DNA of 64,000 bases from Pseudomonas arsenicoxydans (GTDB taxonomy: Bacteria; Pseudomonadota; Gammaproteobacteria; Pseudomonadales; Pseudomonadaceae). A program made the position numbers and the translations under genes. Below the pieces are notes generated by a model. It was not told where the DNA came from, made no database searches, and was given only the letters and a program-made list of their open reading frames with translations. The DNA lies in contig NZ_LT629705.1 in assembly GCF_900103875.1 (NCBI RefSeq), forward strand, positions 3,667,001 to 3,731,000, written 5' to 3'. This document shows positions 1 to 64,000 of this stretch, piece by piece (position 1 is the stretch's first letter; each line of letters begins with the position of its first letter).

Positions 1-3000
1 GCCGGGCAACCAAGTGGTGGCGCGCAACTTCCGCACCAACGGTGCATTGCCCATGGCCGGCGCGCCGTACTACGAACCGTGCATGGACGATCGGCAAAAA
101 CGCCTGACCAGCAGTGCCGGAATCGGCGAGTTCAATAGTGGCGAGCGTATCGACGGCATGTCCTACAGCGGCTCGTCGACCTTCACCGCCGACCGGCCGC
201 GCATCTACAAAGCCGCGAACATCCAGTTCGACGCGGTCTACAACAAGGTCGGTTACCACTTCCCGCAAGCGCGCATTCTGGCGCTGTGGGAAGACGCCTG
301 GCCGGTGATCACCAAGCAGCGTCCGCCAGAGCCGCTGGTGATGCGCATGAACACCTTCGACTGCGTGCAGTACCAGCAAACCAACCTGGTGCCAGCCGTC
401 TATGAAATGGACGACTATCAAGTGCGCACACCGACCGACGTAATCGGTCAGCACATCCACCTGCCGAAATGGGACCTGACGGCCGCCGACGGTTCGGCCA
501 ACGGCTGGAACTACGAAGACGGCGTACTTTCCCCGGGGGCCGTGCAAGAACGTATCCATGCCATTCGCGAGTTCAACCAGTGCCAAGGCACCGATCCGCG
601 TGACGGCACGCCGGCCTGTCCGAAAGCCAAGAACCACCCGTACTTCGGCCAGTTTGGCCGAGCCGATTGGCTTGGTGCGCGCACTGCGATGCAACGCTGG
701 TTTGTCGATCCGGTGGTGAACAGCAAAGGCGTCGACCGCGGCCTTGGGACCATTTTCACCCACGACCACCTCGGCCCATCGACTCACCAACAGATTGGCC
801 TGTACGCCACCGTGCTGGCAGAACCGGCCGGTTCGACCTGGTTCCACGCCGAAACCGGCGAGCCGTTGTACAGCGGCGCACGGCAGGACGGCGGGCCGAC
901 GTCATGGCAAGCGGTGGTGTCCACCGGTGACCTGGACGGCGACGGCAAGAACGACAGCTTCCGTGAGTTCTTCCTCGAATACAGTGACTTCCAGCACGCC
1001 TATGAAGCCGGGGTGTACGTCGGCGCCGGCCCCAACGGCGTGCCCAATGCGCAAGCCTTTCCGGCCACCGCGGACAGCTTCCGCTACGCGATCAACCCGC
1101 CAGTGCGCAAAGACGCCGAGACCCTTCTTGAACAGGTGGTCGAAGCTCGCGGTGGACTGATGCCTGGCTGCCCAAGCCGGCCGTGCCCACAAGCCATCTC
1201 GGTCGATGACCCTGGCATGTTCGTGGTCAATTACCGCAACGAACCGCTGGCCCTGCGGGTGTATGACCCGAACAAGGTCGGCCCGGACGGCAAGCGTGGC
1301 ATGCAGGCCGACGGCCTGGGCGGTGACCTTGCGTACGCCATGCAAAGCCGCACCGACCGAGCGATCCCGGCGATGAACCTGGCGCCGAACCTGATCACCG
1401 CCGCCACCGGTCCAACCGGCGGCACCACGCTCTTCCCGCCGCACATCAACCGTGGCGGCGCGGAACCGGGTGACCCGTTCACCCCGATGCTGCGCACCTA
1501 CACCGGTGACAACGTGCGGCTGCGGGTGCATGCCGGCGGTCACGAAGAAGAGCACAACGTGACCCTGCATGGCGTGAAGTGGCTGCAAAGCGGTTCCGGT
1601 TACGGCAACAGTTCCAACTCCGGCTGGCGCTCTTCGCAAATGATCGGGATCTCCGAGCAAATGGGCTTCATTGCGCCGGTTTCTATGATGTCCAGTTCGG
1701 CGGCGACCACGGGCGATTACCTGTACTCGATGGACGCTTCGCTGGAAGGGTACTGGAGCGGGATCTGGGGCGTGATGCGCAACTACACCGCGCAACGTAG
1801 CGACCTGTTCGCGCTGCCGAACAACCCGAAACCCGCCGGTGTGCGCAACACCGTGGCGTTTGACGGCGTCTGCCCACGGATCAGCGCCAACCCGAACGGC
1901 ATCGGCACCCGGCCGACGGTGCAACGCAACTATGAAGTGGTTGCCGCGCTGGCCAATGACATCCTTGGCAATCCGTTGAACCTGTCCATGGCCGACCCGG
2001 CCGGGATCGGCCAACACGTCGGCGGGCCGTTGAATGCAGCGGGCGGTACCCTGGTGTACAACTCGCGGGCTGTGAATATTCCTCAGGTCACGGTCAGTGA
2101 TCCCCAGGACGGCACGACGTTTACCATTGGCGGGCAAAGCGGTCCGTTGCACGACCCGACCGCGATCCTGTATGTGCGCAAGTCAGACCTCGATCCGGTC
2201 ACCGGCAAGCTCAAACCCGGTGTGCCTGTCGAACCGCTGGTGCTGCGCGCGACGGCGGGTGACTGCATCAACATCACCCTGGAAAATCGCCTGCCCAGCG
2301 TGATGCCGGACCTGACCCAGACCGCGACGGTGATGGGCATGGTCAAGCGCGATCGCAACGATGGCGAGGGCTCGACCACCTTCAGCAATAACCTGATGCG
2401 GCCGTCCAGCACCGTGGGCCTGCATGCACAATTGCTGGCGTACGACATCACCAAATCCGACGGCACCAACGTCGGCACCAACCCGATCCAGACCGTGCCG
2501 CCACGGGTGGGCAGCACCGGGGCATACCCGACCCGGACCTATCAGTACTACGCCGGGCACCTGGAGCGCGAAGGCAAGCCGATCTCGCAGCTGGGCCGCA
2601 GCGTCGACAACATCAACGCCACGGCTGTGGAGTTCGGCGGGTTGAATTTCACCCCGGCGGACGTGATCAAGCAGCCGCAAAAAGGCCTCGGGGGGGCGAT
2701 GAGCATCCTGCCGATCGGCGCTACCTGGGTCGATGATGCACGCAAAGTCTCGGCGACCGTCACCGCCCCCGGGCAAACCACCTACCGCGATTTCGCGATG
2801 GTCTGGCAGAAGGCGCTGAACATGCGCTGGGCCAACGGTCGTCCGGTGGAAGGCATTGCCTCGGAAGCCGGTGTGCCGACGGATCCGCAGGACAACTCGA
2901 GCATGGCCATCAACTACAAGACCGAGCCGATGTGGTTCCGCTTCGGCCTGCCACCGGACGCGCCATTCGGCCACGCCGACGGTCATGGTTACGGCGATGT

Positions 3001-3445
3001 TCCCAACGCGCACATGGCCTTCAGCAACGCGCTGGTGGGTGGCGATCCACAAACGCCGGTGCTCTATGTGAAACCGGGGCAACCGTTCCGCACCCACATT
3101 CTGATGCCGACCGGTGGCAGCCGTGGGTCGACCTTCCAGCTCGATGGTCACGTCTGGTCGGTGAACCCGTTCCAGTCGGAGAAGAGCGATACCGGTGGTT
3201 ATCCGATGGCCACCCCTGGCGTGGGGTCGGTGCGCTTCGGCTACAACCCGATGTCGATGTACATCGGCGCCCACGAAAGCATCCTGCCAGCGGCGCACTT
3301 CAGCTTCATGCACCCAAGCGCCGGCGGCAGCAACGCGATACCGGGCGACTACCTGTTCCGCGACTACGGCGCGTACGGCAACACCGCAGGGCTTTGGGGA
3401 TTGTTGCGGGTGACCAACGAGCCCGAACCGGCGCCGGCGCCGTAA
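1..3445 (+). CDS. mnxG: Mn(II)-oxidizing multicopper oxidase MnxG, 5' end cut off by window
   Basis: The frame is open from base 2, so the protein enters from upstream; the GTG at 14 is internal. At least 1,147 residues are present, and family members in Mn-oxidizing Pseudomonas are roughly 1,900 residues. Copper-ligand-like motifs seen are HIHLPKWD (452-475), FTHDHLG (near 755-775), HEEEHNVTLHG (from 1541) and FSFMHPSAGG (near 3298-3327). A calcium-loop-like DLDGDGKND lies at 929-955, which fits the Ca-dependent, EF-hand-bearing nature of this family. Family knowledge: MnxG oxidizes Mn(II) to Mn(III/IV) oxide outside the cell. The identity is supported by the SCO chaperone genes downstream and by mnxS1, mcoA, mnxS2 and mnxR 23 kb away. 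It is the first visible gene of an apparent six-gene unit ending at 9284. Another giant multicopper oxidase subfamily is possible but less likely. Confidence 0.88.
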   Translation, partial: PGNQVVARNFRTNGALPMAGAPYYEPCMDDRQKRLTSSAGIGEFNSGERIDGMSYSGSSTFTADRPRIYKAANIQFDAVYNKVGYHFPQARILALWEDAWPVITKQRPPEPLVMRMNTFDCVQYQQTNLVPAVYEMDDYQVRTPTDVIGQHIHLPKWDLTAADGSANGWNYEDGVLSPGAVQERIHAIREFNQCQGTDPRDGTPACPKAKNHPYFGQFGRADWLGARTAMQRWFVDPVVNSKGVDRGLGTIFTHDHLGPSTHQQIGLYATVLAEPAGSTWFHAETGEPLYSGARQDGGPTSWQAVVSTGDLDGDGKNDSFREFFLEYSDFQHAYEAGVYVGAGPNGVPNAQAFPATADSFRYAINPPVRKDAETLLEQVVEARGGLMPGCPSRPCPQAISVDDPGMFVVNYRNEPLALRVYDPNKVGPDGKRGMQADGLGGDLAYAMQSRTDRAIPAMNLAPNLITAATGPTGGTTLFPPHINRGGAEPGDPFTPMLRTYTGDNVRLRVHAGGHEEEHNVTLHGVKWLQSGSGYGNSSNSGWRSSQMIGISEQMGFIAPVSMMSSSAATTGDYLYSMDASLEGYWSGIWGVMRNYTAQRSDLFALPNNPKPAGVRNTVAFDGVCPRISANPNGIGTRPTVQRNYEVVAALANDILGNPLNLSMADPAGIGQHVGGPLNAAGGTLVYNSRAVNIPQVTVSDPQDGTTFTIGGQSGPLHDPTAILYVRKSDLDPVTGKLKPGVPVEPLVLRATAGDCINITLENRLPSVMPDLTQTATVMGMVKRDRNDGEGSTTFSNNLMRPSSTVGLHAQLLAYDITKSDGTNVGTNPIQTVPPRVGSTGAYPTRTYQYYAGHLEREGKPISQLGRSVDNINATAVEFGGLNFTPADVIKQPQKGLGGAMSILPIGATWVDDARKVSATVTAPGQTTYRDFAMVWQKALNMRWANGRPVEGIASEAGVPTDPQDNSSMAINYKTEPMWFRFGLPPDAPFGHADGHGYGDVPNAHMAFSNALVGGDPQTPVLYVKPGQPFRTHILMPTGGSRGSTFQLDGHVWSVNPFQSEKSDTGGYPMATPGVGSVRFGYNPMSMYIGAHESILPAAHFSFMHPSAGGSNAIPGDYLFRDYGAYGNTAGLWGLLRVTNEPEPAPAP

Positions 3446-3516
3446 GACGAGGGATGGGGGCCGACACCGCTCCCACAAGGGATAAGGCAGACACAGATCT
3501 GTAAGGGGAGAGTCGT

Positions 3517-5469
3517 ATGAACAGGACCATCAAAACCACCGTTGGCGTACTGGTCGTTGCGGTGGCGCTCATCAGCTTCGGCATCTGGCGCACCGCGCCG
3601 CCGAGCATGCTGAGCGAGGTTGCCCTGCCGGACACCTGGAGCGCTCAGAACCTCTCCCGTGACGGTGTGTCGGTGGCACTTGAGGTCAAGCCATTGGCCA
3701 AAGACGGCGTGTTGCGTGAAGGCGAGTTTGCCGACGTGCAGTTCCGGGTCACCGATAGTGCCTCGGGCCAGCCGTTGTCGGGGGTGAACCCCGGCGCCTG
3801 GCTCGACCCGGAAACCGTCGCCGCCGACCAGGCCCAGGGCCGTGAACAAAGCTGCAAGGCACGGGTCGGGGTTTTCCTCAAATCGAGTATCGGCGCACGG
3901 CCGATGCTCGACCTCAACAGCTACTTCCTGTTGGTGATGAGCCGCGACGCCAGCGTTTCGGTGGTCGATCCCTCGGTCTCGGTGGGTGGCATCACCAGCA
4001 CCCTGGCACGCATCGACATCAAGCAGCCGCCGATGGATTGGGTCACCCCCAAGGACAACAAGCGGGTGTTCGTCTCCATGCCGACGGCCAATGAAATCGC
4101 GGTGATCGACAGCGCCCAATTCAAGTTGCTCGACTCGGTCGCCGCCGGCAGCAACCCGGTGCGCGTGGCGTTGCAACCGGACGAGCGCCTGCTGTGGGTG
4201 GGCAACAATGCCAAAACCGTCGAGGAATCCGGCGTCACGGTGATCGACGCCCGCAGCCTCAAGCCGCTCAAACACCTGGCCACCGGTGCCGGGCACCATG
4301 AAATCGCTTTCAGCAAAGACAGCCGTTACGCCTTCGTCAGTAACCGCGACGACGGCACCCTGAGCATTATCGAGATTGCCAGCCTGACCCTGAGCAAACA
4401 GCTCAAGACCGGTTCGCACCCGCTGTCGGTGGCGTACTCGCCGCTGTCCCAGGCGATTTATGTCGCCGATGGCCAGGACGGCACTGTCACCGTGGTCGAC
4501 ACCAGCAGCCTCGCCGTGCGCCGGGTGATCAAGATGAAGCTGGGCCTGGGCCCGATGGGTTTCAGCGCCGACGGGCGTTTCGGCATCGTCCTCAACACCC
4601 TGGAAAACCAGGTGGCGGTGATCGATGCGGCCACCGATTCGCTGATCCATGAACTGGACGTGTCCGCCGAACCCTACCAAGTGGTGTTCACCAAGGCTTA
4701 TGCCTATGTGCGTGGTCTGGCATCGGCCAAGGTCACGATGATCAACCTGTCGTCACTCGGGGCAGGGCGCACGCCGATCAGCCAGGGTTTTGAAGCCGGG
4801 CCTCAGGCGCCACGGCTGGCTGGTGATTTGCCACTGGCCTCGAGCCTGGCGGTGTCGCGCGATGACAATGCGGTGTTCGTGGTCAACCCGGTGGACAACA
4901 CCACCTATTTCTACGCCGAAGGCATGAACGCGCCGATGTCCGGTTACCCCAATCGCGGGCAAGTGGCGCGTGCAGCGATGGTCATCGACCGCAGCCTGCG
5001 TGAAGTCGAGCCAGGGCTGTACAGCGCGCGGATCAAGCTGCCGGCAGCGGGGCGCTTCGACGTGGCGTTCCTGCTCAACCAGCCGAACATCATTCATTGC
5101 TTCACCGCGCTGGTAGAGCCGGACAAGAACCTTGAACAGCACGCAGGCGTGCCGAAAGTGGAGTTCATGCTCGACAAGTCCACCGCCGCCCTCGGCAGTC
5201 CCTATGTCGTGCGCTTTCGCATCGTCGAAGGCAAGCAGAAGGCGCAGCGCAGCGGGGTCAAGGATGTTCAGGTGCGCTATTTCCGCGCCCCGACGTCCCG
5301 AGCCCAGCAAGTCGCCGCGCTGGAAGTGGGCAACGGCATTTACGAAGCCCCGGTGAACCTCGACCAGGACGGCGCCTGGTACCTGCACGTGCGGGCGTCG
5401 TCCCTGGGCGCGAATTTCGATGACACGACCTTTGCCAGCGTTCGGGTGTTGCCCGGCGATGTCCACTGA
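3517..5469 (+). CDS. membrane-anchored YVTN/YncE-type beta-propeller protein in the mnxG unit
   Basis: 650 residues, preceded by a clear ribosome site (GGGGAGAG) before the ATG. Residues about 5-20 form one hydrophobic segment (signal anchor), so the rest is periplasmic or extracellular. The middle (about 165-430) holds repeated blades with the pattern V..ID....L........P..V...P, seen for example in NEIAVIDS, GVTVIDAR and GTVTVVDT, typical of YncE/cytochrome cd1-like propellers. The last 180 residues are beta-rich with no motif I recognise. No heme-binding CxxCH is present. Its role is unknown. Its place between mnxG and two SCO chaperones suggests help in oxidase maturation, binding or electron flow, which is inference. 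Confidence 0.75.
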   Translation: MNRTIKTTVGVLVVAVALISFGIWRTAPPSMLSEVALPDTWSAQNLSRDGVSVALEVKPLAKDGVLREGEFADVQFRVTDSASGQPLSGVNPGAWLDPETVAADQAQGREQSCKARVGVFLKSSIGARPMLDLNSYFLLVMSRDASVSVVDPSVSVGGITSTLARIDIKQPPMDWVTPKDNKRVFVSMPTANEIAVIDSAQFKLLDSVAAGSNPVRVALQPDERLLWVGNNAKTVEESGVTVIDARSLKPLKHLATGAGHHEIAFSKDSRYAFVSNRDDGTLSIIEIASLTLSKQLKTGSHPLSVAYSPLSQAIYVADGQDGTVTVVDTSSLAVRRVIKMKLGLGPMGFSADGRFGIVLNTLENQVAVIDAATDSLIHELDVSAEPYQVVFTKAYAYVRGLASAKVTMINLSSLGAGRTPISQGFEAGPQAPRLAGDLPLASSLAVSRDDNAVFVVNPVDNTTYFYAEGMNAPMSGYPNRGQVARAAMVIDRSLREVEPGLYSARIKLPAAGRFDVAFLLNQPNIIHCFTALVEPDKNLEQHAGVPKVEFMLDKSTAALGSPYVVRFRIVEGKQKAQRSGVKDVQVRYFRAPTSRAQQVAALEVGNGIYEAPVNLDQDGAWYLHVRASSLGANFDDTTFASVRVLPGDVH

Positions 5470-5482
5470 AGAGGAAACCGAC

Positions 5483-6139
5483 ATGAAGCGATTCGCACAC
5501 CGTGGACTGCTGACGTTCTGCCTGCTGGCGGCCGGTATCGGTCAAGCCCTGGCGCACTCGGCGGATGAGCATTCCGGGCATGACATGCCGGCCAAGAGCG
5601 CCACGTCGGAAAGCGCCCAGGTCAAATTCGCCGACGTCGCGCTGGTGGACCAGAACGGTAAACCGGTGCGTCTTGAAAAGGACCTGGTGACCAACAAGAT
5701 CGTGGTCATGAGCTTCATCTACACCAGCTGCACCACGGTGTGCCCGGTGGTGTCCTCGATCATGGGCAAGGTGCAGAAACAGCTCGGCGCGCGGGTTGGC
5801 GGTGAAGTGCAACTGGTGTCGATCAGCATCGACCCGCAGCGCGATGACGCCAAGCGTCTGAACGACTACGCGCGCAACTTCCAGCGCGGCCCGGGCTGGA
5901 GCTGGCTGACCGGCAGCGCGCAATCGATCACTGAAACCCTCAAGGGCCTCGGCACCTTCAGCGGCGACTTCAAAAGCCACCAGCCATTGATCCTCGTCGG
6001 CGACGGCAACAGCCGCCACTGGACCCGCTACTACGGCTTCACCGATCCGGCCGTGCTGACCCGCCAAGTCGAGAAACTCAGCGGCCAGCGCAACGCCCAT
6101 GCCAAACACACCGCCATAGCCATGGAGCAACAGCCATGA
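5483..6139 (+). CDS. SCO1/SenC copper chaperone (first of three)
   Basis: 218 residues. I chose the ATG at 5483 because a GAAGAGGAAA ribosome site precedes it and a signal peptide (hydrophobic residues about 9-24) begins there; an upstream in-frame start would run into the previous gene. The thioredoxin-fold SCO motif CxxxC is Cys83/Cys87 (SCTTVCP), and the distal histidine that completes the copper site lies in HQPLILVGD. The mature N-terminus is His-rich (HSADEHSGHD), a possible extra metal site. SCO proteins deliver copper or reduce cysteines at copper sites; here the likely client is MnxG. The stop overlaps the next gene's start by ATGA, so the two are translationally coupled. Confidence 0.88.
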   Translation: MKRFAHRGLLTFCLLAAGIGQALAHSADEHSGHDMPAKSATSESAQVKFADVALVDQNGKPVRLEKDLVTNKIVVMSFIYTSCTTVCPVVSSIMGKVQKQLGARVGGEVQLVSISIDPQRDDAKRLNDYARNFQRGPGWSWLTGSAQSITETLKGLGTFSGDFKSHQPLILVGDGNSRHWTRYYGFTDPAVLTRQVEKLSGQRNAHAKHTAIAMEQQP

Positions 6140-6756
6140 AAGCGCTCGCGTTGATCTTCCTCACCATGTGTTTCTGCGTGATCAGCTTCCTCGCGTTTTC
6201 CCATGAAGAACACGCAGAGCCCGCGCCGGCTGTCGCCGCTGCACAACCGGCGACCGGCACTCATGATGCGAAAACCTGGTTTACCGACACACCGTTGCAG
6301 GACCAGAACGGCAACACCCTGCGCTTCTACAGCGATGCGCTGCAAAACCGTGTGGTGCTGCTCAACGTGATTTACACCAGTTGCACCGATGCCTGCCCGC
6401 TGATCACCCGCAAGCTCAAGGAAGTGCGTGAGTTGCTGGGCGACAAGGCCGATGGCATCACCTTTATTTCCCTTACCAGTGATCCGCTGCAGGACAGGCC
6501 AGCGGTGCTCAAGGCTTACACCTTGAAGCAGGGCGTCGATGGTCCTCACTGGCTTTTTCTTACCGGCGACAAGGCCCAAATGGACCTTGTACTGGGGCGC
6601 ATCGGCCAGATCGTGCCGACCCCCGAGCAGCATTCAACACAGTTGATCGTGGGTGACGTGGCCAACAAACGCTGGAGCAAGATTCGTCCCGATGCGCCGG
6701 CTGCCGCCATTGCCCAGCGCTTGCAGTTGCTGACAATGCCCGTGGCCGGCCGTTGA
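6136..6756 (+). CDS. SCO1/SenC copper chaperone (second of three)
   Basis: 206 residues with a hydrophobic N-terminal segment (about 3-21) acting as signal or anchor, followed by His/Glu-rich HEEHAE. The copper motif is Cys83/Cys87 in SCTDACP, and the third ligand candidate is the histidine of HSTQLIVGD near the C-terminus. It starts inside the stop of the preceding SCO gene (ATGA overlap). Two different SCO proteins in tandem suggest separate jobs, such as copper delivery and thiol reduction, though the sequence does not show which does which. Confidence 0.86.
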   Translation: MKALALIFLTMCFCVISFLAFSHEEHAEPAPAVAAAQPATGTHDAKTWFTDTPLQDQNGNTLRFYSDALQNRVVLLNVIYTSCTDACPLITRKLKEVRELLGDKADGITFISLTSDPLQDRPAVLKAYTLKQGVDGPHWLFLTGDKAQMDLVLGRIGQIVPTPEQHSTQLIVGDVANKRWSKIRPDAPAAAIAQRLQLLTMPVAGR

Positions 6757-6765
6757 GTCCGGGCC

Positions 6766-8316
6766 ATGAAAACCTCCCTCGTCCTCGGCCTGCTCCTCCT
6801 TGGCGGCATCAGCCTTGCCGCCGATGCGCTGCCACTGAGCCCCAGCGAAAGCGCCGGTAAACGGCTGTACCGCGAAGGGGTGTCGGCGAGCGGTGAGCCG
6901 ATCATGGCCAGGGTCGGTGCGGCGGATATGCTGCTGCCAGCCACCAGCCTGCCGTGCGCCAATTGTCATGGCGCCGACGGTCAGGGGCGGCCCGAGGGTG
7001 GGGTCAGGCCGCCGGACATCAGTTGGTCGCGTCTTACCAGCAGTTACGGTCAGCAGCAGGTCAATGGCCGCGATTACCCGGCCTACACCGAGGGCACATT
7101 GGCCCGTGCGATCCAGGAGGGACGCGACTCGGCCAACAATCGACTGGACCCGGCCATGCCGCGGTTTGTGTTGTCGATGAATGATCAGCGCAACCTCTCG
7201 GCCTACCTCAAACGTGTGGCCGATGACCGCGATCCCGGCCTGAGTGCCGACACTTTGCACCTGGGTACCTTGCTGCCGCGCCAGGGGCCGTTGAGTGAAG
7301 AGGGCGCCACGGTGGCGGCGGTGCTCAGGGGCTGCGTGGCGCGGATCAATGAGGCGGGGGGCATTCATGGCCGGCAATTACGCCTGACCATCCTCGACCC
7401 AGGGCCCGATCGTGCCAGTGCCGAGCAGGCGCTGGAGCGCTTGATCGGGCAGGAACAGGTGTTCGCCCTGATCGCGCCGTTGGCACCGGCGCTCGACACG
7501 GAACTGGTCGAGCGCCTGGAAAGCGCCGGGGTTCCGCTGATCGGGCCGCTCTCGCTGCAGGGCTCGCCCCAGGCCAGTCGGCAGATTTTCGAACCGCTGC
7601 CGGGCTTGCGTGAGCAACTGTTCGCCCTGGCCGACTACGCCACCAGCAGTTTGCGCGTGCTTCAGGGACCGACGCTGATCACTTACCCGGACGAGCCGAG
7701 CCAACGCCTGGCGGCGCAGACCCTCGGCCAATACCTGCAAGACCACGCCTGGCAGCAAGTACGGCTGCAAGCCTACAACTCCGCGCAGGACGAACTGCCG
7801 TTGGGCTCGCGCTCGGTGTTCTACCTGGGCAGCAGCGGCGGTTTCAGCCGACTGGCCGAGCGCTTGCAGACGGCGGGGCAGGTGCCGTACCTGTTCGCGG
7901 CGTCGAATCAGGTCGCTGGCGATCTGTTTCAGGTGCCCAGTGATTTTTCCCGGCGGGTGTTTCTGGCGTATCCGTTCGTGCCCAGTGACTGGACGCTGGC
8001 CGGACGCCTGGCGTTGACGCAATTGCGCGAACATCAGGGGCTTGGCGGTGAGCACGCGGTGCTGCAAGTCGGTGCCTACAGTTCGATGCTGCTGTTGAGT
8101 GAAGGCATGAAGCAGGCCGGGCGCGACGCCAGCCGCGAGAAGCTGATCAACGCCCTGGAAGGCTTGCACGATTTCGACACAGGGCTGACCCCGCTGATCA
8201 GCTTCGGACCGGGGCGCCGGCTGGGCTTGAACGGTGCCCATATCGTCACCGTCGATTTACCCGACCAGCGCTTCTATCTGGTGGCCCCTTACAAACCCAT
8301 TGCCGCGACACCCTGA
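6766..8316 (+). CDS. exported fusion of cytochrome c domain and periplasmic-binding-protein domain
   Basis: 516 residues starting 10 bp after the second SCO gene. A signal peptide (about 1-19, ending SLAADA) is followed by a class I cytochrome c domain with the heme motif CANCH at residues 64-68. From about 160 onward it looks like a type I periplasmic binding protein of the branched-chain amino-acid receptor class (LGTLLPRQGPLS, then GGIHGRQLRLTILD, IAPLAPALDTEL and VPLIGPLS). No ABC transporter genes lie beside it, so a sensory or electron-transfer role is more likely than uptake. The domain pairing is unusual. Its location suggests a role in electron flow from the Mn oxidase, which is inference. 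Confidence 0.8.
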   Translation: MKTSLVLGLLLLGGISLAADALPLSPSESAGKRLYREGVSASGEPIMARVGAADMLLPATSLPCANCHGADGQGRPEGGVRPPDISWSRLTSSYGQQQVNGRDYPAYTEGTLARAIQEGRDSANNRLDPAMPRFVLSMNDQRNLSAYLKRVADDRDPGLSADTLHLGTLLPRQGPLSEEGATVAAVLRGCVARINEAGGIHGRQLRLTILDPGPDRASAEQALERLIGQEQVFALIAPLAPALDTELVERLESAGVPLIGPLSLQGSPQASRQIFEPLPGLREQLFALADYATSSLRVLQGPTLITYPDEPSQRLAAQTLGQYLQDHAWQQVRLQAYNSAQDELPLGSRSVFYLGSSGGFSRLAERLQTAGQVPYLFAASNQVAGDLFQVPSDFSRRVFLAYPFVPSDWTLAGRLALTQLREHQGLGGEHAVLQVGAYSSMLLLSEGMKQAGRDASREKLINALEGLHDFDTGLTPLISFGPGRRLGLNGAHIVTVDLPDQRFYLVAPYKPIAATP

Positions 8317-8330
8317 CCGGAGGCCTGACA

Positions 8331-9284
8331 ATGAAACTCAAGGCTTTGTTGATCCTGCTCACGATGTGGGTCCCCGTGGCGTTGTGCAATAACGGTCCGG
8401 CTGCCGCGCGGGTCAATGGCGAGGAAATCTCCGAGTTCCGCCTGGAGCGCTATTTCGCTGAATTCCTGGAGGACCAGGGGCGGGCAGTGGCCAGCATTCG
8501 CAGTCCCAAGGCGTACAAGCAATTGCGCCAGAAAGCCCTGGACGCTCTGATCGACAAGGAGTTGCTGTGGCAGGAAGCGCTCAAGCGCGGGGTGGTGATC
8601 AGTGACGAGGTGGTGCAAACCCAGATCGACCAGACCCGCCGGGCCATCGGCGGTGCCGAGGTGTTCGCCCGCCGTCTTGCCGATGCCGGTTTCGACGAGG
8701 CCGGTTTTACCGAGTACACCCGCCGTGAGCTGGCCGCGCAGCAGGTGTTTGCCGATCTGGTCCGGGTGGCGGAGCCGGATGAACAGCAGGTCCGTGCTTT
8801 CTTTGAGGAACATCGCGCCGAAATGAGCCGCCCCGAACAGATCCAGGCACGGCATATTTTGATCAAGGTGCCTCAGGGAGCCGATGCCGCCACAGTTGAA
8901 GCCGCCCGACTACGCTTAGAAGAGATGCGTGTGAAAGTGACTCAGGGCGAGGACTTCGCCAGCGTGGCCCGGACCGGTTCCGAAGACGCGACGGCCACCG
9001 TTGGCGGGGATCTGGGCTATTTTCCTCGCGGACGCATGATGCCGGCGTTCGACGCCGCGGCGTTTGCCCTGGCCCCCGGCGAGGTCAGCGCACCGGTGCG
9101 TACCCCGTTGGGTTGGCATTTGATCTACCTACAGAACCACCAGGAGGCAGCCGATGTCTCAGAAGTTCAGGGGCTTGAAATGGTTCGGGCGTACCTTGCC
9201 CGACAGCAAAACGCTCAGGCTCGTCTCCAGGTTCTGGCGAAGCTTCGATCGAGCAATCGAATCGAGCGGATTGACGATGATTGA
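8331..9284 (+). CDS. exported parvulin-type peptidyl-prolyl isomerase (PpiC/SurA family)
   Basis: 317 residues. An N-terminal signal peptide (about 1-19) is followed by a SurA-like N-terminal chaperone region (ARVNGEEISEFRL..., ALDALIDKELLWQEALK). The parvulin domain lies at about 175-275, with QARHILIKV, GGDLGYFPRG, MMPAFDAAAF and TPLGWHLIYL as hallmark blocks. It would help fold secreted proteins in the periplasm, plausibly the very large MnxG. It is the last gene of the mnxG unit; the following 219 bp hold regulatory palindromes and a new promoter. Confidence 0.88.
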   Translation: MKLKALLILLTMWVPVALCNNGPAAARVNGEEISEFRLERYFAEFLEDQGRAVASIRSPKAYKQLRQKALDALIDKELLWQEALKRGVVISDEVVQTQIDQTRRAIGGAEVFARRLADAGFDEAGFTEYTRRELAAQQVFADLVRVAEPDEQQVRAFFEEHRAEMSRPEQIQARHILIKVPQGADAATVEAARLRLEEMRVKVTQGEDFASVARTGSEDATATVGGDLGYFPRGRMMPAFDAAAFALAPGEVSAPVRTPLGWHLIYLQNHQEAADVSEVQGLEMVRAYLARQQNAQARLQVLAKLRSSNRIERIDDD

Positions 9285-9292
9285 AGGTTTCC

Positions 9293-9306
9293 CCCCAAAT
9301 GTGGGG
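9293..9306. promoter_or_regulatory. CCCC-N6-GGGG palindrome 1, candidate activator site for the export/curli operon
   Basis: CCCC-AAATGT-GGGG, embedded in a longer inverted repeat (TTTCCCC...GGGGAAA, 9288-9309). Its centre is 42 bp from that of palindrome 2, four helical turns, and about 125 bp upstream of the -24 element. The same pattern recurs upstream of two other sigma54 promoters in this window. The alternative reading is a stem without a T-tract acting as a weak terminator of the mnxG unit. Confidence 0.5.
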
Positions 9307-9334
9307 AAAGCTTCAGGGGCAATTCCGAGTGCTT

Positions 9335-9348
9335 CCCCGCCTTTGGGG
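9335..9348. promoter_or_regulatory. CCCC-N6-GGGG palindrome 2, candidate activator site
   Basis: CCCC-GCCTTT-GGGG, about 83 bp upstream of the -24 element of the promoter at 9423. It is phased at 42 bp with palindrome 1, as expected for two bound activator dimers on one DNA face. Assignment to MnxR is inference. Confidence 0.5.
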
Positions 9349-9422
9349 GATGGAGTTCCTGAGATAAAAGTTTTTTCCACGAAAATCAATAAGTTGTATC
9401 GGTCGAAAACCGGCGCTCAGCC

Positions 9423-9437
9423 TGGCATGAAGTGTGC
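9423..9437 (+). promoter_or_regulatory. sigma54 (-24/-12) promoter of the export/curli operon
   Basis: TGGCATGAAGTGTGC matches the RpoN consensus TGGCACG-N4-TTGC with the invariant GG and GC at exact spacing and two mismatches. It lies 67 bp before the TTG start of the receiver-domain gene, leaving room for a short leader, and no better sigma70 promoter is visible. The nearest activator of the right class in the window is MnxR. Confidence 0.7.
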
Positions 9438-9503
9438 GTTAGCCTAATCAAGGCGCGTACTCCCAGGCACGAATATCGGACCTGCGGTTTCAAGGAGTCC
9501 ACC

Positions 9504-10037
9504 TTGTTAAACAAAGTACTGGTTGTTGAAGACGAACAGCTCCTTGCACAAAACCTCCAGGATTACCTGCAGGCGCAAGCGCTGAACGTCCGGATAGCGC
9601 ACAACGGTTACGAAGCGATTGGCGAAGCCGAACGCTTTGAACCCGATGTGATGGTGTTCGATTACCGCTTGCCCGATATGGAAGGCTTTCAGGTGCTCGA
9701 CGCCGTCCGCCAGAACAGGAAGTGTCATTTTGTGCTGATTACCGGGCACCCCACCGCTGAAGTCTGTGAGCGGGCCCGGGAACTGGGAGTCAGCCATATC
9801 CTGTTCAAACCGTTTCCGATGGCGGAATTGGCCCGAGCAGTCTGTGACCTTTTAGGGATGGAGCGCGAACGCCGGGCAGGCGCAAGCCAATCCGAGGGAT
9901 TCGTCGAACGACGCCAGAGCAGGACCGAAAGTTTCCCGCTGCAGTTGTACGACGGCAGTTGGGTGCTGGCAGATCGTCGACGAAGCTCATCGACTTCCAT
10001 GGCACCAGACGACGAACAATTGCTCACCGGGGAGTAG
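9504..10037 (+). CDS. orphan response-regulator receiver protein without DNA-binding domain
   Basis: 177 residues. I chose the TTG at 9504 because AAGGAGT sits 8-12 bases upstream and the receiver fold begins at once (MLNKVLVVEDEQ). Acidic pocket residues Glu9/Asp10, phosphoacceptor Asp53 (VFDYRLPD), the conserved Thr/Ser region (VLITGHP) and Lys in LFKPFP are all present, so it should be phosphorylatable. The last 55 or so residues are Arg/Ser-rich with no output domain I recognise. As first gene of the export operon it may tune assembly by protein contact, or act as a phosphate sink for MnxS1/MnxS2. The MnxR receiver has the same start pattern (LLVEDDELLAENIQTYL versus LVVEDEQLLAQNLQDYL), hinting at a shared kinase. 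Confidence 0.82.
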   Translation: MLNKVLVVEDEQLLAQNLQDYLQAQALNVRIAHNGYEAIGEAERFEPDVMVFDYRLPDMEGFQVLDAVRQNRKCHFVLITGHPTAEVCERARELGVSHILFKPFPMAELARAVCDLLGMERERRAGASQSEGFVERRQSRTESFPLQLYDGSWVLADRRRSSSTSMAPDDEQLLTGE

Positions 10038-10121
10038 TGGCGCGACCAGCGGTTCCGGCCTCCACCGAAATTGCTCGCCGCGTCGACAGGGCTCAAAGCC
10101 CCCGGCGTTGGAGAGCAAGCC

Positions 10122-11828
10122 ATGGACCGTCTATCCCTTGCCGTAGAACCGGCGCTGTTGGAATGTGTACCGTCCCGTTTTACCAGTGAGCAACTGGCCC
10201 AGGCCCGGGCCAGGGCAACCAGTTCCGGGGAACGGGTCCTCGAAGCCCTCGGGGTGTTGTGCGAACTGGCCCCCATGCCCTTCATCCAGTGCCTGGGCGC
10301 AACCCTGCATTATCCGGTGCTCGACACCGACACGCTGTTCAAGGCCACCCCGGTGTTCGACCGGGTCACCCTGGCCCAATGCCTCAAACGCGAATTCATC
10401 CTGCTGCGTCACGACGATGCGGTCATCGGCGTATTTGCCGACCCCTTCGATACCACGCGCCTGGCCTGGATCGATGACTGCCTGCACGGTGCTCCGCTGT
10501 ACCTGGTGCATGCCGACGACCTCAAAGCCTATCTGGCTCGCCACGAAGAGAGCTTCCACGCGGTGGAATCGCTCAATGCCCAGGCTGACGCCAACGTCGA
10601 AACCGATACCCTGCAAAGCCTGTCCCTGACCAGCATCAGCGAAGATGCCAGCGTTGTCGTCAAACTGGTCAACTCGACCTTGTACGACGCGCTGAAAATG
10701 CATGCCAGCGACATCCACCTGGGCACCACCGGCAGCGGCCTGGTGATCAAGTACCGGATCGATGGCGTGCTCAACAACATCAGCAAGATCCAGGGCAGCG
10801 AGTTCGCCGAGCAGGTGATCTCCCGGGTCAAAGTCATGGCCGAACTCGACATCGGCGAAAAACGCGTGCCCCAGGACGGTCGCTTCAAGATCGGCATCAG
10901 CGGCCGGCAGATCGATTTTCGGGTGTCGATCATGCCGAGCATTTTTGGCGAAGACGCGGTGTTGCGGGTCCTCGACAAACAGGACCTGGCGGACAAGGTC
11001 AGTGGCGTGCAATTGCAGGCCCTGGGCTTTGAAGAAGAAACCCTGCGTGCGCTGCGCCGGCTCGCGGCCGAACCCTACGGCATGGTGCTGGTGACCGGCC
11101 CGACCGGTAGCGGCAAGACCACCACGCTGTACGCGATGATCACCGAGATCAACCACGGCGTGGACAAGATCATCACCATCGAAGACCCGGTTGAATACCA
11201 ACTGCCGGGCGTCCTGCAAATTCCGGTCAATGAAAAGAAAGGCCTGACGTTCGCCCGTGGCCTGCGCTCGATCCTGCGCCATGACCCGGACAAGATCATG
11301 GTCGGTGAAATCCGCGACCCCGATACCGCGCAGATCGCCGTGCAGTCGGCACTGACTGGCCACCTGGTGTTCACCACCATTCACGCCAACAACGTGTTCG
11401 ACGTGATCGGCCGGTTCACCCAGATGGAAATCGACCCCTACAGCCTCGTCTCGGCCCTCAACGCCGTGCTGGCCCAACGGCTGATCCGGCTGGTCTGCAG
11501 CAGTTGCAGCGCGCCGAGCAATCCGAGCGATGAAGAGCTGCGCCAATCCGGCCTCGACCCGCAAAACGTCGACCATTTCCACTTCGTCCATGGCAAAGGC
11601 TGCGGCCATTGCCGTGGCACTGGCTATCGCGGGCGTACCGCGATTGCCGAGCTGCTGCACCTGGACGATGAGCTGCGGCAGATGATCGTCGAGCGCCAAC
11701 CCATTTCGAAAATCAAGGCACACGCGTGCAAACGTGGCTTGCGCCTGCTGCGCGAGTCGGCGCTGGAACTGGTTGCAGAGGGGCGGACCACGCTCGAGGA
11801 GATCAATCGTGTCACTTTTGTCTCGTGA
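10122..11828 (+). CDS. secretion ATPase, GspE/PilB/MshE family
   Basis: 568 residues, starting at the ATG at 10122 (GGAGAG upstream). The N-terminal third is a degenerate GspE-N/MshE-N region. The ATPase domain has Walker A GPTGSGKTTT (about 326-335), an Asp box and Walker B-like GEIRD, and His-box residues TTIHAN. A zinc-binding tetracysteine insert (CSSC near 459 and CGHC near 494) is present, as in GspE/PilB assembly ATPases and unlike PilT. It powers pseudopilus extension from the cytoplasmic face of the inner membrane. The next gene's GTG start lies inside its 3' end. Confidence 0.9.
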   Translation: MDRLSLAVEPALLECVPSRFTSEQLAQARARATSSGERVLEALGVLCELAPMPFIQCLGATLHYPVLDTDTLFKATPVFDRVTLAQCLKREFILLRHDDAVIGVFADPFDTTRLAWIDDCLHGAPLYLVHADDLKAYLARHEESFHAVESLNAQADANVETDTLQSLSLTSISEDASVVVKLVNSTLYDALKMHASDIHLGTTGSGLVIKYRIDGVLNNISKIQGSEFAEQVISRVKVMAELDIGEKRVPQDGRFKIGISGRQIDFRVSIMPSIFGEDAVLRVLDKQDLADKVSGVQLQALGFEEETLRALRRLAAEPYGMVLVTGPTGSGKTTTLYAMITEINHGVDKIITIEDPVEYQLPGVLQIPVNEKKGLTFARGLRSILRHDPDKIMVGEIRDPDTAQIAVQSALTGHLVFTTIHANNVFDVIGRFTQMEIDPYSLVSALNAVLAQRLIRLVCSSCSAPSNPSDEELRQSGLDPQNVDHFHFVHGKGCGHCRGTGYRGRTAIAELLHLDDELRQMIVERQPISKIKAHACKRGLRLLRESALELVAEGRTTLEEINRVTFVS

Positions 11829-12612
11829 TCGTTATGTCGCCGTGCTCGGCGCCAGTGGTGTCGGCCTCGGTCAGCGCAAGGGCAGTGAAATCCTGTGGCT
11901 GGGCAGCGTCGGCTTTATCGACGAAGGCTTCCATGCCTGGGCCGTCGCCCTCGAAACCCTCGACCGCTTGCTGGGCGAACATGCCCCCGCCGGTGCCGAA
12001 TTGAGCGTGGTGATCTCCGGTCACTTCAGCCGCTTCTGCCTGGTGCCCTGGAGCGAACAGATCAGCAGCCCCGACGAATTGCTCGGGTTTGCCCAGCTGT
12101 GTTTCGAAGACCTTTACGGCGCACCGACGCAACCCTGGAGCATGGTGCTGTCGGCTGAGCCTGCGGGTTACGACCGGATCGCCACCGCGCTGCCCGAAGA
12201 CTTGCTGGCGCGCCTGCGCAGCCTGGTCAGCGGCCGCGGCCTGCGTCTGCGCTCGGTGCAACCGTACCTGATGGCGGCGTTCAACCACTTCGATAAAAGC
12301 CTCGATGCTGGCGACTTCCTGTTCGTGGTGGCTGAGCCGGTGCGCAGTGTTTTGCTGCTGGCGAGGGAAGGGCGCTGGACCTCGGTGCGCTCGGTCGGCA
12401 GCAACGACAGCGATGCCGCACTGAGTGCATTGATCGGCCGTGAAAGCCAGTTACAAGCCTCCACCAGCGAGCGGCCGCTGAACATTTACCTGCACGCGCC
12501 AGCTCGCATTGATGTGCAGCCTGACGTACCCGGTGTGCACCTGCGCACCCTCGAAGAGGACCGGACTGGCGTACGCGATAGTTTGTACGTCATGTCCCGG
12601 GCGGTGGCCTGA
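11809..12612 (+). CDS. PilM/GspL-cytoplasmic-like export protein
   Basis: 267 residues. I chose the GTG at 11809 because GAGGAG precedes it at ideal spacing; it overlaps the ATPase gene by 20 bp. The protein has no membrane segment. Beta-rich opening (RDRYVAVLGASGVGLGQ) and later VVISGHFSRFCLVPW, LRSVQPYLM and DFLFVVAEPVRSVLLL look like the diverged actin-like fold of PilM/MshI. Recognition is by weak similarity plus position: it is followed by PilN-, PilO- and PilP-like genes in the standard order. It likely couples the ATPase to the inner-membrane platform. Confidence 0.6.
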   Translation: MSLLSRDRYVAVLGASGVGLGQRKGSEILWLGSVGFIDEGFHAWAVALETLDRLLGEHAPAGAELSVVISGHFSRFCLVPWSEQISSPDELLGFAQLCFEDLYGAPTQPWSMVLSAEPAGYDRIATALPEDLLARLRSLVSGRGLRLRSVQPYLMAAFNHFDKSLDAGDFLFVVAEPVRSVLLLAREGRWTSVRSVGSNDSDAALSALIGRESQLQASTSERPLNIYLHAPARIDVQPDVPGVHLRTLEEDRTGVRDSLYVMSRAVA

Positions 12613-12613
12613 C

Positions 12614-13159
12614 ATGCGCGCCCTGACGCTCGACTTCCAGCCGCGCCGCCGCTCGGGCCCATTGGGCTGGAGCCTGCTGGCCGGCGGCGTGGTGTTGGTG
12701 ATGAGCTGCTTTGTCGCGCAACAGCATGTCACCGAACAGGCCTCGCAACAGCAGGGCCATTTGCAGCACGCCCAACGCGTCCTCACTGGCGACACCGGCG
12801 CCACGTCCACCCTGACCCCGGCTGAAACCCGTGAGCAGGCGCAGAACCTGGCTGAAATGCGCAAAGTCTCGCAGCAACTGCGCCGGCCCTGGGAGCGCCT
12901 GTTCGCCATGCTCGAAGCCATGCCACGCGACAACATTGCCTTGCTGAGCCTGACCCCGGATGCCCGCAAAGGTCAGGTGCGCATCAGCGCCGAAGCGCGC
13001 GACCTGGAAGCGATGCTCGACTTCCACCGCCGCCTGGAAGCCAGCGATGAACTGTCGGATGTGTCGCTGCTCAGCCATGAAATTGTCGTGAAGTCCCCTG
13101 AACAACCGGTGCTATTCAACCTGTCGGCTAACTGGGAGATCGGCGATGCGAATCTCTAG
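12614..13159 (+). CDS. PilN/GspL-like inner-membrane export protein
   Basis: 181 residues with one membrane segment (about 17-34, GWSLLAGGVVLVMSCFVA), a periplasmic coiled-coil-like stretch rich in Gln/Glu, and a small C-terminal ferredoxin-like fold (GQVRISAEARDLEAMLDFHRRLE). This is the PilN/fimbrial-assembly layout. It begins 1 bp after the preceding stop and ends 14 bp inside the next gene, so translation is coupled. It should form the inner-membrane alignment complex with the next two products. Confidence 0.7.
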   Translation: MRALTLDFQPRRRSGPLGWSLLAGGVVLVMSCFVAQQHVTEQASQQQGHLQHAQRVLTGDTGATSTLTPAETREQAQNLAEMRKVSQQLRRPWERLFAMLEAMPRDNIALLSLTPDARKGQVRISAEARDLEAMLDFHRRLEASDELSDVSLLSHEIVVKSPEQPVLFNLSANWEIGDANL

Positions 13160-13694
13160 ATTGATCGTCCACGAATACCTGCAAGGCCTGGGTGTGCCCG
13201 GCGTGGCCGGATTGGCGATGCTGTTGCTGGCACTGGTCTGGGCCTTGGGTGGCCTGATGCCTGACTGGAGTTCGTTGCAAACCCTCACCCAGCAGACCCG
13301 CGAAGCCGGCGAGTACCTGGCCAAGGTCGAAGACGGCAGCGTCGCCGCCCCGGTGGTGCCGCAACGTCAGCTCGATGACTTCCGCAGCAAGTTACCGTCG
13401 CAGCCACAAGCCACCGTAGCCATCGACAAGATCTACGCGCTGGCGGCCCAGGAACACATCACCCTGGCCCGCGGTGAATACTCGCTGGGCGTCGACCCCA
13501 AGACCCACCTCGCGCGTTATCAGATTCTGCTGCCGGTGCGTGGCAGCTACCCGCAACTGCGGCGCTTCCTGCACGCCTTGCTCGGCCAGTTGCCGGCCGT
13601 GGTGGTAGAGGACGTGGAGTTCCAGCGTAAAAAAATCGCCGACACCGACCTGACCGGGCGGATCCGCATGACCCTTTACCTGTCGAGGTCATGA
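13146..13694 (+). CDS. PilO/GspM-like inner-membrane export protein
   Basis: 182 residues with one membrane segment (about 17-36, GVAGLAMLLLALVWALGG), a coiled-coil region and a C-terminal domain (RYQILLPVRGSYPQLRRFLHALLGQLP) matching the PilO ferredoxin-like fold. It overlaps both neighbours, the downstream one by the ATGATGA junction. Expected to pair with the PilN-like protein. Assignment rests on topology, this short motif and gene order. Confidence 0.7.
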   Translation: MRISRLIVHEYLQGLGVPGVAGLAMLLLALVWALGGLMPDWSSLQTLTQQTREAGEYLAKVEDGSVAAPVVPQRQLDDFRSKLPSQPQATVAIDKIYALAAQEHITLARGEYSLGVDPKTHLARYQILLPVRGSYPQLRRFLHALLGQLPAVVVEDVEFQRKKIADTDLTGRIRMTLYLSRS

Positions 13695-14212
13695 TGAATA
13701 CCAAACGCGTAGTGGGTTGGGTGGCGTTCTTCGGCGTATCGGCGGCGCTGACTTGGGGGCCTAATTACTTCATGCCCTCGGAGCAGGGCGATGCGGCGGT
13801 CGCGACCAGCGTCACGCCGGCTAAAAGCAAAACCCGTGGCACATTACCGGCCACTACGGCCAGTGACAAACCGACCGTGATCAACGACCTGAGCCCGTCG
13901 GGCGACCTGTTCGCCGCCCACAGCTGGAAAGCGGCACCGACACTGGCCAGCGTCAACGAACAACCCGTTAACCAAACCCCGGTGGTGCAAGTCCCCAGTG
14001 CGCCGCCGATGCCTTTCCAGTTCATTGGCAAGCTTGATGATCGTGCCGACCTGCAAGTGTTCTTGCAGAACGGCGAAAAAATATACGTCGTGCGCAAAGG
14101 GGATGTGATCGACGACACCTGGAGGATCGAGGGGATTTCCGATGTGGAACTCCGCTTTGTCTACCTGCCTCTGCATTTGTCCCAGACCTTGTCTGTGGGG
14201 AGCGCGCAATGA
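13691..14212 (+). CDS. PilP/GspC-like periplasmic linker protein
   Basis: 173 residues. One N-terminal membrane segment (about 7-24) is followed by a Thr/Ala/Pro-rich linker and a C-terminal homology-region-like beta domain (PFQFIGKLDDRADLQVFLQ, NGEKIYVVRKGDVIDDTWRI). This is the signature of GspC/PilP proteins, which bind the N-domains of the secretin and link inner and outer membranes. Its stop overlaps the start of the secretin gene by 4 bp (ATGA). Confidence 0.75.
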   Translation: MMNTKRVVGWVAFFGVSAALTWGPNYFMPSEQGDAAVATSVTPAKSKTRGTLPATTASDKPTVINDLSPSGDLFAAHSWKAAPTLASVNEQPVNQTPVVQVPSAPPMPFQFIGKLDDRADLQVFLQNGEKIYVVRKGDVIDDTWRIEGISDVELRFVYLPLHLSQTLSVGSAQ

Positions 14213-16044
14213 ACAGATCCCGTTTGCTGATGAACCTTTGCATATGTGCAGGGCTGGCAGCATGCAGCTCGGCGCAGGTTGCCAAGCAGGAAGGGGCAGA
14301 CCTGATGGAGTCGGGTCAGTACGAAGCCGGCCTGGCGCGTATTCAGGAAGGGCTCAAGGAAAACCCTCGCGACACCGAATTGCACCTGGCCCTGACCAGC
14401 GGCCGTGCCCGTGCGGTGACGGCGTTGTTGACCCAGGCCGAAATGGACCGCGCCCAACGTGATTTCGCCTCTGCCCGCCTGACCTATGGCCGGGTGTTGA
14501 CCTTGGAGCCGAACAACCGCCGGGCCCAGGATGGCCTGCGCCAGCTGGAGCACATGCGCAGCCTGGACGACAAACTCGAACTGGCCCGGGGCGACCTGCG
14601 TCGCGGCGACATCTACGGTGCCGATCGCCAAGTCAAACAGATCCTCGAACTGGACCCCAAGAATGACGGCGCCCTGGAGTTGCAAGGCAGTATCCGCCTG
14701 GTACAGAGCCGCAACGTGATTCCGTATCCGCAACTGCGCACTCGCCTGGACCGGCCGGTGACCCTGGAATTTCGCGACGCCAACCTCAAAACCATTTTCG
14801 AAGTGCTGTCCCAGGTCGCCGGTTTGAACTTCATCTTCGACAAGGACCTGCGCCCGGACATGAAGGCCACCATCTTCGTACGTGACGTGCGCATCGAAGA
14901 CGCTGTGGAACTGCTGCTGCAACAGAACCAGCTGCATCAGAAAGTAGTGAATGAAAACACCTTGCTGATCTACCCCGACTCGCCGCAAAAGCTCAAGGAC
15001 TATCAAGAGCTGGTGATGCGCACGTTCTACCTGACCAGCATCGATGCCAACACCGCGTTGAACATGATCAAGACCATGCTCAAGACCCGTGATGTGTTCG
15101 TCGATGAACGCCTCAACACCCTGACCATGCGCGACACCGAAGACGCGGTGCGCATGGCCGAAAAACTCCTGCAATCGCAGGACCAGTCCAACCCCGAAGT
15201 GGTGCTGGAAGTGGAGGTGATGGAAGTCGCCACCCAACGGATTCTCGACCTCGGGCTGCAATGGCCGAACACCTTCGGCGTGGTCAACACCGACGGCTCG
15301 GCCGTGACGCTGCTCGATCAACTCAAAGGCATCAACTCCAGCCGGATCAGTATTTCGCCGTCGCCCCAGGCCAAGATCAACGCGCAGGACAATGACATCA
15401 ACACCCTGGCCAGCCCGGTCATTCGGGTCAGCAACCGCGAACAGGCGCGTATCCACATCGGTCAGCGTGTACCGATCATCAGCGCCACTTCGGTGCCTTC
15501 TACCCAGGGCCCGGTCATCACCGAAAGCGTTACCTACCTGGACGTCGGTCTTAAACTGGAAGTACAGCCGACCGTGCACCTGAACAACGAAGTGGCGATC
15601 AAGATCGCCCTGGAAGTCAGTAACGCCACGCCGCTGGAACCGACCCGTCAGGGCACGATTCCGGTGCAGGTTGACACCCGCAACGCCCAGACCACGCTGC
15701 GCCTGCATGACGGTGAAACCCAGATCCTCGCCGGCCTGATGCGCAACGACCACGGCGCCACGGGCAACAAGATTCCAGGGCTTGGCGACATTCCAGGCCT
15801 GGGCCGTCTGTTCGGCAGCAACAAGGACACCGTCGGCAAGTCCGAACTGGTGCTGTCGATCACACCGCGCGTGGTGCGCAACCTGCCGTACCAGAGCCCG
15901 TCGGACATGGAATTCACCACCGGCACTGAAACCAGCATGCACATCCAGGCGCCGGAACGCGGGATAGAAACACCGATCCAGAATGAACACATCGATCGGC
16001 CGGTGGCTTCCGCCACTACCACTGTCGTCGTTGAGAAACGCTGA
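14209..16044 (+). CDS. outer-membrane secretin (GspD/PilQ/MshL family), lipoprotein with TPR-like N-terminus
   Basis: 611 residues. A lipoprotein signal ends at Cys19 (LAAC-SS). Residues about 25-165 are helical repeats of TPR type (AGLARIQEGLKENPRDTELHLAL; ARLTYGRVLTLEPNN), which are not part of ordinary GspD. Then come an STN-like domain (VTLEFRDANLKTIFEVLSQVAG), an N1-like domain, and the secretin core with VPIIS, VGLKLEVQPTV, ILAGLMRN and IPGLGDIPGLGRLF. It forms the outer-membrane channel. The TPR plus lipid anchor may replace a separate pilotin, which is inference. The architecture resembles MshL/BfpB-type secretins more than XcpQ. Confidence 0.9.
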   Translation: MNRSRLLMNLCICAGLAACSSAQVAKQEGADLMESGQYEAGLARIQEGLKENPRDTELHLALTSGRARAVTALLTQAEMDRAQRDFASARLTYGRVLTLEPNNRRAQDGLRQLEHMRSLDDKLELARGDLRRGDIYGADRQVKQILELDPKNDGALELQGSIRLVQSRNVIPYPQLRTRLDRPVTLEFRDANLKTIFEVLSQVAGLNFIFDKDLRPDMKATIFVRDVRIEDAVELLLQQNQLHQKVVNENTLLIYPDSPQKLKDYQELVMRTFYLTSIDANTALNMIKTMLKTRDVFVDERLNTLTMRDTEDAVRMAEKLLQSQDQSNPEVVLEVEVMEVATQRILDLGLQWPNTFGVVNTDGSAVTLLDQLKGINSSRISISPSPQAKINAQDNDINTLASPVIRVSNREQARIHIGQRVPIISATSVPSTQGPVITESVTYLDVGLKLEVQPTVHLNNEVAIKIALEVSNATPLEPTRQGTIPVQVDTRNAQTTLRLHDGETQILAGLMRNDHGATGNKIPGLGDIPGLGRLFGSNKDTVGKSELVLSITPRVVRNLPYQSPSDMEFTTGTETSMHIQAPERGIETPIQNEHIDRPVASATTTVVVEKR

Positions 16045-16046
16045 TC

Positions 16047-16520
16047 ATGAACGCCTCGCAACGTGGTTTTACCCTGATCGAAGTCGTGGTGACGCTGGCC
16101 CTGATCGGCCTGCTGGCCGGCATGGCCGCGCCGCTGACCGAGACCGTGGTGCGCCGGGGCAAAGAGCAGGAATTGCGCACGGCGTTGTACCAGATCCGCG
16201 ACGCCATCGACGCCTACAAACGTGCCTACGACGCCGGTTACATCGAGAAGTCGCTGGAAAGCAGCGGCTATCCACCGAACCTGAAAGTGCTGGTCGAAGG
16301 CGTGCGTGATGTGCGCAGCGCCAAGGGCGCCAAGTTCTACTTTCTACGGCGCTTGCCGCATGACCCGCTGACACCGGTCAAGCGTGACGACAACGGTGGC
16401 TGGGGCTTGCGCTCCTACGACAGTACGGCTGAAAACCCGCGCGATGGCGAAGACGTCTTCGACGTTTATTCCCATGCGCGCGGCAAGGGTCTCAACGGCA
16501 TCGCCTACCGGGAGTGGTGA
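16047..16520 (+). CDS. pseudopilin, GspG-like
   Basis: 157 residues. Short leader MNASQRG, then the prepilin cleavage motif G/FTLIEVVVTLALIGLL with Glu at +5. The body has PPNLKVLVEGVRDV, LRRLPHDPLTP and GWGLRSYDS, matching major pseudopilins whose C-terminal loop binds calcium. It starts 2 bp after the secretin stop. It would polymerise into the pseudopilus. No prepilin peptidase is encoded in the window, so one from elsewhere must process it. Confidence 0.86.
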   Translation: MNASQRGFTLIEVVVTLALIGLLAGMAAPLTETVVRRGKEQELRTALYQIRDAIDAYKRAYDAGYIEKSLESSGYPPNLKVLVEGVRDVRSAKGAKFYFLRRLPHDPLTPVKRDDNGGWGLRSYDSTAENPRDGEDVFDVYSHARGKGLNGIAYREW

Positions 16521-16523
16521 ATC

Positions 16524-16898
16524 ATGCGTCGGCAGAAGGGTTTTACCCTGTTGGAACTGATGGTGGTCATGGCAATCATCGCAACCTTGATGACCATTGC
16601 CCTGCCGCGCTATTTCAACAGCCTCGAAGCGTCCAAGGAAACCACGCTGCGCCAGAGCCTGTCGGCCATGCGCGAAGCCCTGGATCACTACTACGGCGAC
16701 ACCGGGCGCTACCCCGATTCCCTGGAACAACTGGTGGAACAGCGTTACCTGCGCAACCCGCCGACGGACCCGATTGCCGAACGCAAGGACACCTGGGTGC
16801 TGGTCGCGCCACCTGACGGCGTGGCGGGCGGGGTGGCCGATATCAAGAGCGGTGCCACAGGGAGGGCGCGTGATGGCAGCCTTTACTCCGAGTGGTAA
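16524..16898 (+). CDS. pseudopilin, GspG/H-like
   Basis: 124 residues. Leader MRRQKG, then FTLLELMVVMAIIATLMTIALP with Glu at +5. The rest (YYGDTGRYPDSLEQLVEQRYL, PPTDPIAERKDTWVL) is the short globular head of a type II pseudopilin. It lies 3 bp after the previous pseudopilin and its end overlaps the start of the next gene by 26 bp. Confidence 0.85.
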   Translation: MRRQKGFTLLELMVVMAIIATLMTIALPRYFNSLEASKETTLRQSLSAMREALDHYYGDTGRYPDSLEQLVEQRYLRNPPTDPIAERKDTWVLVAPPDGVAGGVADIKSGATGRARDGSLYSEW

Positions 16899-17412
16899 GC
16901 CTTCCGACGAGGCCGGTTTCACCTACCTGGGCGTGCTGTTTCTGATCATGCTGATGGGCATGGGCCTGGCCAGTGCCGGTGAGTTGTGGGCGACCGCCGC
17001 GCGCCGGGATCGCGAACGTCAGTTGCTGTGGGTCGGCACTCAATACGCCCAGGCTTTGCGCAGCTACTACCGCAGTTCGCCGGGGCTGGCGCAGTACCCC
17101 AAAGAGCTGGAAGACCTGTTGCAGGATGAGCGTTTTCCGACCCCTAAACACCATCTTCGCCAGCTCTACCCGGACCCGATCGGCGGCGGGGAATGGACGT
17201 TGATGCGCGGCTTCGACGGACGCATCACCGGCCTCAACAGCCCGTCCACGGACCTGCCGCTCAAGCAGACAGATTTCCCCAGCCAGTGGTCGGACTTCAC
17301 CGGCATGGCGAGCTACACAGACTGGCAGTTTGTCGCCGAGAAAGCCTTCCTCGACGGCACTTCCGGCCCGGTGAAAAACCAGTCCACCTTGCCCCAGGCG
17401 CTGTCGCCATGA
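16873..17412 (+). CDS. pseudopilin-like protein lacking the conserved Glu at +5
   Basis: 179 residues, ATG at 16873 after GGGAGGG. A 14-15-residue leader ends in G, followed by FTYLGVLFLIMLMGMGLASAG. The position that is Glu in ordinary pilins is Gly here, as in minor tip pseudopilins of the GspK/PilX kind. The head contains RSYYRSSPGLAQYPKELEDLL and HHLRQLYPDPIGGGEWTL, similar to the other pseudopilins here. It may sit at the pseudopilus tip. The stop overlaps csgE by 4 bp, so the secretion and curli genes are translationally joined. Confidence 0.78.
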   Translation: MAAFTPSGKPSDEAGFTYLGVLFLIMLMGMGLASAGELWATAARRDRERQLLWVGTQYAQALRSYYRSSPGLAQYPKELEDLLQDERFPTPKHHLRQLYPDPIGGGEWTLMRGFDGRITGLNSPSTDLPLKQTDFPSQWSDFTGMASYTDWQFVAEKAFLDGTSGPVKNQSTLPQALSP

Positions 17413-17801
17413 GCCGGCAATGGCTGGCGGCCCTGGTCCTGGCGTGTGTGGCGACGCTCGTCAGCGCCGTTGAGGAGGACGAGATGCTGGGCTTTATCGT
17501 CGATGACACGATCTCGCACATCGGCCACGACTTTTACTACTCGTTCAGTGAACGCCTGCGCGCCACCAGCCCGATGGATTTCAACCTAGTGGTACGCGAA
17601 CGGCCTTCGGCGCGCTGGGGCAGCCTGGTGACCGTGGAATATCAGCAGCGACTGGTTTATCGGCGCTTCCTGCCGCCGAACACCGTGGAACTCAAGGATG
17701 ACGCCTATGACGCCGCCGACTGGGTTCGCGGGCAGATTGTGCAGCGCAAGCTGGAAACCTTGTTGCAGGACACGACGGACCTTGAGAGGGACGAATTATG
17801 A
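17409..17801 (+). CDS. csgE: curli export specificity factor CsgE
   Basis: 130 residues, ATG at 17409 overlapping the previous stop. Signal peptide about 1-20 (LAALVLACVATLVSAV). The mature protein has FYYSFSERLR, VVRERPSARWGSLVTVEYQQRLVYR and FLPP, which are CsgE hallmarks. In known systems CsgE caps the CsgG channel and selects curlin subunits in the periplasm. It overlaps csgF by 4 bp. Confidence 0.9.
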   Translation: MSRQWLAALVLACVATLVSAVEEDEMLGFIVDDTISHIGHDFYYSFSERLRATSPMDFNLVVRERPSARWGSLVTVEYQQRLVYRRFLPPNTVELKDDAYDAADWVRGQIVQRKLETLLQDTTDLERDEL

Positions 17802-18217
17802 AAACGAAAACGTTCTTGCAGTGCACCGCAGGCTTGCTGCTGGGGCTCGGAAGTCAGGCTCTGGTCCAGGCCACGGAGCTGGTCTACACGCCGGTCAACC
17901 CCTCGTTCGGCGGTAACCCGTTGAACGGCACCTGGCTGCTCAACAACGCTCAGGCGCAAAACGATTATGACGATCCAGACCTGAAGAAGCGCACGACGGC
18001 GGCCGGGACGTCGGCACTGGAACGCTTCACCAGTCAGTTGCAATCGCGGTTGCTGGGGCAACTGCTGGACAACATCTCCACGGGCAATACCGGGAGCCTG
18101 TCCACCGACGCTTTTATTGTCAACGTCGTCGACGACTCGGGTGCACTGACCATTGAAGTCACGGACCGAGCGAGCGGTGAGGTTTCGGAAATCCAGGTGA
18201 ATGGCCTGACCCCTTGA
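17798..18217 (+). CDS. csgF: curli assembly factor CsgF
   Basis: 139 residues. Signal peptide about 1-24, then LVYTPVNPSFGGNPLNGTWLL, the conserved N-terminal CsgF segment that plugs into CsgG. The C-terminal half (DDSGALTIEVTDRASGEVSEIQVNG) is beta-rich as in other CsgF proteins. CsgF is surface-exposed and couples export to CsgB-dependent nucleation. Confidence 0.92.
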   Translation: MKTKTFLQCTAGLLLGLGSQALVQATELVYTPVNPSFGGNPLNGTWLLNNAQAQNDYDDPDLKKRTTAAGTSALERFTSQLQSRLLGQLLDNISTGNTGSLSTDAFIVNVVDDSGALTIEVTDRASGEVSEIQVNGLTP

Positions 18218-18248
18218 GGGGCATTTGGGTCGATGGGGAGTTAAGGAC

Positions 18249-19115
18249 ATGAAAAAAATAATAGCGCTAGGGCTGATGTTGGCGGCATTACAAGGGTGCA
18301 GTTTGCGTGACACGATGCCAGCCGAGCAGGACACCGAATCACCGACCCTGACACCTCGGGCGTCGACCTATTACGATTTGCTCAACATGCCACGTCCCAA
18401 GGGCCGGTTGATGGCGGTGGTGTACGGTTTCCGGGATCAGACCGGGCAGTACAAACCGACCCCGGCCAGTTCGTTTTCGACCAGTGTGACCCAGGGCGCG
18501 GCGAGCATGTTGATGGATGCGTTGCAGGCCAGTGGCTGGTTTGTGGTGCTGGAGCGGGAGGGGCTGCAGAACTTGCTGACCGAGCGCAAGATCATTCGCG
18601 CCTCGCAGAAGAAGCCTAATACGCCGGTGAATATCCAGGGTGAGTTGCCGCCGTTGCAGGCGGCGAATCTGATGCTGGAGGGCGGGATCATTGCTTATGA
18701 CACTAACGTGCGCAGTGGCGGGGAAGGGGCGCGGTATCTGGGGATTGATCTTTCTCGGGAGTATCGGGTGGATCAGGTGTCGGTGAATCTTCGTGCGGTG
18801 GATGTGCGCAGTGGGCAGGTGTTGGCGAATGTGATGACGAGCAAGACGATTTATTCGGTGGGCCGTAGTGCGGGGGTGTTCAAGTTTATCGAGTTCAAGA
18901 AGTTGCTTGAGGCTGAGGTGGGGTATACGACGAACGAGCCGGCGCAGTTGTGTGTGTTGTCGGCGATTGAGGCTGCGGTGGGGCATCTTTTGGCTCAGGG
19001 GATTGAGCGGCATTTGTGGCAGGTGGCGGGGGATAGTTCTTCGCCTGATAACAATGCGACGCTGGATCGGTATTTGACTCAGAACAAGGTTGTGCCTGAG
19101 GGGGAGGACGATTGA
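18249..19115 (+). CDS. csgG: curli export channel lipoprotein CsgG
   Basis: 288 residues, ATG at 18249 (TTAAGGA upstream). Lipoprotein signal ends at Cys17 (LQGC-SL). The family blocks VVYGFRDQTGQYKP, LQASGWFVVLEREGLQNLL and GIIAYDTNVRSGGEGARYLGI are present; these line the constriction and barrel of the nonameric outer-membrane pore. It is the last gene of the operon that starts at 9504. From about 18,600 its third codon positions shift from C to G/T, unlike the upstream genes. Confidence 0.94.
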   Translation: MKKIIALGLMLAALQGCSLRDTMPAEQDTESPTLTPRASTYYDLLNMPRPKGRLMAVVYGFRDQTGQYKPTPASSFSTSVTQGAASMLMDALQASGWFVVLEREGLQNLLTERKIIRASQKKPNTPVNIQGELPPLQAANLMLEGGIIAYDTNVRSGGEGARYLGIDLSREYRVDQVSVNLRAVDVRSGQVLANVMTSKTIYSVGRSAGVFKFIEFKKLLEAEVGYTTNEPAQLCVLSAIEAAVGHLLAQGIERHLWQVAGDSSSPDNNATLDRYLTQNKVVPEGEDD

Positions 19116-19598
19116 GCCGCCCGGCCTTTCCCCGTCCCCTGTAGGAGCTGTCGAGTGCAACGAGGCTGCGATCTCTTGATCTTGACCTTGACGGCCTGGT
19201 AGCCGATCAGGTTCTTGTTGGCCGAGTACATATCCATTTCTGCGGTAACGGCCACTTAGGGTTTCGCCCTTACGGCGACTCACTTTTTTTGACAAACGCC
19301 TCAAAAAAAGTAAGCAAAAAAAAGGCTCGCCCCGGCGTCCGGCCCCTCGCTTAGGCTCGGCGTTCCTTCGCTCCGGCATTCATCTGGGGGCATCGCCTCC
19401 GGTCGGCTTCGCTTCGACCTCCTCTCGATGTGTACGGCTTCGCCGCACGGCGCTACGCGCCTACCCCCCAGATGAACGCCTCCGCTCAGCCTCCCGAAGG
19501 GGCGGGTAGATCAAAAGCCAGATCAAGATCAAGAGCTGCAGGCGAGCTACCGCTCGGCCTGTTGAGTGGTGAGAAGCGTGCGGTATACCCCGATCTAC
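19116..19598. repeat. non-coding repeat-like element bounded by a 13-bp inverted repeat
   Basis: The left arm CTCTTGATCTTGA (19173-19185) and right arm TCAAGATCAAGAG (19523-19535) are perfect complements about 340 bp apart. The region opens with GTAGGAGCTG (19141), a start common to dispersed Pseudomonas intergenic repeats. The interior holds A-rich tracts and many short GC inverted repeats (for example GGCTTCGCCGCACGG) and no credible gene. I recall similar blocks in other fluorescent pseudomonads but cannot check copy number here. Confidence 0.5.
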
Positions 19599-19830
19599 TG
19601 TGGGAGCTGGCTTGCCAGCGATGGCGGCCTGACAGCCGACCAATCTCTCTCAGATGCACTCAATCCAACTGTGGGAGCTGGCTTGCCAGCGATGACGGCT
19701 TGCCAGCCGACCAGTCTCTTGCAGGTGTACACCGAACCTGTGGGAGCGAGCCTGCTCGCGATGGCGGTGTGTCATTCAGCATTGGTGGTGGCTGATACTC
19801 CGCTATCGCGAGCGGGCTCACTCCCACAGG
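19599..19830. repeat. cluster of four REP elements
   Basis: Three direct copies with the core TGTGGGAGC...GCGATG lie near 19600, 19670 and 19739, about 70 bp apart, and an inverted copy lies at about 19803-19829. Spacer sequences between the first and second copies are also related. They follow csgG and its non-coding tail. REP elements in Pseudomonas can stabilise or terminate transcripts. Confidence 0.8.
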
Positions 19831-19985
19831 GGATGTGTGCTGATTCTAGGGTGTTGTTTAATGGTGTTTAACGTTACTTCCTGAAAGCCACAGATCCTTG
19901 CGCCGTTGCCTACGACTGCGCCAGAATCCGCCGGCTTGTGCGCTTTGGGCCTGGTCTTTATCGTTTCCAGGTCGCTGAATTCAGC

Positions 19986-20146
19986 GGCCGGGTTTAGCGA
20001 CCCGGGCTATCCAAAGTGCATCAGTGCTCCAGGTTTTTTTGCAGACTTTTGACGTCTGCAATCACGTTATGGTGGCTGTATGCGGGAGACCTTCGGGTCT
20101 ACCGGGTGCCTTTGACCGGTTCGCTAACCTGCATGCAGCCGCCACC
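19986..20146 (+). ncRNA. structured RNA leader ahead of the DUF6124-type gene
   Basis: Several hairpins follow one another: CCGGGT/ACCCGG (19988-20005), GCAGAC/GTCTGC (20041-20059), then a branched unit closed by GGTGG (20071-20075) with CCACC (20142-20146), plus CTG/CAG and ATGC/GCAT. That unit holds two arms, AGACC-TTCG-GGTCT (20087-20100) and ACCGG...CCGGT (20101-20120). The density and nesting of stems argue for a real RNA. It ends about 55 bp before the start codon. It could be a cis-regulatory leader or a separate small RNA. Confidence 0.6.
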
Positions 20147-20200
20147 CTTACTTGTTTAGCGACAGGTGCTGGTGGCGCCATTTTTCAAAGGAGATTCACC

Positions 20201-20560
20201 ATGTTCAAATCCACCCCCAATCCCCCTGAACCCGACGACGTTTCCCCCTACGATCCCCTCGATCCGAAGAAACTCAACGAAGCCGCCGACCGCGCGCTGG
20301 ATCACTATCTCAATCCCTTTAAGTCCGCGATTCCACCACACAAGCCCAGCACCATTTACCTGATCGCTCCGGACATCGACACCGAAACCCTGTTGGCCAA
20401 CGCCTGCGAATCGCTGGCTTCGGCGAGTGTGATGGCGAGTGATTTCGCGGGCCAGTTGCAAGGCCCTCAACGCAACACGATGTTGGCGCTGCAGCAGATC
20501 ATCATGCTGGGCGAGTTGGCGGTGAATCGGGCGCTGGATAACGTCGATCCGCAGGGGTAA
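20201..20560 (+). CDS. small DUF6124-type protein
   Basis: 119 residues. I chose the ATG at 20201 because AAAGGAG lies just upstream. It begins MFKSTPNPPEPDD and contains AADRALDHYLNP and APDIDTETLLANACESLASASVMASD, the pattern of a small cytosolic family frequent in Pseudomonas and often carried behind a structured leader. It has no signal or membrane segment. Function unknown. Confidence 0.8.
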   Translation: MFKSTPNPPEPDDVSPYDPLDPKKLNEAADRALDHYLNPFKSAIPPHKPSTIYLIAPDIDTETLLANACESLASASVMASDFAGQLQGPQRNTMLALQQIIMLGELAVNRALDNVDPQG

Positions 20561-20590
20561 ACCCCGCCGCTGATCATTCGCGTGGGCACA

Positions 20591-20628
20591 AAAAAAACCG
20601 CGACCCCTTCACGGGTCGCGGTTTTTTT
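20591..20628. terminator. bidirectional Rho-independent terminator
   Basis: A7, then CCGCGACCC (20598-20606), loop CTTCAC, GGGTCGCGG (20613-20621), then T7. The U-tract on both strands serves the small gene on the plus strand and csgA on the minus strand. Confidence 0.93.
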
Positions 20629-20638
20629 ATGGCGCAGA

Positions 20639-22087
20639 TTACTGCTGCAACACAGTCGCCCGGTTGTCAGCCCCCAGTTGTTGAATCGTCGCCATCTGGG
20701 TCGTGCCGCTCTGATCGACACTGGCAATGTTGCCGGTGCCGCCCTGGGTCACGTAGGCGACGTTCATGGTGTCAGCCTGTTTGACGGTGATCATGTTGTC
20801 GCTGCCATACAGCTGCGTGGTGTACGCCTGGTTGCCGCTGCCCGACTGGTCGAACTCGGTGGTGTTGCCTGAGCCGTTGCTGGTGCCCTGGGCCAGGTTG
20901 GTGGTGCCGCGCTGGTCGGCGATCAGGATGTTATCGCTGCCGTTCTGATCGAAGTACAGCTCGTTGTAGTTGTCTGCCTGGCTGACCGTGGTTTTGTTGC
21001 CGCTGCCGGTTTGGTTGGTGGTCATGATGTGGCCGACGCCGTCTTGTTTGAAGCTTGCGATGTTGCCGTTGCCGGCCTGGGTGATGGTCGCGCGTTGGTT
21101 GCTGCCGAACTGGCCGCCCTGTTGCGGGCCTTTCCAGTTGCTGGCGTAGACCTTGTTTTCGCTGCCCACGGAAGTGGCGTTGAGCACGTGGCTGTCGCCG
21201 CTCTGGTAGGTGAAGTGGACGTTGCCGGTGCCTTGCTGGTACAGCGCGAGGACCGAGCCGACGGAGTCGAACTGGTCGGCGTAGATGGCGTTGACGTCGC
21301 CGACTTGCAGGACCTGGGCGTTGTTGTTCTGGCCGAAACTCTGGTCGACCACGGTTTCGTTGGTGTGCCCGTACTGGTTGACGGTGGCTTCGCTGGCGGT
21401 TTGTGCGCCTTGCCAGACTTCCGTGGCGTTGTAGTCGCCGAACTGGTTGACGGTGATGGTGCCGCCGATGCCATCGCGCTGGTCGCCATAGGCGTAGTTG
21501 CCTTCGCCGGCCTGGTTGAGGTTGATCTGGCCGCCCATGTGGGCGATCTGTTCGGCGGTCGCGTAGTTGGCGGTGCCGTACTGGATGATCATCGCGTTGT
21601 TACCGACGCCCAGTTGAATCTGTTCGATGTTGGCTTCGTTGTTGTCACCGAACTGGAAGGTCTGGCCTTTGGTGGCTTCCTGGCTGTCTTGATAGACGAA
21701 CGAGAAGTTGCCGCTGCCTTGCTGTTGTTGCAGCGCCTGGTTTCCACCCATGCCGATCGACTGGCTGGCATGGCTGGTGTTGAAGCTGCCGACCTGTTGT
21801 TGGGTGATGGTGCTGCCGTCTTCGAACAGTTGCTCGGCATAGCCGGCGTTGTAGTCGCCGATTTGATCCTGGGTGATGGTGCCGGTGGCGGTGTCTTGTA
21901 CCGCGGCGGCATCGTTGCCCTGGCCGAGTTGGTGTTGCGTGGCGGTGCTGAACGGGGCCGCTGTCTGTTTCACATCGGCGATGTTGGCGGTGCCGACCTG
22001 GGACTGGTTGGACACGCTGTCGTCGGCCATTGCCTGGGCGCTGACGATGACCAGTATGGCGGCGGTGAGGGGCGTCAGTTTGAACAT
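20639..22087 (-). CDS. csgA: giant major curlin subunit CsgA-like
   Basis: 482 residues, about three times the usual curlin length. Signal peptide about 1-21 (VIVSAQAMA-DD). The rest is about two dozen imperfect repeats of 18-22 residues with the curlin pattern Q.G..N.A...Q, for example QIGDYNAGYAEQ, QFGDNNEANIEQ, QAGNGNIASFKQ and YGSDNMITVKQ. Such repeats stack as amyloid beta-hairpins, with Gln and Asn ladders inside. It would be exported unfolded through CsgG and nucleated by CsgB. It is the last gene of the minus-strand operon and is followed by the terminator at 20591. Confidence 0.88.
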   Translation of the reverse strand: MFKLTPLTAAILVIVSAQAMADDSVSNQSQVGTANIADVKQTAAPFSTATQHQLGQGNDAAAVQDTATGTITQDQIGDYNAGYAEQLFEDGSTITQQQVGSFNTSHASQSIGMGGNQALQQQQGSGNFSFVYQDSQEATKGQTFQFGDNNEANIEQIQLGVGNNAMIIQYGTANYATAEQIAHMGGQINLNQAGEGNYAYGDQRDGIGGTITVNQFGDYNATEVWQGAQTASEATVNQYGHTNETVVDQSFGQNNNAQVLQVGDVNAIYADQFDSVGSVLALYQQGTGNVHFTYQSGDSHVLNATSVGSENKVYASNWKGPQQGGQFGSNQRATITQAGNGNIASFKQDGVGHIMTTNQTGSGNKTTVSQADNYNELYFDQNGSDNILIADQRGTTNLAQGTSNGSGNTTEFDQSGSGNQAYTTQLYGSDNMITVKQADTMNVAYVTQGGTGNIASVDQSGTTQMATIQQLGADNRATVLQQ

Positions 22088-22114
22088 GATGGATCCTCCA
22101 AGTGGTGCAGTGCT

Positions 22115-22576
22115 TTAGCGATATTGTTTGACCGAAACGCTCATGCCGTTCCCTGACTGGGTCACGGCGCTTGAAAGCCCCGTACCGGCCTGGTCGATGC
22201 TGGCGTCGTTGTTATTGCCGTTCTGGGAAATCTGCGCGCGGTTGTGGCTGCCGTTTTGTGTGATTGAGGCGGCGTTGCCACTGCCTTGCTGGGTGATCAT
22301 GGCCATCAGGTCGCTGCCTTGTTGCAGGATGTAGGCTTCCTGATTGCTGCCCGACTGGACGATGGTGCCGAGCAACGACTGACCGTTCTGTTGCAGCAGC
22401 GCCACGTTGGCCTGGCCGTTCTGGTCGATCAGCGCATGCTGACCCACCGGTGGCGGCAACTCGCCCAGATCGGCGGCGGGTGCCAGGTCGTCGTTGTCCA
22501 TCAAATCGTCGGCGCGCACGCCGGCACTGCTGCAAAGCAGAAGCAGGCAGAGCAAGGTGGCGGTCGACATTTTCAT
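22115..22576 (-). CDS. csgB: curlin nucleator CsgB-like
   Basis: 153 residues. Signal peptide about 1-22, then an acidic linker (DDLMDNDDLAPAADLGELPPP), then about eight curlin repeats (QNGQANVALLQ, QQGSGNAASIT, QNGSHNRAQIS, QNGNNNDASID). It ends in VSVKQYR; the basic, less regular last repeat fits a cell-anchored nucleator such as CsgB. It lies 27 bp upstream of csgA in the same direction. Confidence 0.82.
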   Translation of the reverse strand: MKMSTATLLCLLLLCSSAGVRADDLMDNDDLAPAADLGELPPPVGQHALIDQNGQANVALLQQNGQSLLGTIVQSGSNQEAYILQQGSDLMAMITQQGSGNAASITQNGSHNRAQISQNGNNNDASIDQAGTGLSSAVTQSGNGMSVSVKQYR

Positions 22577-22601
22577 GGTGTTGTCCTTGGGAAGAGGCCA
22601 G

Positions 22602-22628
22602 CCCCACCCACCGGATCGGCGGGTGGGG
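22602..22628. terminator. strong GC hairpin between the large exported protein gene and csgB
   Basis: CCCCACCC and GGGTGGGG pair with further CCG/CGG pairing in between. There is no T-tract on the minus strand after the stem. It more likely sets the ratio of upstream and curlin messages (processing or attenuation) than fully ends transcription. Confidence 0.5.
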
Positions 22629-22635
22629 CGAGGGC

Positions 22636-24879
22636 TCAGTTGGCGGTGACCGTCACGGTGCGCACGGTGCCTTGGGACGAGCTAATGGTCGCTGTCGGGT
22701 TGGCTGACGGGATCACCGTGGTGGTGTTATTTACCGTCAACCGCCAGCGTCCGGTCACGGGCACAGTGGTGGTGCCCAGGGTCGCCAGCCCGGTCGGGGT
22801 GCTGACCTGCACGGTGATGGTGTTGCCGGTGGTCACCGATGAGGTGCCCGCGAAGTCCCAGGTGAAGCGGTTGTTGGAACGGGCCGACACGGTGGCGGTG
22901 GTCACGGTGAAGGTTTCCGCAGCAGGCCTTGGCGAGACTTGCACCGTGACCGTCGCCGGTGTCGACAGGGCGCCGAAGCTGTCCCGGGCGATGTAGGTGA
23001 AGGTTGTGGTGAAGGCCGTTGTGACCGTGGCCGGTGGCGTGTAGGTGATCACCGTGCCGTCGGTGCTGACGGTGCCGCGACCTGCTGCCGGTTGCGTCAG
23101 GCTGGCGACGCCCAGCGGCACGTTGCCTTCCGGATCGGTGTCGTTGGCCAGCACGTTGATCGGTATCGCCACGCCCAGGGTCGCGACGGCGTCGTTGACT
23201 GCCACCGGTGGCCGGTTAGGCGCCACGGTGATGGTCACGGTGGCTGGTGTGGTCGAGGCCAGGCCTTTGACGTCTTGGGCCTTGTAGGTGAAGGTCGTTG
23301 TCAGCGGTGCGTTGACCACGGCGGGCGGGGTATAGACCACCGCAGTCGTGCCGCTCAATGCCACGGTGCCTTGCCCGGCAGCCGGTTGGGTCAGCGCGGT
23401 GATGCTCAACGGCGTGTTGCCGTCTGGGTCACTGTCGTTGGCCAGCAGGTTGAGGGTGATCGGCACGCCGAAGCTGGTACTGCCGGTGTCGGCGACGGAG
23501 AGCGGCGCCTGGTTTTCGCCGGTGTCCGGTGCCGTCCCGACGACCACGACAGGCTCGGTATCACTGCCGCCGGCAGCGGATTTGACGGTGACGGTGGCCG
23601 GTGGCTGGGTCAGGTCGGAAACGGTGATTTTTTGCAGGGTGCCGGATTTCGACAGGCGTCCGTACCCTTGCGCAACCATGTCCGGCACCGCTACTTCGTC
23701 CGTGGAGGTGGCCTCGATCAGCAGGCTGTGATTGCTCCAGTTGTAGCGAGCAGTCTGGATTTTCACCACGTCTGTGAGTTTGCTCGACACCGCCGTTGGC
23801 CGGGTGGTGCCGGCCGGGTTGGTGGCGGTCACCACCACGACCGAAGGCACGGGGCCGTTGATCAGGTGATTGCCGAAGAACGAGCCATTGTTGTCACCGA
23901 CCAGGTTGGTCTGGCAGGGCGTAGGCGGTGGTCCGGGGACCAGGGCGAGGGTTTCGCGAAAGCACAGGCTCGAGCTGTTGTCGGCAGAGCCGAAGACTTC
24001 GACCCGAGTGCTGCTGCCGGTGCCGGAGGAGGTGCGGCGGTACGTGGCGCGGTTGACCTCCACATGGGTCTGTGCGCGGTTGTCGAGGACTTTGCCGGAG
24101 ACGGTGAAGAGGCTGGTCTGGATGGTCCCCGCCGGTCCTTGGATGCGCACGAAGTTAGTGTTGTTGGGGCTACCGGTGACCGCTTCGGTGAGGTTCGGGT
24201 CACCGATAAAGGTTTCTACCGACCCGGTGTCCGGGTTCACTTCAGTGTAAGGGCCGTTGACGCTGCGCAGGAATGGCCCGATGGCGCCGTTGAGCGCTCC
24301 GGTGAAATTGCCCGGTGCACCGATGCCGACATCTTTGGTGATGTTGATCGCACGACGGCCCGGGGTGGTGACGTTGACCGTTTCCACGCCGTACGGGTGG
24401 GTAATGGTGTAAGTCCCGGCGGTAGGCACGTTCACCCGGATGCGGATCCGCGCGAAGCTTTGCTGATCGCCATCGACAGGGGTGCCCGAGGCGAATGCCG
24501 CTTCGACCCCGGCCACGTAGGCGTCCATCCCGTAGCCAGCGGCGTTATTGGGAATCGTGGCGTCGGCCAGGAACCAGAAGCCTTCGTCTGGCCAGTTGTC
24601 CGGGAACACCATCGGCAGGGTGTCATCGAAAATGCCCGGAGTCGGCAGCAGGGTGCACATGTAGGCCGGCGGCGTGGCGGCCGGCACCCGCGAACTCGTG
24701 GCGCGCGACTGGCACAGTTCCATCGACAGCAAGTTGTTGTCCTGATACCACATCGGGAATTTCCCGGTGGCGAAGGTGTAGGGGCCGGGGTCGACGGCAG
24801 CGAGTTGCGCAAAAGCACTGCCGGACAGCGATAGAGTCAGTCCCAGGGCGTTGAGCGCCAGGCGTGGCCAGTTGTTCAT
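22636..24879 (-). CDS. large exported protein with tandem cadherin/Ig-like domains, surface candidate A
   Basis: 747 residues, ATG at 24879 after AGGAGG. Signal peptide about 1-24. Residues about 25-430 are a module shared with the neighbouring gene (AVDPGPY, PTPGIFDDT, FARIRIRV, TYTITHPYGVE, TPGRRAIN, GPFLRSVNGPYTE). After that come two repeats of about 95 residues of the bacterial cadherin-like/Ig type (VNDAVATLGVAIPINVLANDTDPEGN, TFTYIARD), then a Thr/Val-rich C-terminal domain. No anchor is seen. Likely secreted or surface-bound, perhaps through the export machine encoded opposite or by binding the amyloid. Function unknown. Confidence 0.72.
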   Translation of the reverse strand: MNNWPRLALNALGLTLSLSGSAFAQLAAVDPGPYTFATGKFPMWYQDNNLLSMELCQSRATSSRVPAATPPAYMCTLLPTPGIFDDTLPMVFPDNWPDEGFWFLADATIPNNAAGYGMDAYVAGVEAAFASGTPVDGDQQSFARIRIRVNVPTAGTYTITHPYGVETVNVTTPGRRAINITKDVGIGAPGNFTGALNGAIGPFLRSVNGPYTEVNPDTGSVETFIGDPNLTEAVTGSPNNTNFVRIQGPAGTIQTSLFTVSGKVLDNRAQTHVEVNRATYRRTSSGTGSSTRVEVFGSADNSSSLCFRETLALVPGPPPTPCQTNLVGDNNGSFFGNHLINGPVPSVVVVTATNPAGTTRPTAVSSKLTDVVKIQTARYNWSNHSLLIEATSTDEVAVPDMVAQGYGRLSKSGTLQKITVSDLTQPPATVTVKSAAGGSDTEPVVVVGTAPDTGENQAPLSVADTGSTSFGVPITLNLLANDSDPDGNTPLSITALTQPAAGQGTVALSGTTAVVYTPPAVVNAPLTTTFTYKAQDVKGLASTTPATVTITVAPNRPPVAVNDAVATLGVAIPINVLANDTDPEGNVPLGVASLTQPAAGRGTVSTDGTVITYTPPATVTTAFTTTFTYIARDSFGALSTPATVTVQVSPRPAAETFTVTTATVSARSNNRFTWDFAGTSSVTTGNTITVQVSTPTGLATLGTTTVPVTGRWRLTVNNTTTVIPSANPTATISSSQGTVRTVTVTAN

Positions 24880-24914
24880 GATGCCTCCTGATGAGGATCT
24901 GGGCATGTGAGCGT

Positions 24915-26261
24915 TCATGGCAGGATGACCACTTCTTCGGTATCGGTGCCGCCATTGGAGGACGTCACGCGAACCTTGGCCGGTGGAATGGGCGAGATGC
25001 CGGTCGCCAGGGTTTTCACTGCGCCGTCACCACTGAGGGCGCCGATGGCGGCGCCGCTGCCGGACGTCGCGGTGAGCACCGGTGGCGAGGTTTCATCACT
25101 GGTGGAGGCCACGATCGTGAGTTGCCCGGTGTTCAGGCTGTACTCGGCGCGCTGGATGACCACCAGATCCGATAACGGCATCGACAGGGTGGTGGGCGTG
25201 CTGCTGGGGATGGCCACGTGGTTGTCCGCGGTCAGTTGCAAGGTGGTGGGCAAGCTCGGGTTTGTCGACGACTGGGCGTACCAGCTGCCGGTGCCGTTGA
25301 GTTCTGTCAGGTTCAACACCGGATTGTTGCTGGTCAGGGCGACGGTGCCTGGAGGCGGCGGCGCCAGGACGAACACGTCTTGCTGGGCCACTGGCGCACT
25401 GTCGCCGGCCTTGCGCGAATAGGTGCTGCGCTGGGTGATCATCGGTGTCGGCCGCACGACCGTGGACAACTTGCCGGAGATGGCGAATGCCGTGGTGGTC
25501 AGGTCGATCCCGTTGGGGCCTTCGATGCGGATGAAGTTGGTGTTGAACGGACTGCCGGTCACGGCTTCCGAGAGGTTCGGGTCGCCGATGAATTGCTCGG
25601 CGGAACCGGTCACCGGATTGGTTTCGGTGTAAGGGCCGTTAACGCTGCGCAGGAACGGTCCGACGTCACCCTTGAGGGCGCCGTCGTAGGTTTTCGGCAC
25701 GCCGATACCGATGTCGCGGGTCATGTTGATCGCCCGTCGCCCGGGGGTGTCAACGTTGAACACATCGACGCCATAAGGGTGGGTGATGACATAGGTCCCG
25801 GCCGCGGGCACATCGACGCGAATGCGGATCCGGGCGAAGCTGATCTGATCACCTTCCACCGGGTCACCACCGCTGAAGGCGGCTTCCACCGCGCTGACAT
25901 AGGTCAGGTCGATGCCCCTGGCCGCGTCGACGATGGCACCGTCGGCGGTGAACCAGAAGGCCTCATCCGGGAAGTTGGTGGGAAAGACCAGTGGTTTGGT
26001 GTCGTCGAAAATTCCGGGCGCCGGCAGCAGGTTGCACATGTACGTCGGTGCGCCAGGAGCACTTGGCACGCGCGAACTGACCGCCTTGGACAGGCACAGG
26101 TCGAGGGTTCGACCATGGGTGTCCTGATACCAGCCGGCAAAGGAACCGATGGCAGGTTGATAGGGGCCGGGATCGACCGCAAACAGCGCTGCCTGGGCAA
26201 TACCTTGGGCAAGCGCGCTGACGACCAGGGCGGCCGCCGTTTTGGACAGTAAAGGGTGCAT
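24915..26261 (-). CDS. exported paralogue of the shared module, surface candidate B
   Basis: 448 residues. I chose the ATG at 26261 because GAGGGA precedes it and a signal peptide (about 1-24, SALAQGIAQA) begins there. It is collinear with the first 430 residues of the next gene (AVDPGPYQPAIG, PAPGIFDDTKPLVFP, FARIRIRVDVPAAGTYVI, TPGRRAINMTRDIG) but lacks the cadherin-like repeats. It ends with GTDTEEVVILP, like the region just before the repeats in the paralogue. It is the first gene behind the sigma54 promoter at 26321. Function unknown; the conserved cysteines hint at a disulfide-stabilised fold. Confidence 0.72.
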   Translation of the reverse strand: MHPLLSKTAAALVVSALAQGIAQAALFAVDPGPYQPAIGSFAGWYQDTHGRTLDLCLSKAVSSRVPSAPGAPTYMCNLLPAPGIFDDTKPLVFPTNFPDEAFWFTADGAIVDAARGIDLTYVSAVEAAFSGGDPVEGDQISFARIRIRVDVPAAGTYVITHPYGVDVFNVDTPGRRAINMTRDIGIGVPKTYDGALKGDVGPFLRSVNGPYTETNPVTGSAEQFIGDPNLSEAVTGSPFNTNFIRIEGPNGIDLTTTAFAISGKLSTVVRPTPMITQRSTYSRKAGDSAPVAQQDVFVLAPPPPGTVALTSNNPVLNLTELNGTGSWYAQSSTNPSLPTTLQLTADNHVAIPSSTPTTLSMPLSDLVVIQRAEYSLNTGQLTIVASTSDETSPPVLTATSGSGAAIGALSGDGAVKTLATGISPIPPAKVRVTSSNGGTDTEEVVILP

Positions 26262-26320
26262 GAGTATTCCCTCTATCAGAGTACCTGTCCCGTGGGGATG
26301 GGTCAGTTGGGAGGGCTTCG

Positions 26321-26335
26321 GCAACTTCCATACCA
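26321..26335 (-). promoter_or_regulatory. sigma54 (-24/-12) promoter of the surface-protein/curlin operon
   Basis: On the minus strand it reads TGGTATGGAAGTTGC, which has every invariant base of TGGYAYG-N4-TTGC. It lies 60 bp before the ATG at 26261. This is the best sigma54 match in the window. Confidence 0.78.
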
Positions 26336-26424
26336 ATTTTTCAAAACCACCGGCAGAGGCCCGCAGTGAAGGCGTGCGGCGCACAATCGGCTGGACCGTG
26401 CAAAGCGCGCGAGCGGGCGACTGT

Positions 26425-26438
26425 CCCCAGTATTGGGG
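26425..26438. promoter_or_regulatory. CCCC-N6-GGGG palindrome upstream of the surface-protein/curlin operon
   Basis: CCCC-AGTATT-GGGG, centred about 98 bp upstream of the -24 element on the minus strand. It is the same symmetric pattern as at 9293 and 9335. It also lies between the two divergent transcripts, so it could influence mnxS1. Confidence 0.5.
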
Positions 26439-26551
26439 GTAGATGGGGGCAACGGGGCAGACGGGGAATTGGTGGGGGGACAAAACCCGAAGTCGGGCAA
26501 ATGCCGGTCAGTAGGCTATAAACCTATAGGGAGTTTCGGGGAACAACGTCC

Positions 26552-28000
26552 ATGAATATCCAGACCAGACCCCTTCAGCAGGAAGAGGCCGATATCCGCC
26601 TGAGCTCGCGCAAACAGCCGTTCAATCTGCTGCGCTGGTTCTCGCTGATCAGCATGGCCGTGATCGGCACGGTGGCCGTGGCGCTGGGGGCGGTGTCCAC
26701 GCGTTTCGTGATCACCGAGAGCGTGCAGCGCGATGCGTTGCTGACCTCGCAATTCATCCAGGCGATTGCCTCGGCCGAGGTACGCCATGTTGCCATCCCC
26801 AACGTGCGGACCATGGGCGAGTTGCTGGACCCGCGCAAAGACAAAGACTTTACCGACGTCGATCCCTTGGCCCGTGCCAGCGCCCGTGGCGAATTCCTCG
26901 ATCATGTCGAGCACTTGCCGGACGTGATCCTGGCCAACATTTATGCCCCTGACCGCATGGTGATCTGGTCGACCAATCCGGAACTGATGGGCACTACGAT
27001 CCATGCCGACGAAGACCTCGACCAGGCGTTCGCTTCCAGGATGCCGGTGTCTGCCAGTTACCACAACGTGGACGAGGGGCGCATGGAGCAGAAGTTCGTA
27101 ACGCCCCCGGATTACATCTTTATTGAAAACTACATACCGCTATTCGATGCCGACCACGAAAACGTCACGGCGATGGTCGAGATCTACAAGGAACCCAAGG
27201 ACCTGATCGAGCGCATGGAACGAGGCCTGGCGCTGATCTGGCTGGCCACGGCGCTGGGCGGTGGACTGATTTATTCAGGGCTGTACTGGATCGTGCGGCG
27301 GGCGGCGATCCTGCTGGCCACGCAACAAAAACAACTGATCACCAACGAAACCTTCGTGGCCCTGGGGGAGATGTCATCGGCGGTCGCCCATAGTCTGCGC
27401 AACCCGTTGGCGACCATTCGCTCCAGCGCCCAGCTGGCCCTGGAGTTCGACAGTGGTCCGGCGCACAAGAACATCAACGACATCATCGGTCAGGTGGATC
27501 GCATGTCGAAATGGGTTCGCGAATTGCTGCAGTCCTTGCGACCCCTTAATGATGAACCCGAGCCGGTGAATCTGGTGGCGGCTTTGCATGACAGCCTCAT
27601 GGCTTTCGAGCAGCAGATTGCCAAGGCCGGGGTCCACGTGGTGTTCGAGCCGAAGGAAACGCCGATGGTGCTGAGCCAGCAAGTGCAGCTCACGCAAATC
27701 CTCAACAGCCTGCTGGCCAACGCAGTGGAAGCGATGGACAGGGGCGGTACGCTGACCATCACACTGGAACCGAACGATGCCAAAGGGATTGGCGTGGTGG
27801 TGAGCGACACCGGCAAAGGCATGAACGAAGAACAGCGCAGCATGGCGTTCCGGCCTTTTTTCACCACCAAGCAAGGCGGGCTCGGCGTCGGGCTGGTCCT
27901 AGTGAAGCGGATCATGGAGCGTTTTGGTGGCGCGGTGAAACTCGATAGCCGCGAAGGCGAGGGCACTCGGGTCCGTTTGTCGTTCAAGCGCATTCCCTGA
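26552..28000 (+). CDS. mnxS1: membrane sensor histidine kinase MnxS1
   Basis: 482 residues. Membrane segments at about 30-50 and 229-248 enclose a periplasmic sensor domain of about 180 residues. The H-box has His280 (AVAHSLRNPLATIR), and the ATPase has the N-box (LLANAVEAMD), G1 (VSDTGKGM), F-box (FRPFFTTK) and G2 (GLGVGL). This is the NtrB-like class that pairs with sigma54 activators. By synteny (kinase, mcoA, SCO, kinase, sigma54 regulator) it is MnxS1, essential for Mn oxidation in P. putida GB-1. It is 55% or more identical by eye to the second kinase at 32123, so the two are paralogues. The 290-bp gap upstream is shared with the divergent surface-protein operon. Confidence 0.85.
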   Translation: MNIQTRPLQQEEADIRLSSRKQPFNLLRWFSLISMAVIGTVAVALGAVSTRFVITESVQRDALLTSQFIQAIASAEVRHVAIPNVRTMGELLDPRKDKDFTDVDPLARASARGEFLDHVEHLPDVILANIYAPDRMVIWSTNPELMGTTIHADEDLDQAFASRMPVSASYHNVDEGRMEQKFVTPPDYIFIENYIPLFDADHENVTAMVEIYKEPKDLIERMERGLALIWLATALGGGLIYSGLYWIVRRAAILLATQQKQLITNETFVALGEMSSAVAHSLRNPLATIRSSAQLALEFDSGPAHKNINDIIGQVDRMSKWVRELLQSLRPLNDEPEPVNLVAALHDSLMAFEQQIAKAGVHVVFEPKETPMVLSQQVQLTQILNSLLANAVEAMDRGGTLTITLEPNDAKGIGVVVSDTGKGMNEEQRSMAFRPFFTTKQGGLGVGLVLVKRIMERFGGAVKLDSREGEGTRVRLSFKRIP

Positions 28001-28017
28001 AACTGGGTATGAACTTT

Positions 28018-28031
28018 CCCCGTTAGCGGGT
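28018..28031. promoter_or_regulatory. CCCC-N6-GGGT near-palindrome upstream of mcoA
   Basis: CCCC-GTTAGC-GGGT has one mismatch to the CCCC-N6-GGGG pattern. It is centred 107 bp upstream of the mcoA -24 element. A weaker half-site (CCCC-GGGTAT-GG) sits 33 bp further downstream at 28051. Confidence 0.42.
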
Positions 28032-28129
28032 GTCTGGCCCCAGTCATTTTCCCCGGGTATGGCACATTGATGTTGATAAGCCATTGTTTTATCGAGTGTT
28101 AATACTTTCGTATAAACCTGTTACAAATC

Positions 28130-28144
28130 TGGCGAGCTCCTTGC
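28130..28144 (+). promoter_or_regulatory. sigma54 (-24/-12) promoter of mcoA
   Basis: TGGCGAGCTCCTTGC keeps TGGC, G at position 7 and the full TTGC at exact spacing. Transcription would begin about 12 bp after the GC, near 28156, which supports choosing the ATG at 28187 over the one at 28166. Confidence 0.78.
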
Positions 28145-28186
28145 AAAACCACCACTACCCCCTTCATGACTTCGAGGCGGCTGGTG

Positions 28187-30990
<2,804 letters not shown>

Positions 30991-30994
<4 letters not shown>

Positions 30995-32022
30995 ACCGGG
31001 AGCGCGTCGACAGGACTGTGCACACGCCGCGCTCCCGCGCCTTGGGCATGCACCTGATGTTGTTGCTGATCACCTGCCTGCTGGTCAGTCGGGTGCTCAC
31101 AGCCCATGAAGGAGCCTTGTCGCCGACGGAGTCGGCGACACCCTGGGGCGGCGACTATTTCCCCAACACCCTGCTGACCGATCAGGACGGTCGGCAGGTG
31201 CATTTTTTCGATGACCTGATCAAGGACAAAGTGGTGGTGATCAACTTCATCTTCACTTCGTGCAGCGACTCTTGCCCGCTGGAAACCGCGCGCCTGCGTC
31301 AGGTGCAGAAGTTGCTGGGGGACCGTGTCGGCCAGGACATCTTTTTCTACTCCATCAGCATCGACCCCCTCAGCGACACGCCCGAGGTGCTCAAGGCTTA
31401 CGCTCAGCGCTTCAAGGTCGGACCCGGCTGGAAGTTTCTGACGGGAGAATTTGCCGACGTCACTGACCTGCGCAAAAAACTCGGGCTGTTCATCGAGGGC
31501 GTCGACAACGGACGCAGCAAGGACCACAACCTGAGCCTGATCGTCGGCAACCAGAGCACCGGTCGCTGGATGAAAGCTTCGCCTTTCGAGAACCCGTGGA
31601 TCCTCGCGGACCAGTTGGCCAACACGTTGCAGAACTGGAAGAAAGCCAGCGTTGAAGAAAGTTACGCCAACGCGCCTGAAATCCGCCCGCCGAGCAATGG
31701 CGAAGAACTGTTCCGTACCCGTTGCGCGTCGTGCCACAGCCTGGGCCCGATGGACGGGCAGGGGATCGGCATGCGCAGCATCGGTCCGGACCTGATCGGC
31801 GTGACGCGCCAACGCGACCCGGCCTGGCTCAGCCGCTGGATTCGTGAGCCAGACAAGATGCTGGCGGAAAAAGACCCGATTGCGGTGGAGTTGTTTGAAC
31901 GTTTCGACAAAATCCCGATGCCCAACCTGCGTCTGGATGAGAACGCTGCGCAGTCAATCATGGGATTTTTGCAGGAAGAAACCGAGCGCCAGAAACCGAT
32001 GGAAGCGGCGCAGGCGCAATAG
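30991..32022 (+). CDS. SCO1/SenC copper chaperone fused to cytochrome c
   Basis: 343 residues. N-terminal membrane segment about 17-36, then a SCO domain with Cys91/Cys95 (SCSDSCP) and His179 (DHNLSLIVGN). The C-terminal 110 residues are a class I cytochrome c with CASCH at 245-249 and a candidate axial Met in IPMPNLRL. Translationally coupled to mcoA, so McoA is the likely copper client. The attached heme domain could reduce the SCO disulfide or copper, or accept electrons from the oxidase; both are inference. Confidence 0.87.
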
Positions 32023-32122
32023 CGGCGAAATACTATCAGTGAAGCCGTCCCGTGCGATCAATGCCACCTACACTGATCGGTGAAACGGCTAAAGGCGTGA
32101 TGCATACCTTCAGGACAACGCC

Positions 32123-33616
32123 ATGCAGACCCAGGAAACTCAAAATACAGCGGCACCGGAAGTGCCAGCAGCAGACACCCCGGGCCGCAACGGACAGTTC
32201 AATCTGCTGCGCTGGTTTTCCTTGGGCAGCTTTTTCATCATCGCGGCTGTCGCGTTGGGGTTGGGCTATGTCTCCACGCGTTTTGTCGTCGATGAAAGCG
32301 TCGAGCGTGATTCCATGCTGACTGCGCAGTTCATCCATGCCATCGGTGATGGAGAAATTCGCCATGCCGGCATCACGCTGGAAAGAACCATGGGTGAAAT
32401 GCTTGATCCGCGTGATGAAAATGCCTATCCCGACGTCGATCCGGGTTCCCGTGCGGCGGCCCGCATAGAGTTTCTCGATCATGTCGAACACCTGCCGGAT
32501 ACGCTGCTGGCGGTGGTGTATGCGCTGGATCGCACGGTGGTCTGGTCGACCAACCCGAAAATGATCGGCATGCGCGTCGAAGGTGACGAGGAACTGGACG
32601 AGTCCTTTGAAATGAAGGAAATCGTGTCCACCAGCTACCACAAGATCGACGACGAGCGTCCCGAACAGATGCTGCTGCGCGAACCCCAGTACCTGTTCAT
32701 CGAGAATTACATCCCGATGTTCAATGCCGACAAGAGCAAAGTCATCGCCATGGTCGAGATCTACAAGGAACCGGCGGACCTGGTCGAGCGTATCCAGCGT
32801 GGTTTCAAGGCCATCTGGCTGGCGACCGCGCTTGGCGGCCTGGTCATCTACCTTGGGCTGTTCTGGATTGTGCGGCGCGCATCAATGTTGCTGCAAAGCC
32901 AGCAGAAACAATTGATTACTAACGAGACTTTTGTTGCCCTGGGGGAAATGTCCTCGGCGGTCGCCCACAGCTTGCGCAATCCGCTGGCGAACATTCGCTC
33001 CAGTGCCGAACTGGCCCAGGAAATCGCCAGTGATGGGGCGCAAAGGAACATTGGCGACATCATCAGTCAGGTCGACCGGATGTCGCGCTGGGTGCGGGAG
33101 TTGCTGGTGTCATTGCGGCCCATGAACGACGACTACGAAACCGTGGACCTGGTGCTGGCCATCGATGACACCTTGAGTGCTTTCGATGCGCTGATCAAAC
33201 GTTCGAACGTGCAAGTGCACTTCACGCCGCAGGCCTGCCCACCGGTCGTCAGCCAACAGGTGCTGCTCACGCAAATTCTCAATAGCCTGTTCGCCAATGC
33301 TCTGGAGGCCATGCCCAAGGGCGGCGTGCTTAATATCGATATTGAACAACCCCGGCCCGGTGAGGTGCGGATGACGTTGAGCGATACCGGCAAAGGCATG
33401 AGCAAACAGCAGCAGCAAATGGTCTTCAAGCCGTTTTTTACAACCAAACAGGGCGGGTTGGGCGTTGGCCTGGCCCTCGTCAAACGAATAATGGAACGCT
33501 TCGAAGGCTCGGTTGAATTGACCAGCCAGGAGCAGGAAGGAACCCGCGTCTGTCTCAATTTTAAAGTGGCAACGGGAGGGGACTATGGAGCACAGCATAC
33601 TGCTGGTCGAGGATGA
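32123..33616 (+). CDS. mnxS2: membrane sensor histidine kinase MnxS2
   Basis: 497 residues. Membrane segments at about 32-52 and 231-250, periplasmic domain between, H-box His282 (AVAHSLRNPLANIR), N-box LFANALEAMP, G1 LSDTGKGM, and G2 GLGVGL. It is a close paralogue of MnxS1 along its whole length, including the sensor domain (GEMLDPRDENAYPDVDP versus GELLDPRKDKDFTDVDP). Its 3' end overlaps mnxR by 32 bp. Both kinases are reported as needed for Mn oxidation in P. putida GB-1. Confidence 0.86.
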   Translation: MQTQETQNTAAPEVPAADTPGRNGQFNLLRWFSLGSFFIIAAVALGLGYVSTRFVVDESVERDSMLTAQFIHAIGDGEIRHAGITLERTMGEMLDPRDENAYPDVDPGSRAAARIEFLDHVEHLPDTLLAVVYALDRTVVWSTNPKMIGMRVEGDEELDESFEMKEIVSTSYHKIDDERPEQMLLREPQYLFIENYIPMFNADKSKVIAMVEIYKEPADLVERIQRGFKAIWLATALGGLVIYLGLFWIVRRASMLLQSQQKQLITNETFVALGEMSSAVAHSLRNPLANIRSSAELAQEIASDGAQRNIGDIISQVDRMSRWVRELLVSLRPMNDDYETVDLVLAIDDTLSAFDALIKRSNVQVHFTPQACPPVVSQQVLLTQILNSLFANALEAMPKGGVLNIDIEQPRPGEVRMTLSDTGKGMSKQQQQMVFKPFFTTKQGGLGVGLALVKRIMERFEGSVELTSQEQEGTRVCLNFKVATGGDYGAQHTAGRG

Positions 33617-35012
33617 TGAACTCCTGGCCGAGAATATTCAGACCTACCTGGAGCGCAAAGACTTCGAGGTAACGGTTTGCCACTCGGCTGAAGAGGCGTT
33701 GGAGCAATTGGGCACATTTGCTCCAGACGTGGTATTGACCGATAACTCGCTGCCGGGCATGAGCGGTCATGACCTGATCCAGAAGCTGCGCGTCAGCGCG
33801 CCGGATCTGAAAGTGATCATGATGACCGGCTACGGCAACGTCGAAGACGCCGTGGTGGCGATGAAAGAGGGCGCGTTTCATTACGTGACCAAGCCGGTGG
33901 CCTTGCCGGAACTCAAGCTGCTGCTGGACAAGGCCCTGGCCACCGATCGCATGGAACGCACGTTGTCGTTCTATCAGGAACGCGAGGCGCAGAAGTCTGG
34001 CGTGCAAGCGTTGATCGGTGAATCGGCGCCGATGCACTATCTGAAAAACACCATCGCTCAATTGCTCGACGCCGAACGGCGCATGGCCAACACCGATTTG
34101 CCGCCGGTGTTGGTGGAGGGTGAAACCGGTACGGGCAAGGAACTGGTGGCCCGGGCGCTGCACTTCGACGGCCCGCGCAGCAAAGGCCCGTTCATTGAGT
34201 TCAACTGCGCCTCGATTCCTTCCAATCTGGTGGAGTCGGAACTGTTCGGCCACGAGAAGGGCGCCTTCACCGATGCCAAGGACCGCCGTGTCGGTCTGGT
34301 CGAAGCGGCTGACGGCGGCACGCTGTTTCTCGATGAAGTCGGGGAAATGGACCTGCTGCTGCAAGCCAAATTGCTCAAGCTGCTGGAAGACCGGACCATT
34401 CGCCGGGTCGGCTCGGTCAAGGAGCGCAAGGTCGACCTGCGGGTGATCAGCGCCACCAACTGCAACCTCGAACAGATGGTTCAACAGGGCAAATTCCGGC
34501 GTGACCTGTTTTTTCGCCTGAGGATCATTTCGATCAAGGTTCCGCGCCTGTATGCCCGTGGCGAGGACATCCTGCTGCTGGCTCGACACTTCCTGGCGAC
34601 CCACGGCAAACGCTATGGCAAGCCGAACCTGCATTTCAGCGATCAGGCTGAACAACTGCTACTCAGCTACAGCTGGCCGGGCAACGTGCGTGAACTGCGC
34701 AACATGCTGGAACAAACCGTGCTGCTGGCGCAGAGCGACACGATTGCGGCCCATCAGCTCAATGTGTGCCTGAGCCTGGTGGATGATCCGATCGTGCTGC
34801 AAGAACCCCAACACCACGAGCCGCGTCCGCTGTACAGCGCCAACGAGTCGATGAATCTGCCGGAAGTCGAGCGCGACATGGTGCGCAAGATGCTCGACAA
34901 GACCGACTGGAACGTCACCAAGTCAGCACGCCTGCTGGGCCTGAGTCGCGACATGTTGCGCTACCGGATCGAAAAGCTCGGCCTCGCGCGCCCGGACAAA
35001 CGCCAATGGTGA
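33585..35012 (+). CDS. mnxR: sigma54-dependent response regulator MnxR (NtrC family)
   Basis: 475 residues. Receiver domain with Asp53 (VLTDNSLPG) and Lys103. AAA+ domain with Walker A GETGTGKE (179-186), Walker B LFLDE (247-251), sensor/Arg-finger region FRRDLFFRLR, and the sigma54-contact loop GAFTDA (226-231), a one-residue variant of GAFTGA. The C-terminus is a Fis-type helix-turn-helix (NVTKSARLLGLSRDMLRYRIEKLGL). It needs sigma54 promoters; three near-consensus ones are in this window. It converges with the small gene at 35014, leaving only 1 bp between stops. Confidence 0.9.
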   Translation: MEHSILLVEDDELLAENIQTYLERKDFEVTVCHSAEEALEQLGTFAPDVVLTDNSLPGMSGHDLIQKLRVSAPDLKVIMMTGYGNVEDAVVAMKEGAFHYVTKPVALPELKLLLDKALATDRMERTLSFYQEREAQKSGVQALIGESAPMHYLKNTIAQLLDAERRMANTDLPPVLVEGETGTGKELVARALHFDGPRSKGPFIEFNCASIPSNLVESELFGHEKGAFTDAKDRRVGLVEAADGGTLFLDEVGEMDLLLQAKLLKLLEDRTIRRVGSVKERKVDLRVISATNCNLEQMVQQGKFRRDLFFRLRIISIKVPRLYARGEDILLLARHFLATHGKRYGKPNLHFSDQAEQLLLSYSWPGNVRELRNMLEQTVLLAQSDTIAAHQLNVCLSLVDDPIVLQEPQHHEPRPLYSANESMNLPEVERDMVRKMLDKTDWNVTKSARLLGLSRDMLRYRIEKLGLARPDKRQW

Positions 35013-35013
35013 A

Positions 35014-35400
35014 TCACTGCATCAATGGCCCTTGGCGACTGAGGCACTCAAGCAGGCACGAAGGGTCGAGGACTTCTTCGTTCACGTAGACGCCGTGTTC
35101 GGCATCGTAGGAACGAACGAAGACCCGCACGGAAGCGTCTGCGACGGTCGGTAACCGGGAATCGTGGAAGTCGTGCTGACTGGCAATCGGAATGAAATTC
35201 TGAGGGGCTGTCGGGATGTACGATCCCGGCGGCACGATGCTCATGGACGGCGGCACCGGGTGAGCGAAGGGCTGGTCGGCGCCGTAATAATTGAACTCAC
35301 TGCTGTAGTCGGTGGTGGGTGTCAGGCTGTCGTCCGCCTGGGCGCCAGTGATGGCGGTCAGGCTGAGGGCGATCAACAGCGTCAGATTGTTTCTTTTCAT
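35014..35400 (-). CDS. small exported protein of unknown function
   Basis: 128 residues. ATG at 35400 follows AGGTG and begins a clear signal peptide (about 1-22, LTLLIALSLTAITGAQA-DD). The mature part is Pro/Tyr-rich (GADQPFAHPVPPSMSIVPPGSYIP), then RVFVRSYDAEHGVYVNEEV and two closely spaced Cys (SCLLEC). I do not recognise the family. It converges on mnxR with 1 bp between stops, so antisense effects on the mnxR 3' end are possible. Confidence 0.75.
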   Translation of the reverse strand: MKRNNLTLLIALSLTAITGAQADDSLTPTTDYSSEFNYYGADQPFAHPVPPSMSIVPPGSYIPTAPQNFIPIASQHDFHDSRLPTVADASVRVFVRSYDAEHGVYVNEEVLDPSCLLECLSRQGPLMQ

Positions 35401-35577
35401 GGCAACACCTGTGAAGTCGGTTGTCCGCACATCCCCAAGGCCATTAACTATAGCTGCCGTACAGGCACGCGTTCGCGATGCCCGGGTTACAACATTCCAA
35501 CAAACGCCAAATGGGCTTTTTCAAAGGCCTGACCTAGACTCGTGCCGGTCAATAAAGACCGAGCGAGGACGCGCGCA

Positions 35578-36387
35578 ATGGACATGCCGACCAACCAAAA
35601 AGTCATCGCCAGCAACCGCGATGCCTGGAACGACTCCGCCCGACACCACAAGGACACCCCCGAATGGCAGACGCTATTGATCGCCGTTGGGCAGGGGGAC
35701 TTTTCCTGCCTGGATGCAACGTTGACGGGTGTGCTGGAACAGGTGGGCGTCGATGGCAAGGATGTGGTGCAACTGGGCTGCAACAACGGGCGCGAAAGCA
35801 TTTCGCTGTTTGCCCTGGGCGCCCGCAGTGTGGTGGGCGTTGATCAGTCTGAAGCGTTTCTCGCTCAGGCGCGGGAACTGGCGTCCCGCTCGCCCCATGA
35901 ACCGCAATTCATCGAGGCAGACATTCATCACCTGCCCACTGAGCTCCACGACCGGTTCGACAGGGCATTGATCACCATCGGCGTGCTGAACTGGATGCCG
36001 GACATTGCGCAGTTTTTCCGCCATGTCGCGCGCACCCTCAAGCCCGGCGGCGCGCTGGTGGTGTACGAAACCCATCCGTTCCTGGAAATGTTCGACCCTG
36101 AGTCTGAGGATCCCTATCGGCTGGACAGCTCGTACTTTCGCAGCGAACCGTTCGTGCAGAACCAGCCGATCGTCTACGAAGGCAAAGTCGACCAGCCGGC
36201 GGCTTCCTCCTACTGGTTCGTCCACACTCTGGGCGCGATCCTCACCGGTGCCATAGAAGCGGGGCTGCAGATCAGCCACTTCAAGGAACACCCGCATTCC
36301 AACCGCGAGGAACTCTACGACCGGTATGAACAGCAGAAAGCGCAGTTGCCATTGTGTTTTACGATGGTAGCGGTGAAGCGCGAGTAA
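35578..36387 (+). CDS. class I SAM-dependent methyltransferase
   Basis: 269 residues. I chose the ATG at 35578 (GAGGACG upstream) since earlier in-frame codons lack a ribosome site. SAM-binding motif I is VVQLGCNNGRESISL, followed by GVDQSEAFLAQAR, FIEADIHHLP and LKPGGALVVYETHPF. The substrate is unknown; the fold resembles small-molecule methyltransferases. It stands alone, followed by the REP array. Confidence 0.85.
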   Translation: MDMPTNQKVIASNRDAWNDSARHHKDTPEWQTLLIAVGQGDFSCLDATLTGVLEQVGVDGKDVVQLGCNNGRESISLFALGARSVVGVDQSEAFLAQARELASRSPHEPQFIEADIHHLPTELHDRFDRALITIGVLNWMPDIAQFFRHVARTLKPGGALVVYETHPFLEMFDPESEDPYRLDSSYFRSEPFVQNQPIVYEGKVDQPAASSYWFVHTLGAILTGAIEAGLQISHFKEHPHSNREELYDRYEQQKAQLPLCFTMVAVKRE

Positions 36388-36403
36388 ATGTGTTGCACCA
36401 GCT

Positions 36404-37213
36404 GACCCCTTCGCGGGCAAGCCCGCTCCCACAGTTGATCTTTGTCGAACACCAATGCTGTGTTCACTGAAGATCCCTTGTGGGAGCTAGCCTGCTGGCG
36501 ATAGCGATTTAGCAGTCACCGCAATGCTAAATGTACGACCGTCATCGCGGGCAAGCCCGCTCCCACAGTTGAACGTCGTCGAACACCAATGCTGTGTTCA
36601 CTGAAGATCCCTTGTGGGAGCTAGCCTGCTGGCGATAGCGATATACCCGTCACCGCAATGCTGAATGTGCCACCTCTATCGCGAGCAGGCTCGCTCCCAC
36701 AGTTGAACGTCGTCGAACACCAATGCTGTGTTCACTGAAGACCCCTCGTGGGAGCTAGCCTGCTGGCGATAGCGATTTAGCAGTCACCGCAATGCTGAAT
36801 GTGCCACCGCTATCGCGAGCAGGCTCGCTCCCACAGTTGAACGTCGTCGAACACCAATGCTGTGTTCACTGAAGATCCCTTGTGGGAGCTAGCCTGCTGG
36901 CGATAGCGATTTACCAGTCACCGCAATGCTGAATGTACGCCCGTCATCGCGAGCAGGCTCGCTCCCACAGTTGAACGTCGTCGGACACAAATGCTGTGTT
37001 CACTGAAGATCCCTTGTGGGAGCTAGCCTGCTGGCGATAGCGATATACCAGTCACCGCAATGCTGAATGTGCCACCGCTATCGCGAGCAGGCTCGCTCCC
37101 ACAGTTGAACGTCGTCGAACACCAATGCTGTGTTCACTGAAGATCCCTTGTGGGAGCGGGCTTGCCCGCGATAGCGATATCCCAGTCACCTCAAAGCTAG
37201 ATGTACGACCGCA
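36404..37213. repeat. six-copy 134-bp tandem array of paired REP elements
   Basis: The anchor TCCCACAGTTGA recurs at 36427, 36561, 36695, 36829, 36963 and 37097, always exactly 134 bp apart. Each unit carries an inverted REP (GCGAGCAGGCTCGCTCCCACAG), a spacer with CACCAATGCTGTGTTCACTGA, a direct REP variant (TGTGGGAGCTAGCCTGCTGGCGATAGCG) and a second spacer. Copies differ by only a few bases. No gene is present. Confidence 0.93.
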
Positions 37214-37270
37214 TTCGTTACTCCGGGCGGCGTTTCGAGGAAAGCCGCGACCCGGTCTCTGTACCAGCAG

Positions 37271-37963
37271 TCAGGCACTCGCCGCGCCGGTCACCACAGG
37301 CCGCCCCGGTTTGCGCAGCGGGTCCAGGCGTGAGCCGCTATAGGTGGTTTCGCGGTAGAAGCGCCAGCGACCGAACAGGGTGTAGACGTGGGTGACGCGG
37401 CCCTGTTCGTGATAGCCCATGCGAATGTGCAGTTTCAGCGCCGGGATGTTGTGGGTTTCGCAGACGTCTACCACTTTGTGGCAACCCTGGGCGCGCATGG
37501 CCTCCCAGAGGGTGACCTGAACATCCACCGACAGGCTGGTGCCGAAGTAGGCCCGGGTCATTTCGCCGCCAAACTCGAAGAATTCACCGGGTTTGACCGG
37601 GAACCAGCAACCGTAATAGTGGCGGTCGTGGTAATCACGCACGCTGCCCCAGATAAATCCAACAGCGTGGCCGTCTTCGTCCAGGTACATGTGCCCGGTG
37701 TAACCTTCGGCGGCGAGCTCGGCCATGGTGCCGACGCGGTCGCCAAAATGCTTGGCGAATGCCGTGGCGTTTTCCGGGGTGATGTTCTCCATACGCAGGC
37801 CCGAATAGGGACGCAATTTGTGCGGCGGTACCGGGCTGATCAAGTCGCGCTCCATCCACAAAAGTTCCCTGTGGAAGTACACGTAGCGTTTCCACAGCGT
37901 GTTGAACGTGCGGCTCAAGCCTTTTTGTTTGATACGTTCGCGAAGCTTTTCGATGGTGCTCAT
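37271..37963 (-). CDS. GNAT-like acetyltransferase, exopolysaccharide locus (copy 1)
   Basis: 230 residues. ATG at 37963 follows AAGGAG. N-terminal LRERIKQKGLSRTFNTLWKRY, then GNAT-like core blocks GHMYLDEDGHAVGFIWG, VDVCETHNIPALKLHIRMGYHEQGRV and LFGRWRFYRE. No membrane segment. It is a clear paralogue of the gene at 40067. It probably modifies a sugar or lipid-linked intermediate of the exopolysaccharide. It is the last gene of the minus-strand locus and lies next to the REP array. Confidence 0.7.
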   Translation of the reverse strand: MSTIEKLRERIKQKGLSRTFNTLWKRYVYFHRELLWMERDLISPVPPHKLRPYSGLRMENITPENATAFAKHFGDRVGTMAELAAEGYTGHMYLDEDGHAVGFIWGSVRDYHDRHYYGCWFPVKPGEFFEFGGEMTRAYFGTSLSVDVQVTLWEAMRAQGCHKVVDVCETHNIPALKLHIRMGYHEQGRVTHVYTLFGRWRFYRETTYSGSRLDPLRKPGRPVVTGAASA

Positions 37964-38078
37964 GGAGCTCTCCTTAGCCATAGCCAGGGTGTGTGTGGAA
38001 ACGCTATTTATGGATATAGATCAACGTTGCAAACTCATCTCAAAGCGCCGGCCTTGAATGTGTTGCAACGTATGTAAC

Positions 38079-38870
38079 TCATTCGAGTGCAACTTCTGCG
38101 GTGGCCGACACGCTGTTCACAGCGCCATAGGACACCCGTGGAATACCGTGAAGTCGCAGCTCTAGCACCTGTGTCAGTGACTCCTCGGGACGCAAATAGG
38201 CATCACCGAAATCCGCCCCGAGTTGGGTCGGATGGGCCACGATTTCCAGCACTCCGTCGGTGGGCATCGCCTCATTGCGCAGGTCAACCGGGGTGCACAC
38301 GTAATCGGCGGTCACACCGGCCAGATGCTGCAGTCGGCCATTGAGGAAGGTCTTGAACACGCGTTTGGGCAGGCTCAGGTTTTGCCCGAGATTGCGCGCA
38401 AGGCGCACCGCCACGCCCTGGCTGGCAGCGAAGCAGGCGACGATTTCGCCGATGGGCCAGATGTTGTGCACGTGTTGATGAGAATCGATGTGGCTCGGCC
38501 GAACGCCGTTGTCCACGCAACGCTGCCATTGGGCCTGCAACTCCTCCAGCACCGCATCGCGGTCCCGGCGACTGAGCCAGAGACGGTGGCGGGAGAGATT
38601 GAGATCAAACACGCCGTTGCGATCGCAGAAGTTCGTCCGACCCAGGATCGACTGACTCAACGGGCGTCCGTACGTCAGGTTGAAATGCAGGCCGATCCGG
38701 TTTTTCAGTAACGGATGCTGGGCCATGACGCAGGCAGCCTCAAAGGCCGGCATGTTGGCCATGGCCGTGGCGGAGCTGATCACCCCGGCCTGGAAAGCCC
38801 CCAGGATCACCGCGTTTTCGCAGGCGCTGAGACCGAAATCGTCAGCGTTGACTATGACTTGGCGAGGCAT
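38079..38870 (-). CDS. ChbG/HpnK (YdjC-like) carbohydrate deacetylase
   Basis: 263 residues. N-terminal VIVNADDFGLS gives the catalytic Asp and first metal ligand; HIDSHQHVHNIWP supplies two metal-binding His. GIGLHFNLTYG-type block RIGLHFNLTYGRP is also present. The family removes acetyl groups from N-acetylated sugars. It overlaps the upstream gene by 29 bp. A second, NodB-type deacetylase is encoded in the same locus, so the polymer or its intermediates are probably deacetylated twice or at two places. Confidence 0.88.
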   Translation of the reverse strand: MPRQVIVNADDFGLSACENAVILGAFQAGVISSATAMANMPAFEAACVMAQHPLLKNRIGLHFNLTYGRPLSQSILGRTNFCDRNGVFDLNLSRHRLWLSRRDRDAVLEELQAQWQRCVDNGVRPSHIDSHQHVHNIWPIGEIVACFAASQGVAVRLARNLGQNLSLPKRVFKTFLNGRLQHLAGVTADYVCTPVDLRNEAMPTDGVLEIVAHPTQLGADFGDAYLRPEESLTQVLELRLHGIPRVSYGAVNSVSATAEVALE

Positions 38871-40062
38871 GTTCGCCCTCCCTGTTCAGTTCGATGGGCG
38901 CCGCCTTGACGGGGGCGGCGACGGGAGCCGGCGCGGGTGCCACGGCTACAGCCGCTGCTGCACGTCTGGCTCGCCATTTTTGCAATGAGGGTTTGAGCAC
39001 CTGCCACAGCCTCAGCGCCAGACCCAGCGCGAGACCGCTGGGGCGCCAGGAATAGAAGCTCCAGCGCCAGTGTTCCAGTTGCCCGGTCATGCGTTCGTGA
39101 AGCTGATGGCTGGAGTTTTCCAGGCTCACCCGCGACGCATCGATCCAGCGCCAGTGCTCATCCAGCCCCCAGCGAATCCATTCTTCGAGCAGCACCCGAC
39201 CGCTGCCCAGATCGGCGTATTGCGGCAGGAAAGCCAGGTTGTAATCGTAGAGCCGGCCTTGCTCCAGCAGCCCGAGTCGATAGCTGATGCAGCGCCCGTC
39301 CAGTTCCAGCACGACCACTCGCACAAGTCCTTGTTCGGCCAAAGCGGTGAAGGCTCGGTCCATCCATTGTCGGTGGCGTTCGTCAGAAAAAATTCCGACG
39401 CCTTCATCGCCTTTCCAGCTCACCGCTTCGACTTCACTGATGGCCTGCAACAATGGACCCATGGTCGTGGCGTCCGGCGTGATCCGCCGTACCTGGGCGC
39501 CACAGGCGGCGATGCGTTTGCGTGCCCGGCGCAATTTGTAGCGTGGGTCGCCCGAGACTTCCTGGTGATCGGCGTCGCTGATCAGGTGCACCGGCACCCG
39601 ACAACTGAGGCGTCGTTCACCGGTCGAGGAGTGCACCATCCACTCGGTCAAGGCACTTTCTTCGCCGGCAGGTTCGGATAACTCATTGAGTTGCAGCAGG
39701 GCATGGGGGAGCTTTCGGCGAATCTCGACCAATGCCTTGCGGACATTCTCCCGGTCCATTCTGGCGAGTAAGGCCAGGCGGTCGGTAAGGGGGTAGCCAA
39801 GGTGATGCAGCACGCGAAAGGGAAGTCCGCCGAAACGCTCGACGGACGCCACCAAGGGCAGGCACAAGACCAGTTCACTGCCTTGCCAGCCAAGCAGCAC
39901 GTGCAGACTTTCCCCGGCTTTCAATGCCTGTTCGGATGCGCACATCCAGGCCAGGGCATTGAACGGCGTGTGGTCCGTCACCCGCAGACGCAACGTCTCA
40001 TACGCCGTTGCCGGGAAGTCAGGGGCGCACAGCGAAGTGCGCCATTCAAATCGTGCTGCCAT
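38842..40062 (-). CDS. GNAT/BioF2-like acetyltransferase (CelD-like)
   Basis: 406 residues from the ATG at 40062; upstream in-frame sequence overlaps the next gene and is not conserved-looking. It has RYKLRRARKRIAACG, then VLELDGRCISYRLGLLEQGRLYDYNLAF and GSGRVLLEEWIRWGL, the Acetyltransf_6 pattern seen in capsule and cellulose-linked CelD proteins. The C-terminal 45 residues are Ala/Pro-rich. It lies 5 bp after a GNAT paralogue and may act with it in polymer acylation. Confidence 0.72.
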   Translation of the reverse strand: MAARFEWRTSLCAPDFPATAYETLRLRVTDHTPFNALAWMCASEQALKAGESLHVLLGWQGSELVLCLPLVASVERFGGLPFRVLHHLGYPLTDRLALLARMDRENVRKALVEIRRKLPHALLQLNELSEPAGEESALTEWMVHSSTGERRLSCRVPVHLISDADHQEVSGDPRYKLRRARKRIAACGAQVRRITPDATTMGPLLQAISEVEAVSWKGDEGVGIFSDERHRQWMDRAFTALAEQGLVRVVVLELDGRCISYRLGLLEQGRLYDYNLAFLPQYADLGSGRVLLEEWIRWGLDEHWRWIDASRVSLENSSHQLHERMTGQLEHWRWSFYSWRPSGLALGLALRLWQVLKPSLQKWRARRAAAAVAVAPAPAPVAAPVKAAPIELNREGEHASPSHSQR

Positions 40063-40066
40063 AGGG

Positions 40067-40756
40067 TCAGGTCGCCGCTGCTGTGGCAGGTTCACGGGCC
40101 GGTTTGCGCAAGGCATCCAGGCGTGAGCCGCTGTAATGGGATTCGCGGTAGAAGCGCCAGCGACCAAACAGCTCGTAGACGTTCATGATCCGCCCCTGTT
40201 CGTTGTAACCGGTGCGTATGTGCAGTTTGAGGGCCGGGACATTGTGGAACTCACAGACATCCACGACCTTGTTGCAGCCCTGGGCCAGCATGGCTTTCCA
40301 CAATTCCGTTTGTAGGTCCATCGACAGCGCGGTACCCCAATACGCCCGGGTCAGCTCGCCGCCGAATTCAAAGAACTCACCTTTTTTCACTGGGAACATG
40401 CAGCCGTAATAGTGCTTGTCGTAATAGTCGCGTGCGGCGCCCCAGATGAACGCTACCGCGTCACCCTTATCGTCCAGGTGCATGTGCCCGGTGTAGCCTT
40501 CGCGGGCCAGTTCGGCCATGGTGTCCACGCGATCGCCGAAGTAACGGGTGAACGCCACGGCGTTCTCCGGGGTGATGGTGACTACTTGCAGCGGTGGATA
40601 GGACCTGAGTTTGTACGGCGGCACCGGACTGACCAGGTCACGCTCCATCCACAGCAGTTCCTCGTGGGAAAATACGTAGTGTTTCCAGGCTTTTTTAAGG
40701 GTGGTGCGCAAGCCTTTTTGCCGGATGTGTTCGCTGAGCTTGTTGAAAATACTCAT
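40067..40756 (-). CDS. GNAT-like acetyltransferase, exopolysaccharide locus (copy 2)
   Basis: 229 residues. I place the start at 40756 (MSIFNKL), which matches the start of copy 1. Core blocks GHMHLDDKGDAVAFIWG, HYYGCMFPVKKGEFFEFGGELTRAYWGT, VDVCEFHNVPALKLHIRTGYNEQGR and LFGRWRFYRE align with copy 1 along the full length. A duplication kept two versions that flank two unrelated genes. Substrate unknown. Confidence 0.7.
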   Translation of the reverse strand: MSIFNKLSEHIRQKGLRTTLKKAWKHYVFSHEELLWMERDLVSPVPPYKLRSYPPLQVVTITPENAVAFTRYFGDRVDTMAELAREGYTGHMHLDDKGDAVAFIWGAARDYYDKHYYGCMFPVKKGEFFEFGGELTRAYWGTALSMDLQTELWKAMLAQGCNKVVDVCEFHNVPALKLHIRTGYNEQGRIMNVYELFGRWRFYRESHYSGSRLDALRKPAREPATAAAT

Positions 40757-40842
40757 TTTATCGACTCCTGACGGCATGGGCCGAAAGTGGAGTGGTGCGA
40801 GGCGCGGCCAATAACCGGCGTCGCTTTTCAATTCGTGGGCAT

Positions 40843-42762
40843 TCATGAGGCGCTCCAGCTGAGGCTGAACAGGGTCAGTCCAGGCAGTTCGAAGCTGACG
40901 CGCCCGTTCTGGCAGTTGAACGGTGCGTCGCGGCTGCGATTGTCGGCGCCGAAATAGCGCAATGAACCCTTGGCCAGCGGACAGCTGACTCCAGACAGAT
41001 CCACACGCTGCAAGCGCGTGCCTTTATTGACGCCCAGCAGGCTGTGGTTGAGGTCCTCGGCCATGGCCAGCACATCAACCTCAAAGGCGCTGTTCTCCAG
41101 TCGAATCACATCGTGCAGCCAATGCTGCCGGATGAATTGCTGGGCCAGTCCCACCGGTTTGAGTTCGAAACGGTCGTCGCCGAGTACGCGCAACATGCCT
41201 TTGGGGTAGTTCGGTTCGTCGGCGGCCTGGAACCAGCCCAGCATTTCCAGCAAGCCATCCTGAGACGAGTTGATCACCACCGAAGCCCACCACAGCGAGG
41301 CGAAGTGGGTTTCCTGATCGTAAGGGCTGAGGCTCGACCCGCTGGACATGTTGGTCTGGTCCAGCAGCAAGGCTTTGCGCGGCCGGCCCTGAGCATCGAG
41401 GCCGACCAGATCGGCGGCGCGGCGCACGCTATCACGGTAGACCCGGGTCGCCAGCAAGTCGCGAATCATCCATTCGTGCCAGGCCAGGGCGTCGATGTTG
41501 TCGCCGGATTCGGCCAGCAGGCGTTTGGCCCAATCGATGCCGCGTTTGTCGGCGGCGTTGTCGGCAAACGGTCCGTTGATCAACCGTGAACTGGCGGGCA
41601 TGGCGATACGCACGCCCGCCTTGGCGTTGGCCGGATCGCTGCGCACTTGCCGGGCCATGCTGTTGAAAATGCTTTGATAGTGGGCGTAGTCGGGGTAGTT
41701 GAGGTTCGGCTCGTCGGCAAAACCGATGTAATGCGTGCCTTTGCCGCCAAGGGCGCGTGTCGCCGCGAGCCAGGCGTCGAGACCGGCGTTGCTCATGGTG
41801 TCGGCACGCAGGTCAGCTTGGCGCTCGCTACCGGCCAACAGGGTGATGTCCTGGGTGATGCCGAAACGGTCTTGATACAGCCGACGGAAAGCGTCTTCGT
41901 AGTGCGGGTTCTTCGCCGTAATGTCGACGAAGCTGTAGTAAGTGCCCGCCTGCGGCTTGAGCGCGTCGAGCACTGCAAAACTCGATTCCGGTGGCGAGAC
42001 GTAGGGCAGGGCAATGCCCAGGTTCGGGGTCGGCCCCAGCACTTGTTTGGTCAGGGTCAAACGGGTCTGGCCGTCGTCCTCGCGCAGGGGCTTGAGTTGC
42101 TGCGGATTCTGCGCAAACAGGTTGGCCGTGCCGTCGAGCCAGAACGCCACTTTGCCGCTGCCTTGCAGGCGCAGGCGCCAGACTTGTTCCTCGCGGGTGA
42201 CAGGCAACTCGACCTTGTCGAACTGCCAGTAAGCCCGATACGGTTTCAACGCCAGCGCCACTTGCTTGCCGTCACCGACCCGCTGCGCTTGCAAGGCGCT
42301 GACGCCACCGTGGAATTTGCCGGCCAGCACCGCGTGTTCTCCCGGCGCGACCTTGAAAAACAACTCGTCGCCGTCACGGGTTTCGGCGCTGAAATGCACC
42401 TTGGCCGGGGCGAACAGTGCCACCGTGTGCTCGTCGTGTTCGACCTTGTAGCGACGGAAGCTGTAGCCGGGAATCTCCAACTGGTAGCTGGCCGCGCCTG
42501 GCGCCAACGGCCAGCTCTGGGTGCCGCGTGATTCGCTGGCGGCGATCAGCCGTTCGCCCGCAAGGTTGCCTTTACCATCGAGCAGGTACAGGCGTTCTTC
42601 GTTGGCATCCGCTTGCCAGGCCGGAGTCCAGCGCACCGTCAGCGTGTCGGGGCGATCCGTTTGCAGGTACAGGCTGCCATCGCGAATGTCGGCCCAGCGC
42701 ATGGATGCACTCCAGGCGTCGAACGACAGGCCCAGGCCTACCAGCAGCGCGAAATACTTCAT
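40843..42762 (-). CDS. exported glycoside-hydrolase-like protein
   Basis: 639 residues from the ATG at 42762. Signal peptide about 1-19 (ALLVGLGLSFDAWSA). N-terminal half is beta-rich; the C-terminal half looks like a TIM-barrel hydrolase with HYIGFADEPNLNYPDY, IDALAWHEWM, ALLLDQTNMSSGSS and a trailing beta-sandwich. DEPN and HEWM are plausible catalytic segments of the GH39/GH42 kind, but I cannot fix the family. As a periplasmic enzyme in an export locus it may trim or release the polymer. Its 5' end overlaps the flippase gene by 4 bp. Confidence 0.62.
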   Translation of the reverse strand: MKYFALLVGLGLSFDAWSASMRWADIRDGSLYLQTDRPDTLTVRWTPAWQADANEERLYLLDGKGNLAGERLIAASESRGTQSWPLAPGAASYQLEIPGYSFRRYKVEHDEHTVALFAPAKVHFSAETRDGDELFFKVAPGEHAVLAGKFHGGVSALQAQRVGDGKQVALALKPYRAYWQFDKVELPVTREEQVWRLRLQGSGKVAFWLDGTANLFAQNPQQLKPLREDDGQTRLTLTKQVLGPTPNLGIALPYVSPPESSFAVLDALKPQAGTYYSFVDITAKNPHYEDAFRRLYQDRFGITQDITLLAGSERQADLRADTMSNAGLDAWLAATRALGGKGTHYIGFADEPNLNYPDYAHYQSIFNSMARQVRSDPANAKAGVRIAMPASSRLINGPFADNAADKRGIDWAKRLLAESGDNIDALAWHEWMIRDLLATRVYRDSVRRAADLVGLDAQGRPRKALLLDQTNMSSGSSLSPYDQETHFASLWWASVVINSSQDGLLEMLGWFQAADEPNYPKGMLRVLGDDRFELKPVGLAQQFIRQHWLHDVIRLENSAFEVDVLAMAEDLNHSLLGVNKGTRLQRVDLSGVSCPLAKGSLRYFGADNRSRDAPFNCQNGRVSFELPGLTLFSLSWSAS

Positions 42763-44063
42763 GCCGACTTCCGTTGCAGCATGTGCAGCATCGGCGTCAC
42801 ATCGCTGGGCAGGATGATCAGGGTTTGCCAGACCGGCACGCCGCTCAACCGGCAATACATCACCAGCAGCGCCAAGGTCACCGCCACATAAGCGATGGAG
42901 GAAGCCGCCGCCGCGCCGACGATGCCGTAGGCCGGAATCATCAACAGGTTCAGCGCCAGGTTTAGCAAAGCCCCCAGGCCCATCAACAGCGAAATCGTGC
43001 CAGGACGGTTTTTGCCCAGCAGGTCCAGGCGCAGGATGCTTGCGTAACACAGACCCAACAGGCCCGGGAGCAGCGCCAGCAAGGCTGGATAGGCAGGCTG
43101 ATAGGCGACGCCGAACAGCGTCACGATCAGCCATTCACCGATCACCGCCATGGTCAGGCAGGCGCCGAGCATCACCGTGGCGGTCAGGCGTAGGGCCAGC
43201 GGCGTGACTTTGTCGATGCCTTCTTCCTGTTGCAGCAGGCGTTTCATCAGCGGCGTGGTCACGGCTTCCGGGACGATCAGCAGCAATTCGGCGGCGGCGC
43301 TGGCCATCGCGTAATGACCGAGCGCGGTGCTGCCGAGCAGGGCGCCGATGAACAGGTAATCGGAGCGCAGGATCACTTGCTGGAACAGCAGGTCGGGATG
43401 GCTGCGGGCACTGTAGCGCAGCAGTTCGTTCTGGCTGGCGCGGTCCCATTGCAATTTCAAGGGCTGATCGCGTTTGAGCCAGAACCAGCCGGCCAACACC
43501 ACCAGGCTGATCCCCGACAGCCAACTGATCAGCGCGGCTTCCAGCGCGGAGTCTTTCCACATCCAGAACAAGGCCAGGAACAGCAGCAGCGGCGCCAGCG
43601 ATTCCACAAGGCGCAAGGCATTGAATGCCACCACGCCACCCGACGCGTTGTGCAGCGTCAGCAAACCGCTCTTGAGCACGGTCAACGGCACCGCCAGCAG
43701 CAACAGCCAGGCCAGCAGACCCAGTTGCGTGGTGATGTCGAGTTCACTGCCGAACTCACGCACCAGGGCCACCACGAGCAAGGTCAAAAGACCCGCCAGC
43801 AAGCAACCGAACACCAGCACCTGACTCAACAGCAAGCCCATGGGCCGTTGTTTGGCCGCCTGGTAACCCACGGCTGAATTCAAGCCGCCGCTGGTCGCGG
43901 CGCTGATCAGGTCGGGCAGGGTGCTGAGCAGGGCAAACAGACCGCGTTCGCTGGGTCCGAGAATCCGCGCCAGCAACACGTTGCGCATCAGCCGCAAACC
44001 GATCATGGCCAGTTTGGTGCCCATGCTCAGGGCCAGGTGTTTCAAGTAGTGGCTACGGCTCAT
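42759..44063 (-). CDS. polysaccharide flippase, Wzx family
   Basis: 434 residues with about 12 to 14 hydrophobic segments and the N-terminal signature LARILGPSERGLFALLSTLPDL of the MATE-like oligosaccharide flippases. It moves undecaprenyl-linked repeat units across the inner membrane. It overlaps neighbours on both sides by 4 bp, so it belongs to the same translation chain. Confidence 0.88.
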   Translation of the reverse strand: MSRSHYLKHLALSMGTKLAMIGLRLMRNVLLARILGPSERGLFALLSTLPDLISAATSGGLNSAVGYQAAKQRPMGLLLSQVLVFGCLLAGLLTLLVVALVREFGSELDITTQLGLLAWLLLLAVPLTVLKSGLLTLHNASGGVVAFNALRLVESLAPLLLFLALFWMWKDSALEAALISWLSGISLVVLAGWFWLKRDQPLKLQWDRASQNELLRYSARSHPDLLFQQVILRSDYLFIGALLGSTALGHYAMASAAAELLLIVPEAVTTPLMKRLLQQEEGIDKVTPLALRLTATVMLGACLTMAVIGEWLIVTLFGVAYQPAYPALLALLPGLLGLCYASILRLDLLGKNRPGTISLLMGLGALLNLALNLLMIPAYGIVGAAAASSIAYVAVTLALLVMYCRLSGVPVWQTLIILPSDVTPMLHMLQRKSA

Positions 44064-45061
44064 GCGCGTGCCCCGCGATACAAGCGCCAGGACAGCAGCT
44101 GAGGGTTGCGCGCCGCCCGCTGGCTGACGCCGAACCGTGGCAGGTTCAAGGGGTCGCAGTTGCGCCGATAAATCCCGGTACCGGTACCCAGGGCGAACGG
44201 GAAATCATGCTCGGCGACCTGTTCGCGCACCCGGGCATCGTTGTCGCCGTTGGGGTAGCAATAGACCGGCAGCGGCCGATTGCATCCGTTGAGCAAGGCA
44301 TCGCGGCTGCGGCTCAGTTCTTCATGCAAGCGCTGATCGTCAAGGCCGGTGAGAATCGCATGACTGGCGCCGTGAGGGCCGAACCGCACCAGCCCGGAGG
44401 CTTCCAGCGAGCGCACCTGATGCCAGTCCAGCGCTTGGGGCAACGACTCGTCGGGGCACTCATCGGTCAGTCGATTGAGGTCTTGCGGGCTCAAGGTTTT
44501 CAGGCTTTGCAGAAAATTCAGCAAAGCCAGGCTGCGACGTTCCACCTGCAGTTCGTCGAAGGGCACGGGCAGCGGCCGACCGACTTGTTGCAGGCAATCG
44601 ATCAATTGCTTGCGCGCCCGTTCGCCGTGGCTGCCCCAGAGGGTTTCGCCGATGCTTTCCCACCAGAACCGCTGGCGGCTGCCGATGAAATCGGTGGAGA
44701 GAAAAATGCTCGCTGGCACCTGATATTTCTGCAGCAGCGGGAAAGCGTTCACGGCGTTGTCGCGCCAGCCGTCATCGAAAGTCAGGGTGATTTTCGGCCG
44801 ATCCGATCTGACCTTGCCGGGTTGCAGGATCTCCATCAACGACACGCAATCGAAGTGCTTCTTCAGCCACCCCAACAAATGCTCGAAGGCCTTGGGTCCT
44901 ACGCAAAGCTCATTACGGTGGGGCAGGTCGGCGGCGTCATCGCTGGCCAGCACCCGATGCAACATCAGAATCACCCCGGCGCCCTGCAATTGGTTGCGCC
45001 CCACCGACGAATTGAGATACAGCCAGCCACTGGTACTTTTTAAGAGTTGTTTGATTGCCAT
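44060..45061 (-). CDS. polysaccharide deacetylase (NodB homology)
   Basis: 333 residues. Metal-binding motif ITLTFDDGWRDN at about 91-102, followed by VPASIFLSTDFIG, then HGASHAILTGLDDQRLHEEL, the His-containing NodB motif 2. No signal peptide is evident. Carbohydrate esterase family 4 members remove acetyl groups from amino sugars. It sits between the flippase and a glycosyltransferase. Confidence 0.85.
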   Translation of the reverse strand: MAIKQLLKSTSGWLYLNSSVGRNQLQGAGVILMLHRVLASDDAADLPHRNELCVGPKAFEHLLGWLKKHFDCVSLMEILQPGKVRSDRPKITLTFDDGWRDNAVNAFPLLQKYQVPASIFLSTDFIGSRQRFWWESIGETLWGSHGERARKQLIDCLQQVGRPLPVPFDELQVERRSLALLNFLQSLKTLSPQDLNRLTDECPDESLPQALDWHQVRSLEASGLVRFGPHGASHAILTGLDDQRLHEELSRSRDALLNGCNRPLPVYCYPNGDNDARVREQVAEHDFPFALGTGTGIYRRNCDPLNLPRFGVSQRAARNPQLLSWRLYRGARA

Positions 45062-45073
45062 GGCTCAGTCCTT

Positions 45074-46210
45074 TCAACGATTTTGCTCGGGATTCCACTG
45101 GGCATACCGCTGGCCACGCAGGAACTGCCACAAGCCGATACTCATGCCGACAAGGGTCACCAGCAGGTACGCAGCGAGGCGAAAGGGTTTGGGTAAACGG
45201 TGTTGCGAATCGAGCAGGCCGGCGATGGCCACGGTGTAACCGAACAGTTGCGCGATCAGGCTCAGGCGATAGAAACCGTGGTCTTCCCACAGCCAGAAAT
45301 TACTCAGGAACAGTGGCAACAACAGGATCGGCGCCAGTCGGCGAATCAGCTTGTGGCTGATCAGCGCAATCGAATACAGGCCATGCTTCAGCGGATTGAG
45401 CAGTTCGCTGCGTTGGGCCAGGCTTTGCAAGCCTCCGACGGTGACGCGCTGGCGACGGCGGAACTGCTTGTCCGCTTCGTCGACACCGTGGTCGATCACT
45501 TGCGCTTCGGGCACATAGACAATGCGTTTGAACGCCACCGGCGCGCAGGTGCTGATGAAGAAGTCGTCGTTGACCTCGGCCGGCACATCCTGGAACAGCT
45601 CGCGGCGCAAGGCGAGCAGGGCGCCATCGGCGGAGACCATGCAACCGGTGCGGTTTTCCACACGGCGCAGCCAGCCTTCGTAATGTCGATAGAGGCTGTC
45701 GCCGACGCTCAGGCCACCGCCGGTGACCGGAATCACCATGTGCCCGGCGCAGGCCCCGACCTGCGGATCGCTCAGCGGCGCCAGCAAGTGACCGAGGGTT
45801 TCGCGCGACCATTGGTTGTCGGCATCGGTGAACACCAGGATATCCCCGGTGCTCAACGCCACGCCGGCATTGAGGGTCGCGGCCTTGCCCTGGCGGGGCA
45901 GGTCGAGCACGGTGATGCGCGGGTCGACGACCTTGTGCGCACAGGCCACGGTGTCATCGGTCGAACCGTCGCTGGCCAGAATGATCTGCAGTGACGTGGG
46001 CTCATAGTCCTGCGCGAGCAGGGTGCGCAGCTTGTGCTCGATGTGCCGCGCCTCGTTGTGGGCGGCAATCACGATGCTCACGTTCATCGGCAGCGGCACC
46101 GTGTGACGCCGCGCCTCAAACAACGGCGACAGTAGCGTCAACAACAATGGGTAACCCAGGTAGGCATACACCGGAAGCAACAGGCACAACCAGAAAATGA
46201 ATTCAGCCAC
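45074..46210 (-). CDS. membrane family 2 glycosyltransferase
   Basis: 378 residues from a GTG at 46210, preceded by AGGAGA at good spacing; an ATG 18 bp upstream has no clear ribosome site. N-terminal membrane segment, GT2 core VSIVIAAHNEARHIEHKL, LASDGSTDDT, DADNQWS, an acceptor Asp in ADGALLALRREL, QRRQRVTVGG in place of QXXRW, and three C-terminal membrane segments. It likely builds the polymer repeat unit on the cytoplasmic face. Confidence 0.83.
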   Translation of the reverse strand: MAEFIFWLCLLLPVYAYLGYPLLLTLLSPLFEARRHTVPLPMNVSIVIAAHNEARHIEHKLRTLLAQDYEPTSLQIILASDGSTDDTVACAHKVVDPRITVLDLPRQGKAATLNAGVALSTGDILVFTDADNQWSRETLGHLLAPLSDPQVGACAGHMVIPVTGGGLSVGDSLYRHYEGWLRRVENRTGCMVSADGALLALRRELFQDVPAEVNDDFFISTCAPVAFKRIVYVPEAQVIDHGVDEADKQFRRRQRVTVGGLQSLAQRSELLNPLKHGLYSIALISHKLIRRLAPILLLPLFLSNFWLWEDHGFYRLSLIAQLFGYTVAIAGLLDSQHRLPKPFRLAAYLLVTLVGMSIGLWQFLRGQRYAQWNPEQNR

Positions 46211-47171
46211 GGGCAGGTCTCCTGGCATTCCACTGACAAAGGCTAAGAATGAACGCCGCGCCGGCGATGTGCAGGCGTACCCAGTGCAGGCCCCAGAGTT
46301 GCAGGGACAAGAACGGGTTTCGGTGCTCGTGGCTCTGGCGCAGGCTCATGACCAGCGCCGGCACGGTGGTCAGCGACAGCATGACAGCGGCATGGTGAGG
46401 GAAGCCGTCGAGCAAGGCCGAGAGCGCCAGCAAGTCCAGCACCCAGGCACTGAGCGAGAGCAGCGGGAAGCGCAGTAATCGCAGGCTCACGCCATGGGTG
46501 CGCAGCAGTTGCAGGTGGCTGCCCTGGCGCCACATTTCCTTGCCCATCCACTCGTTCCAGTTGGCTTCATAGCCCCAATGCAGGGCAACGCATTCATTGA
46601 TCGCCAACAACCGCGCGCCGGCCTGGTGCTGGCGCAAGGTGAAGTCCTTGTCCTCGCCAGTACGTAGGCTTTCATCAAACCCATTGACCTTGTCGAACCA
46701 TGTCCGCCGCATCAGCAAGTTGGAGCTGGGCAACCAGTCCACTACGCGAATCGCGTGGGAAGAGGGGCGCAAGGTGCGTCGTTGCCACGCGGCGGCGTAC
46801 CAGGGCGCCTGGGCTGGCGTGTGCAGGTCCAGGCCGAACACGTCGGCCTGGCCGCTGGCTTCGAGTTCGATCAGACGGGTCAGCCAGTCCTCGGGCATTT
46901 CGACATCGGCGTCGATGAAGGCCAGCCATTCGCCGGTCGCGATGGCGGTTCCGCGGTTACGCAGGGCGCCGATCAACAAGCCCGGCTGCACCAGCACCTG
47001 GGCGCCGAACTGGCGGGCAATCTGCGGGCCCTGATCCTGCGAGCCATTGTCGACGACGATCAATTCGCACTCGAGATTGGCGGCATGCGCGGCTTTTTGC
47101 GCCGCCAGCAAGGTCCGCCCGATGTGCCGGGCTTCGTTGTACATCGGAATGACAATACTGATGCGGCTCAT
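46203..47171 (-). CDS. family 2 glycosyltransferase
   Basis: 322 residues. GT2 motifs ISIVIPMYNEARHIGRTL, ELIVVDNGSQDQG, LRNRGTAIATGEWLAFIDADVEMP. C-terminal hydrophobic segments (LLRFPLLSLSAWVLDLLALSALL) suggest membrane association. Overlaps the O-antigen ligase-like gene by 4 bp. Confidence 0.86.
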   Translation of the reverse strand: MSRISIVIPMYNEARHIGRTLLAAQKAAHAANLECELIVVDNGSQDQGPQIARQFGAQVLVQPGLLIGALRNRGTAIATGEWLAFIDADVEMPEDWLTRLIELEASGQADVFGLDLHTPAQAPWYAAAWQRRTLRPSSHAIRVVDWLPSSNLLMRRTWFDKVNGFDESLRTGEDKDFTLRQHQAGARLLAINECVALHWGYEANWNEWMGKEMWRQGSHLQLLRTHGVSLRLLRFPLLSLSAWVLDLLALSALLDGFPHHAAVMLSLTTVPALVMSLRQSHEHRNPFLSLQLWGLHWVRLHIAGAAFILSLCQWNARRPARG

Positions 47172-48535
47172 GCCTTGGCCTCCGGAAATGGGCGTTCTTC
47201 AGCTTTCAAACGCAGCACGCTGGTCAGGGCGAGCATGATCCACACGTACTTTTGGTTGGGTGCGCTGAGGAACATCAAGAACAGCGTCAACGACAGAAAA
47301 CTCATGGCCAGGTGCGTCATCATGTCCGCCTCTTCGCGGTTGTTTCGCTGCATCCAGAGGCGACGGGCGCGGATCAGGTTGTACAGGCCGAGTGCGAGCA
47401 TGCCGACGAACAACAGGCCGGCGGGAATCCCCAGTTCGCTGAAGATTTCCAGGTAGGTGTTGTGGGCACGGCGGTACAAGTCACCGACTTTGCGGTTGGC
47501 GGAGAAGGCCTTGGCGTAACCGGTGGTGGCGTAGTGCAGCGGGAAGGTCCCGGGCCCGCTACCCAGCAACGGGTTCTCGCGGATCATCTGGCTGCCGACC
47601 ACGATGTACGAGGCGCGACGGCCCAGGGATTCGTCCTGACTCTTGGCCCCGGCGCTCAAGATGCTCAACGATTGAATGCGCGCGACATAACCGGCCGGCA
47701 TCACGGCAATGGCCAGCGGAATCACCAGCACAACACCCAGCATGGCGAACCCCAGATGCCGCGGGCGGATACGCGCCAGCTCGGTGCGGTAGTGCCAGGC
47801 GCCGATCACCAAGCTGAGAAACAGCACCACCAGGCCCGAACGGGATTCGGTCTTGGTCATGCCGCCCAACAGCAAGATGCAGCAAACGCCCCAGAACAAC
47901 CGATGCAACATTTTCGGGCTGCGGACCACCAGCAGCAGGCCCAGCGGTACTGCGAATGCGATCAGCATGGCAAAGGCGTTCGGGTCTTCGAGCAGACCGG
48001 CGGCCCGCCCCTGGTCCTGATATTTGCTGGAGAACATGGCCAGCATGCAGGTCATCGTCACACTGAGGGTGACGAACTTGGCGAACAGGTCCAGGTTCAA
48101 TTCGCGGCCGATCAGCAAGGTGATCACAAACAGCACCAGGCCAACGCTCAGCTCACGCAAATGCCCCAACGACATGCCCAGGTCATCGGTATTGAGCAGG
48201 CTCAGGAAGTACAAGACCATGAACCAGACCAGGTAGCGCCACAGGTTGCTGCGCAGACGCTCGGACGGAATCTGGTGGATGGCCAGTTGCAGCATCAGGA
48301 TCACCGCCAGTGACGCACCGAGGAACTTGGTGCCCGACAGCGAACTGTCCTTGAAGAACCCTTCAAACGGCACCAGCGCGGCGATCCCGAGCAAACCCCA
48401 GGTGGGTTTTCGGTAAAACAGCGTGACACCCACCAGGCCCAACACCGCCCCCGGTGCCAGATACGGGTAAGGGCTGGCCAACAAAGCGAGGCAGACCAGG
48501 CCGAGCAAACTGACAATCGAGAGCGGAAAAATCAC
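47168..48535 (-). CDS. O-antigen ligase/polymerase-like membrane protein (Wzy_C family)
   Basis: 455 residues with about 11 membrane segments. The large periplasmic loop contains PLLGSGPGTFPLHY and RRAHNTYLEIFSELGIPAGLLF, typical Wzy/WaaL family blocks with the conserved His. In this locus it is the best candidate for the repeat-unit polymerase. Confidence 0.86.
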   Translation of the reverse strand: MIFPLSIVSLLGLVCLALLASPYPYLAPGAVLGLVGVTLFYRKPTWGLLGIAALVPFEGFFKDSSLSGTKFLGASLAVILMLQLAIHQIPSERLRSNLWRYLVWFMVLYFLSLLNTDDLGMSLGHLRELSVGLVLFVITLLIGRELNLDLFAKFVTLSVTMTCMLAMFSSKYQDQGRAAGLLEDPNAFAMLIAFAVPLGLLLVVRSPKMLHRLFWGVCCILLLGGMTKTESRSGLVVLFLSLVIGAWHYRTELARIRPRHLGFAMLGVVLVIPLAIAVMPAGYVARIQSLSILSAGAKSQDESLGRRASYIVVGSQMIRENPLLGSGPGTFPLHYATTGYAKAFSANRKVGDLYRRAHNTYLEIFSELGIPAGLLFVGMLALGLYNLIRARRLWMQRNNREEADMMTHLAMSFLSLTLFLMFLSAPNQKYVWIMLALTSVLRLKAEERPFPEAKA

Positions 48536-49632
48536 GCGCGTGCCTCCCGTGCTGTACGGATATAAAGCTGCGACCAGCGTTCGGCCAAGGCCTTGAGGTC
48601 ATAGCGATCCAGTTGCGTACGTCTTGCGTTGTCAATCAGCGTCCGTGCCAGCGCCGGTTCAGTCAGCAAGGTGCCAACCTGATTAGCGAGTGCGGCGGCG
48701 TCGGCAGGTGTTGCCAGCAGGCCGTTGTGTCGATGTTGCAGCACGTCGGGAATCCCACCGACGGCAAACGCCACCACCGGCACGCCGATCTGCATCGCTT
48801 CGAGCAGAATCATTGGCGTGCCTTCGGTGCGAGAGCTGATCACCAGCCCATCGAGGCGCCGCCACCACACCGCCATGTCGGTCTGGTAACCCGGCAGGGT
48901 GATGCGATCTTGCAAACCAGCGGCGTTGATTCGCGCCAGCAGACTGTCCCGTTCCGGGCCGTCGCCAAGCATCACGGCGTCCAGTTGCGGGTGTTGCTGA
49001 CACAGTGGAATCAGCGCATCGAGAAACAGGTCCGGGCCCTTTTCGCTGCTCAGCCGTCCGACGTAACCGGCCAGCCAACGCTGGCTAGTCACGCTGTGGG
49101 GCAGAGGACCGGTGGGCGCCGGCAAACCATTGGGAATCACTTGCAGTTTTTCCGCGCGGACACTGGCCTGGCGGCACAGCACGGCGATGCTTTCGGCGAC
49201 GCAGACCACGCGATTCACCGACGCCGTGCGGCACAGTTGCAGGCTCAGCCAGGTGTAGAACTTCTGCTTGCGACTGCGTGGGGTAAAACCGTGCTGAGTG
49301 ATGACCAGCGGCAGGCGCAACAACGTTGCGCCGACCCAGCCGAACAACAGGCCCTTGAAGTTGTGGGTATTGATCAATGGCCGTTCAGCCCGGCGCTGGC
49401 GCAAATGCGCCAGCAACTCCCCAAGCCCTGCGCAACCCTGGCAATCGACCCCTGCCTCGCGAAACCGCGCGATCAGTTCCGGCGGCGCATCGAGAAACAG
49501 CACTTGGTGCTGCCCCGGTGTCGCCAGGCAGTGGTCCAGCAGCATCCGCTCAGCCCCATAGAAGCCGCCGCTGCTGAGCAAATGAATGATCGGCAGGGAA
49601 GGGATGAGCGGCGCGTTCAATTGCGCACCCAA
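48532..49632 (-). CDS. family 4 glycosyltransferase
   Basis: 366 residues if the TTG at 49632 is used; a second TTG lies at 49620 and no ATG occurs near the start, so the exact start is open. GT4 features are the N-terminal GGFYGAERMLLD, YVGRLSSEKGPDLFLDAL, DAVMLGDGPERDSLL and the EX7E-like SRTEGTPMILLEAMQIGVPVVA. It uses a nucleotide-sugar donor to extend the lipid-linked unit. Confidence 0.84.
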   Translation of the reverse strand: MGAQLNAPLIPSLPIIHLLSSGGFYGAERMLLDHCLATPGQHQVLFLDAPPELIARFREAGVDCQGCAGLGELLAHLRQRRAERPLINTHNFKGLLFGWVGATLLRLPLVITQHGFTPRSRKQKFYTWLSLQLCRTASVNRVVCVAESIAVLCRQASVRAEKLQVIPNGLPAPTGPLPHSVTSQRWLAGYVGRLSSEKGPDLFLDALIPLCQQHPQLDAVMLGDGPERDSLLARINAAGLQDRITLPGYQTDMAVWWRRLDGLVISSRTEGTPMILLEAMQIGVPVVAFAVGGIPDVLQHRHNGLLATPADAAALANQVGTLLTEPALARTLIDNARRTQLDRYDLKALAERWSQLYIRTAREARA

Positions 49633-51209
49633 TGCACGAGGCTAGGCACGGACCAGTTGCCATGTGGATTGACCGGTTCCACGTTCTGATCGTTGATCAC
49701 CAACAGCACCGGCAAGCCCAGTTCGTGGGTGATTTGCGCAGGGTGTTTGAAGCGATGATCGAAGAACTCACGCACGTAGACCAGGGCAATGGCCAGCAGC
49801 AGACCGGTGAACAGACCGAACGGAATGATCAGGAACGGTTTCGGGAACGCCGCGTCGGTCGGTTCATACGGCGGGCTGAGCACCCGTGCGTTGGACAGGT
49901 CGCTGTCCAGCGAGCGAGCGGTGCTGCTTTCGGCGAAGCGCTGGGCGTAGGTGGAGAACGCCGCGTGCAAGGCGTCGATCTCGGTGTCCATCTGCCGCAG
50001 CTTGCTCTGGGTTTCCTGCAACTGGTGAATGCGGTTCTTGAACTCGGCGATGCGCGCGGTTTTCTGGTCGATCACCGAGCTGACAATCGCCAGGTCGTTG
50101 GTGCGTTCCTGAATCCGGTTGCTCACCACTTTCAAAAACTGCTGACGGGTACGGGAAATCTGCTCGCGGGTCAGCAGCATCGGTTCACTGCCGGGCTGGA
50201 AGATCGCCAGGTCGTTCATGTAACGGCTGACCTGGGTGGTCAGTGCCTCACCCATCTGTTTGATCTCGCGGTCTTCGAATGCCACGTTGTCCACAGTGGT
50301 GGTGAAGGTGTAGGGGAAGGTGTAGTCGTTGAGTTTGGAATTGCTCGCCGCGGCCAGGCTGCTTTTCAGGTAGTCGAGCCAGCGCTGGCTCTGCAACCGG
50401 CGGTCCTGGTAGAGGTTGAGCGCTTGCTCTTCGGTGTTGATGGCATTGAGGCGGAAGGTGATTTCTTCCTTCGGATCCGCCGAACCAACGCCTTCGAGCA
50501 ACGCCAGCCGAGTGCCTTCCAGGCCATCAAGACGCACCTGATACTGATGCTTCTTGGTTTCGTAGAAGGCTTGCGGCAGGTCGATCGATTGCAGTTCCTG
50601 GCGGCTGGCCAGGTAGTTTTGCAGCAATGCGGCGACAAACTGCGTGCCCTGATGCGGATCGCCAAAGCTGTAGATGATCGAGATCACGTTGGAGCCAGGC
50701 AGGGTTTCGATCTTGAGCTTGTCGACGGCTTCCTGGGTCAGCGCATCCAGCGTCGTGTCACGCACCGGATCGGTTTCCATGCCCAACGCGGTTTTCACCG
50801 GGTTGATCACGTACTCGCGCAGCGGGGTGGTGATGAAGCGCTTGAACGGCTGGCTCACCAGTTTACTGAGCAGGCTGGGGGCGGGTGTGTACTCGCCCTT
50901 GTCGCGCAACTCGCTGATGGTCTGCCGAATCAACGCGGGCGAGCGCAGGATATTGCTCTCGGTTTCCATGTCCGCCAGCGAAGGCGGAATAAAGGTGGCG
51001 TTGTCTTGAGTAAGGGATGTGGTGGCATCCCCCTGCGAAAGTTTCTTGGACTGCACGATCACCTGGGCGGTGATATCGAAGCTCTGTTTGAGCATCAGCG
51101 GCAAGACCAGGGCGATCACTGCAAAGACCAGGAAGACTCGCTTCACCAACTGCTTGTTGGCGAAGAAGATCCTGAAGAACTCGTGCAGGTAGTTTTCCTT
51201 TGGATTCAT
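49617..51209 (-). CDS. Wzz/GumC-type chain-length co-polymerase
   Basis: 530 residues with two membrane segments, near 20-40 (VFLVFAVIALVLPLM) and about 455-475 (LIIPFGLFTGLLLAIALVYV), enclosing a long coiled-coil periplasmic domain. It has the Pro-rich segment next to the second membrane helix (PPYEPTDAAFPKPF). It controls polymer length and contacts the outer-membrane exporter. The kinase domain found in some fused versions is absent and encoded separately at 52277. Confidence 0.86.
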   Translation of the reverse strand: MNPKENYLHEFFRIFFANKQLVKRVFLVFAVIALVLPLMLKQSFDITAQVIVQSKKLSQGDATTSLTQDNATFIPPSLADMETESNILRSPALIRQTISELRDKGEYTPAPSLLSKLVSQPFKRFITTPLREYVINPVKTALGMETDPVRDTTLDALTQEAVDKLKIETLPGSNVISIIYSFGDPHQGTQFVAALLQNYLASRQELQSIDLPQAFYETKKHQYQVRLDGLEGTRLALLEGVGSADPKEEITFRLNAINTEEQALNLYQDRRLQSQRWLDYLKSSLAAASNSKLNDYTFPYTFTTTVDNVAFEDREIKQMGEALTTQVSRYMNDLAIFQPGSEPMLLTREQISRTRQQFLKVVSNRIQERTNDLAIVSSVIDQKTARIAEFKNRIHQLQETQSKLRQMDTEIDALHAAFSTYAQRFAESSTARSLDSDLSNARVLSPPYEPTDAAFPKPFLIIPFGLFTGLLLAIALVYVREFFDHRFKHPAQITHELGLPVLLVINDQNVEPVNPHGNWSVPSLVHWVRN

Positions 51210-51226
51210 GTCGGGTCACCTGAGAG

Positions 51227-52255
51227 TTAGTTGCTGTTACTGCTGCCTTTGTTGTCGACGCGGTAGCCGAAGCTAAAGCCCACGCCCTGGAACAACACCA
51301 CATCCGCCAATTGCCGCGCGAGGTCACCGGCGCTGGCCAGTTTGGTCTTGGGCACGTAAAGCATGTCGTCCGGCTGCAGGTAGGCAATCTGCGACGCATC
51401 ACCCGCCAGGGCTTTTTCGACGTCGTAGCGCACGGCCTGCACCTGATTGCCATTGCGGCGCATGATCATCACCGAATCGAGCCGCGCCTTGGTGTTGCTG
51501 CCACGGGCCAGGGTCAGTGCCTCAAGCACCGAGACCGGCCGGCGGATCGGGTAGGAACCCGGTTGGCCGACTTCACCCAGCACATAGATTTCGTTGCCGG
51601 CGGTGGACTTGAGCATCACGTCGACGGTCATCCGTCCTGGCAGGTTCGCGTAGCGTTGATTGAGGAAGGTTTCCAGTTGATTGACGGTCATGCCTTGCAG
51701 CGGCACGGCGCCGATTTCCGGGAAGCTGGCGTAGCCGTCAGTGCCCACGGTGATCTCCCGGCTCATGCCGGTGGCGGGGTGGTTGAGGGCGCTTTTGAGG
51801 TTCGACTCATTGCTCAGCGGGCTGATGACCTGCACGGACAGCTGATTGCGATTGGGCTGGAACAGCTGCTTGCGCTGATAGGCGCGCTGGATTTCCTCAC
51901 GCGCCTGTTCGGAAGTCAGCCCGGCGATTTTCACCGAGGTGTTGGCGCCTGGCAGTTCGATGCTGCCGTCGGGCAGCACCAGTTGATTGCCGTTGAGCTG
52001 GCTGGCGGCGGTGAAATTCAGGCCGATCTGGTCACCGGACTGGATGCGGTAGGCATCCGAGCCGCTGGTGCTGATGTGGAAAATCACGTCCAGCACATCC
52101 TGGGGCCGCAAGGTCTGTTCGACCTTGGGCATGTCGGTGGCCTGGGCGTTGGCCGGTGAGGCCGTGAGGATATTCACCGGCATGTGCTGGGTTTCGGTAT
52201 TGCTGGTGCAGCCTGCAAGCGGCAGCAACAGCAGGACAAGCATTTTGGCGTTCAT
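51227..52255 (-). CDS. polysaccharide export outer-membrane lipoprotein (Wza/GumB-like)
   Basis: 342 residues. Lipoprotein signal ending at Cys16 (PLAGC-TS). The polysaccharide-export domain starts at DAYRIQSGDQIGLNF, followed by SLBB-like segments (VLGEVGQPGSYPIRRPVSVLEALTLARG). It lies 17 bp upstream of the co-polymerase gene. It forms the outer-membrane channel for the polymer. Confidence 0.9.
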   Translation of the reverse strand: MNAKMLVLLLLPLAGCTSNTETQHMPVNILTASPANAQATDMPKVEQTLRPQDVLDVIFHISTSGSDAYRIQSGDQIGLNFTAASQLNGNQLVLPDGSIELPGANTSVKIAGLTSEQAREEIQRAYQRKQLFQPNRNQLSVQVISPLSNESNLKSALNHPATGMSREITVGTDGYASFPEIGAVPLQGMTVNQLETFLNQRYANLPGRMTVDVMLKSTAGNEIYVLGEVGQPGSYPIRRPVSVLEALTLARGSNTKARLDSVMIMRRNGNQVQAVRYDVEKALAGDASQIAYLQPDDMLYVPKTKLASAGDLARQLADVVLFQGVGFSFGYRVDNKGSSNSN

Positions 52256-52276
52256 GTCGTCATCCTTTTCTGATGC

Positions 52277-52924
52277 TTACAGGTTTTTGTACAGCCACTT
52301 GGGCATGTAGTACTTGCGTCGGTTGAACACGCTGCCGACCAGTTTCGCCCCGGCCTGTGTCAGGCGCTGGACTGCCGCCTGAGCCACTTCCCAACGCGTG
52401 TCTTCAGCGCGAACAACCATGATCACGCCGTCCACCTGGGTGCTGATGACCAAGGTGTCGGCGGCGGAATACACCGCGTCGCCGTCGATCACCACAAAGC
52501 GGTACTGGCTGCCGAGCTGATCGAGCAGAGGGCCCAGGCGTTCGGCGGTCAGGTGTTCGTTGCCGCGCACATATTTGCCGTTAGGCAGAAGGTGGAACGG
52601 CAGGCTGGCCACTTGCAGCACGCAATCTTGCAGCAGCGGCGGACTCTGGGTGTTGAACACCAGGTCGCGAAAACCACGCTCCTTGCTTAAACCAAGTTGC
52701 TGCGTGAGGTTGGTTGCCGATTGGCTGGCGTCGATCAACAGCACTTGGCCGCTGCTCATTTGCGCCAGTTGGGTGGCCAGTGCCAGGGCGCTGGTGGTTG
52801 TGCCTGCCCCGGGGTTGGCGGAGGTCAGGAATAGGATCCGCAGATCTTGATCGAGCACGGTCGAAGTTAGATTGGACTCGCTCGGGTTTGCGATGCTTAG
52901 GCTTTTGGCTGATGAACCGTCCAT
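52277..52924 (-). CDS. CpsD/CapB-like P-loop protein with degenerate nucleotide site
   Basis: 215 residues. Overall like bacterial tyrosine-kinase domains that partner Wzz proteins (ILFLTSANPGAGTTTSALALA, VLLIDASQSATNLTQQLGL, FVVIDGDAVYSAADTLVI). The Walker A motif reads PGAGTTTS, where the catalytic Lys of GxGK(S/T) is Thr. Walker A' has IDAS instead of IDAD, and the DTPP-type motif is DGDA. The C-terminal Tyr cluster is reduced to KYYMPKWLY. It may be a pseudokinase that still binds the co-polymerase. Confidence 0.8.
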   Translation of the reverse strand: MDGSSAKSLSIANPSESNLTSTVLDQDLRILFLTSANPGAGTTTSALALATQLAQMSSGQVLLIDASQSATNLTQQLGLSKERGFRDLVFNTQSPPLLQDCVLQVASLPFHLLPNGKYVRGNEHLTAERLGPLLDQLGSQYRFVVIDGDAVYSAADTLVISTQVDGVIMVVRAEDTRWEVAQAAVQRLTQAGAKLVGSVFNRRKYYMPKWLYKNL

Positions 52925-53671
52925 TTAACTCGCTCCGTGGCCGCTAAATACTTTGAAGGGGGTTTTCAACAGGATCTTCAGATCAAGCAACAGGCTCTGC
53001 TCGGCGATATAGCTGAGGTCCAACTCAACGCGCTGGTCGAAGTCGATATTGCTGCGCCCGGAGATCTGCCACAGGCCGGTCATGCCGGGGTAGATGCTCA
53101 GGCGTGCAAGGTGATTGTCCTTGTAGCGATAGGCGTTGAACGAGGTTGGCCGAGGGCCCACCAGGCGCATGTCGCCCGTCACCACATTGATCAGGTTGGG
53201 CAGCTCATCCAGGCTGCTGCGCCGCAGGAAGCCGCCGATACCGGTGATGCGCGGGTCCTTGTCGATCTTGAAGTCGATGGCGTCGGCACCGTGTTTGTTC
53301 AGGTGACGCAGGGACTCCTTGAGCTCTTCGGCGTTGGCCACCATGGTGCGAAACTTGTACATGCCGAATTTGCGACCGCGGTAACCGGTGCGTTTCTGTA
53401 CGAACATCACCGGCCCCGGGCTGCTGAACTTGATCGCCAGTGCCAGGCCCAGCAGCAAAGGCGAGAGCAGCAGCAGAATCATCAAGGCGCCAATACAGGC
53501 GACGACCCGGTTGGTGCGCGACAGCGTCCAGGGCCGCCCACCATCGCGACCGGTCATCCAGCCGCGACCTTGCATATGGATCGCGGAGTCGAGGCGCATT
53601 CGGTGCTCGGGGTCCAGGCGCTTGTCTCGGCGCATCTGGTTGATCGGCACACCTTTTTCTAGTCCAGTCAT
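52925..53671 (-). CDS. undecaprenyl-phosphate sugar-1-phosphate transferase (WbaP/PglC domain)
   Basis: 248 residues. One membrane helix about 58-80, then the catalytic block: FVQKRTGYRGRKFGMYKFRTM, ITGIGGFLRRSSLDELPNLINVV, MRLVGPRP and YPGMTGLWQISGRS. It lacks the N-terminal four-helix and PAS-like region of long WbaP/WcaJ proteins. It starts repeat-unit synthesis by loading the first sugar phosphate onto the lipid. It overlaps the epimerase gene by 4 bp. Confidence 0.92.
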   Translation of the reverse strand: MTGLEKGVPINQMRRDKRLDPEHRMRLDSAIHMQGRGWMTGRDGGRPWTLSRTNRVVACIGALMILLLLSPLLLGLALAIKFSSPGPVMFVQKRTGYRGRKFGMYKFRTMVANAEELKESLRHLNKHGADAIDFKIDKDPRITGIGGFLRRSSLDELPNLINVVTGDMRLVGPRPTSFNAYRYKDNHLARLSIYPGMTGLWQISGRSNIDFDQRVELDLSYIAEQSLLLDLKILLKTPFKVFSGHGAS

Positions 53672-54726
53672 AGAGTCCTCCGCTGAAGATCAGCCGCAAA
53701 CGGCGCATGGGCGACAGGCAGTGAGTAGTAATCGCAGAACCAGGCGACAAAGCGCCTGAGTCCTTCATCCAGCTCGATACAAGGCTGAAATCCGGTTGCT
53801 TGAGCCAGGTCGCTGGCATCGGCATAGGTGTTGAGCACATCGCCCGGTTGCAGGGGCAGCAACTCGACGACGGCTTTTTTTCCAAGGTGTTTCTCCAACA
53901 GCGCCAGGTATTGCTTGAGCTCAACCGGGTGTTGGCCGCCGATATTGAAGATCCGCCACGGCGCCATGCTGCTGGCCGGGTCCGGCTGTTCACGGTCCCA
54001 TTGCGCGTTGGCATGCGGTGGACGATCGATCAGGCGAGCGATGCTCTCGATGATGTCGTCTATGTAGGTGAAGTCGCGCTGATGCTCGCCGTAGTTGAAC
54101 AACTTCAGTGGCTTGCCTTCGGCAATGGCCCGGGCGAACTGGATGGGCGACATGTCCGGCCGGCCCCAGGGGCCATACACGGTGAAAAAACGCAGGCCGG
54201 TGCAAGGAATGCTGAACAGGTGGCTGTAGCTGTGAGCCATCAGCTCATTGGCTTTCTTGGTGGCGGCGTACAACGACAGCGGGTGGTTGACGCCGTCTTT
54301 CACCGAATAAGGCGTGTGCTGGTTGGCGCCGTACACCGAACTGGACGAGGCGTAGATCAAGTGCTTGACCGGGTGGTTGCGGCAGGCTTCGAGAACGTTG
54401 AGGAAGCCGTTCAGATTGCTGTCGAGGTAAGCCCGAGGATTTTCCAGGGAGTAACGCACCCCGGCCTGGGCCGCGAGGTGAATTACTACCTCGGGTTTTT
54501 CACGGACAAACAGGGCTTCGATGGCCGGACCGTCGGCCAGGTCAACCGTTGCGAGCTGGAAATGGCCGACCTGCTCCCGCACCCACTGCACACGGTCGTG
54601 TTTGAGTTGCGGGTCGTAGTAGTCGTTGAAATTGTCGAGGCCGCACACATCGTGGCCGTCGCGCATCAGTCGCAATACGCAATGGGCACCAATGAATCCG
54701 GCGGCTCCGGTGACAAGTATCTTCAT
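53668..54726 (-). CDS. NAD-dependent nucleotide-sugar epimerase (UDP-glucuronate 4-epimerase-like)
   Basis: 352 residues from the ATG at 54726. Rossmann motif GAAGFIG at 7-13, LDNFNDYYDPQLKHDR, HLAAQAGVRYSLENPRAYLDSNL, SSSSVYG and catalytic YAATKK. LDNFNDYYD and the AGVRYS block are typical of CapI/UDP-GlcA 4-epimerases, which fits the ugd gene 4 bp upstream. It would turn UDP-glucuronate into UDP-galacturonate. Confidence 0.86.
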   Translation of the reverse strand: MKILVTGAAGFIGAHCVLRLMRDGHDVCGLDNFNDYYDPQLKHDRVQWVREQVGHFQLATVDLADGPAIEALFVREKPEVVIHLAAQAGVRYSLENPRAYLDSNLNGFLNVLEACRNHPVKHLIYASSSSVYGANQHTPYSVKDGVNHPLSLYAATKKANELMAHSYSHLFSIPCTGLRFFTVYGPWGRPDMSPIQFARAIAEGKPLKLFNYGEHQRDFTYIDDIIESIARLIDRPPHANAQWDREQPDPASSMAPWRIFNIGGQHPVELKQYLALLEKHLGKKAVVELLPLQPGDVLNTYADASDLAQATGFQPCIELDEGLRRFVAWFCDYYSLPVAHAPFAADLQRRTL

Positions 54727-56075
54727 GGTCGCGGCGCCTCGGGAGCGATGTGCCGAAGGCCAATGCCGCTGTAGTGCAAACCGGCCGCCGCCACCTGTTC
54801 CGGGTTGTACAGATTGCGACCGTCGACAATGATTCGCGAACGCAGTTTGCTCGCCAGCAAATCGAAGTCGACCACGCGAAAATTCTTCCACTCGGTGCAG
54901 ATCACCAGCGCATCGGCATCTTCCAGCGTGTCGTCGCGGGTGGCGCACAGGTGCAGGTCATTGCGGTAGCCGTAAAGGCGTCGGCATTCGGACATGGCTT
55001 CCGGGTCGTAGGCCTGCACGCTCGCACCTTCGGCCCACAATGCTTCCATCAGGTAACGACTGGGCGCTTCGCGCATGTCATCGGTGTTGGGCTTGAACGC
55101 CAGGCCCCAGATCGCGATGGACTTACCGGCCAGCCCGTCGGGGAATTGCGCCCTGAGCTTGCTGAAGAGAATGTGCCGCTGGCTGTCGTTCACGTCGGTG
55201 ACGCTGCGCAGCAGGCGCAAGGGCATGCCGTTTTGTTCGGCGGTATGGAGCAGGGCACGCAGATCCTTGGGAAAGCACGAACCACCAAAACCGCAACCCG
55301 GATAGATGAAGTGGTATCCGATGCGCGGGTCCGAACCAATGCCTTTGCGTACCGCTTCGATGTCGGCTCCCAGCAGCTCGGTGAGGTTCGCCAGCTCGTT
55401 CATGAAACTGATGCGGGTGGCGAGCATCGCGTTGGCCGCGTACTTGGTCAGCTCGGCGCTGCGGTTGTCCATGAACATCAGCTTTTCATGGTTGCGGCAG
55501 AACGGCGCGTAGAGATCGCTCATCTGGTTGCGGGCGTCCTCGTCGCTGGTGCCGACGATGATCCGGTCCGGGCGCATGCAATCGGCCAGCGCGCTGCCTT
55601 CCTTGAGAAACTCGGGGTTGGACACCACCCGAACCTGGAGGGCGTGCTTGCCGCGGCGAACCAGTTCTTCTTTGGCGGTAGCGGCCACCTGGTCCGCCGT
55701 GCCGACCGGCACCGTGGACTTGATGATCAGGGTGCGATCGGCCTCCATGAAACTGGCGATCTGGCGGGCGACATTCAGCACATGGCTGAGATCGGCTGAA
55801 CCGTCCTCATCGGCGGGCGTACCGACCGCGATGAAAATCAGCTCGGCGTGTTCGACCGCGTCGCTGGCCTGGGTGGTGAACAACAAGCGACCAGCCTTTA
55901 TGTTCTCTTCCAGCGTGCCGGACAGCCCTGGTTCGCTGATCGTTGGCACCGCTTGTTGCAGTTGCTTGATCTTGTTGGGATCAATATCGACACACAGGAC
56001 ACGATGTCCGACATCGGCCAGTGCCGCTGCTTGTATCAGGCCAACGTAGCCCGTACCAAATACGCTCACGTCCAT
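54723..56075 (-). CDS. ugd: UDP-glucose 6-dehydrogenase
   Basis: 450 residues. NAD motif VFGTGYVGL at 5-13, EPGLSG, YPGCGFGGSCFPKDL with the catalytic Cys, and the C-terminal UDP-binding domain (IWGLAFKPNTDDMREAPS). Oxidises UDP-glucose to UDP-glucuronate, so the polymer probably contains a uronic acid. First gene of the exopolysaccharide operon. Confidence 0.93.
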   Translation of the reverse strand: MDVSVFGTGYVGLIQAAALADVGHRVLCVDIDPNKIKQLQQAVPTISEPGLSGTLEENIKAGRLLFTTQASDAVEHAELIFIAVGTPADEDGSADLSHVLNVARQIASFMEADRTLIIKSTVPVGTADQVAATAKEELVRRGKHALQVRVVSNPEFLKEGSALADCMRPDRIIVGTSDEDARNQMSDLYAPFCRNHEKLMFMDNRSAELTKYAANAMLATRISFMNELANLTELLGADIEAVRKGIGSDPRIGYHFIYPGCGFGGSCFPKDLRALLHTAEQNGMPLRLLRSVTDVNDSQRHILFSKLRAQFPDGLAGKSIAIWGLAFKPNTDDMREAPSRYLMEALWAEGASVQAYDPEAMSECRRLYGYRNDLHLCATRDDTLEDADALVICTEWKNFRVVDFDLLASKLRSRIIVDGRNLYNPEQVAAAGLHYSGIGLRHIAPEAPRP

Positions 56076-56464
56076 ATTGGCGTGCCTCGTAAGACGGTGG
56101 AAAGAACGGAAATAAGACTGTCAAAAGGGGTATAGCCCAGCATTGGGAAAACGTGTCAGCAAAATGACATGTTGCGCTGCTATAACAGCCCCCATTTTTG
56201 GGGCGTTTTGCCATCAAGTGCTTGCCGCTGCTGGATTTGCCGCGGTTTTGACGGGTTTTTAACATTTTCAAGAAAGCGATAAACGGTCGTAGGGCATGAA
56301 ATACGTGGCTTGTAGCCGTTCGAGTGTGTCAGATTTGAGTCAACGTTTTTTTGACGCTTTTTAGAAAAGTCCGACATTTCTTGCGCTTTGATGGCCCGGT
56401 GCTAGTGTCAAAAAATGGCCGACAATCTATTGGCCAACGACCTGACGCGAGCATCGGAAAAACT
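56076..56464. promoter_or_regulatory. divergent regulatory region of the exopolysaccharide operon
   Basis: A 389-bp AT-richer gap between two divergent genes. It holds a FleQ-like palindrome GTCAGCAAAATGAC (56155-56168; 11 of 14 to the known GTCAATAAATTGAC box), a second weaker one GTCAAAAAATGGCC (56407-56420), CCCC-ATTTTT-GGGG (56190-56203) and CCC-AGCATT-GGG (56136-56147). On the minus strand a TTGACA (56117-56122) could be a -35 element but has no good -10 at 17 bp. No sigma54 promoter was found on either strand. Confidence 0.45.
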
Positions 56465-58162
56465 ATGATTCGATACTTAAAAGAACTGCTGTTAGTTCTC
56501 TATTTGCTCAAGAATTACGACTATTACCTGGAACGCCTTAGTGCAATGGGCGTTGGGTTCGCGGTCGTGCTGTTTGGCGCGATGTTTGTCGTGCTGACCG
56601 TGGCGTTGTTCATGACCGCCTACATTCGCCAGACGCTGGTTCGCCACCTGTTTGCCCTGGTGATGTTCGTCTCGGCGGTTTTTTTCGACGTCTATACGCG
56701 TGTCACGGCCGATTACCTGACTTACAGCAGTTTTGTGTCGCTGGTGTATTCCGCCGGGTTCATTCAGGACGCGGCGTATCAGTATCGCGATGCGCTGATC
56801 AGCGGGGTGGTCGGCGGCTTGCTGTTGCTGTTTGGCATCGGGCTCAAGCCGCGTCGGCGGATGCCGTTGCCGGGAGGTTTGCTGGTGGCGGCGCCGGTGC
56901 TTGGGGTGTTGCTGCTCAGTGCGGTGTTGTTTGTGCGGGCCGGCGAGGGCGCCCGTGGCCTGCCGATCATGTATACGCCGTTGGCTTACTTGAATCTGTT
57001 TACCTATGAAGCCCTGCACAACACCGTTGGCCCGCGTGAGCCGGTGAGCCTGGCGCGCAATGGGCAGGCGGTGGATCACGATATTGTGCTGGTCATCGAC
57101 GAGAGCATTTCCGGCAACTACCTGGACATCAATGCGCCGTTCGGTGTGCACAGCAATCTCAAGGAACCGCGCCCCGGCGTCGAGATCTTCAATTACGGTT
57201 ACGCCGCCTCCATCGCCAATTGCAGCGCCGACACCAATGTCACGTTGCGCTATGGCGGCACCCGCGCCGACTACATGCGCATCAACACCACACAGCCGTC
57301 GATCTGGCAGTACGCCAAGAAGGCTGGCCTTCGCACCGTGTACATCGATGCCCAGCGCACCGGTGGCAACTTGCAGAACCTGATGAGCGAGACCGAGAAA
57401 AAGGACATCGACGAATTCGTGCAATTCGACCAGACCAGCGTGCGTGATCGCGACATGGCGGCGGCGGCGAAGCTGATCGACTTGCTCAATGACGGCAAAC
57501 CGGAGCTGGTGGTGATCAACAAGGTCGGCGCGCATTTCCCGGTGCACGACAAATACCCGGACGCGTTCATGGCCTACCGTCCGACGTTGCCGCGCGGGCA
57601 GTTTGTCGAGGTCGCGGACACCGGCAAACGCGATGGCTTCAATGGCCAGCCGGATGACTGGATGCTGTACCGCAATGCCTACAAAAACACCGTGCTGTGG
57701 AACGTCGGGGAGTTTTTCTCACGGGTGTTCGCCCAGGCGGACATGCGCAATGCGCTGCTGATCTACACCTCCGATCATGGGCAGGACCTGCATGAACGAG
57801 GCAATCCCGGATTGAATACCCATTGCGGCGGTGACCCGGTGGAGGAGGAAGGATTGGTGCCGTTGGTGGTGATTCAAGGGGATCAGTTGCGCACCGTCGA
57901 TTGGCAGAAGTCGCTGGCCGCGAACAAGGATCGCTCCAGTCACTACAACATCTTCCCGACGCTGTTGCAGTTGATGGGGTATGACCTGGCAGGGGTCGAG
58001 GCCGTTTATGGCAAACCGTTGAGCGTGCCGACCGCCGACGAGTTCACCTTCAACTATCGATTCAATGCGCGGCTGGGGGCCAAACCTGAGTGGAAGCATA
58101 TTGATCTGAACAGCATTGTGACGCCTTCGCAGGCGCCGACGAGTGTGGCGGCGGGACAGTGA
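56465..58162 (+). CDS. membrane sulfatase-fold enzyme (phosphoethanolamine-transferase-like)
   Basis: 565 residues from the ATG at 56465; its ribosome site is weak (CGGAAAA). Four to five N-terminal membrane segments to about residue 200, then a periplasmic alkaline-phosphatase-superfamily domain: DIVLVIDESISGNYL (metal and nucleophile region; Ser/Thr nucleophile not certain), NCSADTNVTLRYGGTR, VVINKVGAHFPVH, and LIYTSDHGQDLHERG with the metal-binding DH. This is the EptA/phosphoglycerol-transferase class. It could modify lipid A or the exopolysaccharide made by the divergent operon. Confidence 0.78.
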   Translation: MIRYLKELLLVLYLLKNYDYYLERLSAMGVGFAVVLFGAMFVVLTVALFMTAYIRQTLVRHLFALVMFVSAVFFDVYTRVTADYLTYSSFVSLVYSAGFIQDAAYQYRDALISGVVGGLLLLFGIGLKPRRRMPLPGGLLVAAPVLGVLLLSAVLFVRAGEGARGLPIMYTPLAYLNLFTYEALHNTVGPREPVSLARNGQAVDHDIVLVIDESISGNYLDINAPFGVHSNLKEPRPGVEIFNYGYAASIANCSADTNVTLRYGGTRADYMRINTTQPSIWQYAKKAGLRTVYIDAQRTGGNLQNLMSETEKKDIDEFVQFDQTSVRDRDMAAAAKLIDLLNDGKPELVVINKVGAHFPVHDKYPDAFMAYRPTLPRGQFVEVADTGKRDGFNGQPDDWMLYRNAYKNTVLWNVGEFFSRVFAQADMRNALLIYTSDHGQDLHERGNPGLNTHCGGDPVEEEGLVPLVVIQGDQLRTVDWQKSLAANKDRSSHYNIFPTLLQLMGYDLAGVEAVYGKPLSVPTADEFTFNYRFNARLGAKPEWKHIDLNSIVTPSQAPTSVAAGQ

Positions 58163-58165
58163 GGT

Positions 58166-58186
58166 GTTGATTGGCTGACAATCAAC
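58166..58186 (+). terminator. small hairpin after the sulfatase-fold gene
   Basis: GTTGATT and AATCAAC form a 7-bp stem with a 7-base loop. No T-tract follows, so termination is uncertain. Confidence 0.35.
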
Positions 58187-58248
58187 GATAACGCGGCGCT
58201 ACTGCCGTCCGCTATCCTAGGCTCACTGACTTCAGCGAGCCTCCCCCC

Positions 58249-58917
58249 ATGCTTTCGGTCCAAGGCGTCTTCAAAAGCTACGCCACTGCGCAAGGTCCAT
58301 TGCCAGTGCTGCAAGGCATCGACCTCACGCTGAAACCCGGCAGCAGCCTGGCCCTGATGGGCGAGTCGGGCAGCGGTAAAAGCACGTTGCTGCACTTGAT
58401 CGCCGGGCTGGACAAGGTCGATCAGGGCAGCATCCGCAGCGGTGAACATCGGCTGGACCAGATGAACGAAGGGCAACTGGCGAACTGGCGGCGAACCGAA
58501 ATCGGCCTGGTGTTCCAGCAGTTCAACCTGATCGGCAGTCTGCGTGTCGAGGACAACCTGGCGTTTCAGGCGCGTCTGGCGGGGCGGCATGATCCGCGCT
58601 GGCAGGCGCACCTGGTGCAACGACTGGGGTTGGGCGAGTTGCTGCGGCGTTATCCCGAGCAACTGTCCGGCGGCCAACAACAGCGTGTTGCATTGGGCCG
58701 CGCCCTGGGATCACAGCCGAAACTGCTGCTGGCCGATGAGCCCACCGGCAGTCTCGATGAAGCCACCAGCGATGAAGTCTTGAAGTTGCTGCTGGAACTG
58801 CTCGAAGACAGCCCGACCACGTTGTTGATGGTCACACACAGCCCCCGCGTTGCCGCACGGCTGGCGGAAAAAGTGGTGTTGCACCACGGCCGCCTGGCTG
58901 GCGCGGACGAGCGCTGA
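58249..58917 (+). CDS. ABC transporter ATPase, LolD/MacB/AttE-like
   Basis: 222 residues. Walker A GESGSGKST, Q-loop VFQQFN, signature LSGGQQQR, Walker B LLLADEPTGSLDE, and H-loop THS. It belongs to the lipoprotein-release/efflux class whose partners are FtsX-type permeases, one of which follows 1 bp downstream. Confidence 0.92.
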   Translation: MLSVQGVFKSYATAQGPLPVLQGIDLTLKPGSSLALMGESGSGKSTLLHLIAGLDKVDQGSIRSGEHRLDQMNEGQLANWRRTEIGLVFQQFNLIGSLRVEDNLAFQARLAGRHDPRWQAHLVQRLGLGELLRRYPEQLSGGQQQRVALGRALGSQPKLLLADEPTGSLDEATSDEVLKLLLELLEDSPTTLLMVTHSPRVAARLAEKVVLHHGRLAGADER

Positions 58918-58918
58918 G

Positions 58919-61390
58919 GTGCGCGTTTTTGGTGAGACGCTGCGGGCGCTGCTGAGCCATTGGCGACAGCATCCGGTGCAATTTTTCAGTGTGCTGACCG
59001 GGCTCTGGCTCGCCACCAGCCTGCTGACCGGTGTGCAGGCGTTGAACAGCCAGGCGCGGGAAAGTTACGCACGGGCCAGTCAATTGATAGGTGGCGAGCC
59101 GCAAGCCAGCCTCAGTGCGCCGGGCGGCGGGACTTTTCCTCAGGCGCTGTTTGTGGACTTGCGTCGGGAAGGTTGGCCGGTGTCGCCAGTGCTGCAAGGC
59201 CGATTGATCCTCAAGGGCCACGAAGATCAGCGATTGCAACTGATGGGTATCGAGCCGGTGTCGCTGCCGGCCGGTTCTGCCGTGGCGGGGCGGGCGTTGG
59301 CGATCGAGCAGATCGTGGGGTTTTTCAGTCCGCCGGGCAGCACCTGGATTTCCCCGCAAACCTTGCAGGCGCTGGGTTTGCACGAAGGTGATCAGCCCGT
59401 AAGCGTGAGCGGTGTGGCGGTGCCGCCGCTGCATGTGCAAACCGACATGGCGCCCGGCGTGCTGTTGGTCGACATCGGCTTCGCCCAGCAGATTCTGGGC
59501 CTGCCGGATCAACTCTCACGCCTGCTGTTGCCAAAGGATTTCAACGCGGCATTACCCGATCAATACAAGGGGCAGTTGCAGCTCAGAACCAGCGGTGAAG
59601 AGAACAACCTTTCACGCCTGACCGAGAGCTTTCACCTGAACCTCGATGCCTTGGGGTTTCTATCCTTCGTGGTCGGCTTGTTCATTGTTCACGCGGCCAT
59701 CGGTCTGGCGCTGGAGCAACGCCGGGGACTGCTCAGAACCCTGCGTGCCTGCGGTGTCAGCGCACGCATGCTGATCGCGGGCCTCGCCGTCGAATTGGGC
59801 GCGCTGGCTTTGATCGGCGGCCTCGCCGGTGTAGTCAGCGGTTATCTGTTGGCAAGCGTGCTGCTGCCGGACGTCGCCGCCAGCCTGCGCGGTTTGTATG
59901 GCGCCGAAGTGGCGGGGCAGTTGAGCCTCAGTCCCTGGTGGTGGTTCAGCGGTGTCGGCCTGAGTTTGCTCGGTGCGTTGCTGGCCGGGGCCAATAGTTT
60001 GTTGCGGGCGGCGCGCCTGCCGTTGCTGGCGCTGGCCGATCCGCAAGCCTGGCATCAGGCTCACGCGCGCTGGTTGCGCCGCCAGGGATGGGTCGCGTCG
60101 CTCGCCGCAGTCATCGCACTCAGTGCCTTGATCTGGGGTGACAGCCTGGCCAGCGGATTCGTGCTGATGGCGGCGTTATTGATCGGTGCGGCGCTGGCCC
60201 TGCCGGTGGTGCTCAATGGCGCCTTGAACCTGGCATTGAGCCGCAGCCGCTCGGTGCTCGGTCAATGGTTTGTCGCCGATTGTCGCCAGCAATTGCCCGC
60301 GCTGAGCCTGGCCCTGATGGCATTGCTGTTGGCGCTGGCGGCGAACATTGGTGCGGGCAGCATGACCGCCGGCTTCCGTCAGACCTTCAGCGACTGGCTC
60401 GAACAACGGCTGACCGCCGAGCTCTACATCAATCCGACAAACCCGTCTCAGTCACGAGAGCTGAATACCTGGCTCAAACATCAGCCTTCGCTGACCGCCG
60501 TATTGCCAAGCTGGCAGGTATCGATCCAGTTGCAGGGCTGGCCGGAGGATATCTTCGGCGTGATCGATCACCCGACCTATCGACAGCATTGGCCGTTGCT
60601 CGAGTCCTTGGGCGACACTCCGTGGGATCGCTTGGCCAAGGACGATGCCGTGATGCTCAGCGAACAACTGGCCCGGCGTTTGAAAGTGCATTTGGGTGAT
60701 CAACTGACCATTCCCACATCGGGCGGGCCATGGTCGCCACGGATCGTCGGCATCTACGCCGACTATGGCAATCCCAAAGGCCACATCCTGGTGAACGTCG
60801 ATCACCTGCTGCGCGGCTGGCCGCAGCTCACGCCCAATCGTTTCAACCTGCGCATCGAACCGGCGTTGATCCCCGGGTTCCTGAACACGCTGCAAGCACG
60901 TTTCGCCCTGGACGACAGTCGGATTGTCGATCAGGCGCGGCTCAAGGGTTGGTCCACGCAAGTGTTCGAACGCACCTTCGCCGCCACCGCTGCGCTCAAT
61001 AGCCTGACCCTTGCCGTTGCCGGCGTGGCGTTGTTCATCAGCCTGCTGACCCAGAGCCAGAGTCGCCTCGGACAACTCGCGCCGTTGTGGGCACTGGGCG
61101 TGACCCGACGGCAATTGATGTTGCTCAACCTCGGGCAAACCTGGCTGCTGGCGGTGCTGACGCTGGTGCTGGCGTTGCCGTTGGGCATCGCGTTGGCGTG
61201 GTGTCTGGATGCGGTGATCAACGTGCAGGCGTTTGGCTGGCGACTGCCATTACGGGTGTTTCCATTGCAGCTGTTGCAGTTGATGGGACTGGCGTTGCTC
61301 GCGACATTGCTGGCGTCGGCGTGGCCGCTGTATTCGTTGTATCGCACGCAACCGGCGGACCTGCTGAGGACCTTTGCGCATGAGGATTAA
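58919..61390 (+). CDS. FtsX-type ABC permease with two fused permease halves (AttFG-like)
   Basis: 823 residues from a GTG at 58919, 1 bp after the ATPase stop. Two FtsX-type blocks of membrane helices, one in the middle (about 255-430) and one at the end (about 690-820), plus an N-terminal helix and large periplasmic domains. AttF/AttG-like permeases are separate in some bacteria; here they look fused. With a lipocalin-like lipoprotein gene downstream this matches the AttEFGH arrangement. Substrate unknown. Confidence 0.85.
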   Translation: MRVFGETLRALLSHWRQHPVQFFSVLTGLWLATSLLTGVQALNSQARESYARASQLIGGEPQASLSAPGGGTFPQALFVDLRREGWPVSPVLQGRLILKGHEDQRLQLMGIEPVSLPAGSAVAGRALAIEQIVGFFSPPGSTWISPQTLQALGLHEGDQPVSVSGVAVPPLHVQTDMAPGVLLVDIGFAQQILGLPDQLSRLLLPKDFNAALPDQYKGQLQLRTSGEENNLSRLTESFHLNLDALGFLSFVVGLFIVHAAIGLALEQRRGLLRTLRACGVSARMLIAGLAVELGALALIGGLAGVVSGYLLASVLLPDVAASLRGLYGAEVAGQLSLSPWWWFSGVGLSLLGALLAGANSLLRAARLPLLALADPQAWHQAHARWLRRQGWVASLAAVIALSALIWGDSLASGFVLMAALLIGAALALPVVLNGALNLALSRSRSVLGQWFVADCRQQLPALSLALMALLLALAANIGAGSMTAGFRQTFSDWLEQRLTAELYINPTNPSQSRELNTWLKHQPSLTAVLPSWQVSIQLQGWPEDIFGVIDHPTYRQHWPLLESLGDTPWDRLAKDDAVMLSEQLARRLKVHLGDQLTIPTSGGPWSPRIVGIYADYGNPKGHILVNVDHLLRGWPQLTPNRFNLRIEPALIPGFLNTLQARFALDDSRIVDQARLKGWSTQVFERTFAATAALNSLTLAVAGVALFISLLTQSQSRLGQLAPLWALGVTRRQLMLLNLGQTWLLAVLTLVLALPLGIALAWCLDAVINVQAFGWRLPLRVFPLQLLQLMGLALLATLLASAWPLYSLYRTQPADLLRTFAHED

Positions 61391-62459
61391 GGTCGGCTTG
61401 CCGTTATTGGGATTGTTATTGGCGTTGTTATTGGCGTCGCTGAGCGGCTGCGATAACCCGGAACCTGCCGAGAAAGGTTTTGCCGGCCTCGGTGGTGAGG
61501 CTTCGGTATTCACACCGGTGGTGCCCGGCCGGATCTTCAGCTTCCCGGCGGATCACGGGCCGCATGACGGCTTTCGCATTGAATGGTGGTACGTCACGGC
61601 CAACCTCAAGGATGAGCAGGGCCGCGAGTTTGGAGTGCAATGGACGTTGTTTCGCAGCGCATTGAAAGCCGTTTCGGAGCAGCCGGGGTGGGGCAACCAG
61701 ACCATTTGGCTGGGGCATGCGGCGGTCACTTCGGCGACGGTCCATCACGCGGCCGAGCGCTACGCCCGTGGCGGCGTCGGCCAGGCGGGCGTGAGTGTCG
61801 CGCCCTTTAATGCGTGGATCGATGATTGGCGGTTCAGCAGCCAGGGGGCCGATGCCTTGGCGGATCTGCAACTCAGTGCCCGGGACAAGGATTTCAGCTA
61901 TCAACTGCGGCTCACGTCGACACGGCCGCTGGTGCTTCAAGGGGATAAGGGTTTCAGTCAGAAATCCGAACAAGGGCAGGCGTCGTATTACTACAGCCAG
62001 CCGTTTTTCCAGGCCAGTGGCGCGCTGGTCATTGACGGCAAGACCTATCAAGTCAGCGGCCCGGCCTGGCTCGATCGCGAGTGGAGCAGCCAGCCGCTGA
62101 CCGCCAATCAAACCGGTTGGGACTGGTTCTCCCTGCACCTGGACAGCGGCGAACAGGTGATGCTCTACCGCATGCGGCAAAAGGACGGCGCGCCTTACCT
62201 GACCGGCACCTGGATCGACGCCCAGGGCCAGACGCAATTGCTGCACGCCGACGACATCATCCTCACCCCGCAAGACACCGCCAACGTCGCCGGACGTTCG
62301 ATGCCGGTACGCTGGTCGATCAAAATCCCCGGCAAACACTTCGATGTCACGATCAATGCCCTCAACCCCAATGCCTGGATGGATTTGCGCATTCCGTATT
62401 GGGAAGGCCCGGTGCAATTCAGCGGAGGCACGGGGTACCTTGAAATGACCGGGTATTGA
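61380..62459 (+). CDS. AttH/CrtC lipocalin-like lipoprotein
   Basis: 359 residues from the ATG at 61380, which overlaps the permease stop. Lipoprotein signal ends at Cys24 (LSGC-DN). AttH hallmarks: FPADHGPHDGFRIEWWYVTANL, EFGVQWTLFRSAL, and GPAWLDREWSSQPL...GWDWFSLHLD. This family is also labelled carotenoid 1,2-hydratase, but no carotenoid genes are near. It probably binds a hydrophobic substrate handled by the ABC transporter. Confidence 0.86.
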   Translation: MRIKVGLPLLGLLLALLLASLSGCDNPEPAEKGFAGLGGEASVFTPVVPGRIFSFPADHGPHDGFRIEWWYVTANLKDEQGREFGVQWTLFRSALKAVSEQPGWGNQTIWLGHAAVTSATVHHAAERYARGGVGQAGVSVAPFNAWIDDWRFSSQGADALADLQLSARDKDFSYQLRLTSTRPLVLQGDKGFSQKSEQGQASYYYSQPFFQASGALVIDGKTYQVSGPAWLDREWSSQPLTANQTGWDWFSLHLDSGEQVMLYRMRQKDGAPYLTGTWIDAQGQTQLLHADDIILTPQDTANVAGRSMPVRWSIKIPGKHFDVTINALNPNAWMDLRIPYWEGPVQFSGGTGYLEMTGY

Positions 62460-62521
62460 GGCGGAACTCTCGCTCGGGCCACGGCCTCCTACTTTAAGAA
62501 GCCTGTTCACTGGAGCCCGTC

Positions 62522-62764
62522 ATGAGCGAAGACCTCAAACCGCCTGATCTCGATTCCTGGCAGCGCCTGTACGAAGACAAGGCCTACTGGCAGCAATCCC
62601 CCGACGCCCATTACAGCGAACTGCTGCGGGTGGCCGACGACTTGCTGGGGCAGGGCGCCATCGACCTCGAACAATGGCAGGCCTTGAAGGCCAAGGCCGA
62701 ACAATCCCACAAAGACTCGCCCGCCGTGAACGTCGCCCAAGAAGTTGACGATCCCGACGCCTGA
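62522..62764 (+). CDS. small acidic protein of unknown function
   Basis: 80 residues, helical and charged (DSWQRLYEDKAYWQQSPDAHYSEL, AIDLEQWQALKAKAEQ), no signal peptide. No family recognised. It is followed 11 bp downstream by another short gene in the same direction. Confidence 0.65.
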   Translation: MSEDLKPPDLDSWQRLYEDKAYWQQSPDAHYSELLRVADDLLGQGAIDLEQWQALKAKAEQSHKDSPAVNVAQEVDDPDA

Positions 62765-62775
62765 GGAGACCCGCC

Positions 62776-62943
62776 ATGAACCCCACACCGGATGCCGAAA
62801 ACCCCGACGAACCACGCCCACCGGGCGAAGTCGAACGCGACAACGACGCCCTGCGCCCCACCGACCCGAACCGACGCAAGGAAAGCGGCAAAGGCACAGA
62901 AAGCGGCGAATCCACCGCGCAAGAAACTGCGAACACGCCCTGA
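62776..62943 (+). CDS. very small hydrophilic protein (55 residues)
   Basis: ATG at 62776 with GAGGAG at 62763-62768. The product is Pro/Glu/Arg/Asn-rich (MNPTPDAENPDEPRPPGE, RPTDPNRRKESGKG) and likely disordered. Its ribosome site and close spacing to the gene before it support a real gene. Function unknown. Confidence 0.6.
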   Translation: MNPTPDAENPDEPRPPGEVERDNDALRPTDPNRRKESGKGTESGESTAQETANTP

Positions 62944-63029
62944 TCAGCGTCTATGCTGATTTGCACAGACAGCACTGACCCAAGGGCCAGAGCCGTCTGC
63001 TGCCATCCATCACAGGGAATGTATCGCCT

Positions 63030-63614
63030 ATGAAACTCCACGCACTCACCAAAGCCATCACCCTCGCAACCTTGCTGTCCACCGCCAGCCTCAGCGCCAT
63101 GGCGGCGGAGATTCCTCTGTCTGCCGTTGTGGAGGCAGACCAAGTCACCACCAAAGTGGTCTCGGTCGACGCTGCCGCCCACCAAGTCGTCCTGGAAGGG
63201 CCTGAAGGTAATCAGGTTCATGTGCAACTGACCGACAAGGCAAAAAACCTCGGCAAACTGAAAGTCGGCGATCAAGTTAACGTCAAAGTCACCCGCTCCG
63301 TCGCGGCCTCCCTCGACACCGATGTCGATAAAGGCCTGCCAGGCACTGTCGAAAGTGCCGGCGAAGTCCGCGCCGCCCCAGGCAGCGACAACCCGGGTGG
63401 TGAAGCCTACCGCCAGATACGAGTCCAGCTGAAAATCACCAAAATCGATGTGAAGAAACACCGGGTCACCTTCCAAAACCCGGCCGGCCAATCCAAAACC
63501 GTTGATGTCGTAAGACCCGAAATACAAGCGAAATTGAAAGACCTGAAAGTTGGCCAGAGTGTCATCGTGACCTACACCGACACACTGAAAGTGACCAGCA
63601 AACAGGGGAGTTGA
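63030..63614 (+). CDS. exported small protein with two beta-barrel-like repeats
   Basis: 194 residues. Signal peptide about 1-25 (LATLLSTASLSAMA-AE). Two related segments, VSVDAAAHQVVLEGPEGNQVHVQL...LKVGDQVNVKVT and TKIDVKKHRVTFQNPAGQSKTVDV...LKVGQSVIVTYT, point to an internal duplication of an OB-like fold. Periplasmic; function unknown. Confidence 0.78.
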   Translation: MKLHALTKAITLATLLSTASLSAMAAEIPLSAVVEADQVTTKVVSVDAAAHQVVLEGPEGNQVHVQLTDKAKNLGKLKVGDQVNVKVTRSVAASLDTDVDKGLPGTVESAGEVRAAPGSDNPGGEAYRQIRVQLKITKIDVKKHRVTFQNPAGQSKTVDVVRPEIQAKLKDLKVGQSVIVTYTDTLKVTSKQGS

Positions 63615-63632
63615 GTATTAGCTCTATAAGTT

Positions 63633-63676
63633 TGATTGTTCTTGTACAGATTTTTTGTATAAGAACAATCAGTTTT
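63633..63676 (+). terminator. Rho-independent terminator after the exported small protein
   Basis: TGATTGTTCTT (63633-63643) pairs with AAGAACAATCA (63661-63671), extended by GTACA/TGTAT to a stem of about 16 bp with a GATTTTT-type loop, and followed by TTTT. Confidence 0.8.
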
Positions 63677-63805
63677 AATGGTCGAACTGGTGGGTTTAGA
63701 AGGTTTGAAAAATAATATTTGGAACGACATGTAATAAAAGTTGTATCGATAAAATTCATGATGTGTGTGCGGACAACTTCAATAACTTCAATTAAAATAC
63801 TTCCC

Positions 63806-63869
63806 GTTCGCCCAGTGGCAGGGCTCTTTACCGGTGCATGGATTGCCAAGGCCATTACACTGGGCGAAC
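63806..63869. repeat. 12-bp perfect inverted repeat enclosing about 40 bp
   Basis: GTTCGCCCAGTG (63806-63817) and CACTGGGCGAAC (63858-63869) are exact complements, with weaker GGC/GCC pairing inside. It lies in the last 386 bp of the window, which otherwise is AT-rich and shows no gene. It could be a hairpin RNA or a mobile-repeat remnant. Confidence 0.55.
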
Positions 63870-64000
63870 ACCTTCTTGGGGCGCGTTGCGTGCCTGTCGT
63901 TTGATCTAGTTTTTCTGCACAACAAAGCCATTAATCAAAAAGCTGACCGGTTAGTCGATAAGCGGGGTGGTGGTTGTGTTGGGGTGATAATTTGTTTTTT

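Follow-up and report, generated by a model that had tools for sequence, protein, structure and literature searches.

We find that a palindrome, TTCCCCA-N4-TGGGGAA, recurs upstream of sigma54 promoters in a Pseudomonas Mn-oxidation gene cluster, and its sequence context makes it very likely the upstream activating sequence (UAS) of MnxR, through which phosphorylated MnxR would switch on four sigma54 units together. The window analyzed here is a stretch of 64,000 nt, in which sigma54-like sites were called by an in-house score of at least 3.8 and palindromes matching the core CCCC-N6-GGGG were searched for 45-150 bp upstream.

A rare palindrome upstream of sigma54 promoters

Three sigma54 -24/-12 elements lie where the initial annotation had put them, and direct reading of the sequence gives GG and GC at -24/-12 spacing in TGGCATGAAGTGTGC of the T2SS/CsgEFG operon (9423..9437, plus strand), TGGTATGGAAGTTGC of the P26k operon (26321..26335, minus strand), and TGGCGAGCTCCTTGC of mcoA (28130..28144, plus strand). 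The four palindromes it had listed are likewise present. Two exact copies precede the T2SS/CsgEFG operon at the reported distance of 42 bp from each other, namely the distal CCCCAAATGTGGGG (9293..9306, predicted MnxR site 1) and the proximal CCCCGCCTTTGGGG (9335..9348, predicted MnxR site 2); a third exact copy, CCCCAGTATTGGGG (26425..26438), is the predicted MnxR site of the P26k operon, and an imperfect one with one mismatch, CCCCGTTAGCGGGT (28018..28031), is that of mcoA. The distances from palindrome end to TGG are 116 (9293), 74 (9335), 89 (26425), and 98 bp (28018). The enhancer-promoter interval of the T2SS/CsgEFG operon also holds a candidate IHF site, AATCAATAAGTTG (9384..9396, plus strand), with no mismatch to the IHF consensus WATCAANNNNTTR. 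The best IHF matches stand clearly above shuffled sequences at the mnxG promoter, the mcoA promoter, and the promoter of the export operon (hereafter RR, after its first gene), and only slightly above them at the P26k promoter.

The exact CCCC-N6-GGGG motif occurs 39 times in the 6.50-Mb genome, so 0.33 copies are expected per 64 kb, lower than the 'few' chance hits estimated initially; the window holds five (Poisson P 2.4e-5). Among 53 sigma54-like sites in the window, a palindrome with at most one mismatch lies 45-150 bp upstream only at the three promoters and in a pair at 33025/33090 (one mismatch; sigma54 score 3.8). Two other palindromes were dropped as targets: the one at 3213 lies inside the mnxG coding sequence, and the one at 56190 has no sigma54-like site in the 45-150 bp range. 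Elsewhere in the genome, a sigma54-like site in this range accompanies 2 of 33 exact palindromes (scores 4.3 and 3.8). The initial annotation had also suggested looking upstream of mnxG, and there, just outside the window, we found the same pair (palindrome at 3664447, sigma54 site at 3664559); the gene starts before the window, at G000:C1:3664629, and the C-terminal part of MnxG occupies 14..3445 on the plus strand.

The export operon, on the plus strand, begins with a stand-alone response regulator receiver (RR, 9504..10037; Response_reg was the only domain found) and includes a T2SSE-type secretion ATPase (10071..11828), a PilN-like assembly protein (12509..13159), a T2SSM_b-like protein (13146..13694), a secretin (14209..16044), two GspG-like pseudopilins (16047..16520 and 16524..16898), CsgE (17193..17801; its domain spans residues 100-201, and the true start is probably close to 17410), CsgF (17798..18217), and the curli exporter CsgG (18225..19115). 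The P26k operon, delimited by gene spacing, lies on the minus strand and comprises P26k (24915..26261), an uncharacterised protein of 448 aa with no Pfam or NCBIfam match and an N terminus that resembles a signal sequence by eye, a protein that joins a P26k-like N-terminal part to Big_9/cadherin-like domains (22636..24918), and, as its last gene, a curlin-repeat protein, the curli subunit (20639..22087). On the plus strand again, mcoA encodes a McoA-type multicopper oxidase (28187..30994, start inferred) and is followed by a SCO1/SenC copper chaperone with a cytochrome c domain (30991..32022). The secretin, ATPase, and pseudopilins (the last below the equivalog cut-off) place the exporter among type II secretion/Gsp-related genes; CsgE, CsgF, CsgG, and curlin repeats mark a predicted curli (type VIII) system.

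Conservation of the palindrome and co-occurrence with mnxR

The proposed regulatory role called for palindromes that are conserved in orthologous promoters, and we found them conserved, with variable N6 cores. Within 45-150 bp, the exact pair is present in 39 of 40 loci at the RR promoter, in 33/37 at the P26k promoter (36/37 with up to one mismatch), and in 23/41 at the mnxG promoter (35/41 with up to one mismatch), six of the 41 mnxG promoters having no such palindrome in this range. At mcoA, all 24 loci carry the pair with up to one mismatch and 2/24 carry it exactly; the mcoA palindrome is usually imperfect. Shuffled controls of these four promoters gave 0.01-0.04 exact and 0.11-0.27 one-mismatch matches. 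The loci are related to one another, and counts over them are not independent events. The sigma54 site is present in 39/40 orthologous RR promoters, where conserved half-sites enclose 36 different N6 cores and sites 1 and 2 are spaced 40-45 bp apart in 38 loci (exactly 42 in 16 of these). CCCC-N6-GGGG holds as the core of the motif, whose extent is longer than first described, TTCCCCA-N4-TGGGGAA. An N7 spacer is also frequent (RR 35/40, P26k 29/37) because of runs of C or G, while N3-N5 spacers are rare; GGGG-N6-CCCC is frequent as well at mnxG (35/41). The search detected no sigma54 site at 17 of 70 named P26k promoters; all 17 retain the palindrome, and in the four of these whose sequences were inspected, GT replaces GC at -12. 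At each promoter the distance from palindrome to -24 is held in a narrow range, and an exact pair is present at one or more of the four promoters (RR, P26k, mnxG, mcoA) in 46 of the 49 mnxR+ genomes examined.

A survey of 398 Pseudomonas genomes, along the lines of the scan that the initial annotation had recommended for mnxR-bearing genomes, detected the pair in 114 of 133 mnxR+ genomes versus 35 of 265 mnxR- genomes, and two or more matches in 90 versus 2; the reversed control pattern occurred in 8/133 and 28/265, respectively. What is shown is that the sites exist, that they are conserved, and that they co-occur with mnxR. P26k-family genes are present in 131/133 mnxR+ genomes, mnxG in 124/133, and CsgF in 37/40 mnxR+ versus 1/40 mnxR- genomes; P26k and CsgF track mnxR no less tightly than does the oxidase gene mnxG, a new observation. 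The one mnxR- genome of 40 with CsgF (G020) has a curli operon that is distantly related (CsgG 47%), and the 16 kb read there contain neither an exact palindrome nor a pair. Five genomes without detected mnxG (G277, G021, G232, G246, and G387) retain the P26k promoter pair. Of 16 non-syntenic McoA matches, 15 were read, and all 15 have the palindrome upstream (exact in 7), with a sigma54 site 82-139 bp past it in 13. We also found, as a new feature, that the pair precedes mnxS2-mnxR in some species. Separately, G262 and G221 have extra pairs before genes resembling metal efflux by eye, which we note as a lead only, and an off-cluster site in G328 has no clear target.

MnxR as the predicted reader of the palindrome

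By its domain matches, MnxR (33585..35012, plus strand) has the receiver, sigma54-interaction AAA+, and Fis-type HTH domains of an NtrC-type EBP and is the predicted palindrome reader. It is encoded with an MnxS1-type sensor histidine kinase (26552..28000, plus strand; named from gene order and literature) and an MnxS2-type one (32123..33616, plus strand). Across 50 loci the HTH is nearly invariant, and the sigma54 loop, which goes by the motif name GAFTGA, is invariant as the variant GAFTDA. Assignment as an AtoC or NtrC equivalog or as a PEP-CTERM-box regulator was rejected since the scores lie under curated cut-offs (AtoC 391 against 714, NtrC 388 against 558.6, PEP_resp_reg 362 against 502.6), as they do for every NCBIfam model among the 25 listed of 107 matched. 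The MnxR-like family is broad.

The rarity of the palindrome, the mnxG pair, the conservation, the co-occurrence with mnxR, the McoA sites, and the position of MnxR as the only sigma54 activator in the cluster together argue that this dyad, conserved and lying no more than about 200 bp upstream of its promoters as in a UAS, is very probably the MnxR enhancer. Counting against this are the mostly imperfect mcoA palindromes, the mnxG promoters that lack one, the P26k promoters without a detected sigma54 site, the 35 mnxR- genomes with a match, the frequent N7 and GGGG-N6-CCCC patterns, the relatedness of the loci, the G639 relative (see below), and the breadth of the MnxR-like family. The mnxG pair, conserved promoters, and co-occurrence thereby favour the initial reading of the palindrome as the MnxR site, and the candidate regulon covers mcoA, the export machine, and the curli genes as first proposed. 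We suggest that it further takes in mnxG, the non-syntenic McoA genes, and the mnxS2-mnxR unit of some species.

That the palindrome is a real enhancer but is read by a different activator, encoded at another locus, MnxR having an upstream or indirect role, seems improbable to us: the genome does encode 27 sigma54 activators, but none besides MnxR lies within 500 kb, site and mnxR co-occur across the 398 genomes, some species have the site before mnxS2-mnxR itself, and MnxR homologues of another phylum have similar sites next to them (see below). We assign a similarly low probability to MnxR reading only some of these units as true targets, with the curli and export genes conserved through linkage in one gene island. 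The four units do lie within about 40 kb in this genome; however, the export unit of G277, G364, and G308 is separated from mnxR by 440 kb to 1.7 Mb and still has its exact pair, and sites are found at non-syntenic McoA genes. Least credible by far is that the palindromes are terminators, RNA hairpins, or chance G+C-rich repeats without a role in activation. G/C-rich inverted repeats can be terminators, and the palindrome at 56190 resembles one by eye, but no gene ends at the P26k site, which is in a divergent promoter, and both the narrow distance range to -24 and the paucity of sigma54-like sites at the other genomic copies speak against this.

With MnxR as the reader, we infer that a Mn signal would act through MnxS1/MnxS2 to phosphorylate MnxR, which would bind at sites roughly 60-120 bp upstream. 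The centres of the two half-sites are separated by 10 bp, a spacing that would place both on the same face of the DNA for a Fis-type HTH dimer. DNA looping, with IHF at some promoters, would then let the AAA+ ring reach sigma54-RNA polymerase at -24/-12, co-activating mnxG with its accessory genes, RR-T2SS-CsgEFG, P26k-Big9-curlin, and mcoA. In those species where the pair precedes mnxS2-mnxR, this unit would activate itself as well.

Comparison with known systems

NtrC-type sigma54 regulons share with the MnxR system a dyad upstream of -24/-12, paired sites, a candidate IHF site between, and the receiver-AAA+-HTH architecture of the activator, whereas the CCCC-N6-GGGG motif and the sub-threshold NCBIfam scores (25 listed of 107) set MnxR apart. 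The regulators and oxidase genes of Mn oxidation in P. putida GB-1 (MnxS1/MnxS2/MnxR, mnxG, mcoA) have homologues here, and the candidate regulon is wider, taking in the export operon, P26k-curlin, and additional McoA genes. The accessible part of one report describes loss of Mn oxidation in strain MS-1 on insertion into rpoN, a result for the phenotype rather than for individual promoters (PMC11409713); that of another describes Mn-induced mnxG and mcoA promoters with predicted IHF and sigma54 sites, and gives no activator site (PMC11930936). A defined DNA site would allow a direct test of MnxR targets, and the palindrome predicts further Mn-oxidation genes in Pseudomonas genomes, as at the 15 non-syntenic McoA genes.

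Pseudomonas curli (csg) operons have CsgE, CsgF, CsgG, and curlin repeats in common with this locus. A 2012 paper, in its accessible part, finds csgD absent nearby, suspects other regulators, and leaves the regulator unassigned (PMC3521004). Sigma54/MnxR is, newly, a candidate regulator of Pseudomonas curli. Oxidases, exporter, and amyloid in one regulon, if true, would suggest a secreted protein scaffold onto which Mn oxides are deposited. Work by de Vrind in 2003 reportedly found a Gsp-related pathway to be needed for secretion of the Mn-oxidising factor of GB-1, to which the T2SS-like ATPase, secretin, and pseudopilins adjoining the Mn-oxidation genes here may be likened.

The closest relative of MnxR detected beyond the family (G639, 52%) carries a palindrome with one mismatch and none that is exact. 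Plasmids of Candidatus Manganitrophus encode an MnxS/MnxR-like pair that matches nearly full length (MnxR 55%, MnxS2 35%), the MnxR-like gene being in pieces in 2 of 4 records. This pair resembles that of Pseudomonas in its MnxR and MnxS2 homology and in having a palindrome and sigma54-like site near the MnxR homologue (gaps 93-132), and differs in its neighbours, which are polysaccharide export and TMEM165/GDT1 genes; the MnxR-like family to which it belongs is broad. We tentatively raise the possibility, which we rate somewhat less likely than not, that the basic role of MnxR is to act as master switch for a secreted amyloid matrix made up of P26k proteins, curli, and a dedicated T2SS-like exporter, with the Mn oxidases as clients of this programme, and that MnxS/MnxR and the CCCC-N6-GGGG code form an old module of cell-surface regulation that Pseudomonas shares with the Mn lithotroph Candidatus Manganitrophus.

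Palindromes and gene units in the window

Direct reading of the sequence placed the three sigma54 elements (9423, 26321 on the minus strand, and 28130) and the four CCCC-N6-GGGG palindromes (9293, 9335, 26425 and 28018) where the initial annotation had put them. The export unit (9504 onwards, plus strand) encodes a stand-alone receiver (RR), a T2SSE ATPase, PilN-like and T2SSM_b proteins, a secretin, two pseudopilins, CsgE, CsgF and CsgG, all tightly packed, with some intervening ORFs that have no Pfam match. The P26k unit (26261 downwards, minus strand) encodes the uncharacterized protein P26k, a P26k-like protein that carries Big_9 domains, an ORF of 153 aa and a curlin-repeat protein. P26k has no match in Pfam or NCBIfam, and neither does the N-terminal domain with AVDPGPY that it shares with its neighbor (22636-26261). 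The mcoA unit (28187 onwards, plus strand), with the MnxS1 gene directly upstream, encodes McoA, SCO1/SenC, MnxS2 and MnxR. The mnxG gene, which starts 2.4 kb before the window and is cut by its start, is followed by genes for a beta-propeller protein, two SCO proteins, a cytochrome/PBP protein and a PpiC protein. From gene spacing, we infer that each set forms one operon.

The source genome (6.50 Mb, single contig), in which the window spans 3667001-3731000, holds 39 exact palindromes, of which five lie within the window and one more 2.6 kb before it, against a background of 0.33 in 64 kb (P = 2.4e-5 for at least five, Poisson). At a score of 3.8 or higher the window has 53 sigma54-like sites; of these, the three named promoters and one additional pair, which has one mismatch and a sigma54 score of 3.8, have a palindrome 45-150 bp upstream. 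Outside the cluster, a sigma54-like site in this range accompanied 2 of 33 exact palindromes (fetched as 31 stretches). An exopolysaccharide cluster occupies about 39-56 kb on the minus strand, and its first gene is preceded, at 115 bp, by an exact palindrome (56190-56203, CCCCATTTTTGGGG), at which we saw no sigma54-like site.

Conservation in orthologous promoters

We surveyed 398 Pseudomonas genomes, 124 of them with mnxG, and read promoters in 49: the source genome, 20 with higher MnxG identity (about 90-96%), 20 with 74-82%, and nine with mnxR and no mnxG match; G223 was dropped as its contig was too short. The palindromes are kept in these orthologous promoters, as the proposed regulon implied. 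Specifically, an exact palindrome lay 45-150 bp from a sigma54 site at 39 of 40 RR promoters (those of the export operon), 33 of 37 P26k promoters (36 allowing one mismatch), 23 of 41 mnxG promoters (35 allowing one), 2 of 24 mcoA promoters (24 allowing one) and 4 of 49 mnxS2 promoters (11 allowing one). Two of these 11 (L079 and L107, from G201 and G271) lack mcoA at this place, and their pair may be a left-over mcoA promoter. At least one of these promoters had an exact pair in 46 of the 49 genomes and a one-mismatch pair in G200 and G266; G331 alone had none at the promoters examined, and its MnxG-like fragment (L129:10616-11064) is preceded by an exact, intact palindrome and sigma54 site.

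Shuffled regions gave 0.001-0.04 exact matches and 0.05-0.27 with one mismatch, and spacers of N3-N5 matched at most six loci per promoter. N7 matches were frequent at the RR and P26k promoters because of C or G runs, and the orientation control GGGG-N6-CCCC occurred in 35 of 41 mnxG promoters. The initial annotation had pointed to mnxG as a place to look for the same pair, and we found CCCCAGGTTTGGGG and TGGCATGCGGTTTGC upstream of it, 98 bp apart. At L010:9480-9512 and in mnxG promoters, additional half-sites GTGGGGAAT, repeated and inverted (GGGGAATATCCCC), lie between palindrome and sigma54 site.

A second, named set of 80 loci, sharing some species with the first, had the pair, up to one mismatch, in all 55 readable mcoA promoters (one exact) and in 53 of 70 P26k promoters. 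The other 17 P26k promoters had no standard sigma54 site and kept the palindrome, exactly in 16 and with a single mismatch in one; in the four sequences inspected (L205, L217, L226 and L236), GT replaces GC at -12. This speaks against uniform sigma54 use. A palindrome and sigma54-like site also precede genes that by eye resemble metal efflux (TolC-like) at L133:3017 and L134:2962.

In an alignment of 39 RR loci, the CCCC columns are invariant, the GGGG columns are about 90% or more conserved, and the N6 core is variable (36 cores). The two RR palindromes are spaced 40-45 bp apart in 38 loci, 16 of them at 42 bp. The consensus of 137 exact sites is CCCC-A/G-A-NNN-T-GGGG-AA(A), i.e. TTCCCCA-N4-TGGGGAA. 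We are nearly certain that the palindrome and sigma54 pair is a real regulatory feature.

Co-occurrence with mnxR

At E ≤ 1e-140, mnxR was present in 133 of the 398 genomes, and all 124 mnxG-bearing genomes are among these. Scanning for palindrome plus sigma54 site, as first proposed for mnxR-bearing Pseudomonas, here with the pattern CCCC-N6-GGGG-N(70-100)-TGGYNNGNNNNKTGC, bore out the association: the pattern occurred in 114 of 133 genomes with mnxR versus 35 of 265 without (254 versus 37 matches in total; at least two matches in 90 versus 2 genomes), whereas a reversed control occurred in 8 of 133 versus 28 of 265. Some matches in genomes without mnxR, near-identical stretches in several species, are probably coding, judged by eye. 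Six of the 19 mnxR-bearing genomes without a match were read, and all had a pair under looser criteria, two at one mismatch only.

P26k-family matches (E ≤ 1e-30) occurred in 131 of 398 genomes, every one with mnxR, although the match in G049 (6e-88 only) is probably the paralogue; the mnxR-bearing genomes without one were G223 (73% complete) and G331. CsgF (PF10614) was found in 37 of 40 genomes with mnxR (G266, G331 and the first 38 in list order) versus 1 of 40 without (the first 40), and the secretin in 11 of 13 genomes searched. The P26k pair was kept in five genomes without an mnxG match (G277, G021, G232, G246 and G387), three of which are fragmented assemblies. The non-oxidase units are therefore at least as constant as mnxG.

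In 13 genomes searched for McoA, 16 matches were non-syntenic, lying either on a different contig from mnxR or separated from it by 13 kb to several hundred kb. Leaving out a partial match in G266, we read 15, in eight genomes: all had a palindrome, exact in 7 and with one mismatch in 8, in roughly the 1 kb before the gene. In 13 a sigma54 site follows 82-139 bp on; the remaining two have a similar element with C for T as first base.

MnxR as the candidate reader

MnxR has receiver, AAA+ and HTH domains. It is the sole one of the genome's 27 sigma54 activators within 500 kb, and we consider it very probably the reader of the palindrome. Across 50 loci its HTH hardly varies, with a variable preceding linker. 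In a large part of the second MnxG group, the mnxS2-mnxR operon has a palindrome site.

IHF and sigma54 sites have been predicted at PmnxG and PmcoA, which show Mn-dependent, stationary-phase activation (PMC11930936), and an rpoN mutant has been reported (PMC11409713). The terms 'palindrom-', 'enhancer', 'inverted repeat' and 'upstream activating' occur neither in the main text of the former nor in the latter, though a site described in older papers would have escaped this search. Strain OF001 has a similar mnxG operon with mnxS2/mnxR (PMC8218464), csgEFG and csgAB clusters were noted in P. putida (PMC3056050), and most Pseudomonas csg operons have no csgD nearby (PMC3521004).

Comparison with MnxR relatives

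MnxR-like proteins form a broad family: of 8000 candidates, 7628 reach E ≤ 1e-60. Among 294 Pseudomonadota genomes searched, one more MnxR relative was found (G639, 52%), with no exact palindrome. In PLSDB plasmids, MnxR matches at E ≤ 1e-100 came from four records, all Candidatus Manganitrophus (L280-L283), the gene being in pieces in two. The MnxS/MnxR-like pair there adjoins TMEM165/GDT1 and polysaccharide export genes. The divergent promoter beside it has palindromes with sigma54-like sites in both directions (gaps 93-132 bp; CP114557 and CP114562 have exact palindromes, CP114560 a single mismatch), and the 309 kb scanned held six more one-mismatch pairs, three directly behind the MnxR-like gene. 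As the set is confined to plasmids and the family extends widely, these data support a link between site and reader more than a link to Mn. The Manganitrophus MnxR-like protein matches MnxR at 55% and the adjoining kinase matches MnxS2 at 35%, sensor part included, while the second activator in the vicinity reaches just 40%.
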